Below are positions 1 to 64,000 of a stretch of DNA of 64,000 bases, piece by piece (within the stretch, counting starts at the first letter, position 1; each line of letters starts with the position of its first letter). This stretch comes from Falsiroseomonas bella (GTDB taxonomy: Bacteria > Pseudomonadota > Alphaproteobacteria > Acetobacterales > Acetobacteraceae), in NCBI RefSeq assembly GCF_003173615.1, contig NZ_QGNA01000001.1, positions 124,001 to 188,000 of the forward strand. The letters are read 5' to 3'. Position numbers and translations under genes: made by a program. The notes beneath the pieces were generated by a model. It worked only from the letters and a program-made list of their open reading frames with translations, was not told where the DNA came from and did no database searches.

Positions 1-983
1 CGGCAGGCGATGCGGGTGGAGAGGCCGAATTCCTGGCGCAGCCGCCCGGCGAGGAAGCCGAGGAAGGCATCCGAGCGGCAGGCCTGCATCTCCACGATCA
101 GGGACTGGGATTCATGCGCCGCCATCCCCGCGGCCTCGCCCACCGGCTGGCGCGCGAAGCCCGCGGGCAGGTGGCGTTCGTACATCGCGTGGCCGGTCTC
201 GTGCAGCACGCCGAGCAGCGCCTTGGCGGGGTTGTGCTCGTCGTAGAAGGTGGTGATGCGCACGTCGGACGGGTTGCCGCCGCAGAAGGGATGCAGCGAT
301 TCGTCGAGCCGCGCATGGCTGAACTGCAGGCCCACGCGCTCCGCCATCTCGCGGCAGAGCGCGCGCTGCGCCGCCACCGGGAATCTTCCTTCAAGCGGCA
401 GTGGCGCCGGCCGCTGTGCCTGGATCGCCTCGGCGCGCGGCAGCGCCTCGGCCAGCCAGGATTCATAGGCGGCGAAGACCGGCTCGACATCGGCGGCCGT
501 GACGCCGGGCTGGTAGCCGTCCATCAGCGCGTCGTAGGGGTCCATGCCGAGTGCGGCGCCGAGGGCCTGCGCGATCTCCCGCTGCAGGGCCACCACCTCG
601 GTCAGCGCCTTGCGCACCTTGCCGAAGTCGGCATCGGCCTTCGCCTCCCGCCAGACCATCTCGCAGGCCGAGTTGGCGCGGCTCGACGCCTCCACCAAAG
701 CCACCGGCAGCGCGGTGGCGCGCGCATGGGCGCGGCGCATGAGGGCGAGGTTCGCGCCGTCCCATTCGCCATCCGCCGTCGCGGCCGCGAGATCCTCGGC
801 GACCTGCGGCGCCGTGAGAAGCTCGTGCGACACGCCGGCCAGCGCGGCGAGCTGTTCGCCGCGCGCATGGCCGCCGCCGGGCGGCATCATCGCGCTGGCG
901 TCCCAGTGCAGGATGCCCGCGGCCTCGTTCAGCGCGCCGATCCGCGCGAAGCGCGCCTTCAGGCGGTCATATGCGGCGTTCAT
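1..983 (-). CDS. M32 family metallocarboxypeptidase (carboxypeptidase Taq type), C-terminus cut by window edge
   Basis: Reading the minus strand from ATG at 983 gives an open frame of 327 residues that leaves the window, against about 500 for the family. Near residue 263 it has the HExxH zinc motif as HETGH, preceded by the LLGVLHETGHAMYE context typical of M32 peptidases, and further on the AAHESQS segment that supplies the downstream Glu ligand region. The family removes C-terminal residues from peptides in the cytoplasm, using a bound metal. The start overlaps the stop of the upstream SURF1 gene as ATGA, so it is probably translated from the end of the oxidase operon. A role in oxidase biogenesis is not implied; it may only share the transcript. 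Confidence 0.9.
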   Translation of the reverse strand, partial: MNAAYDRLKARFARIGALNEAAGILHWDASAMMPPGGGHARGEQLAALAGVSHELLTAPQVAEDLAAATADGEWDGANLALMRRAHARATALPVALVEASSRANSACEMVWREAKADADFGKVRKALTEVVALQREIAQALGAALGMDPYDALMDGYQPGVTAADVEPVFAAYESWLAEALPRAEAIQAQRPAPLPLEGRFPVAAQRALCREMAERVGLQFSHARLDESLHPFCGGNPSDVRITTFYDEHNPAKALLGVLHETGHAMYERHLPAGFARQPVGEAAGMAAHESQSLIVEMQACRSDAFLGFLAGRLRQEFGLSTRIAC

Positions 984-1669
984 GCCTCGCGCTCCGTCGC
1001 GTTCGGTTCGGGCCGGCGGAGCGCGAAGGCGGCGAGGACGCCGACCAGCGACAGCGCCAGCCCGTACCAGGTGATCGCATAGCCCAGGTGGTTGTTCGTC
1101 GGTCGCGGCAGCGTGCGCGCCGGATCGGGCAGGCCGCCGCCTTGCGTGCCGAGCGCGACAAGGCCGTAGGGGGCGACCTCCGCAAGGCCGAGCGCCCGCC
1201 CGATCGCCGGCGGGTCGAAGGTGTAGAAGCGGCGCCCGGCGGGATCGTCGGTGGCGGAAAACCAGTTCGGGCGGTCGCCCGGATGCACCCAGCCTTCCAG
1301 CGTCACCTCGCCTTCCGGACGGGCGATGGGGCGGTCGTTCTGCAGGGGCACCCAGCCGCGATCCACGAGGATCGGCGGCGCGCCCACGCGCAGCAGCGGC
1401 GTGACGAGATGGGCGCCGAGCACGGGGCCGCGCACCTCGAGCCCGAGCAGCGCTTCCTTCGTGTGGTCGAAGCGGCCGGTGACGCGCACCTTGGCGAGCA
1501 TCTCCGGCGGCCCTGCCAGCGGCGCGGCGGGCGCGGCCTCGCTGGCCGCAATGCGCGCGATCAGGTCGTTCTTCCAGGCGAGCCGCTGCACCTGCCAGGT
1601 GCCGAGGAACAGCAGCAGGCCGAGCACGGGAATCGAGGCCAGGACGGCGATCAGGACAGGGCGGCGCAT
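980..1669 (-). CDS. SURF1 family cytochrome oxidase assembly protein
   Basis: The protein has 229 residues, with one membrane helix at the N-terminus (about residues 4-22, followed by GTWQVQRLAWK) and one near the C-terminus (about 205-222), flanking a periplasmic domain. This two-helix layout and the GxWQxxRxxWK start are diagnostic of SURF1/Shy1. SURF1 helps insert heme a into subunit I of aa3 oxidase, and its place after ctaE and DUF983 fits that job. It ends in an ATGA overlap with the M32 peptidase gene. Confidence 0.93.
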   Translation of the reverse strand: MRRPVLIAVLASIPVLGLLLFLGTWQVQRLAWKNDLIARIAASEAAPAAPLAGPPEMLAKVRVTGRFDHTKEALLGLEVRGPVLGAHLVTPLLRVGAPPILVDRGWVPLQNDRPIARPEGEVTLEGWVHPGDRPNWFSATDDPAGRRFYTFDPPAIGRALGLAEVAPYGLVALGTQGGGLPDPARTLPRPTNNHLGYAITWYGLALSLVGVLAAFALRRPEPNATEREA

Positions 1670-1720
1670 CGGCCCGTCATGTGGTGCGGCGCGCAGGCCG
1701 CCGCCATGTCGCGCGGCGGC

Positions 1721-2104
1721 TCATCGCATCCCGGCCGCGCGATGGCGCCACTGCGCCCAGATCAGCGCGGCCTTGGCGATGCGCATGGTCAGGACGGAGC
1801 CGGGCAGCAGCACGAGCGGCCACAGCACCAGATGGACCCAGAAGGGCGGCTCCAGCCGGAACTCGACGAGGAAGGCCCCAATGACGGTCAGCGCGCCGAG
1901 CAGGAAGATCGCCGCCACGGCGGGACCGTCGCCGGCATCCTGCTGCGAGAGATCGAGGCCGCAGACGGTGCAGGAGGGCGCGACATCGAGCAGCCCGCGG
2001 AACAGCGCGCCCTGTCCGCAGCGCGGGCAGCGGCCGGCCAGCGCGACCCGTGGAAATGGCGCGACCCCGCCCGCGGGTGCGGACGGGGTCGGTTCACCAT
2101 TCAT
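1721..2104 (-). CDS. DUF983 family small membrane protein
   Basis: The protein has 127 residues from ATG at 2104. Two CxxC pairs, CPRC near residue 27 and CTVC near residue 46, form a probable zinc ribbon. They are followed by two strongly hydrophobic segments (about 63-82 and 88-110). This is the DUF983 layout, often found within alphaproteobacterial cox operons next to ctaE and SURF1. The function is not established; a role in oxidase assembly is inferred from position. A longer open frame runs upstream in phase but lies opposite ctaE and is not used. Confidence 0.88.
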   Translation of the reverse strand: MNGEPTPSAPAGGVAPFPRVALAGRCPRCGQGALFRGLLDVAPSCTVCGLDLSQQDAGDGPAVAAIFLLGALTVIGAFLVEFRLEPPFWVHLVLWPLVLLPGSVLTMRIAKAALIWAQWRHRAAGMR

Positions 2105-2112
2105 GATCGGCG

Positions 2113-2145
2113 GCGGGCCATCGGCCCGCGCCCGGCGTCTGAGGG
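2113..2145. repeat. REP-like extragenic element, copy 1
   Basis: Directly after the ctaE stop codon (minus strand) lies the 16-mer CCCTCAGACGCCGGGC (2145-2130), followed by a 7-bp hairpin with a 3-base loop (2113-2129). The same 16-mer followed by a short GC hairpin sits after the M50-HlyD gene at 20856-20871. The shared word and the same position relative to a stop codon suggest a dispersed intergenic element that may stabilise or end transcripts. The element has no U-tract. Confidence 0.6.
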
Positions 2146-2151
2146 CAGCAC

Positions 2152-2988
2152 TCAATGATGCGCGATCTGGCCGGCGCCCCACCAGTAGATGAAGATGAAG
2201 AGGAACAGCCAGACCACGTCCACGAAGTGCCAGTACCAGGCCGCCGCCTCGAAGCCGAAGTGGCGTTCCGGCGTGAAGGCGCCGCGGATCGCGCGCACCA
2301 GGCACACCGCCAGGAAGATGGTGCCGACGATCACGTGGAAGCCGTGGAAGCCGGTGGCGAGGTAGAAGGTCGAGGGATAGATGCCGTCGGTGAAGGCGAA
2401 GGGCGCGACCAGATATTCGTAGGCCTGGAAGGCGCTGAAGCTGAGGCCGAGCAGCACGGTCAGCGACAGGCCGATGATCAGCGAGCGACGGTCGTTGTTG
2501 AGCAGCGCGTGGTGCGCCCAGGTCACCGTGGTGCCCGACAGCAGCAGGATCATGGTGTTCAGGAAGGGCAGGCTGAACGGGTCGAAGGTGTAGACACCCG
2601 CCGGCGGCCAGATCGCCTTCTCCGCGCCGGAGACATGCTCGGGGAACAGCGCGAAGTGGAAGTAGGCCCAGAAGAAGGCGACGAAGAACATCACCTCGGA
2701 GGCGATGAACAGCACCATGCCGTAGCGCAGGCCGAGGCGGACCACCGGGCTGTGCAGGCCGGGGGTGTTGCTCTCCTTCAGCACGTCGCGCCACCAGAAG
2801 AACATGGTCGCGAGCACGGCGAGCAGGCCGAGGGCGAGCAGCCACCAGCCGCCGCCATGGGCGATGAAGATGATGCCGAGGACCAGCGCGCCGCCGGCGA
2901 AGGCGCCGGCGATCGGCCAGGGCGAAGGGTCCACCAGGTGGTAGGGGTGCTTGTAGGGGCTGGCGCCCGTTTCGCTGTGGCTTGCCAT
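2152..2988 (-). CDS. ctaE: Cytochrome c oxidase subunit III
   Basis: The protein has 278 residues from ATG at 2988 (MASHSETGASPYKHPYHLVD), the normal length for bacterial subunit III. It has seven hydrophobic segments, the HPYHLVDPSPWP start, the FWAYFHFALFPE segment and the C-terminal FHGFHVIVGTIFL and HFVDVVWLFLF motifs typical of COX3. Subunit III stabilises the catalytic core and the proton path of subunit I in the inner membrane. The open frame extends further upstream but has no COX3 homology there, so the later ATG is chosen. It lies between ctaG and DUF983. Confidence 0.97.
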   Translation of the reverse strand: MASHSETGASPYKHPYHLVDPSPWPIAGAFAGGALVLGIIFIAHGGGWWLLALGLLAVLATMFFWWRDVLKESNTPGLHSPVVRLGLRYGMVLFIASEVMFFVAFFWAYFHFALFPEHVSGAEKAIWPPAGVYTFDPFSLPFLNTMILLLSGTTVTWAHHALLNNDRRSLIIGLSLTVLLGLSFSAFQAYEYLVAPFAFTDGIYPSTFYLATGFHGFHVIVGTIFLAVCLVRAIRGAFTPERHFGFEAAAWYWHFVDVVWLFLFIFIYWWGAGQIAHH

Positions 2989-3083
2989 CGCTCGTCCTGG
3001 GTGGTCGCGGCGGGGTTCGGCCCCGGCCTTTGGTGGTGGATGAATCCCGCAAGATGCGGGGCGGATCAAGGGTTCTGGCGGCG

Positions 3084-3725
3084 TCAGCGCACCACGGTCG
3101 GCGCTCCGGTCGGCGCCCCCTGGCGGCCGACATGCGGCCCGGCATTGGCCAGCGCGCCGGAGCGCTCGGCGTCATGCAGGCTGCGGTGGAAGGTGTAGTT
3201 CACGGTGATGGTGCGGATGCCGCGGGTGTTCGGATCCTCCGCGATGCGGGGGTCCACCCAGAAGGCGAGCGGCATGTCCACCTGCTGACCGGGCTCGAGC
3301 GTCTGCTCCTCGAAGCAGAAGCAGGCGGTCTTATGGAAATACTTCCCCACCACCTCGGGCGTGACGTTGTAGGTGGAGATGCCCGTCGCCGGCCGGTCCG
3401 AGAGGTTGCGCGCGTGGTAGAAGCCCATCGCCTCCTCGCCGACGCGCAGCTGCACGGAAGGCTGCGCCGGTTCGAAGCGCCAGGGCAGCTGCGGCTGGGT
3501 GTTGGCGTTGAAGCGCACGGTGACGACGAAGTCGCCCGGCGCCGCCGGCGCCTGCTGGCCGATCATCGGCGTGCCGCCGAAGCCGGTCACGCGGCAAAAC
3601 AGGTCGTAGAGCGGCACGGCGGCGAAGGAGACGCCGACCATGCCGAAGACGACGCCGAAGGCCGCGCCGGCGACGCGCCTGTTCCGCCTTGCGACCAGGG
3701 CCTGACGAGAGGCGTCCATGCTCAC
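3084..3725 (-). CDS. ctaG: Cytochrome c oxidase assembly protein CtaG/Cox11
   Basis: The protein has 213 residues. One N-terminal membrane helix (about residues 18-38) is followed by VPLYDLFCRVTGFGG and, later, the CFCF copper-binding motif (ACFCFEEQTLEPGQ), both hallmarks of Cox11. Cox11 delivers copper to the CuB site of subunit I from the periplasmic side. The start is a GTG at 3725 that overlaps the upstream stop as GTGA; an ATG two codons later (3719) is possible. Overlapping coupling with the small upstream gene suggests one translation unit. Confidence 0.95.
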   Translation of the reverse strand: MSMDASRQALVARRNRRVAGAAFGVVFGMVGVSFAAVPLYDLFCRVTGFGGTPMIGQQAPAAPGDFVVTVRFNANTQPQLPWRFEPAQPSVQLRVGEEAMGFYHARNLSDRPATGISTYNVTPEVVGKYFHKTACFCFEEQTLEPGQQVDMPLAFWVDPRIAEDPNTRGIRTITVNYTFHRSLHDAERSGALANAGPHVGRQGAPTGAPTVVR

Positions 3726-3850
3726 CCCCGGAGAATCCGCGCCATGGAGATGAAGTAGAACAGCACCACCAACCCGACGAGCGTCAGGAAGATCGCCCAG
3801 TTGCGGCCGCGACGCCGCTTCTCGAAGGCGGTGCGTTCCTCGGGCGTCAT
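3722..3850 (-). CDS. Small single-pass membrane protein in the oxidase operon
   Basis: A 42-residue frame from ATG at 3850 lies between ctaB and ctaG and overlaps both by 4 bases (ATGA and GTGA). It has a charged N-terminus ([17 protein letters not shown]) and one membrane helix (about residues 18-36). Many alphaproteobacteria carry a short membrane protein at exactly this place, sometimes annotated as a CoxF or hypothetical oxidase-assembly protein. I cannot assign a function, but the exact overlaps and the single helix make it a real gene. Confidence 0.82.
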
Positions 3851-4797
3851 GCGGCGAAGGCCATGCGGTCCACCGCGAGCGCGGCGAAGAGCGCGAAGAG
3901 GTAGTAGAGCGAATACTTGAAGGTCGCGCGCGCCGCGGCGTCGTTGGCGAGGCTCCGCCCGGCCGCGTCCTGCGGTTCGTTCAGCACGCGCCAGGCGTGG
4001 AACAGGAAGCCCGCCCCGAGCAGCGCGGCGACCGCGGCATAGGCAGGGCCGGCGAAGCCGACCAGCCAGGGCGCGAGCGTCACCGGCACCAGCGCGACGG
4101 TGTAGACCATCACCTGCCGCCGCGTTTCCCTGGCGCCGTGGGTGACGGGCAGCATCGGCACCTTGGCGCGCGCGTAGTCGCCATGCGCCCAGAGCGACAG
4201 CGCCCAGAAATGCGGCGGCGTCCACATGAAAATTATGGCGAAGAGGATGAGCGGCACCAGCGTGACGTCGCCCGTCGCCGCGGCCCAGCCGATCACCGGC
4301 GGGAAGGCGCCGGCGGCGCCGCCGATGACGATGTTCTGCGGCGTGCGCCGCTTCAGCCACATCGTGTAGATCGCGACGTAGAAGAAGATCGAGAAGGCGA
4401 GCCAGCCCGCCGCGACCCAGTTCGTCGCAAGGCCCATCACCGCGACCGAGGCGGCGGACAGCACCAGGCCGAAGCCCAGCGCCTGTCCCGGCTCGATCCG
4501 GCCCGAGGGGATCGGGCGGCGCGCGGTGCGGCGCATCAGCGCGTCGATGTCGCGGTCGTACCACATGTTGATCGCGCCTGCCGCGCCCGCGGCGACCGCG
4601 ATGCAGAGGATCGCCGCGACGCCGAGCACGGGATGGATCGGCGCCGGCGCAACCAGCAGGCCGACCACGGCCGTGAAGACCACGAGCGTCATCACCCGTG
4701 GCTTGAGGAGCGCGATCCAGTCACGCACCTCGGAGAGATCGGCGGATGTGTCGAGGGGGGCTTGCGCCCCCCTCGGGTCGATGGCGTGGCCGCTCAT
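3847..4797 (-). CDS. ctaB: Protoheme IX farnesyltransferase (heme O synthase)
   Basis: The protein has 316 residues. The UbiA-family polyprenyl-binding motif NxxxDxxxD appears as NMWYDRDID near residue 98, followed by [12 protein letters not shown], which is specific to heme O synthases. About nine hydrophobic segments follow. The enzyme adds a farnesyl group to heme b, giving heme O, the precursor of heme A for aa3 oxidase, in the inner membrane. The N-terminal coding part contains a perfect 10-bp inverted repeat (4752-4775). The gene lies between ctaD and the small membrane gene. Confidence 0.97.
4752..4775. repeat. 10-bp perfect hairpin inside the start of ctaB
   Basis: CGAGGGGGGC (4752-4761), loop TTGC, then GCCCCCCTCG (4766-4775) forms a perfect 10-bp GC stem about 20-45 bases after the ctaB start codon on the minus strand. 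It encodes the variable N-terminal tail (around [10 protein letters not shown]), so it is free to vary. It could slow translation initiation or stabilise mRNA, or be a palindromic repeat inserted into a tolerant coding region. Confidence 0.5.
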
Positions 4798-4818
4798 CCG
4801 TTCCTCGTCGCCCGTGCG

Positions 4819-7378
<2,560 letters not shown>

Positions 7379-7498
7379 CCTGCCGTCCCGCCGGCGCGAC
7401 GGATCGCCGCGCTCTTCCTCAAACCGTGATGGGCCGGGCGTTTGCCCGGCGCACGGGGATCCTTCCGCTGCTTCGGCGGTCGTGCTCCCCACAGGCGA

Positions 7499-7527
7499 CC
7501 TATAGAAGCGCCTCCCGCACCGCACAA
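7499..7527 (-). promoter_or_regulatory. Candidate sigma70-type promoter for the oxidase operon
   Basis: On the minus strand, TTGTGC (7527-7522) and TATAGG (7504-7499) are separated by exactly 17 bases, about 120 bases upstream of the ctaC start and in the only non-coding gap before the operon. The hexamers match the consensus moderately. A TTGACA at 7585-7580 lies further upstream without a matching -10. Confidence 0.5.
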
Positions 7528-7602
7528 GTGAGGCGGAGGCGTCTTCCGGCAAGCGGCGGCCGCCAAAACCTGCCTCATTTGTCAAGGAGTTGCGCGGCGA
7601 CG

Positions 7603-7935
7603 TCAGCCGCCGGGCGCCGCCTCGGCCTCGACCTCGCCTTCGGCGACATGATCCACCATGTCGGTGAGCATCGAGCGGATATGGCTGTCGCCGACGACGT
7701 AGAACACCTGCCGTCCGCGCCGCTCCGCCTGCAGCAGCCGCGCCGCGCGCAGCAGCCGGAGATGGTGCGAGACCAGCGAGGCCGAGAGGTTCAGCCCGTC
7801 AGCCATGTCGCCGACCGAGACCGGCGCGTCGAGGCTGGCCAGGATGATGCGCAGGCGAGTCGGGTCGCTCATCAGGCGGAACATCTCCGCCAGTTCGACC
7901 ACCTGGTCCTCGCCGATCCGCGCCCGCACGCCCAT
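7603..7935 (-). CDS. ArsR/SmtB family metal-sensing repressor with alpha-5 zinc site
   Basis: The protein has 110 residues from ATG at 7935, which is preceded by an ACAGGA ribosome site; an alternative start at 7995 would add 20 residues without homology. The winged-helix core (LMSDPTRLRIILASL, then the recognition helix near SASLVSHHLRLL) is typical ArsR. The C-terminal helix reads D83-S-H85 ... H96-V-A-E99, which has exactly the DxHx10HxxE spacing of the SmtB/CzrA alpha-5 zinc site. No alpha-3N cysteines are present. It is divergent to the metal importer at 8069-12040, and SmtB-type operator half-sites lie in front of the importer, so it probably controls that operon and itself in response to Zn. 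Confidence 0.9.
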   Translation of the reverse strand: MGVRARIGEDQVVELAEMFRLMSDPTRLRIILASLDAPVSVGDMADGLNLSASLVSHHLRLLRAARLLQAERRGRQVFYVVGDSHIRSMLTDMVDHVAEGEVEAEAAPGG

Positions 7936-7998
7936 CGCGCTGTCCTGTTGCCACTTGCCAGCATCATGCGCGCGGGGTCGCGCGTCCAGCGGCACTTG

Positions 7999-8014
7999 AC
8001 GCGACCGGTCGCGT
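7999..8014. promoter_or_regulatory. 16-bp perfect palindrome in the regulator-importer gap
   Basis: ACGCGACCGGTCGCGT is a perfect 16-bp palindrome. It overlaps a TTGACG (7996-8001) that could be the -35 box of the importer promoter. It differs from the ArsR-type half-sites, so it may bind another regulator (the fused DtxR-like domain of the permease is a candidate) or be a chance GC palindrome. Confidence 0.4.
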
Positions 8015-8057
8015 GCCCAATCTGCCGCCCCAAGGCAAGTGTTTGAAAATAAAGGAA

Positions 8058-8121
8058 CATCTGAACAGATGAACAGGGATCACGTCTCGACAGCCATACA
8101 TGTGAACAGGAGTTCATGTGT
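8058..8121. promoter_or_regulatory. ArsR/SmtB-type operator cluster at the start of the importer operon
   Basis: Three TGAACA half-sites occur within 50 bases (8062, 8070, 8103). The best site, TGAACAGGAGTTCA at 8103-8116, differs by one base from the SmtB-family 6-2-6 consensus TGAACA-N2-TGTTCA and extends outward imperfectly as ACATGTGAAC-N4-GTTCATGTGT. A second palindrome, CATCTG-AA-CAGATG (8058-8071), overlaps the chosen ATG at 8069. The clustering next to an SmtB-like gene supports a real operator. Confidence 0.68.
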
Positions 8122-9070
8122 TGGCCGCCGCGCGCTCCTCGGCACACTGGCCGCCGCCCTCCCCCTGCCGGCCCTGGCCCAGGCGCGCCCGGGGCGCAGC
8201 GTGGTGGCGACCGTCGCCATGGTGGGCGACGCGGTGCGGGAGGTGTCGGGCGGGCGCGTCCGCGTGGAGACGCTGATCGGCGAGGGCGTTGACCCGCATC
8301 TGTTCCGTCCGACGCGGTCCGACATCTCACGGCTGCTGTCGGCCGATGCGGTGTTCGGCGTCGGACATCGGCTGGAAGGGCGGATGGGCGACGTGATGGA
8401 GCGCGTGCGCCAGGCGGGGAAGCCGGTCGTGCTGCTGGCCGAATCGCTGCCGCGCGACCGGCTGCGCGCCAACCCGGACTACCCCGACGCGGCCGACCCG
8501 CATGTCTGGATGGACCCGACGCTCTGGGCCGATGCCGCGAAGGCCGTGGAGCCCGCCCTCAACCGGCTGGTTCCGGATGCGCGGGAGGCGATGACGGATA
8601 ACCTGGCGAGCTTCCGCGCCCGCTGCGCCCGGCTCGACACCTATGCGAAGGAGGTGCTCGGCACGGTGCCGGAGAATGCGCGGCTGCTCGTCACCGCGCA
8701 TGACGCCTTCAGCTATTTCGGCGCACGCTACGGCTTCGCGCTGGAGAGCATCCAGGGCCTCTCCACCGAGGCCGAGGCGAACCTCGCCGCGATCGAGGCG
8801 CTGGTGACAAAGCTCGTCGAACGGCGCGTGCCGGCGGTCTTCGCCGAGACCTCGGTGCCGGATCGCGCGGTGCGCGCGCTGATCGAGGGCGCGGGCGCGC
8901 GCGGCCAGCGCGTGGCGCTTGGCGGCAACCTGTTCTCCGACGCGATGGGCCGGGCCGGCACCTATGAGGGCACCTACGAGGGCATGCTGGACCACAACAT
9001 CACCACCATCGCCCGCGCGCTGGGCGGCCGTGCGCCGGATCGCGGACTGAACAGCCGGCTCGCAGCATGA
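8069..9070 (+). CDS. Periplasmic metal-binding protein of a Zn/Mn ABC importer (TroA/ZnuA family)
   Basis: The protein has 333 residues from ATG at 8069 (AAAGGA 12 bases upstream). An in-frame GTG at 8102 would start directly before the signal peptide, so the start is not certain. The leader has an RR pair (VGRRALLG) and ends at ALAQA, so Tat export is possible. Metal-ligand positions of the cluster A-I family are visible: DPHLFRPT, DPHVWMDP, HDAFSYFG and the late FSDAMG aspartate. The His-His-His-Asp set resembles TroA/ZnuA rather than the Glu-containing MntC type. The ATGA overlap with the ATPase shows the operon start. No long His-rich loop is present. Confidence 0.9.
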   Translation: MNRDHVSTAIHVNRSSCVGRRALLGTLAAALPLPALAQARPGRSVVATVAMVGDAVREVSGGRVRVETLIGEGVDPHLFRPTRSDISRLLSADAVFGVGHRLEGRMGDVMERVRQAGKPVVLLAESLPRDRLRANPDYPDAADPHVWMDPTLWADAAKAVEPALNRLVPDAREAMTDNLASFRARCARLDTYAKEVLGTVPENARLLVTAHDAFSYFGARYGFALESIQGLSTEAEANLAAIEALVTKLVERRVPAVFAETSVPDRAVRALIEGAGARGQRVALGGNLFSDAMGRAGTYEGTYEGMLDHNITTIARALGGRAPDRGLNSRLAA

Positions 9071-9828
9071 ACCCGCCCGCACCGCTGGAGGTCCGGCACC
9101 TGACGGTCGCCTATGGCGAGAAGCCGGCGGTATGGGATGTCACCTGGTCGGCGCCCCCTGGCCTGACGGCGATCGTCGGGCCGAACGGCGCGGGCAAGTC
9201 CACCCTGCTCAAGTCGGCGCTCGGCCTGGTGCCGGCGCTGTCGGGGGAGGTGCGGTTCTTCGGGCGGCCGCTCGACACGGTGCGCGACCGCGTCGGGTAC
9301 CTGCCGCAGCGCGCGTCCGTGGACTGGGACTTCCCGGCGACCGCGCTCGACGTGGTGTGCATGGCGCGATACCCGCGCATGCGCTGGTGGGGCCTGGTGC
9401 CGCGCCGGGACAAGGAAGCCGCACGCGCCGCGCTGGCGCAGGTGGGCATGGCCGATTTCGCCGACCGGCAGATCGGCAGGCTTTCCGGTGGCCAGCAGCA
9501 GCGCGTGTTCCTGGCCCGCGCGCTGGCGCAGGATGCCGACCTCGTGCTGATGGACGAGCCCTTCGCGGCGGTGGACGCGGCGACGGAGGCGGCGATCGTC
9601 GCGGTGCTGCGCGAGCTGGCGGCGAAGGGGCGGCATGTCGTGGCCGTGCATCACGACCTCGGCACGGTGCCGGAGTATTTTTCCTCCGTCCTGCTGCTGA
9701 ATGCGCGGGTCTTCGCGGCGGGGGCGGTGCAGGACGTCTTCACCAACCGCAGCATCGCCGCGACGTACGGCGCGCGGCTCGCCGTGCTGGACGAGGCCAG
9801 CGTCGGCGCCGGGGCGGTGGGGGCGTGA
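9067..9828 (+). CDS. Zn/Mn ABC importer ATPase
   Basis: The protein has 253 residues and all ABC ATPase motifs: Walker A GPNGAGKST near residue 39, Q-loop LPQRASVDWDFP, signature LSGGQQQRVFLARAL, Walker B DADLVLMDEPFAAVD and the switch His in VVAVHHDLG. The VDWDFP segment is typical for the TroB/MntB/ZnuC group. It powers uptake through the two following permeases. The gene is coupled on both sides by 4-base overlaps (ATGA before, GTGA after). Confidence 0.95.
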   Translation: MNPPAPLEVRHLTVAYGEKPAVWDVTWSAPPGLTAIVGPNGAGKSTLLKSALGLVPALSGEVRFFGRPLDTVRDRVGYLPQRASVDWDFPATALDVVCMARYPRMRWWGLVPRRDKEAARAALAQVGMADFADRQIGRLSGGQQQRVFLARALAQDADLVLMDEPFAAVDAATEAAIVAVLRELAAKGRHVVAVHHDLGTVPEYFSSVLLLNARVFAAGAVQDVFTNRSIAATYGARLAVLDEASVGAGAVGA

Positions 9829-11114
9829 TCGCCTACAACACGCTCGTCGTCCTCTCGGGCTGCGCGCTGCTCGGCGTCGCCGCGGGCACGGTCGGCACCT
9901 TCGCGCTGCTGCGCGGCCGGGCGCTGGTGGCGGATGCCGTGGGGCATGCGGCGCTGCCGGGCGTCGCGGTCGCTGCCCTGATCGTCGCACTGGTCGGCGC
10001 CGATCCGCGCGCGCTGCCGCCGCTGCTGGCGGGTGCGGCCATCGCCGGTCTGCTCGGCGTGCTCGCGGTGCAGGCGCTGACGCGCACGCGCCGCATCCGG
10101 GAGGACGCGGCGATCGCCATCGTGCTCTCGGCCTTCTACGCGGCGGGCGTCGCGCTGCTCTCCTGGCTGCAGACGCTGCCGGGCGCGGCGCAGGCGGGGC
10201 TTTCCAAGTTCATCCTGGGCCAGGCGGCGGCGATGCGGGCGGAGGACGCCTATATCGCCGCGACCGTCGCCGCGACCTGCCTGGTGCTGGTGCTGCTGGC
10301 CTTCCAGCGCCTTCGCGCCGTCGCCTTCGACATGGATTTCGCGCGCGTGCAGGGGCTGCGCACAGACCGGACGGACCTGCTGCTGCTCGCGCTGATCGTG
10401 CTGGTCTGCGTCAGCGGGCTGCAGGCGGTGGGGCTGATCCTGGTGGTGGCGCTGCTGGTGCTGCCGGCGGCCACCGCCCGGCTGCTGACGCACCGCCTGC
10501 CGCGCATGCTGGCGCTGGCCGCCGGGTGCGGCGCCCTGGCCGGGGCGGCGGGCGCCTGGGTTTCCGCCATGCGGCCGGAGGTGCCGACGGGTGCGGCGGT
10601 GGTGCTGCTCGCCGCGCTGCTGTTCACGCTGGCGCTGCTCTTCGCGCCGGAGCGCGGCCTGCTCGCCCGTCTCTGGGTGCTGCTGCGCCGGCGGCTTGCC
10701 GCCGACACGGAGCATTTCCTGCGTGCCGCCTGGGAGGCGCAGGAAGCCGCGGGAGCCGGGCCGGGCACGGCGGGCGACCGCTGGGCGCCGATCGGCGCGG
10801 TCGCCGCGGCGCGCGGCTGGAGCGCGGGGAAGGCCGCGCGACTCGCCGCCTGGCTTGCGCTGCGTGGCTTGGTCGCCCGCGCGGAAGGCCATGTGCATCT
10901 GACGCCGCGCGGCGCCACCCTCGCCCGCCGCGCCGTGCGGGCGCATCGCGCGGTGGAGCACCACCTGCTCGCCGCCGGCACCGCTGACGCCGACTCGGCA
11001 GACCGGCTCGCCGACCTGCTGGAACACGGGCTGCCTCCCGAGATGGCCGCACGCCTGCTGCCGGAGCCCTCGGCGCTGCCGGCGAGCCCGCATGCGCTGG
11101 GCGCCGGGCGATGA
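9825..11114 (+). CDS. Zn/Mn ABC permease fused to a DtxR/MntR-like metalloregulator domain
   Basis: The protein has 429 residues from GTG at 9825, while a normal permease of this family has about 280. Residues 1-285 are an ABC-3 permease with about eight helices (ALVADAVGHAALPGVA, GLILVVALLVLPAATARLL). From about residue 290 follows a soluble region that aligns with DtxR: DTEHFLR matches its first helix, then a winged-helix part, TPRGATLA, and metal-ligand positions H374, E378, D397, E400 and H401, spaced exactly as DtxR H79, E83, C102, E105 and H106. Asp in place of Cys102 is closer to Mn sensors. The chlamydial YtgCR protein has the same architecture and is cleaved to release its repressor; whether that happens here is unknown. 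Confidence 0.9.
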   Translation: MIAYNTLVVLSGCALLGVAAGTVGTFALLRGRALVADAVGHAALPGVAVAALIVALVGADPRALPPLLAGAAIAGLLGVLAVQALTRTRRIREDAAIAIVLSAFYAAGVALLSWLQTLPGAAQAGLSKFILGQAAAMRAEDAYIAATVAATCLVLVLLAFQRLRAVAFDMDFARVQGLRTDRTDLLLLALIVLVCVSGLQAVGLILVVALLVLPAATARLLTHRLPRMLALAAGCGALAGAAGAWVSAMRPEVPTGAAVVLLAALLFTLALLFAPERGLLARLWVLLRRRLAADTEHFLRAAWEAQEAAGAGPGTAGDRWAPIGAVAAARGWSAGKAARLAAWLALRGLVARAEGHVHLTPRGATLARRAVRAHRAVEHHLLAAGTADADSADRLADLLEHGLPPEMAARLLPEPSALPASPHALGAGR

Positions 11115-12040
11115 CGCTGCAGGATTTCCTGATGCTCGACCTGCCGCCGCTGCTGGCGGCGATGCTGGCCGGCGGCACCTGCGGGCTGCTCGGCTCCTTC
11201 CTGCTGCTGCGACGCGAGAGCCTGATCGGCGATGCGCTGTCGCATGCGGTGCTGCCCGGCATCGTTCTGGGCTTCGCCTTCACCGGGGCGCGGGCGGGGC
11301 TGCCGATGCTGCTCGGCGCGATGCTGGCCGGCCTTGCCGCCGTGGCGCTGATCGCCGTGGTGCAGAAGGCGGCGCGACTCGATCCGGGCGCGGCGATCGG
11401 CGCCGTCTTCACCACCTTCTTCGCCGTCGGGCTGGTGCTGCTGGAGGTGACCGGCGCGCGGAGCGTGGATCTCGACCTCGACTGCGTGCTGTTCGGCCAG
11501 TTGGAGACGCTGGTCTGGACGGAGGGGCGCGACCTGGCGGCGCTGCTCGATCCCGCGGCGCTCGCGGCGCTGCCGCGCCAGCTCGGCCTGATGGCGGGGG
11601 TCGCGCTGGTCGTGGCGGTGGCGGTCGCGGCCTTCTGGCGGCCGATCAAGCTGGCCTGCTTCGATCCGGCCTTCGCGCGCGCCATCGGCCTGCCGTCCCG
11701 CAGCATCGAGCTCGCCCTGGCGCTGCTGGTGGCCGCGGCGGCGGTGGCCGCCTTCGAGGCGGTGGGCTCGATCCTGGTGGTGGCGCTGCTGGTCTGCCCG
11801 GCGGCGGCGCTGCGTCTGATGACGGACCGCTACACGGTGCAGGTGCTGGGCGGGGCGGGGCTCGGCGCGCTGCTGGGCGCCGTGGGCTATGCGCTGGCCG
11901 GACCGGTGCCCGCGGCGCTCGGTGTCGATCTGGCGCTCAACGCGGCCGGGGTGATCGGGACGCTCGGCGGGCTGGTGGTGGCGGCCGCCGCGCTGCTGCG
12001 GCCGCGGCGGCGTCCGGCCGCGGCTGCGATCACGGCCTGA
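11111..12040 (+). CDS. Zn/Mn ABC importer second permease
   Basis: The protein has 309 residues of the ABC-3 permease family with about eight to nine helices. The family motifs RRESLIGDALSHAVLPGIVL and FEAVGSILVVALLVCPAAALRL are present. It starts in an ATGA overlap with the permease-regulator gene. Two different permeases plus ATPase and binding protein make a TroABCD-like importer. This protein ends normally without a fused domain. Confidence 0.93.
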   Translation: MTLQDFLMLDLPPLLAAMLAGGTCGLLGSFLLLRRESLIGDALSHAVLPGIVLGFAFTGARAGLPMLLGAMLAGLAAVALIAVVQKAARLDPGAAIGAVFTTFFAVGLVLLEVTGARSVDLDLDCVLFGQLETLVWTEGRDLAALLDPAALAALPRQLGLMAGVALVVAVAVAAFWRPIKLACFDPAFARAIGLPSRSIELALALLVAAAAVAAFEAVGSILVVALLVCPAAALRLMTDRYTVQVLGGAGLGALLGAVGYALAGPVPAALGVDLALNAAGVIGTLGGLVVAAAALLRPRRRPAAAAITA

Positions 12041-12041
12041 G

Positions 12042-12060
12042 TCGCGGCCTCAGGCCGCGA
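12042..12060. terminator. Candidate bidirectional hairpin between convergent genes
   Basis: TCGCGGCCT-C-AGGCCGCGA is a perfect 9-1-9 palindrome lying 1 base after the importer operon stop and running into the end of the convergent methyltransferase gene. It could end transcription from both sides. No U-run follows on either strand, so intrinsic termination is uncertain. Confidence 0.4.
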
Positions 12061-12736
12061 GCGCCATCGCCGCGTGGTTGCGCACGCGCACGAGGGTGAA
12101 CAGCCCGGCCGGCTGGCAGGGCTCCATCGCCTCCACCCGGACCTGGGCGGGGTCGAGCAGGTCGGACAGGGCGAAGTCGGGATGCCAGCCGAGCAGCCGC
12201 GCGAGCGGCGCCATGGAGCGCTCGGCCCACCAGCGCAGTCCCGACTCGGCGGCGAAGTGGTTCACGAAGAGCAGGTCGCCGCCGGGGCGCACCACGCGCG
12301 ACATCTCGGCGAAGAGCGTCTTGGCGTTGGGCACGACGGAGGCGGTGAACATCGCCACCGCGATGTCGAAGCTGCCATCGGCGAAGGCCATGCGCTCCGC
12401 GTCCATCTCGCAGAGGCCGACAACCTGGGAAAGACCTTCCTGCCGGACGCGCTGGGCGGCCTTCTCGAGCATCTCGCGCGAGAGGTCCACGCCGACCACG
12501 CGCTTCTCGCGCCGGTAGCGCGGCAGGGCGAGGCCGGTGCCGACGCCGACCTCCAGCACGCGGGTGCCGGGCAGGCGGTTCACCTCCTCCACGGCGCGGC
12601 GGCGGCCATGGGCCGAGACGCCGCCGAAGACGACGTCATAGACGCCCGCCCAGCGGCGATAGGCGTCACGGACGCCTTCGGCGTCGAGGACGGCGCGGGG
12701 GTGGTCACGATCGGGGATGTCGGTGCGGATGCTCAT
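12050..12736 (-). CDS. Class I SAM methyltransferase, probable phosphatidylethanolamine N-methyltransferase (PmtA type)
   Basis: The protein has 228 residues from ATG at 12736. The Rossmann SAM motif VLEVGVGTGLALPRY and motif II VVGVDLSREMLEKA are followed by MDAERMAFADGSFDIAVAMF and RVVRPGGDLLFVNHF. The YDVVFG start, SVVPN and VNHF wording match the Rhodobacter-type PmtA, which makes phosphatidylcholine from phosphatidylethanolamine on the membrane. Small-molecule methyltransferases of the ubiquinone type share many of these features, so the substrate is a moderate-confidence inference. Confidence 0.75.
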   Translation of the reverse strand: MSIRTDIPDRDHPRAVLDAEGVRDAYRRWAGVYDVVFGGVSAHGRRRAVEEVNRLPGTRVLEVGVGTGLALPRYRREKRVVGVDLSREMLEKAAQRVRQEGLSQVVGLCEMDAERMAFADGSFDIAVAMFTASVVPNAKTLFAEMSRVVRPGGDLLFVNHFAAESGLRWWAERSMAPLARLLGWHPDFALSDLLDPAQVRVEAMEPCQPAGLFTLVRVRNHAAMALAA

Positions 12737-12792
12737 GCTGGCCCGTTCCGGAAGCGCGGTGCTAGGGCCAACCGGCCGCCGGCGCAAGCGGA

Positions 12793-13692
12793 TCATGAAG
12801 GTCGCGTTGCGGTTCCGGGCTCGGGGCGGCGCCCGCCGGGCAGGGCGACCAGCACCCCGCCCGCCGCGATCACCGCCGCGCCGAGCAGGGTCCAGCCATC
12901 CGGCCAGTCGCCGAAGACCAGCACCCCGGCCAGCCCCGCCCAGACCAGCTGGCTGTAGGACATCGGCGCCAGGACGGAGGCCGGGGCGCGCGCGAAGGCC
13001 AGGATCAGCAGGCTGTGCCCCGCCGCGCCGAGCGCACCCAGCAGCAGCATCCAGGGCAGGTCCGAGAGCGGCGGGGTGACCCAGACGAAGGGCTGCGCGA
13101 GGGCCGTGAGCGCGCAGGCCGCAAGGCTGGTATGCACGAAGGTCGTGCGCGGGTCGTCCACCGTGGCAAGCCTGCGGGTCAGCAGCTGGTAGGCCGAGTT
13201 GGCGACCGCGGTGACCAGCGGGAGCAGCATCGCCCAATGCAGCGGCTCCCCGGTGAGGAAGGGCGGGCGGATCGCCACCATCACGCCCGCGAGGCCAATC
13301 GCCACGCCGAGCCAGCGCCGGGGCGAGACGCGCTCCCCCAGCCAGAGCGCCGCGGCGGCGACGGTCAGCACCGGGGCGGCGAAGATCACGGCCGTGGCGT
13401 CGGCCAGCGGGATGTGGATCAGCGCGAAGGAGAGCGCGGCATTGGCCACCGCAAGCATGGCGCTGCGCAGCGTCTGCAGCAGCGGTGCGCGGGACCGCCA
13501 CGGCACCCCGCCATCCAGCAGCCACAGCGTGACGACGACCACCAGCGTGTGCGCCACGAAGCGCACGAACATCAGCTGCGGCACCGGATAGAAGGCGACC
13601 AGCACCTTCAGCAGCGCATCCATGGCGACGAAGAGCGCGAGCGCCACGAGCTGCAGCAGAACGCCCTGGAGGGTGCGGGACATCCGCCGCAC
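12793..13692 (-). CDS. EamA/DMT family membrane transporter
   Basis: The protein has 299 residues and ten hydrophobic segments arranged as two five-helix EamA repeats. Typical family phrases occur, such as ADATAVIFAAPVLTVAAAALWLGERVSPRRW in the first half and PMSYSQLVWAGLAGVLVFGDWPDGWTLLGAAVI in the second. Such proteins export metabolites or amino acids across the inner membrane; the substrate cannot be told. The start may be ATG at 13692 or three codons later at 13683. It lies between the methyltransferase and YqgE genes in the same direction. Confidence 0.9.
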   Translation of the reverse strand: MRRMSRTLQGVLLQLVALALFVAMDALLKVLVAFYPVPQLMFVRFVAHTLVVVVTLWLLDGGVPWRSRAPLLQTLRSAMLAVANAALSFALIHIPLADATAVIFAAPVLTVAAAALWLGERVSPRRWLGVAIGLAGVMVAIRPPFLTGEPLHWAMLLPLVTAVANSAYQLLTRRLATVDDPRTTFVHTSLAACALTALAQPFVWVTPPLSDLPWMLLLGALGAAGHSLLILAFARAPASVLAPMSYSQLVWAGLAGVLVFGDWPDGWTLLGAAVIAAGGVLVALPGGRRPEPGTATRPS

Positions 13693-13734
13693 TCTGGCAG
13701 GCCCGGGCGCGCCGTCCAGCGCGCCGGAAGCGGG

Positions 13735-14358
13735 TCAGGCGTGCCCGGCGACGCCGGAGAGCAGGGCGGGGTCCACCTGCAGCTTGGCCAGCGCCTGGCG
13801 CCAGAGGCCGCCTGGATCGGCGGAGAACAGCAGCGCCTCGTCCGCCGGCACGGACAGCCAGGCATTCTGCTGGATCTCGCTTTCCAGCTGGCCGGGGCCC
13901 CAGCCGGCATAGCCCAGCGCCAGGAAGCCCTCGCGCGGGCCGCCGCCGCCGGCGATCGCCTTCAGGATGTCCACGCTGGCGGTGAGGACCAAGCCGGGGC
14001 GGACCTTGAGGCTGCCCTCGGTCTCCCAGTCCTCGGTGTGCAGCACGAAGCCGCGGCCGTTCTCCACCGGCCCGCCCGACATCAGGCGGATGCGGCGCTG
14101 CGGCGGCACCGGGTCGAGGTCGAGCTGCTTGAGGAGGTCGTCGAAGGACAGCCCGTCCAACGGCTTGTTGAGCACGATGCCCATCGCCCCCTCGCCGGAA
14201 TGGGCGCAGAGGCAGATCACGCTGCGGGCGAAGCGCGGGTCCTGCATGGTCGGCATGGCGATCAGGAGCTGGCCGGTCAGCCAGCCCTCGCCGCCGGGAG
14301 CGCCGGGAAGGGCACCTCGGCGACCGGCAAACGGCTTCCTGGGACTCTGTCTGGCCAT
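13735..14358 (-). CDS. YqgE/AlgH family protein
   Basis: The protein has 207 residues from ATG at 14358 (MARQSPRKPFAGRRGALP). Family motifs are LTGQLLIAMPTMQDPRFARSVICLCAHSGEGAMGIVLNKPL and the C-terminal GYAGWGPGQLESEI(Q)QNAWL, both nearly invariant in DUF179. It is a soluble protein of unknown biochemical role that is widespread in Proteobacteria. The longer upstream frame overlaps the divergent peroxiredoxin promoter region and is not used. Confidence 0.94.
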   Translation of the reverse strand: MARQSPRKPFAGRRGALPGAPGGEGWLTGQLLIAMPTMQDPRFARSVICLCAHSGEGAMGIVLNKPLDGLSFDDLLKQLDLDPVPPQRRIRLMSGGPVENGRGFVLHTEDWETEGSLKVRPGLVLTASVDILKAIAGGGGPREGFLALGYAGWGPGQLESEIQQNAWLSVPADEALLFSADPGGLWRQALAKLQVDPALLSGVAGHA

Positions 14359-14491
14359 GCACGGAAGATGGCGGCGGCCGGGTGGCCCCGCAAGGACGCT
14401 CCGTGATCCGCCGGACCCCTCCCCGCATGGACGACCGGCCAGGATCCGATCTAGATGCGGGCGCAACCCCGAGACCTCCGGAGAGAACGCG

Positions 14492-14974
14492 ATGACCATC
14501 AAGGTGGGCGACCAGATCCCGTCGGCGAAGATCATGCAGGCCACCGCCGAAGGCCCGAAGGAGGTGGACACCGCCGAGCTCTTCGCCGGCAAGACGGTGG
14601 TGCTGTTCGGCGTGCCGGGCGCCTTCACCCCCACCTGCTCGGCCAAGCACCTGCCGGGCTTCGTGCAGCATCACGACGCGCTGAAGGCCAAGGGCGTGGA
14701 CCTGATCGCCTGCATGGCGGTGAACGACGCCTTCGTGATGGGCGCCTGGGGCAAGGACCAGGGCGTGGACGACAAGGTCGTGATGCTGGCCGATGGCTCG
14801 GCGGCCTTCACGAAGGCGATGGGCCTCGTGTTCGACCTGACGGCACGCGGCCTTGGCCTGCGCTGCCAGCGCTTCGCCCTGGTGGCGAAGAACGGCAAGG
14901 TCACGCACGTCGCCGTCGAGCAGCCGGGCGCCTTCGAGGTGAGCAAGGCCGAGGCGGTCCTGGCGGCGCTCTAG
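14492..14974 (+). CDS. Peroxiredoxin, Prx5 type
   Basis: The protein has 160 residues from ATG at 14492 with a GGAGAG ribosome site. The peroxidatic Cys lies in PGAFTPTCSAKHLPGF, the Prx5/type II PrxII signature. Two more cysteines (LIACMAVND and LGLRCQRFALV) are available, the latter at a common place for resolving or glutathione-linked chemistry. It reduces hydrogen peroxide and alkyl peroxides in the cytoplasm using glutaredoxin or thioredoxin. It is divergent to yqgE, with a 133-bp gap that must hold both promoters. Confidence 0.95.
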   Translation: MTIKVGDQIPSAKIMQATAEGPKEVDTAELFAGKTVVLFGVPGAFTPTCSAKHLPGFVQHHDALKAKGVDLIACMAVNDAFVMGAWGKDQGVDDKVVMLADGSAAFTKAMGLVFDLTARGLGLRCQRFALVAKNGKVTHVAVEQPGAFEVSKAEAVLAAL

Positions 14975-14976
14975 CC

Positions 14977-15276
14977 GTGGCACGGCGCGCCCGCGGCACA
15001 ACGCCGCCGCCGGGCGACTACGCGCTGCTGGCCTGGCAGGCGAGCTGGGTCTTCGCGCTGCGCAGCGCGCAGCTCTGGACCCAGCCGGCCGAGGCGGCAG
15101 GCGCCCTGGCGGAGATGGCGGCCGAGAAGCATCGCGCCTTCGCCGCCGGCGCCGTCGCCGCGGGGCGCGCGGCGATGGCCGGCACGCGCCCCGACCTGGT
15201 CGCCGCCGCCGCCCTGCGGCCGGCGCGGCGACGTGTCGCGGCCAATCTGCGCAAGCTCACCCGCGCGAGAACTTGA
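14977..15276 (+). CDS. Small Ala-rich protein, phasin-like, function unknown
   Basis: A 99-residue frame starts with GTG at 14977, only 2 bases after the peroxiredoxin stop and without a clear ribosome site, so it depends on coupling. It is rich in Ala and Arg, with a conserved-looking core (DYALLAWQASWVFALRSAQLW) and amphipathic helices resembling short phasins and the Ala-rich proteins of Acetobacteraceae. No catalytic motif is visible. The start codon is the weakest part of the call. Confidence 0.55.
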   Translation: MARRARGTTPPPGDYALLAWQASWVFALRSAQLWTQPAEAAGALAEMAAEKHRAFAAGAVAAGRAAMAGTRPDLVAAAALRPARRRVAANLRKLTRART

Positions 15277-15346
15277 TCCGGCGCAACGCGCCGGTCCGGC
15301 TGCAGGGCCATGCTGTTCCCTCCAAGTGACAGAACCGGAGGGCTGC

Positions 15347-16384
15347 ATGGACGGAACCTGGCTTGAGGATCCCTGGGCGGTGGATCCGGCGGTGTTCGCC
15401 GGCTTCGCGGAACCGGCCTCGCGCCTGCGCTTCCTGCTTGCCTATGCCGTCCTCGCGCCGTCCGGCCACAACACCCAGCCCTGGCGCTTCCGCCTGCGCG
15501 ACGATGCGACGCTGGAGATGCTGGCGGATCGCAGCCGCGCCCTGCCGGTGGTGGACCCCGACGACCGGGAGCTGACGATCTCCTGCGGCGCGGCGCTGGG
15601 CAATCTCCGCTGCGCCGCGGCGGGCCTGGGCGAGGCGCTCGCCGTCGAGGTGCTGCCCGATCCCGCCGATCGCGACCTGATGGCCCGCATCCATGCGCTG
15701 GGCCCGTGCCCGCCCGCGGTGGGGAGCGCGCCGCTGCTGCGCGCCGTCACCGCCCGCCGCACAAGCCGGCAGGTCTACGACCCGGACCCCGTGCCGGAAC
15801 CGCTGCGCCTCGCGGCCATCTCGGCGGCGGAGCGCGAGGGCGATGCGCGGCTGCACTGGGTGGAAGCGCGGCGCGAGCGGCATGCGCTCGCGCTGCTGAT
15901 CGCCGAGGGCGATCGCGCCCAGATGGGCGATCCGGCGTTCCGCGGCGAGCTCGCCACATGGATCCGTTCGCGCCACAGCGCGCGGCGCGACGGCCTCTCG
16001 GCGGCGGGCTTCGGCATGCCTGACCTGCTCTCCGGCGTCGCCGCGATGGTGCTGCGCCGCTTCGACATCGGCAACGGCCAGGCGGCGCACGATTCGACGC
16101 TGGCGGAGGGCGCACCGGCGCTTGCCGTCCTCGCCACGCCGGGCGACACGCCGCGCGACTGGATGGCGGCCGGAGAGGCGCTGGAACGGCTGCTGCTGGC
16201 GCTGACCGCCGGCGGCCTCACCGCGTCCTACCTGAACCAGCCCATCGAGGTGCCCTGGCTGCGGCCGCGCGTGGCGGAGGCGGTGGGCGCGGCGATGCCG
16301 CAGGTCCTGCTGCGCATCGGGCGTGGCCCGAAGCCCGCGCCTTCCGCGCGCCGCCCGGTGCATGAGGTCTTGTGCGAGGCCTGA
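15347..16384 (+). CDS. Acg-family FMN-dependent nitroreductase-like protein
   Basis: The protein has 345 residues from ATG at 15347 with CGGAGGG upstream. The nitroreductase fold appears as two halves: LAPSGHNTQPWRFRL near residue 42 with the FMN-binding Asn-Thr-Gln-Pro-Trp, then RAVTARRTSRQVYDPDPVPE, and near the end GLTASYLNQPIEVPWLRP. This duplicated layout with the APSxHNTQPW start is typical of Acg-like proteins, which bind FMN. The physiological substrate is unknown; some homologues are linked to hypoxic or nitrosative stress. Confidence 0.85.
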   Translation: MDGTWLEDPWAVDPAVFAGFAEPASRLRFLLAYAVLAPSGHNTQPWRFRLRDDATLEMLADRSRALPVVDPDDRELTISCGAALGNLRCAAAGLGEALAVEVLPDPADRDLMARIHALGPCPPAVGSAPLLRAVTARRTSRQVYDPDPVPEPLRLAAISAAEREGDARLHWVEARRERHALALLIAEGDRAQMGDPAFRGELATWIRSRHSARRDGLSAAGFGMPDLLSGVAAMVLRRFDIGNGQAAHDSTLAEGAPALAVLATPGDTPRDWMAAGEALERLLLALTAGGLTASYLNQPIEVPWLRPRVAEAVGAAMPQVLLRIGRGPKPAPSARRPVHEVLCEA

Positions 16385-16434
16385 CGCGCCGCGATGTGAC
16401 TGCCGGAACGTGGCAGGCCCGGCAGGAGAGCGGC

Positions 16435-16647
16435 ATGGACGAGCGCAGGATCTGGGTGGTGTGGGGCGGCGTCTTCACCGACACGAGCTTCACGCGGCTC
16501 GATCCCGGCACGGAGGAGCTGCACGGCCCCTTCCACGACCTGGCGAGTGCGGAGCGCGCCTGGCGCGACCACATGCGGCGGAAGGTGGACATCGCCACGC
16601 ACCGGCTGTTCGTGATGGAAGCGCGCGCCACGCCGCCGGGCGCGTAG
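16435..16647 (+). CDS. DUF4170 family protein
   Basis: The protein has 70 residues from ATG at 16435 with a GCAGGAG site. WVVWGGVFTDTSFTRLDPG, HGPFHDLASAERAWR and KVDIATHRLFVME match the conserved pattern of DUF4170, a short alphaproteobacterial family of unknown function. An earlier in-frame ATG at 16372 lies inside the preceding gene and is unlikely. It may be cotranscribed with the nitroreductase gene 50 bases upstream. Confidence 0.85.
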   Translation: MDERRIWVVWGGVFTDTSFTRLDPGTEELHGPFHDLASAERAWRDHMRRKVDIATHRLFVMEARATPPGA

Positions 16648-16660
16648 CGCGGACGGGCGA

Positions 16661-17032
16661 CTACGCCAGCATGCTCACATGCGCGGCCACAACCCGCCAG
16701 CCGAGGCCGGGCAGGCGCGCCCAGCTCTGGCTCTGCCGCCCGACCTTGCCGTTGCGGTGGAACAGCGTGTTGGCGGTGGCGAAGTCCCGGCCATAGGTGG
16801 TGATCACGGTCCGATCCAACTCCCGCGCCAGGCCCGTCGAAGGGCGGGCGGCGCGAAAGGCCTGGATCTCCGCGGAGCCGTAGAGGTTCTCGCCGGCGCC
16901 GTAGCGGATGGTGTGCGGGCTGTCCCAGAACAGCTCATCCAGCACGGCGACGTCGTTCGTCACCAGCGCCTGCTCGTAGCGGGCGAAGGCGGCGGAGACC
17001 TCGGCATGGGTCTCGGGGTGGTTGATCTCCAT
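16661..17032 (-). CDS. AtzH/HpxZ-like protein (DUF3225)
   Basis: The protein has 123 residues in an NTF2-like fold family. [43 protein letters not shown] and [22 protein letters not shown] are the DUF3225 signature. In Pseudomonas ADP, AtzH hydrolyses 1,3-dicarboxyurea after AtzEG acts; HpxZ homologues sit in oxalurate loci. The gene follows atzE directly, with the ATG next to the stop codon. No atzD, atzF or other triazine gene is visible in the window, so the native substrate is open. Confidence 0.88.
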
Positions 17033-18430
17033 TCAGCGCTCCGGCGGGCTGGGTGAGGCGACGACGCCGGCGCGTTCCAGCGCGGCGGCGACGCGGAAGA
17101 GGTGATCCTCGCGCCAGGGCGCGGCGATGAGCTGCACGCCGATGGGCAGGCCGTTGGTGGTGCCGGCGGCGGCGGGATCGGCGAGCGGCACGACCATCGC
17201 GGGCAGGCCGATGGCGGAGATCGGCTGGCTGAAGGCGCCAAGCGCGGGGCGCAGCGGGATGGCGGCGCCGTCGATCTCGATCATGTCCTGGCCGATCGGC
17301 GTGGCGGCGAAGGGCGTGGCGGGGGTGATGAGCACGTCCGCCTCCTCGAATAGCGCGAGCGCCTGTTCGCGGAAGGCGGCGCGGAGGCGCTGCGCCTGCG
17401 CCAGCCAATGCGCCGGCAGCAGCGCGCCGGCGAGGAAGCGGTCGCGCGTCATCGGGTCGAAATCGTCGGGGCGCGTGCGCAGATCCGGCAGATGCAGGTT
17501 CGCGCCTTCCGCCATGGTGATGATCACCGCGGCGGCGCGGACCTGCGCGGCGAGCGGGAGTTCGACGCGCGCCGTCGCATCCAGCGCGCGCGCCACGATC
17601 TCCGCCGCGGCGAAGCATTCGGGGAGGCCGTTGGCGGCGAAGTGCCCGCCGAGGGTGGCGATGCGCAGGCCCTTCGTACCCACGGAAAGGCGCGGCATCA
17701 CCGGCTCCTTCGCGCGGCGCTGCTGCACGGGATCGTCCGTGTCGCTGCCCTGCAAAGCGTCGTAGGCCAGCGCCAGATCGGCGACGTCGCGCGCGAAGGG
17801 GCCGACATGGTCGAAGCTGGCAGCGAAGAGATACGCGCCCTGGCGCGAGAGGCGACCATAGGTCGGCTTCAGCCCGAAGATGCCGCAGAGCGAGGCCGGC
17901 ACGCGGATGGAGCCGTTGGTGTCGCTGCCTAGGCTGAGCGGCACGAGCCCGGCAGCAACAGCCGCCGCCGAGCCGCCCGAGGAACCGCCCGCGATGCGCG
18001 TGGTGTCGTGCGGATTCCGCGCCGGACCGTAATGCGTGTTCTCGGTCGTGAAGCCGAAGGCGTATTCGTCCATGTTCAGCGCGCCGACGCAGATCGCCCC
18101 CGCGGCGCGAAGCTGGCGCACCAGGAAGGCGTCGCGCGATGCGGGCGGCGCGCCCTTCTCGATGACCGATCCCGCCAGCGTCGTGACGCCTTCGAGATCG
18201 AACAGATTCTTCACGGCGAAGGGCACGCCGGCGAGCGGGCCGGGGCTGCGATCCGCGGCGATGGCGGCGTCCACGGCCTTCGCATCGGCGCGTGCGCGGT
18301 CCGCGATGACGGCGGTGAAGGCGTTGATTGCGGGGCTGCGCGCGGCGATGGCGTCGAGTGTCCGTTCGACCGCTTCGGCGGCGCTGAGCCTGCCCGCGCG
18401 GATCGCTGCGGCGGTGGCGGCGGCCTTCAT
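17033..18430 (-). CDS. AtzE family amidohydrolase (1-carboxybiuret hydrolase-like amidase)
   Basis: The protein has 465 residues from ATG at 18430. The amidase-signature catalytic triad can be placed at Lys74 (GVPFAVKN), Ser150 (AGGSSGGSAA) and Ser174 (SDTNGSIRVPAS), with the same spacing as GatA. DTNGSIR and NTHYGPARNPHDTTRIAGG are AtzE-like rather than GatA-like. AtzE forms a complex with AtzG, as GatA does with GatC, and removes an amide from 1-carboxybiuret. The gene is coupled upstream to the AtzG-like gene by an ATGA overlap. Confidence 0.9.
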   Translation of the reverse strand: MKAAATAAAIRAGRLSAAEAVERTLDAIAARSPAINAFTAVIADRARADAKAVDAAIAADRSPGPLAGVPFAVKNLFDLEGVTTLAGSVIEKGAPPASRDAFLVRQLRAAGAICVGALNMDEYAFGFTTENTHYGPARNPHDTTRIAGGSSGGSAAAVAAGLVPLSLGSDTNGSIRVPASLCGIFGLKPTYGRLSRQGAYLFAASFDHVGPFARDVADLALAYDALQGSDTDDPVQQRRAKEPVMPRLSVGTKGLRIATLGGHFAANGLPECFAAAEIVARALDATARVELPLAAQVRAAAVIITMAEGANLHLPDLRTRPDDFDPMTRDRFLAGALLPAHWLAQAQRLRAAFREQALALFEEADVLITPATPFAATPIGQDMIEIDGAAIPLRPALGAFSQPISAIGLPAMVVPLADPAAAGTTNGLPIGVQLIAAPWREDHLFRVAAALERAGVVASPSPPER

Positions 18431-18624
18431 CGCGGCGCGGCGACGAAGACCGGCGCGGGCTCGTCGGTCGGCGTCAGCGGAACCGAGTCGACCACGGAAG
18501 CGGCGCGCGCGGCGACGCGGAGGTTCTGCACGACGCCGGGCAAATGGCGGTCCTGCAGCGTCAGCCCGATCAGCGCGGCGGCCTGGCGAGCATAGGTCTC
18601 GAGGTCGGGCTCGGAGGTGGTCAT
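18427..18624 (-). CDS. AtzG-like small subunit (DUF4089)
   Basis: The protein has 65 residues and resembles a GatC relative: YARQAAALIGLTLQDRHLPGVVQNLRVAARAASVVDSVPL. In characterised systems AtzG is needed for stable AtzE and evolved from GatC. The order atzG-atzE-atzH with a 4-base overlap and immediate adjacency supports one complex. Transcription could start in the 118-bp gap before it or read through from the secA-like gene. Confidence 0.86.
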   Translation of the reverse strand: MTTSEPDLETYARQAAALIGLTLQDRHLPGVVQNLRVAARAASVVDSVPLTPTDEPAPVFVAAPR

Positions 18625-18695
18625 GCGGGCCGGTCCGTTCGCTTTTGCAGCGCAGCATCCTGCCTAAGCGGGCCGGGTTGGAAAAGGGCGCTTCT

Positions 18696-18720
18696 CCCTC
18701 CCCCGCTGTGCGGGGGAGGG
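18696..18720. repeat. 11-bp GC hairpin between the secA-like gene and atzG
   Basis: CCCTCCCCCGC (18696-18706), loop TGT, GCGGGGGAGGG (18710-18720) is a perfect 11-bp stem, followed by CCGGGGTGGGGGCG. Elements of this CTCCCTCCCCC...GGGGGAGGG type are common intergenic repeats in alphaproteobacteria. It lies just after the secA-like stop (18743, minus strand) and may protect or attenuate that transcript before atzG. Confidence 0.6.
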
Positions 18721-18742
18721 CCGGGGTGGGGGCGGTGCGCCC

Positions 18743-20722
18743 CTACTCCGGCGCGCCGGCGAAGCCGAGTTGCTTGCGCGTCTCCGTATCGGACCGCAGC
18801 GTCTGCCGGCGGGTCGCGGCGTTCATCGCCTCCGCGCGCCATTGCGCCACGCGCCGCAGCAGCGCGACGCCGCCGCCCGGCACCGCGCGCGCGACATGGC
18901 CGAGCCGGCCGCCGCCGAATTTCGCGAAGAGCTCGTCCTGCAGGCAGACGATCGCCTCGAAGCTGCCGGGATTGCCCTGCCGCGCGCCGCGGCCGATCAG
19001 CTGGCGGTCGATGCGCGGGCTGTCGTGATACTCCGCCACGATCACATGCAGCCCGCCGAGCTCCTCCACGCCTTCGCCGAGATGGATGTCGGTGCCGCGG
19101 CCGGCCATGTTGGTGGCGACGGTGATGCGGCCGCGCTCCCCGGCGCGGGCGACGATCTCCGCCTCCTCCTTGTCGAAGCGGGCGTTCAGCACGGTGTGCG
19201 CCAGGCCGCGCGCCGCGAGACGTTCCGAAAGCGCCTCCGACGCCTCGACGCTCTTCGTGCCGATCAGCACGGGGCGGCCCGTGGCGCTGACCCTGCGCGC
19301 GGCTTCGGCCACGGCGTCCCATTTCGATGCCATGTCGGCGAACAGCTTGGCGCCGAGATCCTGGCGGCGGCTGGGCTTGTTGGTGGGGATGCGCGCGATG
19401 GGCAGGCCGTAGACGGCGCGCAGCTCGCCCGCCAGCTCCCAGCCCGTGCCGGTCATGCCGGAGAGGCGCAGGTAGCGGCGGAAGAAGCGCTGGTAGGTGA
19501 TGCGGGCCAGCGTCTCCCGCCTTCCGGTCAGCTCGACGCCTTCCTTCTGCTCGATCAGCTGGTGCAGGCCGCGTTCCCAGGTGCGGCCTTCGGCGATGCG
19601 GCCGGTGTATTCGTCCACGATCTGCACCTTGCCCTCGGCCACGACGTATTGCTGGCCGCGGAGGAAGAGGTGCAGCGCGGACAGCGCCTGCTCGGCCAGC
19701 TCCTCTCGCGCGCGGCGGATGCCCCAGAGGCCGCCGCGCAGGCGCGTATCCTCCTCCACGCGCGCCTTGCCGGCTTCCGTGAGGCGGATCAGGCGGCGCG
19801 CGGGCAGCCGCTCGTAGTGCTGCCCTTCCGTCAGGCGGGAGGCGACTTCGAGCGCGAGCGCATAGGTCGCGGCCTCGTCGTCGCCCTCGACCTCGGCGGA
19901 GATGATCAGCGGCGTCCGCGCCTCATCCACCAGCACGCTGTCTGCCTCGTCCACGATGGCAAAGCCGAGGCCGCGCAGCAGCAGCGGCTGCGCGAAGCGG
20001 TCGCGCAGCATCGCCTGCACGGCGCGCCCGGCGCGGTCGCGGCGATGGCCGAGCGCGATGCGGTCGCGCAGGTAGTCGAAGGCAATCTCCTTGTTCGCGC
20101 CGTAGGTGATGTCGGCCTCATAGGCCTTGCGGCGCTCGTCCGGTTTCTGGCCGTGGCGGCAGATGCCCACCGTCAGGCCGAACAGCTCGTAGAGCGGGCG
20201 CACGATCTCGGCGTCGCGCTCGGCCAGGTAGTCGTTGACGGTGACGACATGCACGGGCAGGCCGGCGAGCGCGGCCGCGATGGCGGGCGGTCCGGCGGTG
20301 ATGGTCTTGCCCTCGCCCGTCGCCATCTCCGCGAGCCAGCCTTCCACCAGCGCGCGGCCGCCCATGAGCTGCACGCGGTAGTGGCGCTTGCCAAGGACGC
20401 GGCGGCTGCCCTCGCGCGCCAGGGCGAAGCAGCGCACCAGCAGGTCGTCGCGCAGGCCGTGGCGCAGGAAGAGCGGGCGCAGCGCCTGCGCGGCATCCTT
20501 CAGGCGCTCGTCGCTGAGCGGCTGCACCTCAGGCTCCGCCGCGTCCACGCGGTCGCAGAATTTCTCGAGCATGCGGCGGCGATGGCCGAGGCTGCGCGCC
20601 GTCACCTCGCCCCAGGCCATCAGCGCGCGATCGGCCAGGTTGGGATCGCGCTCCGCGCGTTCGGGATACGGCCCGGACTGGCGTTCCTCGGTGCGCCAGG
20701 GCTTGAGCCGTTCGTGGCTCAT
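18743..20722 (-). CDS. Short SecA-like translocation ATPase, probably dedicated to the adjacent exoprotein
   Basis: The protein has 659 residues from ATG at 20722, against about 900 for housekeeping SecA. Walker A is MATGEGKTITAG, Walker B and DEAD box IVDEADSVLVDEARTPLIIS, followed by QKEGVELTGRRETLARITYQ, RLSGMTGTG, TNKPSRRQDLG and TVATNMAGRGTDIHLGEGVEELGG. The last helicase motif is changed, QLIGRGARQGNPG instead of QLRGRSGRQGDPG. The C-terminal zinc motif for SecB and lipid contact is absent, and the end is short. An essential SecA is usually elsewhere in the chromosome, so this looks like an accessory SecA2-type copy. It is the last gene of the exoprotein locus. Confidence 0.9.
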   Translation of the reverse strand: MSHERLKPWRTEERQSGPYPERAERDPNLADRALMAWGEVTARSLGHRRRMLEKFCDRVDAAEPEVQPLSDERLKDAAQALRPLFLRHGLRDDLLVRCFALAREGSRRVLGKRHYRVQLMGGRALVEGWLAEMATGEGKTITAGPPAIAAALAGLPVHVVTVNDYLAERDAEIVRPLYELFGLTVGICRHGQKPDERRKAYEADITYGANKEIAFDYLRDRIALGHRRDRAGRAVQAMLRDRFAQPLLLRGLGFAIVDEADSVLVDEARTPLIISAEVEGDDEAATYALALEVASRLTEGQHYERLPARRLIRLTEAGKARVEEDTRLRGGLWGIRRAREELAEQALSALHLFLRGQQYVVAEGKVQIVDEYTGRIAEGRTWERGLHQLIEQKEGVELTGRRETLARITYQRFFRRYLRLSGMTGTGWELAGELRAVYGLPIARIPTNKPSRRQDLGAKLFADMASKWDAVAEAARRVSATGRPVLIGTKSVEASEALSERLAARGLAHTVLNARFDKEEAEIVARAGERGRITVATNMAGRGTDIHLGEGVEELGGLHVIVAEYHDSPRIDRQLIGRGARQGNPGSFEAIVCLQDELFAKFGGGRLGHVARAVPGGGVALLRRVAQWRAEAMNAATRRQTLRSDTETRKQLGFAGAPE

Positions 20723-20730
20723 TGTCAGGC

Positions 20731-20871
20731 GGCCCGCCGCTCTTCAGGCGGGCCGAGGGCGCGACGGGTTCCCATGCACGTTGCCGTGCAACGTGCATGG
20801 GGTCCCGGAATGCGCCCCGCGGCAAAGCCGCGAAGCCAAGGCCGCGGATGCGGCCGCCCGGCGTCTGAGGG
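20731..20871. repeat. Hairpin-rich intergenic block with second REP-like element
   Basis: The 152-bp gap between the M50-HlyD stop and the secA-like start holds three structures. The 16-mer CCCTCAGACGCCGGGC (20871-20856, minus strand) sits next to a GGCCGC/GCGGCC hairpin, as at 2113-2145. A 20-bp stem with a 3-base loop (20765-20784 and 20788-20807) has 18 Watson-Crick pairs and one G-U pair; its inner 14 pairs are perfect. A perfect 8-bp stem (20731-20738 and 20747-20754) lies 9 bases before the secA-like start. Together they may set the expression of secA relative to the upstream genes. Confidence 0.65.
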
Positions 20872-20874
20872 GCG

Positions 20875-23025
20875 TCATAACTGCAATCGCGCGAGCACCA
20901 ACTGGCGGCCGCGGCGCCACCATTGGGCGCCCAAGGGCTCCCAGCCATGGTCGAAGCGCACGAAGACGCGGCTGCCATAGGCCTCGCGCACCAGCCCGTC
21001 CGGCAGGGCGAGGTCGAACTGGAACAGGCGCTGCAGCGTGCGCGGCGCCTCGCCGCCCGAGGCCGGATCGGAGGCGAAGCGGCCGCCGCCTTCCACCGCG
21101 AGCGCACGGCTCGGCAGGCGGTCGGAGGCTGCCGGCACTTCCCGCACCAGGCGCGCCGAAAGCGGTTCCCAGACGCGGCCGGGCAGCTTGATCTCGACCT
21201 CGCCGAGGCGGTCGCGCACCAGCTCGATATCAGCCTGCGGCACCACCACGCGCACCAGGGATGCGCTCTCCGGCGTGATGAAGCCGATGACGTCGCCCCG
21301 CTTCACGTAGCGGCCGGGCAGGTCCTCGGCGCGCGGCACGCGGAAGGTGCCCTCGGCACCGCTGACCACCTCCAGCGCCGCGAGCTTCTCCTCGGCGCGC
21401 GCCAGTTCCTGCGTCTTGAGCGCGATCTCCTGCTGCGTCACGCCGGCCTGCACGCGGTTGGTGAACTGCTCGGAATCGAGGCGCGCGCGCAGCGCCTCGA
21501 TCTGGGTGCGCAGCACCGCGACCTGCGCGACGAGCTCGGGGTGCTCGGCCTCCACCAGCCGCATCCCCTTCCCGACATGGCTGCCGGGCGCGATGGCAAC
21601 CGCGCGGATGAAGCCGTCGCCGCCGGCGCGCACGATCGCCTCCTCCGGCAGCCAGACCACGCCTTCGGAGGTGGTGCGCAGCGGCGCCGGCGCGACGGCG
21701 AGCAGGAAGGCGGCCGCGGCAAGGCCGCCGAAGGTGATCGCCATGGCGCGGCCGCGCTTCAGCTGCAGCTTCGGGCTGGTGCCGACATGCCAGAAGGCCT
21801 TCGCCATCGGCCAGACCAGGCCCATGACGATGCCCGCGATCGCGACGAGCGCGCCGATGACGAAGAAGCGCTCCGCCACGAACAGCGCGATGCCGAACAA
21901 CACCACCATGCGCCAGGCGAAGGAGGCAGGGGCATAGACGGCGAACCAGAAGCGCTCCCACGGCGTCGCGCTCGGTTCCTCGACGTCGGCGCCGAACAGC
22001 CTGCGTTCGGCGATCCAGCCCCACCACTTGTTGGCGCGGCCGCCGAGGTTCGGGATCTCGAGCAGGTCGCAGGCGATGAAATAGCCATCCAGCCGCATCA
22101 GCGGGTTCAGGTTGAAGATCACGGTCGAGACGCCGGCGACCAGCATCACGTTGAAGCACAGCGCGCGCAGCAGCCCGGGTTCCAGCAGCGTCCAGGCGAT
22201 CATCGCCAGCGCCGCGATGAAGGCCTCCACGATCACGCCCGCCGCGCCTACGCCCGCGCGCCGCCACTTGCTGCGGAAGGCGGCGGAGGCGGTGCCGTCC
22301 ACATAGGGCACCGGGGCGAGCGCCATCAGCATCACGCCCATCTCGTGCACCTCGCCGCCGCCGGCGCGCGTGGCATAGGCATGCCCCATCTCGTGCAGCA
22401 GCTTGAGCACGGGGAAGACGATCGCCACCATCAGCAAGCCGTCGGGCGTGAGCACGCGGTCCGCGAGGTTCGCCGTCAGCTCCGGCCAGTGCATGCCGGC
22501 CAGCACCGCGCCGGCGCCGACCACCAGCAGCCAGAGCAGCGCACCGAATTTCGACATCAGCGGCTGCACGAAGGGCAGCGTGGCGAGCAGGAAGCGGTCC
22601 GGGTCCCAGAGCGGGAACTTCACGGCAAGCGGATTGCCCGCGCGGCCGAGCAGCTTGCGGCGCTTCTGCTTGCCGCGGCGCTGCAGCATCTCCTTCGGGT
22701 CGGCCGCGACATCGGTCTGCAGCAGGTCGGCGGAATGGAGCTGCGAGAGCAGGTTCACCACCGAGGTCTGCGTCGGTGCATCGTCGCCGAGCTGGTCCAC
22801 CAGCGCCTTCCACAGCTCATCCACTGTGCGCTTGCCGTCCATCATGCCGGCGAGCTGGTAGGCGGAGGGGCTGAAGCGGTGATAGCGCCCGGAGGCGTGG
22901 TCCTGCACCACGTACCAGGTGTGGCCGCGGTAGCGGTGCCGATGGATCTTCACATGCGGGCGCAGCCGCGGCTTGAGGCGCGCGACGCGGTGCCATTCGG
23001 GGCTGAGGAAGGCGTCGGCGGCCAT
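20875..23025 (-). CDS. PqqD-like / M50 site-2-type protease / HlyD-like fusion membrane protein
   Basis: The protein has 716 residues. Residues about 26-105 resemble the PqqD peptide-binding fold (YVVQDHASGRYHRFSPSAYQL, MDGKRTVDELW). Residues about 150-430 form a multipass M50 region with the zinc motif HEMGH (H211-H215) in a helix and NPLMRLDGYF with Asp313 as third ligand. After a last helix (about 435-455) comes a periplasmic HlyD-like part: barrel-sandwich half, coiled coil (QIEALRARL ... QEIALKTQELARAEEKLAALE) and second half. So it could recognise, cut and guide a substrate. It lies 23 bases after the GAF-HlyD gene. No classic single-function homologue fits its whole length. Confidence 0.87.
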   Translation of the reverse strand: MAADAFLSPEWHRVARLKPRLRPHVKIHRHRYRGHTWYVVQDHASGRYHRFSPSAYQLAGMMDGKRTVDELWKALVDQLGDDAPTQTSVVNLLSQLHSADLLQTDVAADPKEMLQRRGKQKRRKLLGRAGNPLAVKFPLWDPDRFLLATLPFVQPLMSKFGALLWLLVVGAGAVLAGMHWPELTANLADRVLTPDGLLMVAIVFPVLKLLHEMGHAYATRAGGGEVHEMGVMLMALAPVPYVDGTASAAFRSKWRRAGVGAAGVIVEAFIAALAMIAWTLLEPGLLRALCFNVMLVAGVSTVIFNLNPLMRLDGYFIACDLLEIPNLGGRANKWWGWIAERRLFGADVEEPSATPWERFWFAVYAPASFAWRMVVLFGIALFVAERFFVIGALVAIAGIVMGLVWPMAKAFWHVGTSPKLQLKRGRAMAITFGGLAAAAFLLAVAPAPLRTTSEGVVWLPEEAIVRAGGDGFIRAVAIAPGSHVGKGMRLVEAEHPELVAQVAVLRTQIEALRARLDSEQFTNRVQAGVTQQEIALKTQELARAEEKLAALEVVSGAEGTFRVPRAEDLPGRYVKRGDVIGFITPESASLVRVVVPQADIELVRDRLGEVEIKLPGRVWEPLSARLVREVPAASDRLPSRALAVEGGGRFASDPASGGEAPRTLQRLFQFDLALPDGLVREAYGSRVFVRFDHGWEPLGAQWWRRGRQLVLARLQL

Positions 23026-23048
23026 GGGTTATGTCCGCCGGCGCATGG

Positions 23049-24911
23049 TCACGGCAGCCATGTCCACAGGCTCATGCGCACCCAGTCCACGAGGCTGCGA
23101 GTCCAGATCCAGACCAGGGAGCGGTCCTCGACCGAGAGCTTCGCCACGCCTTCCATTCCCGGGCGCAGCCGTGCCGCAGGGTCGGTCACGGCGGCCTCGA
23201 CGCGGAAGACGTTGCGGCCGTCCTGCGCATTCGCGACCGGCGTCACCTTGCTGATCGCCACGGGGAAGGACTGGCCCGAAAGGCCGGTCAGCACCAGCTC
23301 GCCCCCCTGCCCTTCCGCCACGTAGCGCATGTCGCGCTCATCCACCTGCAGCACGACGCGGAAGCCATCGAGCGGCGCGATCTCGAACAGCACCTTGCCC
23401 GTTTCCACCGGCGCGCCGAGCTGCTGCGAGAGGTCGCCCGAGACGACGATGCCGCGGAATGGCGCGCGGACCTGCGCCCGCGCCAGCTTGCCTTCCACCA
23501 GCGCAAGCTGCGCTTCCGTCTGGCGCACCTGCGCGGCGAGCATGCGCGCCTGGGCGCGGTCCTGCTTGCCCAGCGCTTCCTGGTAGCGGAGCAGCTGCTG
23601 CTCGCGCTCCGCCCGCCAGCGCGCGGCTTCCAGCTTCAGCTCGCGGTCGTCGAGCGTGGCCAGCACCTGGCCTTCCTCCACCACGTCGCCGGCGCGTGCC
23701 GGCGCGGTGGCGACGAAGCCCTCGAAGGGTGCGACGGCGGCGCGCTGGACGGAGCCCTCGATCGCCGCCTTGGCCGCGACGCGGAACTCGCCGGTGGCGA
23801 CCGCGAGCCAGGCACCAAGCGCCAGCGCCGCGGCGAGCGCGAGCTTCAGCGCCGGCCGGCGCGGGCCGAAGACCGCGCGCAGCGCATCGCCGGCCATGGT
23901 CGCGATGCGGCCGGTGACGAGCTTCTCGCCCTCGGCCTTCGCCACGATCAGCGGGCCGAGCGCATGGCCGACCGCTTCCAGCATGCGCAGCGTCGTGGCG
24001 TCGAAGGCCTCGCCCTCGCGCTCGAAGGTCAGCACGCCGATGGTGCGCGGGCCGGCGGTGAGCGGGATGGACGCCACGGTCGTCGCGCCGGAGAGGCGGC
24101 CGAGCTCGGTCGCCGCAACGGCGATGCGCCGCGCCGTCTCCGGCAGGGCCGGCAGCAGCACGGCCGCGTCCTGGTCCAGCACCTCCTCCATCGCGGCCTC
24201 GATCGCGGCGACGGTCTGGGCCTTCTCCTCGAACCAGGCCGTGTGGGAGACGGCGACGAGCCGTGCGCCACGATGCTTCGCGAGGCCGAGGCAGACGCGG
24301 CGGCAGTTCAGCCGCGTCGCGAGATCGGTGGCGACGGCGACGGCCGCGGCATGCAGCCGCGCATGCTCGCCGGCGACGGCGGCGACATCGAGGGCGATGG
24401 CGGTGCGGCGCAGCTGTTCCGCATCCATGCTGGCCTGGCGGCGGCGGAACAGCGTCTCCAGCCAGCCTGCGCCCCAATGCAGCTGGCGCAGCGCGGCCTG
24501 CAGCGCGGCGCCGGTGGCGCGCACTTCCAGCACCACCGCGCCATGCACGGCGCCGTCGAGTTCCAGCGGGTAGGCGACCTCGGAGGCGCCGTCGCGCCCG
24601 GCGAGAACGACGCCGCGCTTCTCGGCCAGCGCCTGCTGCGCGGTCTTGGCGAGATGCGTCACGTCGCGCGCGCGGTCCGGCCAGATCGCGGCCGGCGTGA
24701 AGCGGCCGCGGCCTTCCTGCAGCAGCAGCAGGCCCGCCTGCACATCCGGCACGTTGCGGCACTGGATGGCAAGCCAGGCGTTGCAGAACTCGCTGGCCTG
24801 CTTCGCGCCGGCGAAGGAGGCCCAGAGCGCGGCCTCCCCATCCGTCTGCGCGACGAGGCGGAGCTTCGGCTCCGCTGCGCCGGGGCGCCCGATATCTTCG
24901 GCGAAGGACAT
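23049..24911 (-). CDS. GAF-GAF-membrane-HlyD fusion protein
   Basis: The protein has 620 residues. Two GAF-like halves (about 30-185 and 195-345, the latter with CRRVCLGLAKHRGARLVAVSHTAW and TVASIPLTAGPRTIGVLTFERE) lie before one membrane helix (about 354-372). It continues as a membrane-fusion protein: VAPFEGFVATAPARAGDVVEEGQVLATLDD barrel, coiled coil, then RAPFRGIVVSGDLSQQLGAPV and a beta-barrel part. The cytoplasmic GAF pair suggests signal or ligand control of an export adaptor. It starts 16 bases after the giant exoprotein stop, so the two are almost certainly cotranscribed. Confidence 0.88.
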   Translation of the reverse strand: MSFAEDIGRPGAAEPKLRLVAQTDGEAALWASFAGAKQASEFCNAWLAIQCRNVPDVQAGLLLLQEGRGRFTPAAIWPDRARDVTHLAKTAQQALAEKRGVVLAGRDGASEVAYPLELDGAVHGAVVLEVRATGAALQAALRQLHWGAGWLETLFRRRQASMDAEQLRRTAIALDVAAVAGEHARLHAAAVAVATDLATRLNCRRVCLGLAKHRGARLVAVSHTAWFEEKAQTVAAIEAAMEEVLDQDAAVLLPALPETARRIAVAATELGRLSGATTVASIPLTAGPRTIGVLTFEREGEAFDATTLRMLEAVGHALGPLIVAKAEGEKLVTGRIATMAGDALRAVFGPRRPALKLALAAALALGAWLAVATGEFRVAAKAAIEGSVQRAAVAPFEGFVATAPARAGDVVEEGQVLATLDDRELKLEAARWRAEREQQLLRYQEALGKQDRAQARMLAAQVRQTEAQLALVEGKLARAQVRAPFRGIVVSGDLSQQLGAPVETGKVLFEIAPLDGFRVVLQVDERDMRYVAEGQGGELVLTGLSGQSFPVAISKVTPVANAQDGRNVFRVEAAVTDPAARLRPGMEGVAKLSVEDRSLVWIWTRSLVDWVRMSLWTWLP

Positions 24912-24927
24912 CGCGCGCCCCCGCCGC

Positions 24928-27900
24928 TCAGGCCACCTGGCCGATCACGACTTCGATGTCGCGATTCGGATCCTCGGTTCCCGTGCCTTCGGCGACGAAG
25001 CCGACCTGCCAGGAGGAGACGCCGCCCGCCGGCTGGACCGGCGCCGCGAAGCCGGAGAACTCGGCGGCGAGGTCCACGACGAACTCCTCCTCCTCCGGCT
25101 CTGCCGCGGCGACGCGCTTCGTCGCGGGCGTGGAGGCGGGCAGCGCCAGGGCCGCGGGCGCCGGCGCGGCGCCGGTCACCGTCACCGTCACCCAGGCCGA
25201 GCGCCGCGCGCCCTGCTCGTCGGTGATGGTGTAGGTGAAGCGGTCGGTGCGGACCGCGCCGGGCGCCAGCGCGGTCAGCGTGGCGGAGGCGGTGGGATCG
25301 TAGGTCAGCGTGCCGTCCGGGTTGATGCTGACGGCGGCGCCGAAGCGGCTGACCGTCTGCGCCTCCAGCAGCGTGAGCACGGCGCCGGTGTCCACGTCGC
25401 TGTCGTTCGCCAGCACGTCGATCACGATCGGCGCGCGGGACGTCGCGGCGGCTGCGTCGGCCGTGGCGACCGGCGGGTTGTTGCGGCCGACCACCCGGAT
25501 CTGCACCGTCGCGGTCGAGCTTGCGCCATGCTCGTCCACGACCGTGTAGCTGAAGCTGTCGTTGGCCGTCGCACCGACCGGCAGCGCCTGGAAGGCGGCG
25601 ACGCCGGTCGGGTCGTAGGCGACCTTGCCGTTGACCACCGACAGCGTCGCGCCGCCGGCGCTGCTCGCCGCGAGCCCGGTGATGGACAGCACGGCGGAGG
25701 CGTCGCCGTCGCGGTCATTGGCCAGGACAGCGACCTCGGTGACCTGGTCGGCGCGCGCCGAGGCGGCATCCGCGATGGCGACCGGCGCGTCGTTCACGCC
25801 GTTCACCGTGACGGCGATCTGGCCCTGGCGCAGCTTGCCCGCATTGTCGCGCAAGGTGACGGTGACGAGGTCCGCGGCGCTGTCGCCGGCATCCAGCGCC
25901 TGGATGGCGGCGGAGCGGCGCGGATCGTAGTTCACCTTGCCGTTGACGATGCTGACCTGCGCGCCGAGCCCAGTGACCGGGCTGACCGAGACCAGCGGCC
26001 AGGATCCGACGGCCATGCGCAGCACCGTGTCCTCGTCGGTGCTGCCTGGGGCGAGCGGGATCAGATGGCTGGTGTCGCCCAGCCCCGCCACGGTGACGTA
26101 GACCGTGGCACTGGCCGTGGCGCCGTGCTCGTCGCGGACGGTGTAGCTGAAGCTGTCCAGCGCGGTCTCGCCGAACAGCAGCGCCTGCAGCGCCGGCGCG
26201 CCGGTGGGGTCGTAGACCGCCTTGCCGTCCACGATCGCGATGCTGGCGCCGAGGCGGCTGGTCGCCGCCACGCCGTCGAGCGTCAGCACCGCGCCGTTGT
26301 CGCGATCAGCGCCGCCGACCTTCGCGTCGATCTCCGCGACGGTGCGGGCATCCGTCTCGGCGTTCACGCGCTGCGCCACGGGCGCGTCATTCACGCCGGT
26401 CAGCATGATGGACAGACGGCCGGTCACCGGTTCGCCGAGCGCGGTGAAGCCGCTGAAGTTGATCCCGTCCTGCATCGTCTCGCCTTCGGCAAGCCGCTGC
26501 ACGCGCGGAGTGTTGCGCGGATCGTAGAGGATCTTTCCGCCCACCAGGCTGACGGCCGCAGTCTGCGCGCTGATGCTGCCGACCGACGTGACGGTCACGT
26601 CCGGCACGGCGACGAGGATCTCGGCGTCCTCCGTCGTGCTGGTGCTGAAGGGCACGAAGGGATCACGCCGCCCCGTGACCAGCACCGTGACGGTCGCCTC
26701 CGCCTCGCCGCCCGCGCCGTCCGAGATGCGGTAGGTGAAGCTGTCCGTCAGCTCCTCGCCGAACTTGATCTGCTGCAGCTCGGCGGAGACGCGTGGGTCG
26801 TAGCTGACCCGCCCGTCCGGCAGCGCCACGAGGGCGGCGCCGCGGGTGCTGAAGGCCGGCAGCCCGACGAGCGACAGGGACTGGCCGGCATCGGCATCCG
26901 TGTCGTTCAGCAGGACGGGCAGGATCATCGCCCGGTCCTCATGCGTCGTGTAGCTGTTCGGCCGCGCCTTCGGCTCGTCGTTCGTGCCCTCGACAGTCAC
27001 CGTCACGGTGGTCGTCGCGGTGGCGCCGGTGGCGTCTGTGACCGTGTATTCGAAGCTGTCGGTCGCCGTCTGGCCGGGCAGCAGCGCCTGCAGCGTCGGC
27101 GCGATCTTCGGGTTGTAGTGGACGCGACCGTCCGCCAGCACCGTCAGCACAGCGCCCTGCGCCGACTGCGCCTGCGGCAGCGTGACCGTCAGTGGCGCCG
27201 TGCCGCCGTCATTCGCCGTGACGTCGATGACCTGCGTCGTGTCCTCGTCGGTCGTCGCGCTGTCGGGCAGCGCCGCCAGCTCGCCGCCGGTCGGCGCAAG
27301 CCGCGTCCCGATCTGCAGGGCGATGGCCTGGCCGCTGCCGGAGGTGCCGGCGACAGGCTGCGGCGTGGTCACAACCCAGTCGGGCACGCCCACCATGCGC
27401 ACAGCATACGCGCCCGGGCCGAGCAGGCCGAGATCGAATGCGCCGGCGGCGTCGGTCAGCGCCTCGGTCTCGTTCTCGTCGAGCGTGGCGTTGCCGTTGG
27501 CGTCGAGGAAGACGGTCCGGTCCGCGACGCCATCCTCGCCGGCATCGCGCTGCCCGTCGGCGTCCGCATCAAGGAAGACGACGCCGGTCATCGTCGCCAG
27601 CTTGAAGTTGCCGAAGCTGACATCCGCGCGGCTCTCGCCGGCGGCGAGCGTGACGCTGTGCACGCCCGGCGCCGCCGCCTGCTGCGGCCGCGTGGTGCCG
27701 CCGCCGGTGCCACCGCCCGCGCCCCCGCCCGCGCCGCCGTCATCGGGCAGCGAGGTGAAGGTCAGGATCTCCTCGAACAGCCGCGTGAACTGGATGCGCG
27801 GGAAGGAGAGACCCGTGTTCTTGACGTTGTCGTTCTCGTCATCGCCGTCGAGGATCATGTCCCCGGTGCGCTTCAGCAGCTCCGCGAATTCCGCCGTGGA

Positions 27901-30900
27901 GAGGTTGCGCCCGAGCACCTGCTGCGCGAGCTGCTGCGAGAGCGCCGCCGCGCCGGAGACGAAGCCCGCGGCCTGGCTGGTGCCCTGCATCGTCTGCACG
28001 CCGCCCGTGGCGTTCGCGCCGTTGAAGCGCGCACCGGGCGCCATGATGTCCAGCAGCTCGTCGTCGCGCTGGCTGAAGGCCGCGATGCGGTCGGCGCCGG
28101 TGGTGTAGTCCGTGGCGCCGGTCGCGACCGTCCAGGGGCCGCCGAAATCGCCCGACCAGACGGCGCCGACGGAGAGCACCGCCGGGTCGGCCGCGGGATA
28201 GGCCACGCCCATCGCGTTGTACTGGTTGTAGAAGTTGCCCGCGGCGGCGACCGTGATGACGTCCATGGCGGCCAGCGTCGCGAACTCGTCGCCGAGGCCG
28301 TAGCGCGGGATGGTGGTGTTCCAGTTCCCGTTGTCGCCGAGCGACATGTTGATCACGCCGACGTTCCACGCCTCGGCATTGGCGATCACCCACTGCAGCG
28401 CCTTCTCGACATTCGCGAAGGTGCCGCGGCCGCTGTCGCTGAACACCTTCAGCACGATCAGGTCGGTGCCCTGCGCAACGCCGCCGTAGCGGCTGTCGCC
28501 GCTGGCGATCAGGCTGGCGACGTGGCTGCCATGGCCCTTCGCGATGTCGGAAGCGTCGGCGTCGTTGTCCGCGAAGTCCCACTGGTAGACGATGCGGTCA
28601 GCGATGCCGTTGCCGTCCGTGTCCGGCCCGAAGAAGGAATGGTCCACGTCGATGCCGGTGTCGATCAGCACGGTGCGCACGCCGCTGCCGGTCAGGCCGG
28701 TGAAGCGCGCGTCCTGCAGCGCAGAGGTCAGGCCGGTGATGTCACGGGATTCGCGCGTCGAAAGCGCACCGAGATCCACGATGTCCGACCCGTCCGGCAA
28801 CGACCAGGTGCCGCCGCAGGAACAGCCTTCCATCGTCAGCTCGACATCCGAGCCGGCAAGGCTGACCGCGATGCCGCTGCCCGCGGCGGATCCGGTCGGC
28901 GTGGTCTGCACCCAGCCGGTCCGCTGCACTTCCGCGATGATGTAGGTGCCGGGCAGCAGGCCGGTGAAGCTGTAGGTGCCGTCCGCGCCGGTGAGGACGC
29001 TGGCCTCCGTCTCCTGCAGCACGCCGTCGCCGTTGGCGTCGATGAAGATCGTCCAGCCCTCGACGCCGCCCTCGCCGTCCTCGCGCAGGCCATTGCCGTT
29101 GAGGTCTTCGAACTTCATGCCGCTGATCGAGACCGTGCGGACATTGCCGATGGCGACCGTGGCGTTCTCGTAGCCGCTGATCACCCGCATGGAGGCCGGC
29201 GGCGTGGTGCGCGCCCAGCCATCCCGCGCGACCTCGCCGATGCGCACCGTGCCGTAGGCCAAGCCGGTGAATGCGTAGCTGCCATCCGCCGCGGTGACCG
29301 TGCTGGCTTCGCCGTCGTCGAGCACGTTGTCGCCGTCGCGGTCCACGAAGAGCGTGACGCCGGCGAGGCCTTCCTCGCCCCCGTCGCGGATGCCGTCGCC
29401 GTCGAGGTCGTTGAACTTCACGCCGCCGATCGTGCCGAGCTCGAAGCGCGCGAAGTTGGCGTTCGTCAGGGTCTGCTCGGCGAGCAGCGTCACCTCGATG
29501 CGGTTGGAGACAGGCCCCGTCGAGGACCAGCCGGTGCGCAGCTCCGCGACGATCGCGTAGCTGCCCGCCGTGAGGCCGGTGAAGGCGTAGGTGCCGTTCG
29601 CGGCGGTGGTGGTGCTGGCCTCGCCGTCGTCGAGCACGCTGTCGCCATCGAGGTCGAGGAACACCGTCCAGCCTTCGAGACCGACATCGGTGGTGCCGAA
29701 GGGGCTGGTGCCGAAGACCGCGTTCGCGTCGAAATCCTCGAAGACGCGGCCGGTGATGCCGGTGGGCAGGCTCCCGGCCCGCGTCCAGCTTGCGGTCGCG
29801 CTGCCGGTGCCGGCATTGCCGGCATTGTCGAGCATGCCGGCGCCGGCGACGGTCAGTTCGTAGTCGCCCGGCTCGCCGGTCACCGCCTCGAGGCCCGAGA
29901 TGCGGTAGGTGGTGCCGGACAGCAGTGCGACCGTCACGCCGGACAGGTCCAGCGCCGCGCCGTCGCGCGTCAGCACGATGTCCTGCGCATCGAAGCTGGC
30001 GGCGTCCACCGCTTCGGAGAGCGTCACGTCCAGCGTGGCGACGCCCGTGGTGCGCGGATTCGGCGTGACCTGCTGGATGGCGGTGACCGCGGGGGCGGAG
30101 ACGTCGATGAAGACGCTCAGCACCGCATCGGTCGTGTTGCCCGCGACGTCCACCGTGCGCACACGGATGTCGTGCTTGCCCGGGCTGTTCAGCGCGATCG
30201 CGCCCTCGAAGGTCTGGCCGGTCACGACTGCGACGCCGAGATCGGTCTTCGTCGTCAGGTCGTAGAAGCGGACGGTGAGACCTTCCTCCGCCAGGTCGCC
30301 GAGGATCGAGAAGGCCTGGGTGTTGGTCAGCTCGTCGTCATCGGCCACGCCGCGGTCCGGCGTGATGCGCAGGTTGGTCGCCGCCGGCGGCGCGCCGATG
30401 TCCATCCGCCAGGAGGAGGAGGCGGAGCCGGTGCCGGCATTGCCCGCGAGGTCGGCGAGGCCCGCGCCGTCCACGGTGAGCACGTAGTCGCCCGCGAGGC
30501 CGGAGACCCAGTTGAAGCCCGCGATGCGCCAGACCGTCTCGCTGAGCTGCGTCAGCTCGATGTCGTCGGCGACGATCAGGTTGGCGCCGCCGTTGCGCGT
30601 CAGCGTCAGGTCCGCCGCGGTGAAGCTCGCCGGGTCGATCGCCTCGGAGAAGGTGACATCGAGCGAGAGGATCACCGTGTTGCGCGGATTGGTCGCCACA
30701 TCCTCGAGGTCGAGGACGACGGGCGCCGTGGTGTCCGTCGTCCAGGTCTCGGTGAGCTGGCCGGTGCCGGCATTGCCGCTGCCCGCCTCGCCCACGCCGG
30801 ATGCGAAGACCGTCAGCGCATAGGTGCCGGCCGTGCCCGTGAGCGTGCCGAGGCCGTTGATGCGGAAGCGCGTGTCGCTGAGCTGCGTGACAACGACGCG

Positions 30901-33900
30901 GCCGTCGAGCTCGACCGCCTCGCCATCGCGCGTCAGGGCGATGTCGGCCACGCCGAAGGTCGCCGGGTCGATGGTGCGGGAGAACTCGACCTCCAGCGCG
31001 CCGACCGCGATGTTGCGCGGATCGGGCTCCACCGTCTGGATGCTGGCCACCACGACGGAGGCGGCGGACATCGCCCAGGAGACGCTGCGCGCATTGGTGC
31101 CGGCGTTCCCGGCGCCGTCCGCCATGCTGCGGCTGTCCACGGTCAGCGCGTAGTTGCCATCCGGCGTGGTCAGCGCGCCGAGATTGCCGATGCGGTAGAC
31201 GCTGGTGGAGACCTGCGTGATCGTCGCGGCGCTGAGATCCAGCGCCGTGCCGTTCCGCGTCAGCGTGAGATCCGCGACGGTGAAGGTGCCGAGGTCGAGC
31301 GGCTCGGTGAAGGTGACGTCGAGCTGGCCGACCGCGCTGGTGACGACTGCCGCGGGCGCTTCCAGCGACAGGATCGCAGGCGGCACCTTGTCGTCCACCG
31401 CATAGACCAGCGTGTAGCTGCCGGTGGAGTTGCGATCCAGCAGGTGCAGCAGGTTCTCATAGGTGGCGCCGGGCTCGCCCGGCCTGAAGGTGCGGTCGGT
31501 ACGCCAGACCATGTCGCCGATCGGCAGAGCCGTTCCGTCGGAGCGCAGCACCTGAGTCAGGCGATAGCCCGCACCGGGATCCGCCACCTTCAGATAGGTC
31601 CAGCCGGCCTGCACATCGGCGGTCAGCGTGCGCGTCAGCCCGCCGGTGACCTGCACGTTCTGCGCCACGGTGACCGGCATCTTGCCGCCCGTGGAGAGAT
31701 ACAGCGTGTCCGGCAGGTGCTCGTCGTCCGGCAGGTCGTTGACCAGGTAGTCCGGGATGTCGTCGCTGGCCGGGTGGTTCACCTCCACCTGCCGGATGAG
31801 CTCGTGGATGTTCACGCTCTCGATCAGCGAGGTGCGCAGGCCGCCGAACGCGTCGAGATGCTCGAAGCTGGCCTTGTAGTCGATGAACTTGCCCTGCAGG
31901 GACGAGATCATGTTCCACTGCGCGGTCTTGGTCTCGCCCGCGGCGATGCGGCCGAGATCCACCGTCAGCGAGGGCTGGGCCGCCGCGGCGCCGACCTGGC
32001 TGCTGATGATCTCGAAGTCGATCAGCAGGCCCTTCTCGTTCTCGATGATCTCCGGCTGGGCGGAGGTGATCGTCATCCGGTTGGCGTCGCCCTTGCCCAG
32101 GTTCGTCACCTGCAGGCCGAGGGCGAAGGGCTCGGACGGCTCGATCGGGTCGGTGAAGGGATCGTCGCCGAAGACGTCGCGCTGCCAGAAGTAGTCAAGC
32201 TGCAGCCGCGCTTCCGGATAGACCGTGATCTTGGACGAGAGCAGCGGCACGTCCACGACGTTGCCGCCATCCTTGTAGACCAGGCGCCCGCCGATGGAGT
32301 AGCGCGTCGGCGCGTCCATCGCGGCGTCCACGGTGGGCAGGAAGGTGTACTTCAGCGCACCGGTCGCGCCGGCCGCGAGCGACCAGAACTCCGGCCCGCC
32401 GGTCATGTTCTCGCCATCCGGGCCGATGACAAAGAACTTGTCGTTGGCGACGTTCCCGTTCTCGTCGCGGATGTCGAGGATGAGCTGGATGTCCTCCAGC
32501 GTGCCCGCGGTGCCGTTGTCGAGCTCGAGCGTGCCGAGGAAGGCGGTGCGCGTGATCACCGCCTCCTGCTCCAGCTTCAGGCGCACCTGGGCGCAGACGC
32601 CGGCCGCGGTGGGCGAGAGGTTGCCGTCCGCGTCCAGCACCGTCGCGTCGGAGCTGCCGGGGCCGCAGGACACGCCGCCGCCGTCCCAGATCACCGGGAC
32701 CGACCAGGGCGTGCCGATGCCGCCGCCATAGATGCCCCAGCCGCCACCGCCGCCGCCGCCGCCGCCACCGCCGGTGCTGCCGTCGCCGCCAATGCCCCAG
32801 TCGAGGCTGCAGAGGCAGGCGAGGATGTCGTCCAGCGCGCCGCCGAGGCCGGCGCCCGCGCCGGCCCAGCCGCCGGTCAGCGCGCCGAGGCCGACGCCGC
32901 AGATGGTGGAGACGATGGCCTGGGTGCAGTCATCGGCGCCCGCGCATTGCAGGATCATGCCGATGGCGTCGCAGACCAGGTTGGCGGGGTTCGCCTTCTT
33001 CGGATCCTTGATCCAGTCCTTCAGGAAGTCCTTCGCCGAGCCGCCGGCGCCGAGGATGTCCTCGGCGCAGAACACCGCATCCAGCTTGTGCGGCACCGAC
33101 ACCCACTGCCCGTTCTGGCATTCATAGGTGTAGACCGCCTCGATCCCGAGGCACTTGGCGATCGCGTTGCCCCAGCCCTGGGCGGTGATCGGCATGTCGA
33201 GCGCGGAGGCCGGCATGATGCCGTCGCCGGTCGGGATGACCATCGCGCTGGAGTTGGACGCCATCTGCGCGGCGAGCGGCGAGCCTTCGCGCAGGCGGAT
33301 GGTGATCGGGATGGTGACGGAGCTCTTGGCCGGCAGCACGTCGATCACGTCCACCAGCGGGGTGATGATCAGGTCCGGGTCGTTCGGCACCTTGATCTGC
33401 ACCTGCTCGGCCTGGATCAGGCCGTGGTTGGTGAGCGTGATCTCCATCTGCGTCGTCTCGCCCGGCACGATCAGCGGCATCAGCCGCGGCGTGTCCGTGG
33501 TGACAACGGGCATCGGCACTTCGGTCTCGAAGACCGATTCCAGGACGATCTTGTAGCGATCCTCGACCTCGATCGGGACGACGGTCCACTTGTACGTCAC
33601 CACCTGGCGGTGCAGGAAGGCGGTGGTCTCGTTCAGGATGCCGGGCTTGATCTCGAACGCCGTCTGCACGCTGTCGTGCTTGTCGGCCGAGACGGAGAGC
33701 ATGTACTTGCCCTCCGCGATGCCGGTGAAGTTGACGAAGCCGTCCTCGTCGGCGATGCCCGAGGCGATGACCTGGTAGGAGTACGGGTCGATCAGCTTCA
33801 CCGCGGCGCCGGCAAGGCCGGGGTTGCCTTCGGCGAAGTAGGTGTACTCGTCCTCAACCTTGATGCGGGCGTCGCCCACGGCCTCCGAGATCGCGCGGAA

Positions 33901-36900
33901 CTCGTAGGCGGTGGAGAGCGTGGTCCGCGTGCCGTTCAGCACCACGGTGCCCTTGTAGAGGCCGAGCGGCAGGTCCTCGCCCGGGTTAAGGCGCAGCGTG
34001 ACGGTGGTCTTCTCGCCCACGCCGAGCGAGGCGATGCTGGTCGGCGTCGCGGCGGCGAGCCAGGGCTCGTTCGGCAGCACGAGGGTCAGCGGCCCGGTCT
34101 CGGTGCCGCCGTTGTTCGTCACCTCGAAGCTGACCAGCGTCTGCTCGCCCCGCAGCATGCCGGCGTTCAGGAAGCCGGGCTGCGCGACCAGGCGCGGCGT
34201 CAGCGGCGTGACGCTGACGCTCAGCGGCACGCGCAGCGTCACGCCTTCGGCCGTGGTCAGCACGAAGACGAGCCGACCGGAGGTCTGTAGGTCCTGGTTC
34301 GCCGTGAGCTGGACGCTGCCGGTGACGCTGCCGGTGACGCTGCCGTCGGCCGCGATGACGTCCGCCAGGTCGATGTCCAGGTCGAGCCAGGGCGGCGCGC
34401 CCTCCACCGCGATGGCGAGGCTGGTGAGCGGCACGTCGCCGAGATTCGCGATGGTGAAATCGAAGCTCTCGGGCGTGTTGGGCAGCAGGTCGACCGAGCC
34501 GGGGAAGCTCGTCGCCTTCATCGCCATCAGCACGAAGCTGTCCTGAGGCGTGCGCTGCGTCACGCCGGGATGGTCGGCAGCGATGGTGTAGCGGCCGGCC
34601 TCGCCGGGCAGCGGCACGAAGTCCACGGTGAAGTTGCCGTTGATGTCGGTGACCGTGGTCAGCGTGCGCGTGTTGCCGTTCGCCGAGGTGACCTGGATCG
34701 TCACCGGCTTGAACATCAGGGCGGGGTTCGTGTCCGCCGTGGCGGCATCGCCCGGCGTCGGCGCGTCGGGGTCGAAGATGTTGCCAGTGAGCGGGATGCG
34801 GGTGCCCGCCGGCGCGGCCTCGATGTCGGCGCTGACGGTCGCGCGATAGGCCGGGTTGACCTGCAGCGAGCCGACCGACTGGTTGTTGCCGTTGGAGATC
34901 TCCTCCAGCGCGCCGTTCGGGTCGGAGACCACGATCATGTAGACCGTGCCGGTCAGCGATCCCGCGAGGAAGTTCACGGTGCGCTGATAGGCCTGGTTCA
35001 CGTCCAGCGGCTCGCCCGCATGGGTCGCGACCAGCACGTCGTCGGCGCCGAGCGTCACGTCGGTGGAGATGTAGACGCGATCCACCCAGGAGCCGCTCGT
35101 CGCGCCAAGGCCGCGATTGGCCACGGTGAAGGTGCCCGTCACGGCCTGGCCGGTCTTGACGGAGGTCGGCAGCGCGATGCTCGTCACCTGCAGGTCGGGC
35201 AGGTCGCGGTCGGTCACCTGCAGGCCGGCGGCGCCGGCGTTGAAGCCACCGGCCGAGGCCAGCAGCGTGACGGGGCGCGTACCGTCGCTGACGCCGTCGA
35301 TCACGCCGGTGACGGTGAAGGTCGCGGAGTCCTGGCCGTCGAGGATCGTCACCGTCGCGGGCACCGTCGCCTCGGTGGTGTCGTCGCTGGTCAGCGTGAC
35401 GACGAGGTCGCCGGTGGTTCCGGTGTTGCGCCGGACCGTGCCCGTGGTCTGGCCGGATTCGCCGATGACGTTGTGCGCCAGCGTGACGGACAGCGAAGGC
35501 CCGTCATCGTCCAGGATCTGCACGCCGATCTGCTGCTGCGTGCCAGGCACCGCCACCTTCAGCACGCTGTCGGCGATCTGCACGCGCAGCGGCACCAGGC
35601 GGTTGCCGTCAGCCAGCGCGTTGTCCTCGATCGCGATCGGCACATGCACCTCGTGCTCGTTCGCCGCGATCGTCACGCGGTTGGGGAAGCGCATCTGCGT
35701 CGGCGCGCCGAGCAGGATCAGCTCCAGCGGCTGGTTTGCCGCGATGTCGCGCCGGATCGTCAGCACGGTGCCCGCAGCGCCCGCGCCTTCCGACACGGCC
35801 GTCTTGCTCAGCGACAGTTCGATGTTCGGGATATCGTTGTCGAGCACCGTCATCAGCGCGGAGCCGGTGGCGTGGCCCGCCGCCTGCGCCGTGATGCGCA
35901 CGTCGCGCGCGCCTTCGATGATCGTGTCGTCGATCAGCGTCACGGGGATCTGGATGGAGGACTGGCCGACCGCGAAGGTGAAGCCGGTCGGCACTGTCGC
36001 CTTCCAGCTCTTGTCCACGCCGAGCGTGACGTCGAGCGCGGCGTTGGTCGGCGTGTTGCGGGTGATCGTGGCGAGGATCTGGCCCTCGCCCTCGCCCACG
36101 GCGGGCGGGATGCTGACCGTCAGCGCGGCCACGTCGTTGTCGTTGATGCCGAGATTCGCCTGGCCGTCGGCATAGCCGGAGGCGGAGGCCGTCAGCGTCG
36201 CGGTGCGGCTGCCATCCACCAGCGTGTTGTCGGTCACGCCGATCGCAAAGGACGCCGAAGCGGCACCGGCCGCGATGGTCACGGTCGGCGGCAGCACCAG
36301 TTCGGGCCGGCTGGTGGCGAGGTTCACCACCAACGCCTGGCTGATGTCGCCGCTGCGCGAGACCGTGCCCGTGCTGGCCGCGCCGCCCGCGGCCTCCGAG
36401 ATCGGGTTCACGCTGACGCCGATGGTCAGGCTGGGGTCGAGCTCCACCGCAACGTCGTCGAGCGCCGCGTTGTTCTGCTCGTTCAGCTCGAACACCGCAT
36501 TGGCGGCGTCGGTGCGCACCGCGAACCAGCGCGCGCCCTCGCCGAAGGCGGGCATGGTGACCGAGACGGTCCGCACCACAGATGCGCCGGCGGCGATGGA
36601 CTGGTTCTGCACGTAGTCGCTGCGCAGCAGCGTGTCGCCGCCCAGCACCTCGTCGGTCGAGAGGAAGATCTGCTCGGTCCAGGCGCCGGTCGCCGCGGCG
36701 GTGCCGGTGTTGGTGACGGTGTAGGAAAGCTGCACCGTCTTGCCGGCGCCGGCATTCGTGGGCGCCGAGATGTCGCTGATGACGAGGTCGGCATAGGCGC
36801 CGAGCGTCGCGGCGCGCGTCAGGCTCGCGACGTTATTGCCCTCGCCGGAGACGCCGCCGCTGCGCTCGAAGATCTGGCTGAAGGCATCGGTGGTGACGCG

Positions 36901-39900
36901 CACCAGGATGTCGCCGACGCTGCGCACGCCGTCCGGCAGCCGGACATTCGCCTGCCGCGCGAGCGATTCGCCGGCGGGCAGCGGCGCATTCGCGGCGCCG
37001 CCGAATCCCGGATAGCTGAGATACTGGTCATGCAGCGTCTCGCCGGTGGTCTGGTTGATCACCTGCAGCCGCTCGGCATAGGGCCCCGCGGGGGCGTCGC
37101 CGATATTGGCGCTGTCCCAGGTGATGGTCAGCAGGTCGCCGGAGCGCGGCGTGGCCGGCACGACCGCCAGGTTCTGCACCTGCAGGTCGGCATAGTCGGC
37201 CATGACGCTCGCGCGCGTGATCGTCGCCGCGTTGTTCGTCTCGGCGGCGCTGCCGCCCGCGCCTTCATAGGCGCTGTTGTAGGTGTCGGTGGTGACCGTC
37301 ACCTTCAGGTCGCCGACGGCGCGTTCGCCGTTCGGCAGCGTGAACTGATACTGCCGCGGCGCGCCGGTGCCGGCGGCGATGGCGCCGAGCGCGGCGGCGT
37401 CGCGGAACAGCACCGTGTTCACCAGCGTCTCGCCGGTGGTCTCGTTCAGCACGACGATGCGGTCGTAGAAGGACGCCGCGGCGTCGCCCGCGCCCGTGTT
37501 GCGCACCGTCCAGCTGACCGTCGCGACCGCGCCGGATTCCAGCGCCGGCGCGCCGTTCAGCGCCAGGTTCTCCACCACGAGATCGGGCAGGGCCGCCTGG
37601 GTGACGGCGATCGCGGCCGAGACGCCGCGGTTGTTGCCCTCCGACAGGCCCTCATTCACCTGGTTCCAGTGGTCGCCCGAGACGATCACGTACCAGGTGC
37701 CGGAGAGGTCGATCGGCAGCGTGATGTCGAGGCTGCGGTTCACCTCCGCGCCGGCTGCCATGCCGGGCGTGCCGCTGCGCTCGCCCACGAAGCGCGAGGC
37801 GTTGGTGATCTCCTGCGTCGGCGAGAGGAAGACGCGCTCCGTCCAGCCGCCCGGGATCGCCGCCGTGCCGTCGTTGCGCATCGTCCAGGAGACGGTGATG
37901 GTCTGCGCCGAGGTCGCGGTCGGCGGCGCGGTGACGGAAGGAATGGTGATGTCGGGATGCGTCACCGCCACGGCGTCGGCCGAGGTGGTGGCGTTGTTCG
38001 CCTCGGCGCCGGCCTCGAAGAGCTGGTTCGCGTAGTCGCTCTCGATGCGGATGCGCCAGTCGCCATCGGCCACAACCGGCCAGTTGATGGTGGCCGAGGC
38101 GGTGTAGCTGGCGCCAGCGGCGAGCCCGCCGCTGCGCGTGACATGGCCGAGCACGGTGCTGCCGGGCTGACCGTCCTGCACCAGCAGGATGCGGTCGGTC
38201 CAGCTGCCGAAGGCGTCGCCGAAGCCCTGGTTCGTCACCGTCCAGCTGACGTTGCGCTGCTGGCCAGGCAGTGCCGTCTCCGGCACGTCGATGTCGCTGA
38301 CCGTCAGGTCCGGGCTCTGCAGCGTGATCGGCGCGGTGCTGACGCCGGTGTTGTTGCCGGTCAGGCCCTTCTCGTAGATCTCGCCGAGCGCATCCGTGCG
38401 CACGATGACGTAGCGCTGGCCGGCGAGGTTGGCGGGCAGCGTCGCCGTCAGCGTGCCCTGCGTCTCGGCGCCGGCCGCCAGCGGCGCGGCGTTGCGCACA
38501 TAGGTGCCGAGCAGCGTGTCCGCGCCGTCCAGCGTGCCGTCGGTGGAGAGATAGACGCGGTCGCGCCAGATGCCGGAGCTGGTCGGCCCGTCGCCCTGGT
38601 TCGCGACGGTCCATTCGACGGTGATCTGGCCGCCGCTGGAGACGGTGGCCGGCGCCGTCACCTCCGTCACGGTCAGGTCTGCGAAAGGCGAGGTGATCGC
38701 GATGGGCCGCGCCGCAGTGACGTTGTCGGCGCGTGTGTCGGGCTCCAGCACCGCCAGGCCGCTGTCGGTGCGCACGAAGAGGAAGTAGTTGCCCTCGAGC
38801 CGCGGCGGCAGCGACACGTCGAGCAGGACGTCGTATTCGGCGCCGGCGGCGAGCGCGCCGCTGCGCTGATGCGTGCCGATCACCACGTCGTCGGCATCGC
38901 CGAACACCGCGTCGTCGCTGAGGACCACGAGGTCGGTCCAGGCGGACGCGTCCGTCGCGCCGGTGCCCTGGTTCGCGACGGTCCAGGAGACCTGGATCGT
39001 GCCTTCGCCACGGCCCGTGTCGGGCGCGACGAGGTCGGAGGGCAGCAGGTCCGGATAGGCGCGCAGCGCGACACTGCGGGAGATGGAGGCGCTGTTGTTG
39101 CCCTCCGCATTGCCGGCCGGCAGCGCTTCCGTGATCTGCGTCGCGCCGTTCGTCGCCTGGTCGGCGGTGACGGTGATGCTGAGGTTGCCGGCGCCCGCCG
39201 CGCCATGCGGCAGGGTGAAGGAGACGCTGCGCGCCGCCGTGGCACCGGAGGCGAGCGGCCCGAGCGCGCCCTGGTCATAGGCCACGGTGGTGTCGAGCAG
39301 CACCTGGTTCGTGGTGGTGTTCACCACCCGCACGCGGTCCACCCAGCCCTGCGGCGTGGCGGCGTTGCCTCCGTTCTCGTCGGTCCACTGGATGGTCAGC
39401 GTGTCGCCCGACTCCGGCGACGGGTTGACCAGCGTGAGGCCGGAGACACGAAGATCCGGAGCCGAAACAATAGAGGTCGTGCTGGCGTTGTTGGCCTCGC
39501 CGTTGCCGCCGGCATTCGCCTCGAACACCAGGTCGGTGGTGTCGGTGGTGACGATGAACTCGATCACGCCGGTGGAGGAGATCCCGCCCGGCCAGGTGAC
39601 GCTGGTGCTGCGCGCGCGCGTCTCCCCCGCGCCGAGGGGCGCGCCGGGGCTTGCGGCCAGCGTCAGCGTGGTCAGCAGCATCTGCTGGCCGGTCGTGGCG
39701 TTGCGCAGGATCAGGCGCTCCGTCACGTCGGTCTGCACCGCCGCCGTGCCGTCGTTGCGCGTGGTCCAGCTGACGGTCACGGCATCGCCCGGCGCCCAGC
39801 CGGAAGGCGGCGTCGCGGCGACGGACTGCACGACCAGGTCGGGATAGGGCGCGAGGGCGGAGGTCAGCGCCACCTGCGTGGCGTTGTTGCTCTCGCCCGT

Positions 39901-42900
39901 CCCGTTGGCATTCTCCTCATCGAGCGCGTTGGTGAGGTCGGTCGTGACCTGCACGGTGAGCTCGCCCGCGCCTCGGTTGCCCGGCGGCAGCGTCAGCGTC
40001 GCCTGCCGGTCCACGAAGCCGCCGGCGGCCAGGGCGCCGCCGGCCGGCGTGAAGGGCAGCACGACGCTCGCCAGGATCTCGCCGGTGTCCACGCGGCGCA
40101 CGATCACGCGGTCCGACCAGGTGGCATCGGCCGGCAACGCGCCGATATTCGCGTCGCGCCAGCTGACGGTGATCTGGCCTCCCGATTCCACCGCGCCACC
40201 GACCGGCGCGACCGCGACGTTCTGCACGACGAGGTCGGGCGAGGGCACGGCCTCGAGCGAGGAGATGCGCACCGGCGCCTGCAGCGGGTTCGCATAGACG
40301 CCGAAGCGGTAGGTCGGGCTGCTGCCGAGGTCGGCCGGGTGGCCGTCGATCATCAGCAGGTAGGTGCCCGTCTCGGTGAGGGTGAGCGTGTCCTCGTCTT
40401 CCGAGATGCCCTGCGCGAATCGCACTTCGCCATAGGGACCGATCAGGCGCCAATAGGTGTTGCCCGATCCCCATTGCTGGGCGTCGAAGTAGAAGCGGTC
40501 GCCGGCCGTCGCCTCGAACTTGTAGAGGTCCGCCTCGCTGCCCGGCGTCAGCGCACCGCTGACCGGCGAGCCGAGGATCAGATCCTCCGCCGCGGCGACA
40601 TCTATCAGCCGGAAGCTGAAGGCGCCGGTGCGATCCACGGTGCTGCGCACCGCAAGCGTGTAGTCGCCGGGCGGCAGCGTGAGCAGCGGATTGCCGGCGC
40701 CGAACTGGCTGCCGTTGCCGTTGGTCCAGCTGCGTTCGGTGACGAAGCCGTTCGGGCCGGTCAGCGACCAGCGCAGCTGATCGGCCCACCACGCGGTCTC
40801 GACGGCGTTGCCGACGGTGTCGACGAAGATGCGCTTCGTCTCGGCGAGGGTGAAGGTGAAGCTGGCCGTCTGGCCGGCATGCGCGATCTCGCCCTCGACC
40901 AGCGCGCCGAGGGTCGCGGCCGCGCTGCTGTCCGCGATCGGCTGCAGGTTGAAGGCGTAGGCCGCGCTGCCGGTGTTGTACGGGTAGCCCTCGATCAGCA
41001 GCGTGTATTCGCCCGTCGCGGGCAGCGTGACGATGCCGCGGTCCGAAAAGCCCTCACGGAACAGCTGCCGGCCCGTGGGGTCCACCAGTCGCCAATAGGC
41101 CGAGGGCTGCTGCTGCACGTCGAAATACAGCCGCTGGCCGGCGATGCCGGAGAAGCGATACGCATCCGTCTGGTTGTATGGATCGAGCGTCGCGGAGACG
41201 GGAGTGCCGGGCGTGATCGCCGTTGCGACAGCCGGATCGGTCAGGTCGAGCAGGCGGAAGGAATAGGCGCCGTTCGCCTCGCCGTCGCCATAGACCGTCA
41301 GCGTCCAGGCGCCCGGTTGCGCGCGGAAGGCGGCGCCATCCTGGTTCAGGTCGCTGTTCGAGAAATACTGCCAGCCGATCCGCTCACCGTTCGGACCATC
41401 GAGGTAGTACCGGATGTCCGAGCGGTTGGTGAAGGTGTCGAGATAGAGCAGCCGCGCGCTGCCGAGCGTGAAGGTGTAGCGGTCCACACTCCCGGGGCCG
41501 GCGATGGTCGCGTCCACCCGCGTGTTGAGATCGAGCGCCGTGGTCTCGTCCACCACCGGCCGCAGGTTGAAGCTGTAGTTGTTGGCGCCCGTGTTGTAGT
41601 AGCGGCCCTCGATGGCCAGCACATAGGTGCCGTCCAGCGGCACGCTGAACGGTCCCGCGTCGGAATAGGTGTGGTTGCGCCAGGTGACGAGCTGGCCGTT
41701 CGGGCCGAAGAGACGCCAATAGGTGTCCCAGCCGGTGTTGGTCGCGTCGAAGAAGAAGCGGTCGCCGGCCGAGGCGGTGAAGCTGTAGAGGTCCACCTCG
41801 TTGCCGGGGTTGATCGAGGTGCCCGTCACGGCCGTGCCGGGCGTGAGCGCCGTGGCGTTGTCCAGGTCGAGCAGGCGGAAGCGATAGGTGCTGCTGGCGT
41901 TCGGGAGGGCGGAGACCGTGACGGTGTAGGTGCCCGCCTTCAGCGTCATCGGCTGCAGGTCGAAGCCGTCATAGGAATCGCTGTTGTCGGCGCGACGAGA
42001 CGCCACCACGCCGTCCGGGCCGGTGAGCGTCCACACCGGCTGCCAGTCCGTGCCCTGCCAGTCCATCAGCACGGTGGCGTCCTCGGCCAGCGTGATCTGG
42101 TGGCGGAAGACGCCGCCGACCGGCAGCGTCGTGATGCCCGCCGCGGCCAGCACCTCGGCGCTGCCCGTCGGCTGGTCCAGCGCGAAGGTCAGCGGCACCT
42201 CGGTGGAGGCGGTGGTCGCGACCGCCACGTTGTCGATGTCGTGGTGCGCGGACCATCCGCCGTTGCGCGCGCCGAAGGCGACGCGGCTGGTTTCCAGGAA
42301 CAGCCCGCCGACGAAGATGTTGTTGATCGGCGTGATGGCAGCGCCGCCGCCCGGGGGCGTCAGCGTCACGGTCACCCGGCTGCCGCCGACCGCGCGCTGC
42401 ACGGAGACGTCCACGCCGAAGAACTGCCCGCCGGCCAGGTCGAGCGCTGCGATGTCGACCGCGTATTCGCCGATCTCGCCACCGTTGAAGTGCAGCGAGA
42501 CGTGGTTGTTATTGACCTCGCCGTTGTTGACGATGTCGAAGCCGATGCCGAGCGCGCCGGCGATGTTCGGCTCCTCGCCGAAGTTCGGCGCCGATCCGGC
42601 CGGGCCGTAGAGCCGCGTCGGCAGCAGCGCAAAGCCGAGCCCGTCGCCCGACTGGTTCCGCCCGGCGTTGGAGACGATCATGCGCGCGTCGAAGCTGACG
42701 GTGACGCTGTCATGCGGCCCGTCGGCCGTGGAGGTGAAGCCGACCGTGTTGCGATGCAGCCCGACCGTCGCGCTCGTCAACCGCAGCGCGTTGCCGCCGT
42801 TGCCGTCCGACACGAGCGTCGCGGCCGGCCCCTGATAATTCGCCAGGACATAGGGGATGCCGCTCGCCTCGCCGTCGGAGGCCGCGACCTCCGCGCCGAA

Positions 42901-45900
42901 ATCCTGCGTCGTCTCGCCATTCCAGGCCGGCTGCGCATCGGAGCGGAGGGCGAAGCCGAAGTTGATGTCGCCGCCGTCGTAGCGGCGACCCTCGATCAGC
43001 ACGGTGTAGGCGCCGTCGATGGGCAGGACGAAGAGGTCGCTGTCCGCGAACTCCGCGCGCCCGAACACCACGCGGCCGCGCTCGTCCAGCACCCGGACCT
43101 TCGGGCTGCCGGCCGAGAGGCTCTCCCTGTCGAAGCGCAGCCGCGTGCCGGCCGTGCCGTCGAAGCGGTACATCGCCGTCTGCGCGCCGGGCGAGAGCGT
43201 GCCCGTGACGGACGCATCCAGCGCCATCGACGTCGCGCCGGCCATCTCCAGCAGGCGGAAGCCGTAGCCCGGCATGTTGTCGTTCGTCGCGTCCACCGTC
43301 AGCGTGTAGGTGCCGGGCAGCAGGCGGATGGCTGGAGAGCCGTCCAGGTTTTCTGAATCCGAGCCCTGCCAGCCGCGGCCCGACACCGGCGTGTAGCCCG
43401 GCGTGGAGAGCGTCCAGCTCAGGTTCGGCGTGTCGGTCAGCGCGTCGAAGATGACGAAGGTCTCTGCCGCCACCGTGAAGCTGTAGCGGTCCACCTGGCC
43501 GCGACTCTCGATCGCGCCGCTCACCGATGCGCCCAGGGTCAGCGGGAAATCCTGGTCGATGATCGGATCGACGATCAGGCTGAAGGTTTGCCGCGTGCCC
43601 TCGCCCGGATGGCCTTCGACGGCGATCACATAGGTGCCGGTGGCGGCGAGGGTCACCGCGCCCTGGCTGCGCAGGCTGTCGATGTAGGTCTGGCCGAGCA
43701 CCAGCCGCCCGGTCGGGTCGTACAGCCGGACATAGGTCGAGTTGGTAAAGCCGAGGTGGTCGAGATAGACGCGGTCGCCCGCCGTCCCGTCGAAGGCGAA
43801 AAGCTGCGTCGCGCTGCCGGGCACCAGCGCGCCCGAGAAGCTCGTGCCGACAGTGACCGGCGTCGCCGCGGCAAGATCGAGCAGGCGGAAATTGTACCAG
43901 CCGGTCGTCTCGCCGGCGCCGTCCACCGTCACCGTGTAGTCGCCCGCCGGCAGGTCGAGCAGCCTGCTGCCGCCGAGCGCGCCGCTATCCGTGTTGTCGA
44001 AGCGCCAGCCGGAGAATTCGGTGCCGCGCGGGCCCGTCAGGGTCAGGGTGAAGTTGCCGTTGTAGGGCGAGAGGATGTCGAGCAGCAGGCGGCTGGAGGA
44101 TGCCAGGGTGAAGCTGTAGCTGTCCCGCTGGCCGACATGGTCGATCCGCCCGGTGATGCCGTCCGCGTTGAAGCGTTCCAGCGTGCCGGCATTGCCGTTG
44201 CCGCTTGTGTCGGCGGCGGCATCGCCGTCCTCCTCGTCGAGGGCAAGGCGCATGACGAGTCCGGCCTGCGGGGCGGTGAGGGCGACAGCCTTGTTGTCGT
44301 CGATCTCGTCCGTGGTGCGCGCGACGTTCCACAGGCGGACCTCGTCCACGGCGCCGCGCAGGAAGTCGAAGCCCGTCGAGGTTTCCGAGGTGCGCCCGAT
44401 CAGCAGCGGCTCGGCGGTGCTGACGGCAGGGCCCGCACGCACGGCGCCCGTGGCGCGATCCTCGCCGTTCACCACGATCCGGAGCTGGCCGCTGCTGCGG
44501 TCGATCACCGCGGCCACATGCGTCCAGACGCCGAGTTGCATGACGCCGTTGGCGGTCTGCGTGCCCTGCTCGTTGCTGCCATCGCGGGTGCCGAGATAGA
44601 GCGCGCCGCTGTTGTTCACCCACAGCGAATAGCTGCGATGGCCGTTGTCGCCGTTGCCCTTGTAGAAGATCGCGGACCAGGTGTCGCTGAACTCGTCCAG
44701 CCGGACCCAGGCCTCCATGGTGAGGTTCGTGGTCTGGTTGGTGCCTGCGCCGTCAATGGCGATGGCGTCGGCGCCGGTGAACTGAACGCCGCCGTCGAGG
44801 CGACCCTCGGTCCAGAGCGGGCCGGGCTGCGGATTGGTGCCGAACACCGCCGGCGTGGACTCGTTCTCTACCTTCCGCAGTTGGAACGAATACGAGAAGG
44901 GCTCGGGATAGGCGGTGCGGCCCTCCACCAGCACCGTGTAGGCGCCGGTCATGGACAGCGTCAGCGTCTCGACGTCGTTGAGGCTGGTCAGGCCCAGCAC
45001 CTGGCGGCCGAGCGGGTCGAAGACGCGCCAGCTGGCCTGCCAGTCCGCCCTGCTGGAGCTGAGCAGGTCGAAATAGACGCGGTCGCCTGCCGTCGCGTCG
45101 AGGCGGAACATGTCGGTGCGGTCGCCCACCGCCGGCGGGCTCGTCACCACCGTGTCGTAGGCGACGGTCGGCGCGGCCTTGAGATCGAGCAGGCGGAAGG
45201 CGAAGGGGGTGGTGCTGTCGCCGGTGCCGTCCACGGTGATGGTGTAGTCGCCCGCGATGGCGGCGAAGACCGGGCTGCTGCCGCCGAACTCGTGGCTGTC
45301 GCCGTTGCGCAGGTTGCGCGAGAAGCCGATGCCGCCCGGCCCGGTGACGGTGACGGTCGCGGCGTCGTTGTTGGTCAGCGTGTCGAAATAGAGCAGCGCG
45401 TCCTGAGCCAGCGTGAAGCTGTAGCGGCTGACCCCGCCCGGGGACGGGATGCGCCCCATGATGATGCCGGGCAGGCCCTGCCGCGCATCCACCACGGTGG
45501 CGTCCGTGCCGGCCGGGCCGAGATCGGCGAGCGTGGCCGGATCCGTCGCCTCGTCCATCGGCAGGCGGAGCTCGAGCCCCTCCTCGTCGCCGACCAGCGC
45601 GGCGTTCATCGAGTCCTGGATCTGCTGGTCGGTGCGCACGACCGACCACAGGCGCAGCTCGTCGATCGTGCCGAACAGCCTCGCCGTGTTCCCGGCGCCG
45701 CCGACGTACAGCGGCCCGTCATGCGTCACCGCATCGGTCGTGCGGATCGTCCGGCTGGCCGCTTCCGCGCCGTTGAGCAGCAGCCGCATCTGGCCGGTGG
45801 TGCGGTCGATGATGCCTGCGACGTGAACCCACTCGTTCCGCGCCACCGAGCCCGTGGCGGAGTTGAGCTCCTGCTGGCCGCTCGCATCCGTGGTGGTGAA

Positions 45901-48900
45901 GTGGATGTAGCCGGCATCGTTCAGCCAGAAGGAATAGGTGCGCGTGTTCACCGGATTGGGGTCGACCGCCTTGATGACCAGCGGCGTCCAGGTCGTCGTG
46001 GTGTGGTCGTAGCGCAGCCAGAATTCCACCGTGACGTCGCGGACGAGGTCGGTGCTGGCGCCGTCCGGCACGGTCGCGTATTCGGCGCCGGTGAAGGTCA
46101 GCGCGCCGCCGATCCTGCCCTCGGTCGCGAGCGGACCGGTGGTGCCGGCCCCGTCGATCGCGATCGCCTGCTGCGAATCCTCCACCTTGGTCAGCGCGAA
46201 GGCGAAGCGCGCGCTGGCGTCGGTGATGTGGACCTCGCCGTCCATCACCAGCGTGTAGCGGCCGGCGACATCGAGGGTCTGGGGACCGAAATCGTTGAAG
46301 TCCTGGTAGCGGATCTGGCGGCCGACCGGGTCGATCAGCCGGATATCGGTCCACCAGAGGGCGTTGCGCAGCGCGTTGAAGAAGACGCGGTCCCCCGCCT
46401 CCGCCTCGAAGCTGTAGAAGCTGGCGCTGCGGGCGGGCGTGTTGGTCACGGTCACCGTCTCGCCGAATGCGATCGGCGTCGCGGAGGCGAGGTCGGAGAG
46501 GCGGAACGCGAAGGCGCCGGTGCCGTCGCCGTCGCGATAGACCGTGAGGGTGTACTGGCCGGGCCCGGCGGTGAAGGGCAGGTCGGCGGAGCTGAAGGCG
46601 CGGCCGCCGACCAGCGTCGCGCCGGGCCGCGACAGCGTCCAGCGCAGGCTGCCGTCATTGGTGAGCGAATCGAAATAGAGCTGCGTCGCCTCCGCCAGCT
46701 CGAAGCTGTAGCGCGCGGCCTGGCCGGGAATCTCGATGCTGTCGGCCACGGAATCGCCAAGGGCCAGCGCCGCCGCCTTGTCCGTCACTTCCTCCAGGCG
46801 GAACTTGAAGACGGTGCCGGTGCCGGATTGCCAGACCTCGCCTTCCATCACCAGCGTGTAGGTGCCGTCGAAGGGCAGGTTGCGCGGGCCGTTGTCCTGG
46901 AAGTCGGTGTAGTAGATCTCACGGCCCCAGGGGTCGAACAGGCGCCAGTTGGTCCACCAGGTGTTGTTCTGCGTGGCGTTGAAGAAGATGCGGTCGCCCG
47001 CGCTGCCATCGAAGCGGAAGATCGCGGCGCCGTTGTTCGGCGTCGCGGTGTGCGTCACCTCCGCGCCATAGGCGATCTCGGTCGCCGCCGCGAAGTCGAG
47101 CAGCTGGAAGGCATAGGCGCCGGTGTTGGTGGTCGTCGCCCGGACCGTGAGGCGGTATTCGCCGCCGAGCGGCAGGTCGATGACCCGGTCGCCGTTCGAG
47201 GTCGGGTGGTCGGAGAACTCGACGCCGCGCGGCCCCTCGAGGGCGAAGCGCAGGTTGCCGTTGTTGGTCAGGCTGTCGAGGTAGAGGCGTGTCGGGCCGG
47301 CGAGCGTGAAGACGAAGGAATCCACCTCGCCCGCGACGGCGATGTTGCCGTCCACGCGGGCGCCGAGCGTCAGCGCATCGCCGGTGAAGGCCTCGACCGG
47401 CGTGTTGCCCTGGTCCACCAGGGTGAAGCCGAAATTGACCGGCCGCACATTGCCGATCAGCCCCTCGACGATGAGGGTGTAGCTGCCGGTCAGCAGCAGG
47501 CTGCGCGTGGCGTCGGTGAAGCTCTGGTCCACGAGCTCCCGCCCCGTGGGATCGAACAGCCGCCAGTAAAGGCCGGAGGAGGAGGTGGTGGCATCGAGCA
47601 GGATCTGGTCGCCGCGCTCCGCGTCGAAGCGGAACACCCGCGTCTCGCGCCCGAGGTTCGTCAGCGTGCCGTCGTTGCCGTTCGGACCGGAATCGACCAC
47701 CGCCGCGCCGCTGGCTTCGTCGAGCTTCCAGTAGGCGGCGAGCCCGGACTCATTGCCGGCGAGCGGCGCGCCCATCGCCGCCTGGATCTGCTCCGCCGTG
47801 CGCGCCACGTTCCAGACGCGCAGGTCGTCGATGGCGCCACGCCAGGGATAGTTGCCGCCGCCGTCGGTGCCGATGCGGAACTCGGCGCTGCTGTGGTTGA
47901 TGGGCTGGGTGTAGGCCAGCGTCGCGGCCTCCACGCCGTCGATGAACAGGCGGAGGTTGGCACCGTCATAGGTGCCGGCAACATGCGTCCAGTCATTCGC
48001 CGGCAGCAGGGCGCGCACCCGGACGTTGCTGTAGCTGTTGACGAAGAAGTTGATGTAGCCGTCGTTGGTGTAGTGCAGCCCGTAGCCGTCGTTCCAGTTG
48101 CCGGTGCTTGTCTTCATCGCCACCGAGGCCCATTGCGGCGCATCGGCGTCGCGCCGCACCCAGGCTTCCAACGTGAGCTGCGTCGGCTTCAGGGATGCGT
48201 CGTCGGGAACGCCGGCATAGGTGGTGGTGCCGATGCTCTGCAGCGCGCGGTTGGTCGCGCCTTCCGGATAGGTCAGCGGCGCGGCGTTCGGGCTGCGCAT
48301 CAGCGCCGCGGCGTAGCCCTGGTCGCCCAGCGTGCCCGACACCGCCGCGCCCGCGGCGATCTCCGTGGCATCCGCCAGGTCGAGCAGACGGAAGCCATAG
48401 CGGCCGGTGTTCGCACCGTTGCCCTGCACCGTCAGCGTGTAGTCGCCGGCGACGAGGTCGAGCAGCGGCGAGCCGCCGATGCCGCTTCCGTCCGACTGGT
48501 TGAACTGGCGGCTGTCCACCTCGACGCCGCGCGGGCCGGTCAGTGTCCAGGTCTTCCCGGAATCATTGGCCAGCGAATCGAAATAGAGCCGCGCGGCGGC
48601 GGCCAGGGTGAAGCTGTAGGAATCCTGGCGCCCCGGCTGCTCGATCTCGCCCATCACCAGTTCGCCGAGCACGAGCGGCGCGCTGTCGGTGGAGGCAAGA
48701 TGGAGCGTGAAGCCGTAGTCGATCGCGGCGCCCGCATTGTTCACCGGGCCTTCCAGCAGCAGCGTGTAGAGGCCGCCCGCGCCCAGCGTCAGCGTGTCCA
48801 CGTCGGTGAAGTTGCTGTTGGTGAACAGCACCTCGTCGCCGGGTCCGATCAGCCGCCACATCGGCGTTCCGGCGCCGGACAGCGCGGTGCGCTGGAAATA

Positions 48901-49617
48901 CACCCGGTCGCCGGCGGTCGCGGTGAACTGGAAGCTGTCGGTGAAGTCCGCCTCGGTCAGCGCGCCGGTGACGTTCTCGCCATAGGTCACCTGGCGGCTC
49001 TGCTGCATGTCGAGCAGGCGGAAGGCGTAGTCGCCGGTCGCCGCGCCGTTGCCGTCCACGCTCAGCAGGTAGTCGCCCGGCAGCAGCGTCATCACCGGCG
49101 AGCCGCCGACATTGTTCGTGAAGTTGTTGCTGTCGGAGAGGTCGAAGCGGCGGCCCGACACCTCGCTGCCGCGCGGCCCGGTCAACGACCAGAGGATGTC
49201 GCTGCGGTTGGCCAGGCTGTCGAAGACGACGCGCTTCGCCTCGGTCAGGGTGAAGCTGAAGCGGTCCGTCTCGCCCGGCACGTCGAGCGTGCCGGCGATC
49301 ACCGGCGCGCTGATCGGATCGCCGGCCTGGGTGTGGATGGCGATGTCGTAGTCGCTGGCGTCGTTCGAGCCGCCGAGATCCACCGTGGGCGCCGGCGTGC
49401 CGAGGGAGGAGGTGAGCGCGGTGGTGCCGAGCAGGTCTAGATCGGCCGAGAGCAGCACGCGCGGCTCGAGGGATTCGAGCAACAGGCGCCGATCGGCGCG
49501 CGGCTTCGCGCTCCCCCGCGCCGGCTTGCGGCCATCCTGGCCGCCGCGCCAACGGCGCCTGTTTCGGACATCCTGTCCGGGTTGTTCCAGAGGCTCGTTG
49601 AAGACATCCCGCGCCAT
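24928..49617 (-). CDS. Giant LEPR-XLL mosaic exoprotein with embedded subtilisin domain (about 8,229 residues)
   Basis: A single uninterrupted frame of 24.7 kb is read from ATG at 49617 (MARDVFNEPLEQPGQDV); the frame is open to a TTG at 49710, but the later ATG leaves a normal short basic leader. Order, in approximate residues: LEPR-XLL motif LEPRVLL 50-56; ten alternating pairs of PPC-like domains 96-3103 with LamG domains at 480-640, 1190-1357 and 1630-1800 and an L-type lectin-like domain at 2230-2467; ten CARDB 3126-4389; four Calx-beta 4389-4799; one more CARDB; carboxypeptidase-regulatory and NEW3-like modules; a Cys-rich and poly-Gly module 5486-5660; Ig-like domains 6076-6616; three SdrD-B; subtilisin domain 6952-7282 (Asp6986, His7029, Ser7214); one SdrD-B; seven cadherin-like repeats 7442-8155. 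I see no RTX repeats, beta-barrel or sortase signal. Likely an exported surface, adhesion or matrix protein. Confidence 0.93.
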   Translation of the reverse strand: MARDVFNEPLEQPGQDVRNRRRWRGGQDGRKPARGSAKPRADRRLLLESLEPRVLLSADLDLLGTTALTSSLGTPAPTVDLGGSNDASDYDIAIHTQAGDPISAPVIAGTLDVPGETDRFSFTLTEAKRVVFDSLANRSDILWSLTGPRGSEVSGRRFDLSDSNNFTNNVGGSPVMTLLPGDYLLSVDGNGAATGDYAFRLLDMQQSRQVTYGENVTGALTEADFTDSFQFTATAGDRVYFQRTALSGAGTPMWRLIGPGDEVLFTNSNFTDVDTLTLGAGGLYTLLLEGPVNNAGAAIDYGFTLHLASTDSAPLVLGELVMGEIEQPGRQDSYSFTLAAAARLYFDSLANDSGKTWTLTGPRGVEVDSRQFNQSDGSGIGGSPLLDLVAGDYTLTVQGNGANTGRYGFRLLDLADATEIAAGAAVSGTLGDQGYAAALMRSPNAAPLTYPEGATNRALQSIGTTTYAGVPDDASLKPTQLTLEAWVRRDADAPQWASVAMKTSTGNWNDGYGLHYTNDGYINFFVNSYSNVRVRALLPANDWTHVAGTYDGANLRLFIDGVEAATLAYTQPINHSSAEFRIGTDGGGNYPWRGAIDDLRVWNVARTAEQIQAAMGAPLAGNESGLAAYWKLDEASGAAVVDSGPNGNDGTLTNLGRETRVFRFDAERGDQILLDATTSSSGLYWRLFDPTGRELVDQSFTDATRSLLLTGSYTLIVEGLIGNVRPVNFGFTLVDQGNTPVEAFTGDALTLGARVDGNIAVAGEVDSFVFTLAGPTRLYLDSLTNNGNLRFALEGPRGVEFSDHPTSNGDRVIDLPLGGEYRLTVRATTTNTGAYAFQLLDFAAATEIAYGAEVTHTATPNNGAAIFRFDGSAGDRIFFNATQNNTWWTNWRLFDPWGREIYYTDFQDNGPRNLPFDGTYTLVMEGEVWQSGTGTVFKFRLEEVTDKAAALALGDSVADSIEIPGQAARYSFELAEATQLYFDSLTNDGSLRWTLSRPGATLVGGRAFSSADLPFTAGPGQYTLTVYRDGDGTGAFAFRLSDLASATPIAFGETVTVTNTPARSASFYSFEAEAGDRVFFNALRNALWWTDIRLIDPVGRQIRYQDFNDFGPQTLDVAGRYTLVMDGEVHITDASARFAFALTKVEDSQQAIAIDGAGTTGPLATEGRIGGALTFTGAEYATVPDGASTDLVRDVTVEFWLRYDHTTTTWTPLVIKAVDPNPVNTRTYSFWLNDAGYIHFTTTDASGQQELNSATGSVARNEWVHVAGIIDRTTGQMRLLLNGAEAASRTIRTTDAVTHDGPLYVGGAGNTARLFGTIDELRLWSVVRTDQQIQDSMNAALVGDEEGLELRLPMDEATDPATLADLGPAGTDATVVDARQGLPGIIMGRIPSPGGVSRYSFTLAQDALLYFDTLTNNDAATVTVTGPGGIGFSRNLRNGDSHEFGGSSPVFAAIAGDYTITVDGTGDSTTPFAFRLLDLKAAPTVAYDTVVTSPPAVGDRTDMFRLDATAGDRVYFDLLSSSRADWQASWRVFDPLGRQVLGLTSLNDVETLTLSMTGAYTVLVEGRTAYPEPFSYSFQLRKVENESTPAVFGTNPQPGPLWTEGRLDGGVQFTGADAIAIDGAGTNQTTNLTMEAWVRLDEFSDTWSAIFYKGNGDNGHRSYSLWVNNSGALYLGTRDGSNEQGTQTANGVMQLGVWTHVAAVIDRSSGQLRIVVNGEDRATGAVRAGPAVSTAEPLLIGRTSETSTGFDFLRGAVDEVRLWNVARTTDEIDDNKAVALTAPQAGLVMRLALDEEDGDAAADTSGNGNAGTLERFNADGITGRIDHVGQRDSYSFTLASSSRLLLDILSPYNGNFTLTLTGPRGTEFSGWRFDNTDSGALGGSRLLDLPAGDYTVTVDGAGETTGWYNFRLLDLAAATPVTVGTSFSGALVPGSATQLFAFDGTAGDRVYLDHLGFTNSTYVRLYDPTGRLVLGQTYIDSLRSQGAVTLAATGTYVIAVEGHPGEGTRQTFSLIVDPIIDQDFPLTLGASVSGAIESRGQVDRYSFTVAAETFVIFDALTDTPNLSWTLSTPGYTPVSGRGWQGSDSENLDGSPAIRLLPGTYTLTVDATNDNMPGYGFRLLEMAGATSMALDASVTGTLSPGAQTAMYRFDGTAGTRLRFDRESLSAGSPKVRVLDERGRVVFGRAEFADSDLFVLPIDGAYTVLIEGRRYDGGDINFGFALRSDAQPAWNGETTQDFGAEVAASDGEASGIPYVLANYQGPAATLVSDGNGGNALRLTSATVGLHRNTVGFTSTADGPHDSVTVSFDARMIVSNAGRNQSGDGLGFALLPTRLYGPAGSAPNFGEEPNIAGALGIGFDIVNNGEVNNNHVSLHFNGGEIGEYAVDIAALDLAGGQFFGVDVSVQRAVGGSRVTVTLTPPGGGAAITPINNIFVGGLFLETSRVAFGARNGGWSAHHDIDNVAVATTASTEVPLTFALDQPTGSAEVLAAAGITTLPVGGVFRHQITLAEDATVLMDWQGTDWQPVWTLTGPDGVVASRRADNSDSYDGFDLQPMTLKAGTYTVTVSALPNASSTYRFRLLDLDNATALTPGTAVTGTSINPGNEVDLYSFTASAGDRFFFDATNTGWDTYWRLFGPNGQLVTWRNHTYSDAGPFSVPLDGTYVLAIEGRYYNTGANNYSFNLRPVVDETTALDLNTRVDATIAGPGSVDRYTFTLGSARLLYLDTFTNRSDIRYYLDGPNGERIGWQYFSNSDLNQDGAAFRAQPGAWTLTVYGDGEANGAYSFRLLDLTDPAVATAITPGTPVSATLDPYNQTDAYRFSGIAGQRLYFDVQQQPSAYWRLVDPTGRQLFREGFSDRGIVTLPATGEYTLLIEGYPYNTGSAAYAFNLQPIADSSAAATLGALVEGEIAHAGQTASFTFTLAETKRIFVDTVGNAVETAWWADQLRWSLTGPNGFVTERSWTNGNGSQFGAGNPLLTLPPGDYTLAVRSTVDRTGAFSFRLIDVAAAEDLILGSPVSGALTPGSEADLYKFEATAGDRFYFDAQQWGSGNTYWRLIGPYGEVRFAQGISEDEDTLTLTETGTYLLMIDGHPADLGSSPTYRFGVYANPLQAPVRISSLEAVPSPDLVVQNVAVAPVGGAVESGGQITVSWRDANIGALPADATWSDRVIVRRVDTGEILASVVLPFTPAGGALAAGGFVDRQATLTLPPGNRGAGELTVQVTTDLTNALDEENANGTGESNNATQVALTSALAPYPDLVVQSVAATPPSGWAPGDAVTVSWTTRNDGTAAVQTDVTERLILRNATTGQQMLLTTLTLAASPGAPLGAGETRARSTSVTWPGGISSTGVIEFIVTTDTTDLVFEANAGGNGEANNASTTSIVSAPDLRVSGLTLVNPSPESGDTLTIQWTDENGGNAATPQGWVDRVRVVNTTTNQVLLDTTVAYDQGALGPLASGATAARSVSFTLPHGAAGAGNLSITVTADQATNGATQITEALPAGNAEGNNSASISRSVALRAYPDLLPSDLVAPDTGRGEGTIQVSWTVANQGTGATDASAWTDLVVLSDDAVFGDADDVVIGTHQRSGALAAGAEYDVLLDVSLPPRLEGNYFLFVRTDSGLAVLEPDTRADNVTAARPIAITSPFADLTVTEVTAPATVSSGGQITVEWTVANQGDGPTSSGIWRDRVYLSTDGTLDGADTLLGTYVRNAAPLAAGAETQGTLTATLPANLAGQRYVIVRTDALGEIYEKGLTGNNTGVSTAPITLQSPDLTVSDIDVPETALPGQQRNVSWTVTNQGFGDAFGSWTDRILLVQDGQPGSTVLGHVTRSGGLAAGASYTASATINWPVVADGDWRIRIESDYANQLFEAGAEANNATTSADAVAVTHPDITIPSVTAPPTATSAQTITVSWTMRNDGTAAIPGGWTERVFLSPTQEITNASRFVGERSGTPGMAAGAEVNRSLDITLPIDLSGTWYVIVSGDHWNQVNEGLSEGNNRGVSAAIAVTQAALPDLVVENLALNGAPALESGAVATVSWTVRNTGAGDAAASFYDRIVVLNETTGETLVNTVLFRDAAALGAIAAGTGAPRQYQFTLPNGERAVGDLKVTVTTDTYNSAYEGAGGSAAETNNAATITRASVMADYADLQVQNLAVVPATPRSGDLLTITWDSANIGDAPAGPYAERLQVINQTTGETLHDQYLSYPGFGGAANAPLPAGESLARQANVRLPDGVRSVGDILVRVTTDAFSQIFERSGGVSGEGNNVASLTRAATLGAYADLVISDISAPTNAGAGKTVQLSYTVTNTGTAAATGAWTEQIFLSTDEVLGGDTLLRSDYVQNQSIAAGASVVRTVSVTMPAFGEGARWFAVRTDAANAVFELNEQNNAALDDVAVELDPSLTIGVSVNPISEAAGGAASTGTVSRSGDISQALVVNLATSRPELVLPPTVTIAAGAASASFAIGVTDNTLVDGSRTATLTASASGYADGQANLGINDNDVAALTVSIPPAVGEGEGQILATITRNTPTNAALDVTLGVDKSWKATVPTGFTFAVGQSSIQIPVTLIDDTIIEGARDVRITAQAAGHATGSALMTVLDNDIPNIELSLSKTAVSEGAGAAGTVLTIRRDIAANQPLELILLGAPTQMRFPNRVTIAANEHEVHVPIAIEDNALADGNRLVPLRVQIADSVLKVAVPGTQQQIGVQILDDDGPSLSVTLAHNVIGESGQTTGTVRRNTGTTGDLVVTLTSDDTTEATVPATVTILDGQDSATFTVTGVIDGVSDGTRPVTLLASAGGFNAGAAGLQVTDRDLPDLQVTSIALPTSVKTGQAVTGTFTVANRGLGATSGSWVDRVYISTDVTLGADDVLVATHAGEPLDVNQAYQRTVNFLAGSLTGTVYMIVVSDPNGALEEISNGNNQSVGSLQVNPAYRATVSADIEAAPAGTRIPLTGNIFDPDAPTPGDAATADTNPALMFKPVTIQVTSANGNTRTLTTVTDINGNFTVDFVPLPGEAGRYTIAADHPGVTQRTPQDSFVLMAMKATSFPGSVDLLPNTPESFDFTIANLGDVPLTSLAIAVEGAPPWLDLDIDLADVIAADGSVTGSVTGSVQLTANQDLQTSGRLVFVLTTAEGVTLRVPLSVSVTPLTPRLVAQPGFLNAGMLRGEQTLVSFEVTNNGGTETGPLTLVLPNEPWLAAATPTSIASLGVGEKTTVTLRLNPGEDLPLGLYKGTVVLNGTRTTLSTAYEFRAISEAVGDARIKVEDEYTYFAEGNPGLAGAAVKLIDPYSYQVIASGIADEDGFVNFTGIAEGKYMLSVSADKHDSVQTAFEIKPGILNETTAFLHRQVVTYKWTVVPIEVEDRYKIVLESVFETEVPMPVVTTDTPRLMPLIVPGETTQMEITLTNHGLIQAEQVQIKVPNDPDLIITPLVDVIDVLPAKSSVTIPITIRLREGSPLAAQMASNSSAMVIPTGDGIMPASALDMPITAQGWGNAIAKCLGIEAVYTYECQNGQWVSVPHKLDAVFCAEDILGAGGSAKDFLKDWIKDPKKANPANLVCDAIGMILQCAGADDCTQAIVSTICGVGLGALTGGWAGAGAGLGGALDDILACLCSLDWGIGGDGSTGGGGGGGGGGGWGIYGGGIGTPWSVPVIWDGGGVSCGPGSSDATVLDADGNLSPTAAGVCAQVRLKLEQEAVITRTAFLGTLELDNGTAGTLEDIQLILDIRDENGNVANDKFFVIGPDGENMTGGPEFWSLAAGATGALKYTFLPTVDAAMDAPTRYSIGGRLVYKDGGNVVDVPLLSSKITVYPEARLQLDYFWQRDVFGDDPFTDPIEPSEPFALGLQVTNLGKGDANRMTITSAQPEIIENEKGLLIDFEIISSQVGAAAAQPSLTVDLGRIAAGETKTAQWNMISSLQGKFIDYKASFEHLDAFGGLRTSLIESVNIHELIRQVEVNHPASDDIPDYLVNDLPDDEHLPDTLYLSTGGKMPVTVAQNVQVTGGLTRTLTADVQAGWTYLKVADPGAGYRLTQVLRSDGTALPIGDMVWRTDRTFRPGEPGATYENLLHLLDRNSTGSYTLVYAVDDKVPPAILSLEAPAAVVTSAVGQLDVTFTEPLDLGTFTVADLTLTRNGTALDLSAATITQVSTSVYRIGNLGALTTPDGNYALTVDSRSMADGAGNAGTNARSVSWAMSAASVVVASIQTVEPDPRNIAVGALEVEFSRTIDPATFGVADIALTRDGEAVELDGRVVVTQLSDTRFRINGLGTLTGTAGTYALTVFASGVGEAGSGNAGTGQLTETWTTDTTAPVVLDLEDVATNPRNTVILSLDVTFSEAIDPASFTAADLTLTRNGGANLIVADDIELTQLSETVWRIAGFNWVSGLAGDYVLTVDGAGLADLAGNAGTGSASSSWRMDIGAPPAATNLRITPDRGVADDDELTNTQAFSILGDLAEEGLTVRFYDLTTKTDLGVAVVTGQTFEGAIALNSPGKHDIRVRTVDVAGNTTDAVLSVFIDVSAPAVTAIQQVTPNPRTTGVATLDVTLSEAVDAASFDAQDIVLTRDGAALDLSGVTVALLSGTTYRISGLEAVTGEPGDYELTVAGAGMLDNAGNAGTGSATASWTRAGSLPTGITGRVFEDFDANAVFGTSPFGTTDVGLEGWTVFLDLDGDSVLDDGEASTTTAANGTYAFTGLTAGSYAIVAELRTGWSSTGPVSNRIEVTLLAEQTLTNANFARFELGTIGGVKFNDLDGDGIRDGGEEGLAGVTLFVDRDGDNVLDDGEASTVTAADGSYAFTGLAYGTVRIGEVARDGWARTTPPASMRVISGYENATVAIGNVRTVSISGMKFEDLNGNGLREDGEGGVEGWTIFIDANGDGVLQETEASVLTGADGTYSFTGLLPGTYIIAEVQRTGWVQTTPTGSAAGSGIAVSLAGSDVELTMEGCSCGGTWSLPDGSDIVDLGALSTRESRDITGLTSALQDARFTGLTGSGVRTVLIDTGIDVDHSFFGPDTDGNGIADRIVYQWDFADNDADASDIAKGHGSHVASLIASGDSRYGGVAQGTDLIVLKVFSDSGRGTFANVEKALQWVIANAEAWNVGVINMSLGDNGNWNTTIPRYGLGDEFATLAAMDVITVAAAGNFYNQYNAMGVAYPAADPAVLSVGAVWSGDFGGPWTVATGATDYTTGADRIAAFSQRDDELLDIMAPGARFNGANATGGVQTMQGTSQAAGFVSGAAALSQQLAQQVLGRNLSTAEFAELLKRTGDMILDGDDENDNVKNTGLSFPRIQFTRLFEEILTFTSLPDDGGAGGGAGGGTGGGTTRPQQAAAPGVHSVTLAAGESRADVSFGNFKLATMTGVVFLDADADGQRDAGEDGVADRTVFLDANGNATLDENETEALTDAAGAFDLGLLGPGAYAVRMVGVPDWVVTTPQPVAGTSGSGQAIALQIGTRLAPTGGELAALPDSATTDEDTTQVIDVTANDGGTAPLTVTLPQAQSAQGAVLTVLADGRVHYNPKIAPTLQALLPGQTATDSFEYTVTDATGATATTTVTVTVEGTNDEPKARPNSYTTHEDRAMILPVLLNDTDADAGQSLSLVGLPAFSTRGAALVALPDGRVSYDPRVSAELQQIKFGEELTDSFTYRISDGAGGEAEATVTVLVTGRRDPFVPFSTSTTEDAEILVAVPDVTVTSVGSISAQTAAVSLVGGKILYDPRNTPRVQRLAEGETMQDGINFSGFTALGEPVTGRLSIMLTGVNDAPVAQRVNAETDARTVAEIDAKVGGADRDNGAVLTLDGVAATSRLGASIAIVDGKAVYDPTGAPALQALLFGETALDSFSYTVRDEHGATASATVYVTVAGLGDTSHLIPLAPGSTDEDTVLRMAVGSWPLVSVSPVTGLGAQVSIVNGKVNYDPRRSAAIQALDAGDSAADLVTVTLRDNAGKLRQGQIAVTVNGVNDAPVAIADAASARADQVTEVAVLANDRDGDASAVLSITGLAASSAGGATLSVVNGKVAYDPTGVAAFQALPVGATANDSFSYTVVDEHGASSTATVQIRVVGRNNPPVATADAAAATSRAPIVIDVLANDSDVDTGAVLTLLEAQTVSRFGAAVSINPDGTLTYDPTASATLTALAPGAVRTDRFTYTITDEQGARRSAWVTVTVTGAAPAPAALALPASTPATKRVAAAEPEEEEFVVDLAAEFSGFAAPVQPAGGVSSWQVGFVAEGTGTEDPNRDIEVVIGQVA
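25150..27290 (-). repeat. Seven cadherin-like repeats at the C-terminal end of the giant protein
   Basis: About 100-residue repeats each carry the frame (T/D)EDT..., VNDGKVxYDP-type strand, ALxxGExxxDSFxYTVxDxxG and a closing VTVxG(x)NDAP turn, for example LPAGQTATDSFEYTV-like and VGATANDSFSYTVVDEHGA. These VCBS/cadherin-like units are usual in secreted adhesins and probably bind calcium at the Asp-rich turns. A final stretch of about 75 residues follows (PEEEEFVVDLAAEFSG ... DIEVVIGQVA) with an acidic patch and no known anchor; it could hold a late export or retention signal. Confidence 0.82.
27770..28760 (-). other. Embedded subtilisin-like (S8) protease domain
   Basis: The triad is complete: Asp6986 in VLIDTGIDVDHS (codon 28660-28662), His7029 in GHGSHVASLIAS (codon 28531-28533) and Ser7214 in MQGTSQAAGFVSGAAAL (codon 27976-27978). 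The oxyanion-hole Asn lies in TVAAAGNFYNQYN. The domain is inserted between the third and fourth SdrD-B repeats and followed by a Gly-rich linker. It should be active on folding and may cut the giant protein itself, partner proteins or external polymers. Confidence 0.92.
28830..31390 (-). repeat. Bacterial Ig-like and SdrD-B domain block of the giant protein
   Basis: Four Ig-like domains share the frame LDVTFSEAIDPASFTAADLTLTRNG ... TYRISGL ... GDYxLTVxxxGxxDxAGNAGTG, with one different Ig domain (TPDRGVADDDELTNTQ) before the last. Three SdrD-B domains follow, with GxKFxDLNGNGxRDxGExGxxGxTxFxDxNxDGxLDxGE and TxADGTYxFTGLxxGTY. The Asp-rich loops look calcium-binding. A short CSC pair (EGCSCGGTWS) sits just before the protease domain. 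Confidence 0.8.
32640..33160 (-). other. Cys-rich and poly-glycine module in the middle of the giant protein
   Basis: About eleven cysteines cluster between CLGIEAVYTYECQNGQW and GVCAQVRLKLE, while the long beta-domain arrays seem nearly free of Cys. The segment LKDWIKDPKKANPANLVCDAIG to LGALTGGWAGAGAGLGGALDDILACLCS is helical and partly hydrophobic, followed by a run of eleven Gly and GGWGIYGGGIG. This suggests a disulfide-bonded or membrane-inserting module, different from the rest. The poly-Gly codons are a triplet-repeat tract prone to slippage. Confidence 0.75.
36450..40240 (-). repeat. Array of ten CARDB-type repeats in the giant protein
   Basis: Units of about 120-130 residues begin (P/A)DLxVxxLxxP and continue VSWTVxNxGTxxAxGxWTDRxxLS, GxLAAGxxxxxxxxxxLPxxxxGxxYxxVxTDxxNxVxExxExNNxxxxxxxV. 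Ten stand in tandem; an eleventh (PDLQVTSIALPTSV) follows the Calx-beta block at 34860-35210. CARDB domains are Ig-like folds of large secreted proteins and probably act as spacers or binding modules. Confidence 0.82.
40310..49330 (-). repeat. Ten alternating A/B pairs of PPC-like beta domains with inserted lectin-type domains
   Basis: Type A units read GxxDRYSFTLAExxxLYFDSLTN ... WTLTGPRG ... LxPGDYTLTVDGxGxxTGxYxFRLLDLAxATxI; type B units read xYRFDGTAGDRVYFD ... WRLFDPxGR ... LxxTGTYTLLVEG. They alternate strictly through ten pairs (about 300 residues each). The first LamG domain sits inside pair 2, the next two around pair 5, and an L-type lectin-like domain (DSVTVSFDARMIVSN ... GDGLGFALLP ... 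ALGIGFDIVNNG) between pairs 7 and 8. This pattern implies repeated duplication of a two-domain unit. Confidence 0.83.
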
Positions 49618-49739
49618 CGGATCACCCCGCACACAGAGAACCACGGCGGCGACACCGACGACCGCGGGCCGGGCTTCCCCTCCGCGGTGCATCCATGACG
49701 CCGTATTCAATCAGGGAGGAAAAACCACGGTAAACGAGA

Positions 49740-49857
49740 CGTCAATTGATGACTGCAGGTTCGCTGGATGTTTTTCTTTCGCGTGCTTGCAGCGACAGAT
49801 GCGGAACGGCATCAGGCGGCAATAACCGGCGAAACGCTCCGAAAAAAAATTACGGAG
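49740..49857 (-). promoter_or_regulatory. AT-rich control region upstream of the giant exoprotein gene
   Basis: The 243-bp gap between the adaptor stop (49861) and the exoprotein start (49617) includes a stretch clearly richer in A and T than anything else in the window. On the minus strand it has a TTGACG (49745-49740) with only a poor -10, a GTCA-ATTGA-TGAC inverted repeat (49741-49753) and a CTCCG/CGGAG stem closing an eight-T run (49837-49857) just after the adaptor stop. It probably contains the promoter or a regulator site. No exact start site can be fixed. Confidence 0.5.
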
Positions 49858-49860
49858 AAT

Positions 49861-50718
49861 TTAGCTTGGCGCGCGGAAGCGAATGCGGCAGCGCAGTCCC
49901 GCCGGCAGCGCGAGATCGGGGTTCGGCAGGCGCAGCCGCACGCCGAAGGTGCCGCTGGCCGCGTCCATCACCCGGTCCACGACGGAAACCTCCGCCGGAT
50001 GCGCGCCGCCGACCGGCGCCTCCGGCAGTACCGTCGCGACATCGCCGGGCTTGACCTGGCCAAAATAGGAAACCGGCAGGAACACCTCGACGTGGATCGG
50101 GTCGATCTGCGCGAGGGTGAGCAGTTGTGCCTGCTCGTGGAAATACTCGCCGGCAGCGAGGTGACGCTCCACCACGATGCCGTCCACCGGGCTCAGGATG
50201 CGCCGCTGGGCCACCTGTTCCTCGGCGCGCAGCAGCTCGGCGCGCGCCGCCTGCAGGTTCATCTGCGCGTCGCGCAGCGTCAGCGCCGCCACGCGGGCCT
50301 CGGTGGCGGCCTCGTCGTATTCGCGCTCGCTGACCGCGCTGCTGGCGCGCAGGCGCTGCAGCCGTCCGGCGCGGCGCTCGGCGTATTCGGCGCGCTGCTC
50401 GGCGCTGGCCACCGGCGCGTCGTTCTCCGCGCGGACGCGGGCGAGAGCGAGGTTCGCCTCCTCCACCTCCGCGGCGAGCTGCGCCACGACCTGGCCCTGC
50501 CGCACCACGTCGCCGCGGTTGACCTGCACGCTGCGGATCAGCCCGGTGACGGAGGCGCCGAGCTTCACGCGCTGGGCGGCGTCCATCAGGCAGTCGAACT
50601 CGCCCTCGGCGAGCCGCGGCGCTGGCTGCGCCGAGGCGCCGCCGGCCAGGGCGAACAGCAGCGGCAGCGCGGCGAGGTGGAGCGGGCGGGGCGCGTAACC
50701 GTTGCGATGCATGCTCAT
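49861..50718 (-). CDS. Periplasmic adaptor (membrane-fusion) protein, RND/HlyD type
   Basis: The protein has 285 residues from ATG at 50718 (a second ATG at 50712 is possible); the longer open frame upstream lacks homology. A signal peptide ends near GGASAQPAP. A barrel-sandwich half (KLGASVTGLIRSVQVNRGDVVRQGQVVAQL) is followed by a coiled-coil hairpin (about 90-170), the second half (RRILSPVDGIVVERHLAAGEYF) and a beta-barrel. Such adaptors link an inner-membrane transporter to an outer-membrane channel; neither partner is next to it. Its place before the giant gene suggests it belongs to that export system. Confidence 0.85.
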   Translation of the reverse strand: MSMHRNGYAPRPLHLAALPLLFALAGGASAQPAPRLAEGEFDCLMDAAQRVKLGASVTGLIRSVQVNRGDVVRQGQVVAQLAAEVEEANLALARVRAENDAPVASAEQRAEYAERRAGRLQRLRASSAVSEREYDEAATEARVAALTLRDAQMNLQAARAELLRAEEQVAQRRILSPVDGIVVERHLAAGEYFHEQAQLLTLAQIDPIHVEVFLPVSYFGQVKPGDVATVLPEAPVGGAHPAEVSVVDRVMDAASGTFGVRLRLPNPDLALPAGLRCRIRFRAPS

Positions 50719-50888
50719 CCACACAAGCGGCGCGTGCGGCGCCGATCGCGCCGAGCATCGTCCATCGGTGGGGAAATGCAACGCCCCGCCGCCGCTTGCC
50801 GCTGTGCCGCGCCGCCGATATCGTCCGCGCAACCCCGCGTTGACGCCCGGACCCCCGGCAGCGATCGCGCGGCGCAAGGAGCATCGAG

Positions 50889-51164
50889 ATGGCGCAGCCG
50901 CCGACCCAGCCGGAGATGAAGCTCGACACCTCGCAGCTGAAGAGCAGCTATTGCAACGTTTGCAGCGCCACCAGCACGCGCGAGGAAGTCGTGCTCACCT
51001 TCGGCGTCAACCAGAACTGGGACCTGCAGCAGCAGCAGGGCGGCGGCGCGATGGACGTGCAGCTGCTTCACCGGATCATCATGAGCCCGGTCGCGGCCAA
51101 GCGCTTCCACGACCTGCTGACGCGCCTGATGTCTGAGCACGAGGCGCGCCACGGCGCGCTTTGA
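50889..51164 (+). CDS. DUF3467 family protein
   Basis: The protein has 91 residues from ATG at 50889 with an AAGGAG site. KSSYCNVCSATSTREEVVLTFGVNQNW and LLHRIIMSPVAAKRFHDLL match DUF3467, a small family of unknown function. A Gln-rich loop (DLQQQQGGGAMD) is present. It is divergent to the adaptor gene over a 170-bp gap. Confidence 0.85.
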   Translation: MAQPPTQPEMKLDTSQLKSSYCNVCSATSTREEVVLTFGVNQNWDLQQQQGGGAMDVQLLHRIIMSPVAAKRFHDLLTRLMSEHEARHGAL

Positions 51165-51185
51165 GGCGCCGCGGCGCCGCCCGGC

Positions 51186-51404
51186 TCAGGCCTCCGGCGC
51201 CGCGTCGAACTCGCCCTGGAGCTCGGCAGTGCTGAGGATCAGCACCTTGCGGCCATCCAGGATCTGCGGCGCCTGCTCGCGCAGCGACGCCCAGCGCGCC
51301 TCCACCGCGTCCAGGGCGGCGTCGAGGTCATCGAAGCGCTCGAGTTCCGGCGCCGCCGTCCCGGCGGGGCGCCAACGCAGATAGAACGGCCCGGACTGGC
51401 TCAT
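51186..51404 (-). CDS. Small hypothetical protein
   Basis: The protein has 72 residues from ATG at 51404 (MSQSGPFYLRWRPAGTAAP). It is acidic, without membrane helix or Cys, and contains a probable helix (FDDLDAALDAVEARWASLRE). The frame is open further upstream, but the GC-rich extension looks non-coding. Function not recognised. It is convergent with the DUF3467 gene. Confidence 0.55.
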   Translation of the reverse strand: MSQSGPFYLRWRPAGTAAPELERFDDLDAALDAVEARWASLREQAPQILDGRKVLILSTAELQGEFDAAPEA

Positions 51405-51500
51405 GCGCGGTGCGTCTCCTGATGGCTGCCGCGCCCGGCCGGCGCGACGGGGCGGGAACATCCCGGTCCTGCCGCGCCGGATCAAGAGGGGTGGGCGCGC

Positions 51501-52295
51501 TCAGTCCGGCCGGCCGCCGCCACCGCCCTTGAAGGCGCGGGCTTCGTAGCGCGCGCCCCAGCCTTCGCCGCGGACCCAGGCGAGCAGGTTCTCCCGCTGA
51601 GGTGGCGCGCGATCCAGCGCGCATTGGCTGCGCCAGGCCAGCGCCAGCATGCAGGACAGCACCGGCACGCCGCCATGGAAGGGCGTGCGGCGGATCGGCA
51701 GCATCGTCGGCATCCCCGTGCCGAGCATCGCGATCGCATCCAGCCCCGTGGGATCGAGCGCCAGCAGCGCCTGGTGCGCGCCCTCCCCGCTCATCGCGTA
51801 GATCGGGTGGAACACGCCGTCCTGCAGCACGGAGCCTGAGACGCGCACCACCTCGAAGCCGAGCGCGGTGAAGTAGGCGATGCCCGCATCCGTCAGGTCC
51901 TGCGGATAGGGGCTGACCAGGCCGATGCGCTTCGCACCCAAGGCGCGGAAGGCGTCGCGCACCGCATGTCCCGCCGTGACGAAGGGCACGCCGCGCGCCG
52001 CGGTGATGCGCGCGACCGCCGCCTCCTCCTCCGCCACGCCGGCGAAGTAGGAGGCCCCGGTGCAGGCGAAGGCGATGGCGCCGATGGGGGCGTTGGCGAA
52101 CTGGTCCGACCAGGCCTCGAGCGAGGCGAGATAGTCCAGCAGCCGCGCGATGATGGTCGGCTTCGTGCTGGTCATGCGCGCGTTCAGCATCGCCGTGCCG
52201 GGCGGCAGCAGCGCCGCGAATTCCGGCTCCACCGTGGTGTTCGCCTGCGGCGTCAGCACGCCGAGCAGGCCGCGCGGAGCGTATTCCACCGCCAT
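51501..52295 (-). CDS. Asp/Glu racemase superfamily protein, maleate isomerase/arylmalonate decarboxylase-like
   Basis: The protein has 264 residues. LLGVLTPQANTTVEPEFAALLP matches the start of maleate cis-trans isomerases, and the catalytic cysteine pair is visible: AFACTGASYFAG near residue 77 and GVPVLSCMLALAW near residue 225. Family members isomerise maleate or decarboxylate malonates. It lies 3 bases after the FAD monooxygenase gene and shares its transcript, so it likely acts on a ring-cleavage or dicarboxylate product. Confidence 0.83.
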   Translation of the reverse strand: MAVEYAPRGLLGVLTPQANTTVEPEFAALLPPGTAMLNARMTSTKPTIIARLLDYLASLEAWSDQFANAPIGAIAFACTGASYFAGVAEEEAAVARITAARGVPFVTAGHAVRDAFRALGAKRIGLVSPYPQDLTDAGIAYFTALGFEVVRVSGSVLQDGVFHPIYAMSGEGAHQALLALDPTGLDAIAMLGTGMPTMLPIRRTPFHGGVPVLSCMLALAWRSQCALDRAPPQRENLLAWVRGEGWGARYEARAFKGGGGGRPD

Positions 52296-52298
52296 GGT

Positions 52299-53924
52299 TC
52301 AATCCCTTCCCGTCAGCCGTGCGACGATTGGCCCCGGCTCCGCCGGATCGGCCGCGCCGCGCCATCCCACATGCCCGTCGGGCCGCACCAGAATGAGGCG
52401 CGGGCCTTCCAGCACGGCGGCGTCGCAGCGTTGCGTGCGCACGGGCACGCCTGCGCCGCACAGCGCGGCCAGAAGCCGTGGCGCCTCGGCGTCCATGCCG
52501 GCGCCGATGAGCGAAAAGCCAGCGCCCAGCAGGTCCAGCGTGCTGCGCCCGTCCGGCAGCCAGGCATGCGGCAAGCGGCTGCCCGGCCAGGTGGAGGGCA
52601 CGACCTGGTTTGGATCGTCCGGCGGCTCGTATGTGCCATCCGGCACGACCGCCGGGCTGTCTGCGTAGCGGTAGCCGAGATGCACGCCCGCGCTGTTGAA
52701 CTGCCGCGACATCCAGGCGATGCGCTGCTTCAGCCGCACGCGGGCCGCCGCGCCGCGCGCACTGTCCTCGCCGATGAAAGCGGGCGTTTCCGCCATCACC
52801 ATGTCGATGCGGTCGGAGTTGGTCGCGGAGATGATGGAGTTGCGGATCGCCACCGGCTTGCGCTCGGCCTCGTAGCTGTCGAGCAGTTTCTCACCCGCCC
52901 AGCCTTCGCGAATGGCCCAAAGCTTCCAGGCGAGGTCGCAGGCGTCGCCGATGCCGGTGTTCATGCCGACGCCGCCGGTCGGCACGAAGAGATGCGCGGC
53001 ATCGCCGGCGAGGAAGACACGGCCGCGCCGCCATTCCGCCGCAACGGATTGGTGATGATGCCAATGCGTGGTGCCGACCAGCTCGAAATCGAAGGGTGCG
53101 CCCATCGCGGCGTGCAGGACGGCGGCGGGATCGTCGGCGCCCTCCCGCGCGGGATCGGCCCAGTAGAACTGGTAGTTCCAGAGCTCCCGCCCGTCGATCG
53201 CGGTGAAGACGCCGTAGCAGCCGGGCGTGAAGCAGAAATACAGGTTCGCCAGGCCCTTGCCGTGCGCCCGCAGGAAATCGGCGCTGCGGAACAGGAAGGA
53301 GAGGTTGCTGCGCATCCGTCCGCGGCCGACCATCGGGATGGCGAGCGTCTTGCGCACCAGGGACGCGCCGCCGTCGCAGCCCACAAGGTAATCCGCCTCC
53401 ACCTGCTCGCTCGCGCCGGCCTCGTCCTCCAGCGTCGCGAGCACATGGTCGCCGCGATCCTCGAAGGCAGTCAGGCGCCAGCCATGCCGCATCGTCAGCG
53501 GCGACAGAGCTGCCGCGTGCTTCAGCAGCACCGGCTCCAGCGCCTGCTGCCCGATCTGCGTCTTGCCATAGGGCGACCAGGCGAGTTCCCGCCAGCGCGC
53601 CGCCGCATCCGGATCGCGGGCGCGGATCGCCGCGACGGGCGGCGAGGCGAAGCGATGGATCTCGTGCCCCGCCAGACGGTCGCAGAAGACGATGTAGTAG
53701 GCGTCGTTCTGCGGCATGCAGGCTTCGTAGACCCGCTCGTCGAGCCCCCAGCGCCGGAACAACTCCATCGAGCGTGCGCCGAGCAGCGTCGCCTTCGGAT
53801 GCTGCGTCGGCCCGTGCCGCGGCTCCACCAGCAGGGCGGGCACGCCGCGATGCGCGAGGTCGATGCCGAGGGTCAGCCCCACCGGCCCGCCGCCGGCGAT
53901 CAGCACCGGCACGCGTTGCGGCAT
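52299..53924 (-). CDS. FAD-dependent aromatic-ring monooxygenase (PheA/TfdB/MhpA family)
   Basis: The protein has 541 residues from ATG at 53924 with a strong AAGGAGGTG site. FAD motifs: VLIAGGGPVGLTLGIDLAHRG (GxGxxG), the DG motif DYLVGCDGGASLVRKTLAI and the GD motif VFLAGDAAHLFVPTGGVGMNTGIGDA. A C-terminal thioredoxin-like part is suggested near residues 440-541. These enzymes hydroxylate aromatic rings with NAD(P)H and oxygen; the substrate cannot be told. It is divergent to the hydantoinase operon and cotranscribed with the maleate isomerase-like gene. Confidence 0.9.
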   Translation of the reverse strand: MPQRVPVLIAGGGPVGLTLGIDLAHRGVPALLVEPRHGPTQHPKATLLGARSMELFRRWGLDERVYEACMPQNDAYYIVFCDRLAGHEIHRFASPPVAAIRARDPDAAARWRELAWSPYGKTQIGQQALEPVLLKHAAALSPLTMRHGWRLTAFEDRGDHVLATLEDEAGASEQVEADYLVGCDGGASLVRKTLAIPMVGRGRMRSNLSFLFRSADFLRAHGKGLANLYFCFTPGCYGVFTAIDGRELWNYQFYWADPAREGADDPAAVLHAAMGAPFDFELVGTTHWHHHQSVAAEWRRGRVFLAGDAAHLFVPTGGVGMNTGIGDACDLAWKLWAIREGWAGEKLLDSYEAERKPVAIRNSIISATNSDRIDMVMAETPAFIGEDSARGAAARVRLKQRIAWMSRQFNSAGVHLGYRYADSPAVVPDGTYEPPDDPNQVVPSTWPGSRLPHAWLPDGRSTLDLLGAGFSLIGAGMDAEAPRLLAALCGAGVPVRTQRCDAAVLEGPRLILVRPDGHVGWRGAADPAEPGPIVARLTGRD

Positions 53925-54060
53925 CGGGCACCTCCTTGCTCGGGGCCACGGTAGCCAGCGTATCGCATGCCGACAATCGGCGGAGCGACGCATCTTCCGT
54001 CTCGACGCCCCCGCTCCGCAATGCAAGGCTCGCGCGCGGGACAGCGTGGGATGCGCGGAG

Positions 54061-56148
54061 ATGGCACGAAGGCTGCGGATCGGCCTCGATGTCGGCGGAA
54101 CCTTCACCGACCTTGCCCTGGTGGACGAAGCGACGGGCCGCATCACCTTCCACAAGGTGCCCTCGACGCCGCACGATCCGTCCGAGGCGATCGAGACCGG
54201 CATCATCGGCCTGCTTGCCCGCGCGCAGGGCGCGGCCGGCGAGGTGGTGTTCCTCGGGCATGGCACGACCGTCGCGACCAACATGGTGATCGAGCGCCGC
54301 GGCGCGCGCACCGGCCTGCTGACGACGAGGGGTTTTCGGGACGTGCTGGAGATCGGCCGGCAGACGCGGCCGCATCTCTACGACTACACGGTGAAGCGCC
54401 CGGAGCCGCTGGTGCCGCGCCGGCGCCGCATCGAGATCGCCGAGCGCCTGGCGGCCGAGGGTACGGTGCTGCAGGCGCTGGACGAGGCGGAGGTGGAACA
54501 GGCCGCGCGCGCGCTGCTGGCGCAGGGGGTGGAGGCCATCGCCGTCGGCTTCCTGCATGCCTGGCGCGATCCGCGCCACGAGGCGGCGGCGAAGCGTGTG
54601 CTGCAGCGCGTGGCGCCTGACGCCTATCTCTCGATCTCCGCCGAGGTGCTGCCGGAATTCCGCGAGTTCGACCGTTTCTCCACGACCTTGATGAACGCCT
54701 ATGTCGGCCCGCGCATGGCTCGCTACCTCGACAAGCTCCAGGCACGGCTGAGGGGCGCGGGCATCGCGCCCGGTCCCTACACCGTGCATTCCAATGGCGG
54801 GCTGATGTCGGTGGCGACGGCCGGCGCGGCGCCGGTGCGCACCTGCCTCTCCGGCCCGGCCGCGGGCGTGATCGGCGCAGCCGTCGTCGCGGGCGCGGCG
54901 GGCTTCCCGAATGTCGTCACCTTCGATGTCGGCGGCACTTCCACCGATGTCTCGGTGATCGCCGATGGCGCGCCGACCTCCACCTCCTCACGTGACGTCG
55001 CCGGGCATCCGGTGAAGGTGCCGGCGATCGGCATCGACGTGATCGGCGCCGGCGGCGGGTCCGTCGCCTTCATCGATGCCGGCGGCGCGCTGAAGGTCGG
55101 GCCGCGCAGCGTCGGCGCGCATCCCGGCCCGGTGGCTTACGGCAAGGGCGGCACGGAGCCGACGCTGACGGATGCGAACATCGTGCTCGGCCGGCTCGAT
55201 CCCGTCGCGCTGCTGCGCGGGGCGATGCCGGTGGATGCAGCGGCGGCGCGGCGTGCGGTGGAGGAGAAGATCGCGACTCCGCTGCGGCTTTCCGTGGAGG
55301 AAGCCGCGCTCGGCATCATCCGCGTCGCCGTCGCCAATATGGGCCGCGCGATCCGCGGCGTGACGACGGAGCGCGGCTATGCGCCGGAACGCTTCGCGCT
55401 CTTCGCCTATGGCGGCGCCGGTCCGCTGCACGCGACGGAAGTCGCCGCCGAATGCGGCATTCCAGTGGTGGTCGTGCCGCGCGAGCCCGGCACGATGTGC
55501 GCGCGCGGCATCCTGCTGGCCGACATCGCGCTGGATTTCGTCCGCACGGCCATCGCGCCGCTCGATGAAAGCAGCTGGAGCAACGCCGCCGCGCTCTTCG
55601 CCGAAATGGAGCGGGACGCGCAAGCCTGGCTGGAAGGCGAAGGCGTGCCGCCGGCGCAGCGCGACGCCGCCCGCGCCGTGGACCTTCGCTATGACGGCCA
55701 GAATTTCGAGGTGCGGGTCAAGCTGCCGGAAGGCGGCATGGACCTGCCCGCGCTGATGGACGCCTTCGCCATCGAGCATGAGCGCACCTATGGCTACGCC
55801 ATCCCCGGCCGCACCGTGGAGCTGGTGAATTGCCGCCTCACGGCGCTGGGACGCGTGCCGCGCGGCGCGCCGGAACCGCCGCCAAGTGAGGGCTCGCCGG
55901 AAGCCGCGCGCATCGGCGCGCGCCGCGTCTATTTCGACCGCGAGATCGGCTGGCGCGACACGCCGGTGTACGACCGCGACCGCCTGCCCGCCGGCGCGCG
56001 GCTGACCGGCCCGGCCGTGATCGAGGAGATGAGCGCCACCACCGTCGCCTTCCCGGGCCAGGTGGTCGAGCTCGATGCCGAGGGCAACATCGTGCTGCGC
56101 CAGACCACCCGCAGCGCCGCATCGCAGGAGGCGCTGGCCCATGCCTGA
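54061..56148 (+). CDS. Hydantoinase/oxoprolinase alpha subunit (HyuA family)
   Basis: The protein has 695 residues from ATG at 54061. The ATP-binding actin-like motif IGLDVGGTFTDLALVDE opens the protein, followed by HGTTVATNMVIERRGARTGLLTT, VTFDVGGTSTDVSVIADG, IDVIGAGGGSVAFID and FALFAYGGAGPLHATEVA. These are hallmarks of ATP-dependent HyuA/acetone carboxylase-type proteins. With HyuB it hydrolyses five-membered cyclic amides (hydantoins, 5-oxoproline, N-methylhydantoin). Its stop overlaps the HyuB start by 8 bases. Confidence 0.93.
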   Translation: MARRLRIGLDVGGTFTDLALVDEATGRITFHKVPSTPHDPSEAIETGIIGLLARAQGAAGEVVFLGHGTTVATNMVIERRGARTGLLTTRGFRDVLEIGRQTRPHLYDYTVKRPEPLVPRRRRIEIAERLAAEGTVLQALDEAEVEQAARALLAQGVEAIAVGFLHAWRDPRHEAAAKRVLQRVAPDAYLSISAEVLPEFREFDRFSTTLMNAYVGPRMARYLDKLQARLRGAGIAPGPYTVHSNGGLMSVATAGAAPVRTCLSGPAAGVIGAAVVAGAAGFPNVVTFDVGGTSTDVSVIADGAPTSTSSRDVAGHPVKVPAIGIDVIGAGGGSVAFIDAGGALKVGPRSVGAHPGPVAYGKGGTEPTLTDANIVLGRLDPVALLRGAMPVDAAAARRAVEEKIATPLRLSVEEAALGIIRVAVANMGRAIRGVTTERGYAPERFALFAYGGAGPLHATEVAAECGIPVVVVPREPGTMCARGILLADIALDFVRTAIAPLDESSWSNAAALFAEMERDAQAWLEGEGVPPAQRDAARAVDLRYDGQNFEVRVKLPEGGMDLPALMDAFAIEHERTYGYAIPGRTVELVNCRLTALGRVPRGAPEPPPSEGSPEAARIGARRVYFDREIGWRDTPVYDRDRLPAGARLTGPAVIEEMSATTVAFPGQVVELDAEGNIVLRQTTRSAASQEALAHA

Positions 56149-57871
56149 CACGAATCCGACCCCCGCCGCCGACCCGGTGGCGATGGAGGTCTTCGCCAAC
56201 CGCCTGCTCTCCATCACGGAGGAGATGGGCCACATCCTGATCCGCGCCTCCTTCTCCACCAACATCAAGGAACGCAAGGACTGTTCCGTCGGCATGTTCG
56301 ACGCGAAGGGCCGCTGCATCGCGCAGGCCGCGCATATGCCGCTGCACCTGGGATCGCTGCTCGGCGCCGTGCGCTCCGTGCTGGAGCACACGCCGGTGGA
56401 GGCGATGAAGGACGGCGACGCCTTCGTCTGCAACGACGTCTTCCTCGCGCGCGGTACGCACCAGCCGGACATCACCATCGTCACGCCGATTTTTTTCGAT
56501 CAACGGGTGGCGTTCTTCGCGGTGAACACGGGGCACCATTCGGATGTTGGCGGTCCCTATCCCGGCTCCATGTCGCAGACCGCGCGCAGCATCTTCGAGG
56601 AAGGGCTGCGCATTCCCGTGATGCGCATCGCGCGCGCCGGCGAGGTGGACGAGGATTTGCTGCGCATGATCGCGCATAACTCGCGCGAGCCGGTGGAGCG
56701 CACGCTGGATCTCCGCGCGCAGATCGCGGTGAACCGCCGCGGCGCCGACCTGATGCTGCGCCTCGTGGCGGCCGATGGCATCGCGGCCGTGGAGCGCGCG
56801 ATCGACGACCTCATCGCCTACACGGCGCGGCGCCTGCGCGCCCGCATCGCCGCCATGCCCGATGGCGAATGGCATGGCGAGCGCTGGATGGATTCCGATG
56901 GCGTGCCGGGCGGCGAGAAGATCCGGCTCGCGGTGCGCGTGGCCGTGAAGGGCAGCGACCTGCTGCTGGATTTCGCAGGCTCCGCCCCGCAGGCGCGCGG
57001 CGCGATGAATGTCGCAGGCGTCGCCCTGGAAGCGACCTGCTACTACGCCGTGAAGGCGCTGCTCGATCCCGACCTTCCCGCGAACAGCGGGTTGTTCGAC
57101 ACGGTGCGGCTTACGGCGCCGGAGGGCAGCATCCTCAACCCGCGCTTTCCCGCCGCCACAGCGGTGCGCGCCATCACCTGCAACCGCGCATCGGGCGCCA
57201 TCTTCGATGCGATGAACCGTGCGGTGCCGCCGGAACGGCGGATGGCGATGAGCCATGATTCCGTGCCGCTGCTGTTGGTGGCCGGCGAGCGCCGCAACGG
57301 CGGCCCCTATGTCTATCTGGAGACGCTCGCCGGCGGCATCGGCGCGACCTGCGGCGCTGACGGCGCGGATGCGGCGCAGGTGCACACGGTGAACTCGTCC
57401 AACCTGCCCGCCGAGGCGCTGGAGATCGAGTATCCGTTGCTGGTGGACGAATACGCGCTGGTCGCGGATTCCGGCGGTGCCGGTCGTTGGCGCGGCGGCC
57501 TTGGGCTCGCGCGCCAGATTTCTTCCCGCGTGGACGGCTCGCTGCTGACGGCGCGCGGCGAGGGCTACGTCACGGATGCGCCGGGCTGTGAAGGCGGGCT
57601 GCCCGGCGGCCTCGCGAAGCTGCGCCACCGGCCAGGCACGCCGCAGGAAGCGCCGCTGCCGACCGCCACCACCGCGATGCGCCTCACAGCCGGCGAGGCG
57701 GTGCGCATCCAGACGCCGGGCGGCGGCGGCTTCGGCGCGCCCTCGCAGCGCGATCCGCAGGCGTTGGCCGCGGACATCCATGACGGCAAGGTTTCCAGGG
57801 AGGCCGCCGAGCGCGACTACGGCACGGCCCATGTCCAACAGGCTCTTGCAGGATGGGAGGACAGGTCATGA
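56141..57871 (+). CDS. Hydantoinase/oxoprolinase beta subunit (HyuB family)
   Basis: The protein has 576 residues from ATG at 56141 with GCAGGAGG upstream. Family motifs are MEVFANRLLSITEEMGHILIRASFSTNIKERKDCSVGMFD, GDAFVCNDVFLARGTHQPDIT, NTGHHSDVGGPYPGS and the C-terminal PGGGGFGAPSQRDPQALAAD. It forms the second half of the ATP-dependent cyclic-amide hydrolase. It is coupled on both sides: 8-base overlap with hyuA and 4-base ATGA overlap with the receptor gene. Confidence 0.94.
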   Translation: MPDTNPTPAADPVAMEVFANRLLSITEEMGHILIRASFSTNIKERKDCSVGMFDAKGRCIAQAAHMPLHLGSLLGAVRSVLEHTPVEAMKDGDAFVCNDVFLARGTHQPDITIVTPIFFDQRVAFFAVNTGHHSDVGGPYPGSMSQTARSIFEEGLRIPVMRIARAGEVDEDLLRMIAHNSREPVERTLDLRAQIAVNRRGADLMLRLVAADGIAAVERAIDDLIAYTARRLRARIAAMPDGEWHGERWMDSDGVPGGEKIRLAVRVAVKGSDLLLDFAGSAPQARGAMNVAGVALEATCYYAVKALLDPDLPANSGLFDTVRLTAPEGSILNPRFPAATAVRAITCNRASGAIFDAMNRAVPPERRMAMSHDSVPLLLVAGERRNGGPYVYLETLAGGIGATCGADGADAAQVHTVNSSNLPAEALEIEYPLLVDEYALVADSGGAGRWRGGLGLARQISSRVDGSLLTARGEGYVTDAPGCEGGLPGGLAKLRHRPGTPQEAPLPTATTAMRLTAGEAVRIQTPGGGGFGAPSQRDPQALAADIHDGKVSREAAERDYGTAHVQQALAGWEDRS

Positions 57872-58833
57872 CGCTTCGTCTCTCGCGCCGCGCGCTGCTC
57901 GCCGCCGTCGCGTTGCCTGCGCCGGCGCTCGCACAGGGCGCCTATCCCACACGGCCGATCCGGCTCGTGGTGCCATTCGCCGCGGGCGGCGGCACGGACA
58001 TCGTCGCGCGCATCTACGCGCAGAAGATGACGGAGCTGCTCGGCCAGCCGATGGTGGTGGAGAACCGCGCCGGCGCGGGCGGCAATCTCGGCATCGAGAA
58101 CATCGTGCGATCCGCGCCGGACGGCTATTCGCTGGTGCTGTCCAGCAACGGCCCGGTCGCGGTGAATCGCCATCTGTTCCGGGACATGACCTTCGATCCC
58201 TCGAAGGATCTCGCGCCGGTCTCGCTGACCTTCCGCATCGAGCAGGCGCTGGTGGTGAATCCGTCACTCCCGGTGAACAACGTGCAGGAGTTCGTCGCGC
58301 TGGCGAAGCGGCGCGAGCTCACCTGGGGCTCAGGCGGCGCCGGCAGCTCGCTGCACCTGGCGGGCGAATTGTTCAATCTCCGGGCCGGCGTGAAGCTGAT
58401 CCATGTGCCCTATCGCGGCGGTGCGCCGGCGATGAATGATCTCGTCGCGGGCAACATCAACGCGATGTTCGACAGCCTGCCCTCGCTGGTGCCGCAGTTG
58501 CGGGGCGGGCGGATCAAGGGGCTGGCGATCTGTGCCGCGCAGCGTCATCCGCTGGTGCCGGAACTGCCGACGATGCAGGAGGCCGGTGTGGCGAACTACG
58601 TCGCCGGCACCTGGGGTGCGGTCTTCGCGCCCGCCGGCACGCCGGAGCCGATCATCGGGCGCCTCGCCGCCGCCACGAAGGAGGCGCTGACGCATGAGCC
58701 GACCAAGGCCGCGCTCGCCCGCGCCGGCGGCGACGCCCTGTATTCCACCCCCGCCGAGCTCGCCGACACCCTGCAACGCGAGATCGCGCTCTGGGGCCAG
58801 GTCGTCCGCGAAGCCAACATCACGGTAGGCTGA
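57868..58833 (+). CDS. Bug-type tripartite tricarboxylate transporter substrate-binding receptor
   Basis: The protein has 321 residues from ATG at 57868, with a GGGAGG site seven bases before it. The signal peptide is MTLRLSRRALLAAVALPAPALA, with an RR pair that could allow Tat export. The receptor signature follows: YPTRPIRLVVPFAAGGGTDIVARIYAQ and VVENRAGAGGNLGIENI, later VPYRGGAPAMNDLVAGNINAMFDSLPS. The overlap with hyuB suggests that it binds the hydantoinase substrate. No TctA or TctB membrane gene is close. A strong terminator follows. Confidence 0.93.
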   Translation: MTLRLSRRALLAAVALPAPALAQGAYPTRPIRLVVPFAAGGGTDIVARIYAQKMTELLGQPMVVENRAGAGGNLGIENIVRSAPDGYSLVLSSNGPVAVNRHLFRDMTFDPSKDLAPVSLTFRIEQALVVNPSLPVNNVQEFVALAKRRELTWGSGGAGSSLHLAGELFNLRAGVKLIHVPYRGGAPAMNDLVAGNINAMFDSLPSLVPQLRGGRIKGLAICAAQRHPLVPELPTMQEAGVANYVAGTWGAVFAPAGTPEPIIGRLAAATKEALTHEPTKAALARAGGDALYSTPAELADTLQREIALWGQVVREANITVG

Positions 58834-58847
58834 ACGAACGCAGGGGT

Positions 58848-58877
58848 CCGGGGACGATCATCGTCCCCGGTTTTTTT
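58848..58877 (+). terminator. Rho-independent terminator of the hydantoinase-receptor operon
   Basis: CCGGGGACGA (58848-58857), loop TCA, TCGTCCCCGG (58861-58870) is a perfect 10-bp stem followed directly by seven T (58871-58877). It is 14 bases after the receptor stop and oriented for the plus strand. It is the only textbook intrinsic terminator in the window. Confidence 0.93.
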
Positions 58878-58886
58878 GTTCGCTTT

Positions 58887-59876
58887 TCAGTAGCCCCGGT
58901 CGCGCTGGACCACCTGCTCAAGGGCGGCGTCGTCAAGGTAGCGCTGGATGTTCGCCGCGAAGGCCGCCATGCAGCGCGTGCCGTAGGCCGTGGGGTCGTA
59001 CACCCCGCAATGCGCCGTGATGATCAGGTTCGGCGTGTCCCAGAGCGGGCTGTCGGCGGGCAGCGGCTCCTGCGTCAGCGCATCCAGCACCGCACCGCTG
59101 AGGCTGCCTTCGTGCAGCTTCGCGGCGAGCGCGCCTTCGTCGAGCTGCTCGCCGCGGCCGATGTTCACCACGCCCGCGTGGCGAGGCAGCGCGTCCAGCT
59201 CCGCGCGTCCGACCAGGCCGTGCGTCTCGGGCGTCAGCGGCAGCGCGATGATGAGGAAGTCGGCCTCCGGGAGGTGCCGCCGGAAGTCGCCGCCCGCGGT
59301 CATAACGTCCACGTCTGGATGCGCGCGGCCGGAGCGGCTGTTGCCGATCACGCGCATGCCCTGCGCCTTCAACGCGCGCGCCGCCGCGCCGCCGAGCGCG
59401 CCCATGCCGAGGATCAGCACGGTCTTCCCGGCCACGGTGCCGCCGGCGCGCGGCGACCAGCGATGCGCGCGCTGCGCCGTGACCAGGTGCGGGATGGCGT
59501 TGTTCAGCATCAGCACCGCGGCCAGCGCGAATTCCGCCGCCTTCGGCGCATGCGTGCCGCTGGCATTGGTGATGGTGACGTGGGCGGGGATGTCGAGCTT
59601 CAGCAGCCCCTCCACGCCCGCGCTGGTGTAGCTGATCCAGCGCAGATGCGGCGCGCGTCGGGCAAGGTCGTGCAGCGGCGCGCTGCCGGTCAGGAACAGC
59701 ACCTCGGCGTCCGCCAGCGCGGCCTCCAGCGATTCCTGCGTGCCGCCATGGCTCAGCGCGAGGCGCTGCGCGAGCGGTGCCAACGCCGCGCGCAGCTTCG
59801 CCTCGGTGAACTGGTCGGCGAGGTTCGCCTTCGGGCTGACATGCGCGTGGACGCGCAGGACGCGATCGCGCGTCAT
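58887..59876 (-). CDS. D-isomer-specific 2-hydroxyacid dehydrogenase
   Basis: The protein has 329 residues. The NAD motif is VLILGMGALGGAAARALKAQGMRV; catalytic residues lie in VNIGRGEQLDEGAL (Arg), DALTQEPLPADSPLW (Glu) and LIITAHCGVYDP (His). The family interconverts 2-keto and D-2-hydroxy acids with NAD(P)H in the cytoplasm. Its start overlaps the stop of the upstream receptor gene as ATGA, so it likely acts on an acid brought in through that receptor. Confidence 0.93.
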   Translation of the reverse strand: MTRDRVLRVHAHVSPKANLADQFTEAKLRAALAPLAQRLALSHGGTQESLEAALADAEVLFLTGSAPLHDLARRAPHLRWISYTSAGVEGLLKLDIPAHVTITNASGTHAPKAAEFALAAVLMLNNAIPHLVTAQRAHRWSPRAGGTVAGKTVLILGMGALGGAAARALKAQGMRVIGNSRSGRAHPDVDVMTAGGDFRRHLPEADFLIIALPLTPETHGLVGRAELDALPRHAGVVNIGRGEQLDEGALAAKLHEGSLSGAVLDALTQEPLPADSPLWDTPNLIITAHCGVYDPTAYGTRCMAAFAANIQRYLDDAALEQVVQRDRGY

Positions 59877-60844
59877 TCGAGCCTGACGTTGTTGGTGCGA
59901 ATGATGCGGCCGTAGCTCTCCGTCTGTTCGCGCAGGCGGTTGCGGAAGGAGGCGGCGCCATCGGCCTGCACCTCGCCGCCGAGCTGGACGATGCGGGCCT
60001 TCACCGCCGGCTCGTTCAGCACGGCCGCGATCTCCTGCTCAAGCCGTGCGACCATGGCGGGCGGCGTCTGGCCCTGCACCAGGATGCCCTGCCAGGTGCC
60101 CGCGTCGGGCTCCGGCCAGCCGAGTTCGCGGAAGGTCGGCAGGTTCGGCAGGGTGTCGAAGCGGCGTGGGCCGGTCACCGCGATCCCGCGCATCTGGCCC
60201 TGCACGACATAGGGCATGGATTGCGTTGCCCCCGCCATCGTCAGGTTCGACTCGTTGGACACCAGAGCCGTCAAGGCGGGCGCGCCGCCGCGATAGGGCA
60301 CATGCTCCATCGCACCGCCCCAATGCGAGGCGAGCGAGAGCGCGACGAGGTGGGTCAGCGTGCCGGTGCCTGAATTCGCCGCGTTCAGCTTGCCGGGATT
60401 GGCCTTCACATAGGCAGCGAGCTCGGCCGCGTTCTGCACCGGCAACGCGTTGTTCACGGCCAGGATGTAGGGCGCGAAGACCACCATCTGCACCGGCGCC
60501 AGGTCCCGCTCCACGTCGAAGGGCAGGCGCGCAAAGAGGAACGGGTTGGTCGCGAGGACGGAGATGTCGAGCAGCACCATCGTGTGCCCGTCCGGCCGGC
60601 TCTTCGCCACCGCATCGGCGCCGATGTTGCCGCCGGCGCCCGGCCGATTCTCCACCACCACGTTCTGGCCGATGCGCGCCTGCAGCGAGGGCGCGATCAG
60701 CCGCGCCAGGATGTCGCTGGTGCCGCCCGGGCCGAAGGGCACGATGATTCGCACCGTCTGGCTGAAGGCCTGGGCGCGCAGCGCGGGGGCGTGCAGCAGC
60801 ATCGGCGCGCCCGCGGCGGCGAGCAGGAGCTTGCGGCGTTGCAT
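59873..60844 (-). CDS. Bug-type tripartite tricarboxylate transporter substrate-binding receptor
   Basis: The protein has 323 residues. The signal peptide is MQRRKLLLAAAGAPMLLHAPALRAQ, followed by VRIIVPFGPGGTSDILARLIA, VVENRPGAGGNIGADAVAKS and EHVPYRGGAPALTALVSNESN. It is less basic in the RR region than typical Tat signals but starts with QRRKLLL. It is paired with the 2-hydroxyacid dehydrogenase by ATGA overlap. It is clearly different from the other two receptors in the window, so it is not a recent copy. Confidence 0.93.
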   Translation of the reverse strand: MQRRKLLLAAAGAPMLLHAPALRAQAFSQTVRIIVPFGPGGTSDILARLIAPSLQARIGQNVVVENRPGAGGNIGADAVAKSRPDGHTMVLLDISVLATNPFLFARLPFDVERDLAPVQMVVFAPYILAVNNALPVQNAAELAAYVKANPGKLNAANSGTGTLTHLVALSLASHWGGAMEHVPYRGGAPALTALVSNESNLTMAGATQSMPYVVQGQMRGIAVTGPRRFDTLPNLPTFRELGWPEPDAGTWQGILVQGQTPPAMVARLEQEIAAVLNEPAVKARIVQLGGEVQADGAASFRNRLREQTESYGRIIRTNNVRLE

Positions 60845-60937
60845 GGTCGGTTTCCTTCCCTGGCGGCCGCCCGGCGACCGCCCGCCGCAACTCTCCGCCC
60901 GAGGCCGCAGAAGTTCAATGGGCGGCCGGCGCCATCG

Positions 60938-62623
60938 TCAATATTCGCAGACGACGTTGAGCAGCGCCTGCCGCTTCTCCTGCGTCACCACCGCGATGGC
61001 GCGGCGCAGCGCGGCCGGAAGCTCGGCCGGGTCGGTCACCCGCTCGCCATATCCGCCGCTGGCCTCGGAAAGTTTCTCGAAGGCGGGGGCGGGGCGGAGG
61101 TCGGCCAGCAGCTCGCCGCCCGCCTTCGCCGCGGCGCCGTCGCGATACATCGCCAGCGTCGAGTTCCGCACCGCGGCGTACATGCCGTTGTTGAACACGA
61201 TCACCAGCACGGGCAGGCCATGCGCCTCGGCCACCCAGTGGCAGGCGGTCGGGTTGTTGAAGACATAGGCGCCGTCACCGAGCGTCGCGACCACCAGGCG
61301 ATCCGGTGCGGCGAGCTTCGCGCCGAGTGCCGCGCCAAAACCCCAGCCGAGACCGCCCGCGGTGCTCTGGCCGTAGAAGCTGCCGTGTTGCGTGCGCGGG
61401 CAATGCGTCTGGCGCAGCGGATACTCGTTGACGACGATCGCGTCCTCGTCCAGCGCCTCGGCCAGGCAGTGGCTGATCCATTCCGGCGTGATCGGCCCGG
61501 TGGGCGGCGCGGCGACGCTCTCCTTCCACGCCGCGCGCTGGGCTGCGGAGAGTGCGCCGTACTCCTCCGCGCGACGCCGCACGACCGCCGCATCCGCGGG
61601 TAGCAGCGGGGCGAGCGCGGCGGCGATGCCGGCCAGCGCCGCCGCCGGCGTCCCGGTGATCGCCAGGTCCAGCGGGAAGTTGCGCATCGGGTAGAGCGCG
61701 AAGAGCGGGTCCTCGCCGATATGGATCACGCGGCTGCCTTCGGGCGGCCCCTGCAGATGCGGGATCCAGGGCACGTCGGTGTCCAGCACGATCACGCAAT
61801 CCGCCTTGGCGAGCAGCGGCCCGGGCTCGTAGCCGCAATGCATCGGATGGTCGGCGGCGATGTTCACGAAGCGCGGGGTGAAGCTGATCACCGGCACGGC
61901 GAAGCGCGTGGCGAAGGCCGACAGCGCGTCGAACCCCGCGCGCGTGCGCCCGGCGGCGGAGGTGATCACCAGCGGCCGCTCGGCCGCGGCGATCATGCGC
62001 GCGGCCGCCTCCAGCGCCGCGGGATCGGGCAGCGGCACGGCGGGCGGCGCGGCGGGCTCGCGCACCATGGCGGCGTCGGCCGCGGCGGCCAGCGTGTCGC
62101 GCGGCAGCGTGGCGTAGACGGGCCCGCGCGGCGATGCCATGGCGATGGACAGCGCGCGCGTGACGAGGTCCGCGGCCTGCTCCGGCTGGCGCAGCTCGCC
62201 ATCCCACTTCACCGCCTCCCGCACCATGGAGGCCTGGTCGAACATCTCCTGCGCCCAGTGGATGTTGCGCGTGCGCGCGCCGTGCCGGCCCTTCTCGGCA
62301 TAGGGCGTGCGGCCGGCCAGCACGAAGACCGGCACGTGGTCGCGGTTGGCGTTGAGCAGCCCGTTCACCGTGTTCGCCGTGCCGACATTCACATGCACCA
62401 TCACCGCCTGGGGCTTGCCGGTGATCATCGTCACGCCATGCGCCATCGCGACGGCGGCGTTCTCATGCGGCACGGTCATGGGCCGGGGCAGGCGGTGGTT
62501 GCTGCCCTCGAGCGCGGCATAGGCCTCGACGATCGGCGGGAAGTCGGTGCCGCCATTGGCGAAGAAATACTCGACCCCGCTGGCGCCGAGCTGGCGGAGG
62601 AAGATCTCGGCCGCGGAGGGCAT
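60938..62623 (-). CDS. Thiamine diphosphate-dependent enzyme (acetolactate synthase/decarboxylase family)
   Basis: The protein has 561 residues from ATG at 62623, which overlaps the upstream receptor stop by one base (TGATG). The activating glutamate is in TVPHENAAVAMAHG, and the ThDP-binding motif VATLGDGAYVFNNPTACHWVAEAHGLPVLVIVFNN (GDG...NN) lies near residue 450. N-terminal, central and C-terminal domains are all present. The subclass is unclear; benzoylformate decarboxylase-like or carboligase activity is possible. No small regulatory subunit gene follows, so it is not a standard IlvB. Confidence 0.9.
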   Translation of the reverse strand: MPSAAEIFLRQLGASGVEYFFANGGTDFPPIVEAYAALEGSNHRLPRPMTVPHENAAVAMAHGVTMITGKPQAVMVHVNVGTANTVNGLLNANRDHVPVFVLAGRTPYAEKGRHGARTRNIHWAQEMFDQASMVREAVKWDGELRQPEQAADLVTRALSIAMASPRGPVYATLPRDTLAAAADAAMVREPAAPPAVPLPDPAALEAAARMIAAAERPLVITSAAGRTRAGFDALSAFATRFAVPVISFTPRFVNIAADHPMHCGYEPGPLLAKADCVIVLDTDVPWIPHLQGPPEGSRVIHIGEDPLFALYPMRNFPLDLAITGTPAAALAGIAAALAPLLPADAAVVRRRAEEYGALSAAQRAAWKESVAAPPTGPITPEWISHCLAEALDEDAIVVNEYPLRQTHCPRTQHGSFYGQSTAGGLGWGFGAALGAKLAAPDRLVVATLGDGAYVFNNPTACHWVAEAHGLPVLVIVFNNGMYAAVRNSTLAMYRDGAAAKAGGELLADLRPAPAFEKLSEASGGYGERVTDPAELPAALRRAIAVVTQEKRQALLNVVCEY

Positions 62624-63609
62624 CAATTCACCGTCGCGCCGGACAGGGCGATGGCGTCGCGCATCACCGGTGTCATCGCGCGCATCGCCTCCGCCATGGC
62701 CTGCGGCGTGCTGCAGACGGGATCGGTGCCGAGGCGCAGCAGCGCGGTGCGCACGCCGTCATCGGCGCAGGCGCGCGCCATGATGGCGCCGATGCGCTCG
62801 CGGATCTCGGCCGGCACGCCGGCCGGCGCGGCGAGGCCGTTCCAGGTGCCGATCTGGAATCCGGGATAGCCCTGCTCAGCCACGGTCGGCACGTCGGGCA
62901 GCAGCGCGCTGCGCTGCGCGCCCGTCACCGCGATGGTGCGCAGCGTGCCGGCCTCGCGCGCCGGCATCATCTCCACGGCGTTGCCGAGATACACATGGAT
63001 GCGCCCGCCCATCACGTCCTGCATCGCCAGCGGGCCGCTGCGATAGGGCACATGCTCCATCCGCAGGTCCATGCGCTTCAGCAGATAGGCCATGCCGAGA
63101 TGGCTGAGCCCGCCGGTGCCGCCGGAGGCGTAGTCGAGCTGTCCCGGCCGCGCCGCGACGTAGTCGCGGAACTCCGCCAGCGTCTTCGGACCAAGGCTGG
63201 TCGAGACGCCGAGCACCAGCGAATTGCCGGCGATGATGGAGATCGGCGCGAAGTCCTGCTGCGGATCGAAGGGCAGGCGCTGCATCAGCGGCAGCACCAC
63301 CACATGCGAGGCGCTGGCATGCAGCAGGGTGTAGCCGTCGGCCGGGCTGCGCAGCGCCGCCTCCATCCCGATGGCGCCGCCGCCGCCCGGGCGGTTCTCC
63401 ACCACGACCGGCTGGCCGATGTGGCGGGAGAGCCATTCGGCGCCGATGCGTCCGATGCCGTCGCTGACGCCGCCGGGGCCGAAGGGGATGATCAGCCGGA
63501 TCGGCCGGTCGGGCCAGGAGCCTTGCGCCCGGGCGTGGCCCGTGCCGAAGGCGGCGAGCAGGGCGAGGCAGGCCGGGGCGAGCAGGCGCCCCAGGACGCG
63601 GCTGAGCAT
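62623..63609 (-). CDS. Bug-type tripartite tricarboxylate transporter substrate-binding receptor
   Basis: The protein has 328 residues from ATG at 63609 with GGGAGAAG upstream; the longer upstream frame is not used. The signal peptide ends near GHARAQG. Signature segments are PDRPIRLIIPFGPGGVSDGIGRIGA, VVENRPGGGGAIGMEAALRS and EHVPYRSGPLAMQDVMGGRIH. It is coupled to the ThDP enzyme, suggesting that the imported acid is its substrate or precursor. It is the third receptor of this family in 6 kb, each coupled to a different enzyme. Confidence 0.93.
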   Translation of the reverse strand: MLSRVLGRLLAPACLALLAAFGTGHARAQGSWPDRPIRLIIPFGPGGVSDGIGRIGAEWLSRHIGQPVVVENRPGGGGAIGMEAALRSPADGYTLLHASASHVVVLPLMQRLPFDPQQDFAPISIIAGNSLVLGVSTSLGPKTLAEFRDYVAARPGQLDYASGGTGGLSHLGMAYLLKRMDLRMEHVPYRSGPLAMQDVMGGRIHVYLGNAVEMMPAREAGTLRTIAVTGAQRSALLPDVPTVAEQGYPGFQIGTWNGLAAPAGVPAEIRERIGAIMARACADDGVRTALLRLGTDPVCSTPQAMAEAMRAMTPVMRDAIALSGATVN

Positions 63610-63732
63610 GTGGTGCTTCTCCCGTGGCGATTCCGGAAGCTTGCGGCGCGGCGCGACCCTGCGCAAGCATCGCGTGCCGCTTGAAGCGCCGTTCCGCCAT
63701 GGCAGGATGGCGCCGGCACCGGAGGCAGGGCG

Positions 63733-64000
63733 ATGGACGAGGACAGCGCGCGGATCGAGGACGAGCCGCTGATGCTCACCCCCGGCCCGGCGACGCTCTC
63801 GATGCGCGTGAAGCGGGCGATGCTGCACGACTACGCCTCCGGCGAGCAGAAGATGCTGGAGACCATCGCCTTCTGCCGGAAATACCTGCTCGATCTCTGC
63901 AACGGGCATGGCAGCCACACGGCGATCCCGCTGGTCGGCAGCGGCACATCCGGCACCGAGGCGACGATCGGCAGCTTCGTGCCGGAGAACGGCAAGCTGC
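63733..64000 (+). CDS. Class V aminotransferase, PhnW-like (2-aminoethylphosphonate-pyruvate transaminase type), cut by window end
   Basis: The first 89 residues are visible from ATG at 63733 (GGAGGCAGGG upstream). DEPLMLTPGPATLSMRVKRAMLHDYASGEQ and PLVGSGTSGTEATIGSFVPENGKL match the start of PhnW and related alanine-glyoxylate aminotransferases. The PLP lysine is outside the window. Whether it acts on 2-aminoethylphosphonate or another amine needs the rest of the gene and its neighbours. It is divergent to the receptor at 62623-63609. Confidence 0.8.
   Translation, partial: MDEDSARIEDEPLMLTPGPATLSMRVKRAMLHDYASGEQKMLETIAFCRKYLLDLCNGHGSHTAIPLVGSGTSGTEATIGSFVPENGKL

Follow-up and report, generated by a model that had tools for sequence, protein, structure and literature searches.

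We propose that five minus-strand genes in a 64,000-nucleotide stretch of the Falsiroseomonas bella genome (referred to here as the window) form a unit devoted to exporting and processing a single giant protein, which carries a LEPR-XLL tag close to its N-terminus; we place the probability of this reading at about 0.7. No published role for LEPR-XLL, and no published cargo for the SecA/M50/HlyD module described in 2015, was found. Should tag and module belong to the same pathway, some of the largest proteins in bacteria would have an exporter of their own, addressed by an N-terminal tag that is short and mutable. The cargo link yields clear predictions, and the pathway is testable in laboratory bacteria because a SecA-free relative is present on E. 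coli plasmids and Methylobacterium extorquens AM1 is reported to have the SecA type, with its four module genes named (PMC4452313).

Genes and domains of the locus

The features of the locus, in order of position, are as follows.

18743..20722, minus strand: SecA-like ATPase, 659 aa, with SecA_DEAD, P-loop_SecA and SecA_PP_bind domains
20875..23025, minus strand: PqqD-M50-HlyD fusion (M50-HlyD), 716 aa, with a PqqD-like N-terminus, an intramembrane metalloprotease core, a last transmembrane segment and a periplasmic adaptor part
22381..22395, minus strand: HExxH zinc motif of the M50 core, residues 211-215, invariant in 11/11 proteins
22720..22914, minus strand: PqqD-like domain (Pfam PqqD), residues 38-102 of M50-HlyD
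23049..24911, minus strand: GAF-HlyD fusion, 620 aa, with a cytosolic GAF region, a single transmembrane segment (353-376) and a periplasmic HlyD part
24928..49617, minus strand: proposed gene of the giant LEPR-XLL protein (open reading frame 24928-49710), with Laminin_G_3, PPC, CARDB, SdrD_B, subtilase and cadherin/VCBS domains
27862..28683, minus strand: subtilase (S8) domain within the giant; Peptidase_S8 120 bits, with DTG, GHGSH and GTS motifs present
49444..49479, minus strand: LEPR-XLL tag LESLEPRVLLSA (NF012209), at about residue 47 counted from the proposed start
49861..50718, minus strand: periplasmic adaptor (HlyD/RND_mfp type), 285 aa, with a signal-peptide-like start
50889..51164, plus strand: DUF3467 protein, 91 aa, divergent from the adaptor (PF11950, 56.4 bits; cut-off 25)

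The five minus-strand genes span 18743..50718, as in the first-pass annotation, and gene and domain calls bear out both their presence and their placement; the spacers it had given, 16 bases from the giant to GAF-HlyD and 23 bases from GAF-HlyD to M50-HlyD, are exact. We regard the arrangement as beyond chance because it recurs across many genomes. The frame at 49850-50929 was considered as the adaptor and rejected in favor of that at 49861..50718. The DUF3467 gene had been overlooked; the idea that its product is a chaperone with a SecB-like fold was examined, and the best E in a PDB sequence search was 1.3.

The giant open reading frame (8,260 aa) opens with TTG at 49710. The ATG at 49617 is the likely start, because conservation with a close relative (G007) begins at MARD, and gives a protein of ∼8,229 aa. 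The LEPR-XLL model (NCBIfam NF012209, cut-off 17) scores 21.5 bits on the N-terminal piece of the giant and 25.9 bits in a genome search, so that the giant qualifies by score as a member of this family (LEPR-8K), whose entry, in the form consulted, names no machinery; with Pfam PF07595 (Planc_extracel) it reaches 19.8 bits, under the gathering cut-off of 25.5. Hydropathy of the N-terminus reveals no Sec-type hydrophobic core around the tag.

The SecA-like ATPase (SecA_DEAD 334.5 bits, P-loop_SecA 170 bits, SecA_PP_bind 81 bits) keeps the two halves of the motor as well as the preprotein cross-linking domain, and GEGKT and VDEAD are present. It aligns with residues 18-605 of SecA chains (∼780-840 residues) and stops before the wing, two-helix-finger and C-terminal region; the wing and two-helix finger have a role at SecYEG. 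It is an extra copy: the genome encodes another SecA at a different place, in a longer reading frame, with 45% identity over residues 55-563. The SecA motor core and the status of second genomic copy are common to the accessory SecA2 proteins of mycobacteria, Listeria and Bacillus, although the window protein is shorter and linked to HlyD/M50 partners, and it scores below the cut-offs of the four SecA2 models listed (TIGR04397, 546 vs 1085; TIGR03714, 460.8 vs 930; TIGR04221, 440.8 vs 725; NF012136, 373.8 vs 1100).

The GAF-HlyD protein had been read as a GAF-GAF-HlyD fusion, but Pfam shows one GAF stretch (∼residues 186-320), not two; it scores 71.6 bits with HlyD_3, 67.3 with HlyD_D23 and 30.8 with GAF_3, and the transmembrane segment is placed by hydropathy. 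The free adaptor matches RND_mfp at 141.1 bits (cut-off 94.9) and HlyD_D23 at 76 bits. No TolC-type channel was seen among the genes of the window locus that were scanned, and this genome has OEP genes elsewhere, on C8 and C12. Elsewhere, TolC-type genes lie beside the module at loci G032 and G034a, at Zoogloeaceae and Betaproteobacteria loci and in Methylosinus.

In M50-HlyD, Pfam finds PqqD (29.8 bits, 7.6e-07; cut-off 23.4) and HlyD_3 (29.2 bits). Its identity as an M50 protease is based on motifs and on a model match under the cut-off. The motifs are HExxH and a partner, NPLxRxDGY, near residues 307-315, within a protein that has six hydrophobic segments between residues 156 and 453 (all 11 aligned proteins share the M50 motifs). 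The model is that of the daptide M50 proteases, NF041824, in which positions 1-370 of 379 align with window residues 19-408; it gives 163.8 bits, under the equivalog cut-off of 300. Pfam M50 itself matches relatives and has no match in the window protein. The daptide and epipeptide proteases (NF041824, NF058609) differ further in that the HlyD part is extra in the window protein, and that the likely cargo adjoining it is a giant, not a small peptide. An AlphaFold2 model of M50-HlyD has a mean pLDDT of 80.6, with three strands and three helices in residues 25-98. Among the matches listed by Foldseek (50 of 395) there are HlyD-type adaptors alone, and the PqqD and M50 assignments therefore rest on sequence.

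Described systems and a proposed mechanism

The first-pass annotation had called the system possibly undescribed, but the machine itself is on record. Loci with a secondary SecA_DEAD protein together with M50/HlyD, GAF/HlyD and HlyD proteins were reported by Kamneva, Poudel and Ward (2015; PMC4452313), who suggested a possible type-I-like machine and called the role of these loci 'completely unknown'. The window has the same four protein types: an extra SecA_DEAD protein without wing-scaffold, and M50/HlyD, GAF/HlyD and HlyD (HlyD/biotin_lipoyl) neighbors, with OEP at some loci of the module; the type-I-like guess, without an ABC transporter, is also the same. None of the terms LEPR, giant and DUF3467 occurs in the main text of that paper, and no paper naming the cargo of the module was found in the literature. 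Beyond PMC4452313, the present analysis adds the LEPR giant as likely cargo, the tag subtypes, the conservation of HExxH at 71/71 loci, a SecA-less sister branch and DUF3467, of which the predicted cargo link between LEPR giant and module appears to be what is new.

Type I secretion systems (ABC/HlyD/TolC) have periplasmic adaptors in common with the module, which includes HlyD-class membrane fusion proteins, and on the proposed reading also a TolC-type channel and large repetitive exoproteins as cargo; the window module differs in its N-terminal tag and in the protease-adaptor fusion in the inner membrane. As had been noted at first pass, the proteins of the module include no ABC exporter, and there is no RTX-type C-terminus on the giant, in which Pfam gives no match to RTX repeats (HemolysinCabind) at E 0.001. 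A published Vibrio LEPR giant has RTX and serralysin domains at its C-terminus, like type I cargo, which is a point against the proposed route.

PqqD-type domains read RiPP leader peptides. We infer a pathway with the giant as cargo, recognized through an N-terminal basic stretch and the LEPR-XLL tag rather than a Sec signal peptide, and with the PqqD-like domain of M50-HlyD as the likely tag reader, by its likeness to those leader readers. The M50 core would cleave the tag, or a site nearby, in the inner membrane, and GAF-HlyD, M50-HlyD and the free adaptor may together span the periplasm as a conduit and dock on a TolC-type channel of the outer membrane. In this branch the SecA-like ATPase, lacking wing and two-helix finger, would feed or pull the chain as an optional motor, and at SecA-less loci some other source would drive it.

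Co-occurrence of tagged giants and the module

M50-HlyD was scored as present by profile A1 at E≤1e-20, and a LEPR giant as a frame no shorter than 1,500 codons with an NF012209 score above the cut-off; all counts take in the window's own genome. A PF00529 search of that genome gave no match and was abandoned as a marker. In a phylum sample of 398 Pseudomonadota genomes, M50-HlyD is present in 92 and a LEPR giant in 55. M50-HlyD occurs in 54/55 of the LEPR-giant genomes versus 38/343 of the others (Fisher p 2e-40, which overstates certainty because related genomes are not independent). Without the length limit, 72/86 genomes with a LEPR match are M50-HlyD positive; of the 14 that are not, 13 have the match confined to frames shorter than 1,500 codons, in which a model of 24 residues is expected to match by chance. 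All eight LEPR-giant genomes of a class sample (385 genomes) are M50-HlyD positive, versus 24/385 overall. Among 59 relatives the identical seven genomes hold M50-HlyD and LEPR frames of at least 1,500 codons, and within the genus 4/15 genomes have both and 11/15 neither.

A recurring neighborhood of LEPR-XLL genes with these partners, which the first-pass annotation had named as the check on its proposal, was searched for and found, in the 54/55 genomes given above and in the distances between the genes. At least 43 of the 75 LEPR giants in the phylum sample are on the same contig as M50-HlyD, with a gap of less than 10 kb in 37/43; these same-contig counts are lower bounds, as 75 M50-HlyD places, a subset of those found, were used. 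In G014, from the relatives sample, the giant sits on a different contig from the module and both are kept.

The notion that giants in general track the module was rejected. Among 80 control genomes, members of the phylum sample outside the list of 92 M50-HlyD positives, six contain frames of 1,500 codons or more with VCBS domains, and none of these six has a LEPR match (E≤0.1).

Branches, tag subtypes and alternative explanations

The module was mapped at 72 loci, and at 71 of them the M50-HlyD frame scores above 250 bits; G334, with interrupted frames, was left out. These 71 fall into two branches, with 46 loci in branch 1 and 25 in branch 2, assigned by scores over or under 550 bits. A quick tree of 69 of the loci (G378 and G486, both fragmentary, are omitted) agrees and separates the branches with 100% SH-aLRT. 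The HExxH and P-x(3-4)-D[GA]Y motifs are intact in 71/71 loci. PqqD (Pfam, E≤0.01) was not found in the two branch-2 M50-HlyD proteins scanned, and in L022 it fell below the cut-off. GAF-HlyD is present at 43 branch-1 and 24 branch-2 loci, the adaptor at 41 and 24, and the SecA-like protein at 41 and 0. The suggestion that the SecA-like protein supplies the energy thus cannot be universal, as it is missing in the fetched stretches of 25/25 branch-2 loci and also in those of two branch-1 lineages where LEPR giants are retained. DUF3467 is a recurring branch-1 accessory (20/46 loci versus 0/25).

The tag differs between the branches in a comparison of 20 selected giants from each. The second residue ahead of the L of LEPR is acidic in 20/20 of branch 1 versus 1/20 of branch 2, and the seventh after that L is Asp in 1/20 versus 20/20. 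The tag pattern matched at 14/20 branch-1 loci, the remaining six being read by looser rules, and the loci examined closely are chosen subsets, 40 from the phylum-sample list and 20 from the class-sample list. That tag subtypes track the machinery branch lends support to LEPR-XLL as a tag for a dedicated route, although the correlation could reflect whole-locus inheritance rather than recognition.

By the criterion used, no LEPR giant is present in 38/92 of the M50-HlyD genomes; in 18 of these a frame below the length limit scores over the NF012209 cut-off, and in 20 no frame does. Part of this shortfall is a matter of sensitivity, since NF012209 scores branch-2 tags poorly, and cargo without a LEPR tag is possible. 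In the class sample, nine branch-2 loci show no LEPR giant by the pattern in the fetched stretch (G382, G353, G281, G125, G412, G181, G407, G334 and G329a). Genomes G281, G407 and G329 carry a LEPR giant at another place. In G412 and G334, frames of 898 and 820 codons score over the LEPR cut-off at a distance of ∼6-9 kb from M50-HlyD.

A broader proposition, which we consider evenly poised, is that these loci represent a general N-terminal-tag-directed secretion pathway for Gram-negative giants, distinct from types I, II and V, with its core gene in 92/398 sampled Pseudomonadota genomes and also on certain E. coli plasmids. The ABC transporter would be replaced by a fusion of a leader-reading domain with an intramembrane protease and an HlyD adaptor, and an old split would have given a SecA-powered branch, with LEPRxLLS-type tags, and a SecA-free branch, with LEPRxxFDGA-type tags.

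It is unlikely, in our estimate, that the giant instead crosses by ordinary SecYEG, driven by the housekeeping SecA or by the SecA-like protein as alternative motor, with M50 and HlyD acting later in tag removal, outer-membrane passage or surface retention. Giants are retained at SecA-less loci and the preprotein cross-linking domain is retained in the SecA-like protein, both as such a route would have it; yet hydropathy gives the giant's N-terminus no Sec signal peptide, and the SecA-like protein stops short of the wing and two-helix finger.

Signaling is a frequent role of GAF domains and M50 proteases, and the module could be a sensing and proteolysis device, a GAF sensor with a site-2-type intramembrane protease, that regulates the giant genes and exports nothing. 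A regulatory role for the GAF protein has been suggested (PMC4452313), but periplasmic adaptor domains in all three module proteins of the window and TolC-type genes beside the module at several loci make this very improbable. That tag and module are mere co-transferred neighbors on mobile segments, with no cargo relation, would suit their patchiness within the genus, the copies of the module on plasmids and the transfer proposed for these loci (PMC4452313), yet we hardly credit it when both are kept in 54/55 genomes, G014 retains both though the giant has left the operon, and tag subtype follows machinery branch.

Two motifs were seen at the C-termini of other giants, neither of them present in the window's own. 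[ILVM]xW occurs in 15/27 branch-1 tails versus 9% of internal windows, and [FLIM][ST]xQL in 6/9 branch-2 tails versus 0.6% of internal windows, each motif having been picked from the same tails.

Genes of the window locus and their products

The locus comprises five genes on the minus strand, as the first-pass annotation had listed, together with a divergent DUF3467 gene that it had left out; the 16- and 23-base gaps it gave between the middle three are exact.

18743-20722, minus strand: short SecA-like gene
20875-23025, minus strand: PqqD-M50-HlyD gene (M50-HlyD)
23049-24911, minus strand: GAF-HlyD gene
24928 to about 49617, minus strand: gene of the giant, the large LEPR-XLL-tagged protein and likely cargo
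27862-28683, inside the giant gene: subtilase domain, towards the giant's C-terminal end
49861-50718, minus strand: periplasmic adaptor gene
50889-51164, plus strand: DUF3467 gene, divergent from the adaptor gene

The SecA-like gene is followed downstream by an AtzE-type amidase gene. Among named relatives, those closest to the M50-HlyD gene belong to Roseomonas (93% and 82% identity), which makes a Roseomonas-like acetobacterium the probable host.

The LEPR-XLL tag of the giant is at about residue 47, counted from the proposed start, and the N-terminus around it is basic and non-Sec-like by hydropathy. Laminin_G_3, PPC and CARDB domains follow, then SdrD_B, the subtilase domain and cadherin/VCBS repeats. 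Since the catalytic motifs of the subtilase domain are apparently complete, the giant may function both as an adhesin and as an exoprotease.

In the M50-HlyD protein a PqqD-like N-terminus is followed by six hydrophobic segments, which contain HExxH and NPLxRxDGY, and then by an HlyD part. In its AlphaFold2 model (mean pLDDT 80.6, pTM 0.51, 11 rows) residues 25-98 form three strands and three helices, an order known from PqqD-type domains. In a Foldseek search with the model the best 50 of 395 matches are MexA/MacA/AcrA-type adaptors. Both motor halves of SecA and its preprotein cross-linking domain are represented in the SecA-like protein, which stops just before the expected position of the wing and two-helix finger.

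Recurrence of the module and its two branches

The first-pass annotation had proposed that these partners belong with LEPR-XLL genes, and across the phylum they do recur. Among 398 Pseudomonadota genomes, over-cut-off LEPR frames of at least 1,500 codons and M50-HlyD occur together in 54, LEPR frames only in 1, M50-HlyD only in 38 and neither in 305; M50-HlyD is thus present in 54 of the 55 genomes with LEPR frames, the sole exception in the sample being G605, which is 86% complete. In this sample 43 of 75 LEPR giants are on a contig common with one of the 75 typed M50-HlyD places, and the gap is less than 10 kb in 37 of the 43 same-contig pairs. M50-HlyD is found in 24 of 385 Alphaproteobacteria, including all eight genomes in which a LEPR frame of at least 1,500 codons scores over the cut-off. 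Seven of the 59 relatives carry M50-HlyD and the same seven carry LEPR frames of at least 1,500 codons, one of them (G029) having two modules and two giants; an eighth, G012, has a weak LEPR match in a 732-codon frame. These samples overlap in some genomes, our own among them. Within the genus (G000 and G001-G014) M50-HlyD is patchy, in 4 of 15 genomes with our own included, which suggests gain or loss of the locus over short time scales.

As a control, frames of at least 1,500 codons bearing VCBS were found in 6 of 80 M50-HlyD-negative genomes (G473, G454, G558, G501, G490 and G509), and all six lack any LEPR match at E≤0.1. Among the control genomes of the LEPR-XLL search, Deinobacterium chartae gave an over-cut-off match, so the tag may extend beyond Pseudomonadota.

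The first mapping yielded 11 neighbourhoods, eight from six genus and family genomes and three from named contigs. M50-HlyD adjoins a GAF-HlyD-like gene in all 11, and a SecA-like gene is present in eight, being absent from G032, G034a and G034b, the last a branch-2 locus. Using profiles built from these neighbourhoods we compared 71 loci, counting genes within fetched stretches of 7-60 kb, such that genes elsewhere in a genome would escape. The 46 loci of branch 1 contain a SecA-like gene in 41, GAF-HlyD in 43, the adaptor in 41, DUF3467 in 20 and OEP in 10 (the OEP profile was built from just four sequences); the 25 loci of branch 2 contain GAF-HlyD in 24, the adaptor in 24 and neither SecA-like nor DUF3467 genes. 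Three of the 41 SecA-like genes are weak or fragmentary (G420, G426 and G378), and G489, among the five branch-1 loci lacking one, ends at a contig end.

When 69 M50-HlyD proteins are placed in a quick tree, the branches fall on opposite sides with 100% SH-aLRT. With G489 left out SecA presence changes three times, a number that one gain and two losses would account for. HExxH and D[GA]Y motifs are present in 71 of 71 loci; among the 41 SecA-like proteins G[ED]GK[TS] is found in 37 and a DExD-type motif in 39, with G378, G531, G420 and G426 missing one or both.

The tags of 20 branch-1 and 20 branch-2 giants, picked from same-contig pairs, differ cleanly: E-x-L-E-x-R-x-L-L-S-[AG] in branch 1 and A-L-E-P-R-x-[LM]-[FL]-D-[GA]-A in branch 2. 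This tracking of branch by tag subtype fits cognate recognition, but inheritance of whole loci could also explain it. At the C-terminus, [ILVM]xW recurs in 15 of 27 branch-1 giant tails and [FLIM][ST]xQL in 6 of 9 branch-2 tails (L165-L204 and earlier loci), both motifs having been chosen post hoc; they could serve as an additional signal for sorting or anchoring.

Relation to known systems and a putative export path

The first-pass annotation took the system to be possibly undescribed. By gene content, the window machine is a member of the module described by Kamneva et al. in 2015 (PMC4452313), in which SecA is given as lacking the wing-scaffold, a type-I-like machine is proposed in which SecA acts as the ATPase and the M50 protein forms the pore, and the broader biological role is called "completely unknown". 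The main text of that paper nowhere uses the words 'LEPR', 'giant' or 'DUF3467'. What does stand as new is the link between tag and module: no paper joining them was found in the open-access literature, a scope that takes in neither bioRxiv preprints nor most subscription papers. A type I system has an ABC transporter and an RTX signal, and since both were looked for in the window module and not found, the system as a whole, taken with its cargo, its tag and the sister branch, is a variant of type-I-like export and not a type I system.

The simplest reading of the module is an export path spanning the envelope, because the three module proteins bear periplasmic adaptor domains, TolC adjoins it elsewhere, and the giant has no Sec signal by hydropathy. 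The PqqD-M50 arrangement of the window protein resembles that of RiPP maturation proteases, a likeness suggesting that M50-HlyD might read and cut a leader, and in one branch the SecA-like protein would be an added motor. This account has weak points in the SecA-less loci, in those M50-HlyD genomes where no LEPR giant was recognised, in a published LEPR giant of Vibrio that is reported with RTX domains, and in the branch-2 M50-HlyD proteins scanned, which gave no Pfam PqqD match.

Unusual arrangements and plasmids

In G014 the adaptor, GAF-HlyD, M50-HlyD and SecA-like genes lie in a row (L030, G014:C109), and a different contig (L207, G014:C35) carries the LEPR giant; no remnant of a giant was recognised between adaptor and GAF-HlyD. 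On annotated plasmids of Alisedimentitalea, Pseudosulfitobacter and Methylosinus our own profiles find a giant gene together with GAF-HlyD, M50-HlyD and SecA-like genes; two of the plasmids also have DUF3467 and one has TolC. Two of these three giants carry a legible tag (FDTLEPRVLLNADV and LETFEPRVLLSADL); none was found in the first 150 residues of the third, counted from its annotated start. The Methylosinus sp. C49 plasmid gene annotated as 'prepilin peptidase' (L255:22204-24120) scores 840 bits to our SecA-like profile, and its name is likely a database misnaming.

Plasmids of E. coli (L256-L258; NZ_CP146666.1, NZ_CP060066.1) hold a branch-2-like set without SecA, comprising a giant, TolC, an adaptor and two HlyD-family genes. 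The giant has 4,459 residues, is Ig-like and bears FALESRQLFDGAAL (LESRQLFDGAA) near its N-terminus; the M50-HlyD protein is most similar to those of branch 2, at 40% identity, and its gene is present in 24 of 5,426 E. coli genomes.

Other genes accompany the module at single loci. An annotated SapC family gene adjoins the Alisedimentitalea giant (L261 1558-2001; NZ_CP123586.1 183557-184354), and in G029 a 253-aa gene (L020:12134-12895), which we take to be SapC-like in appearance, lies between M50-HlyD and the SecA-like gene. A JmjC/cupin-type gene (L027:508-1695; JmjC_2, 81.6 bits) adjoins GAF-HlyD in G004, and its predicted product might be an enzyme that modifies the giant.
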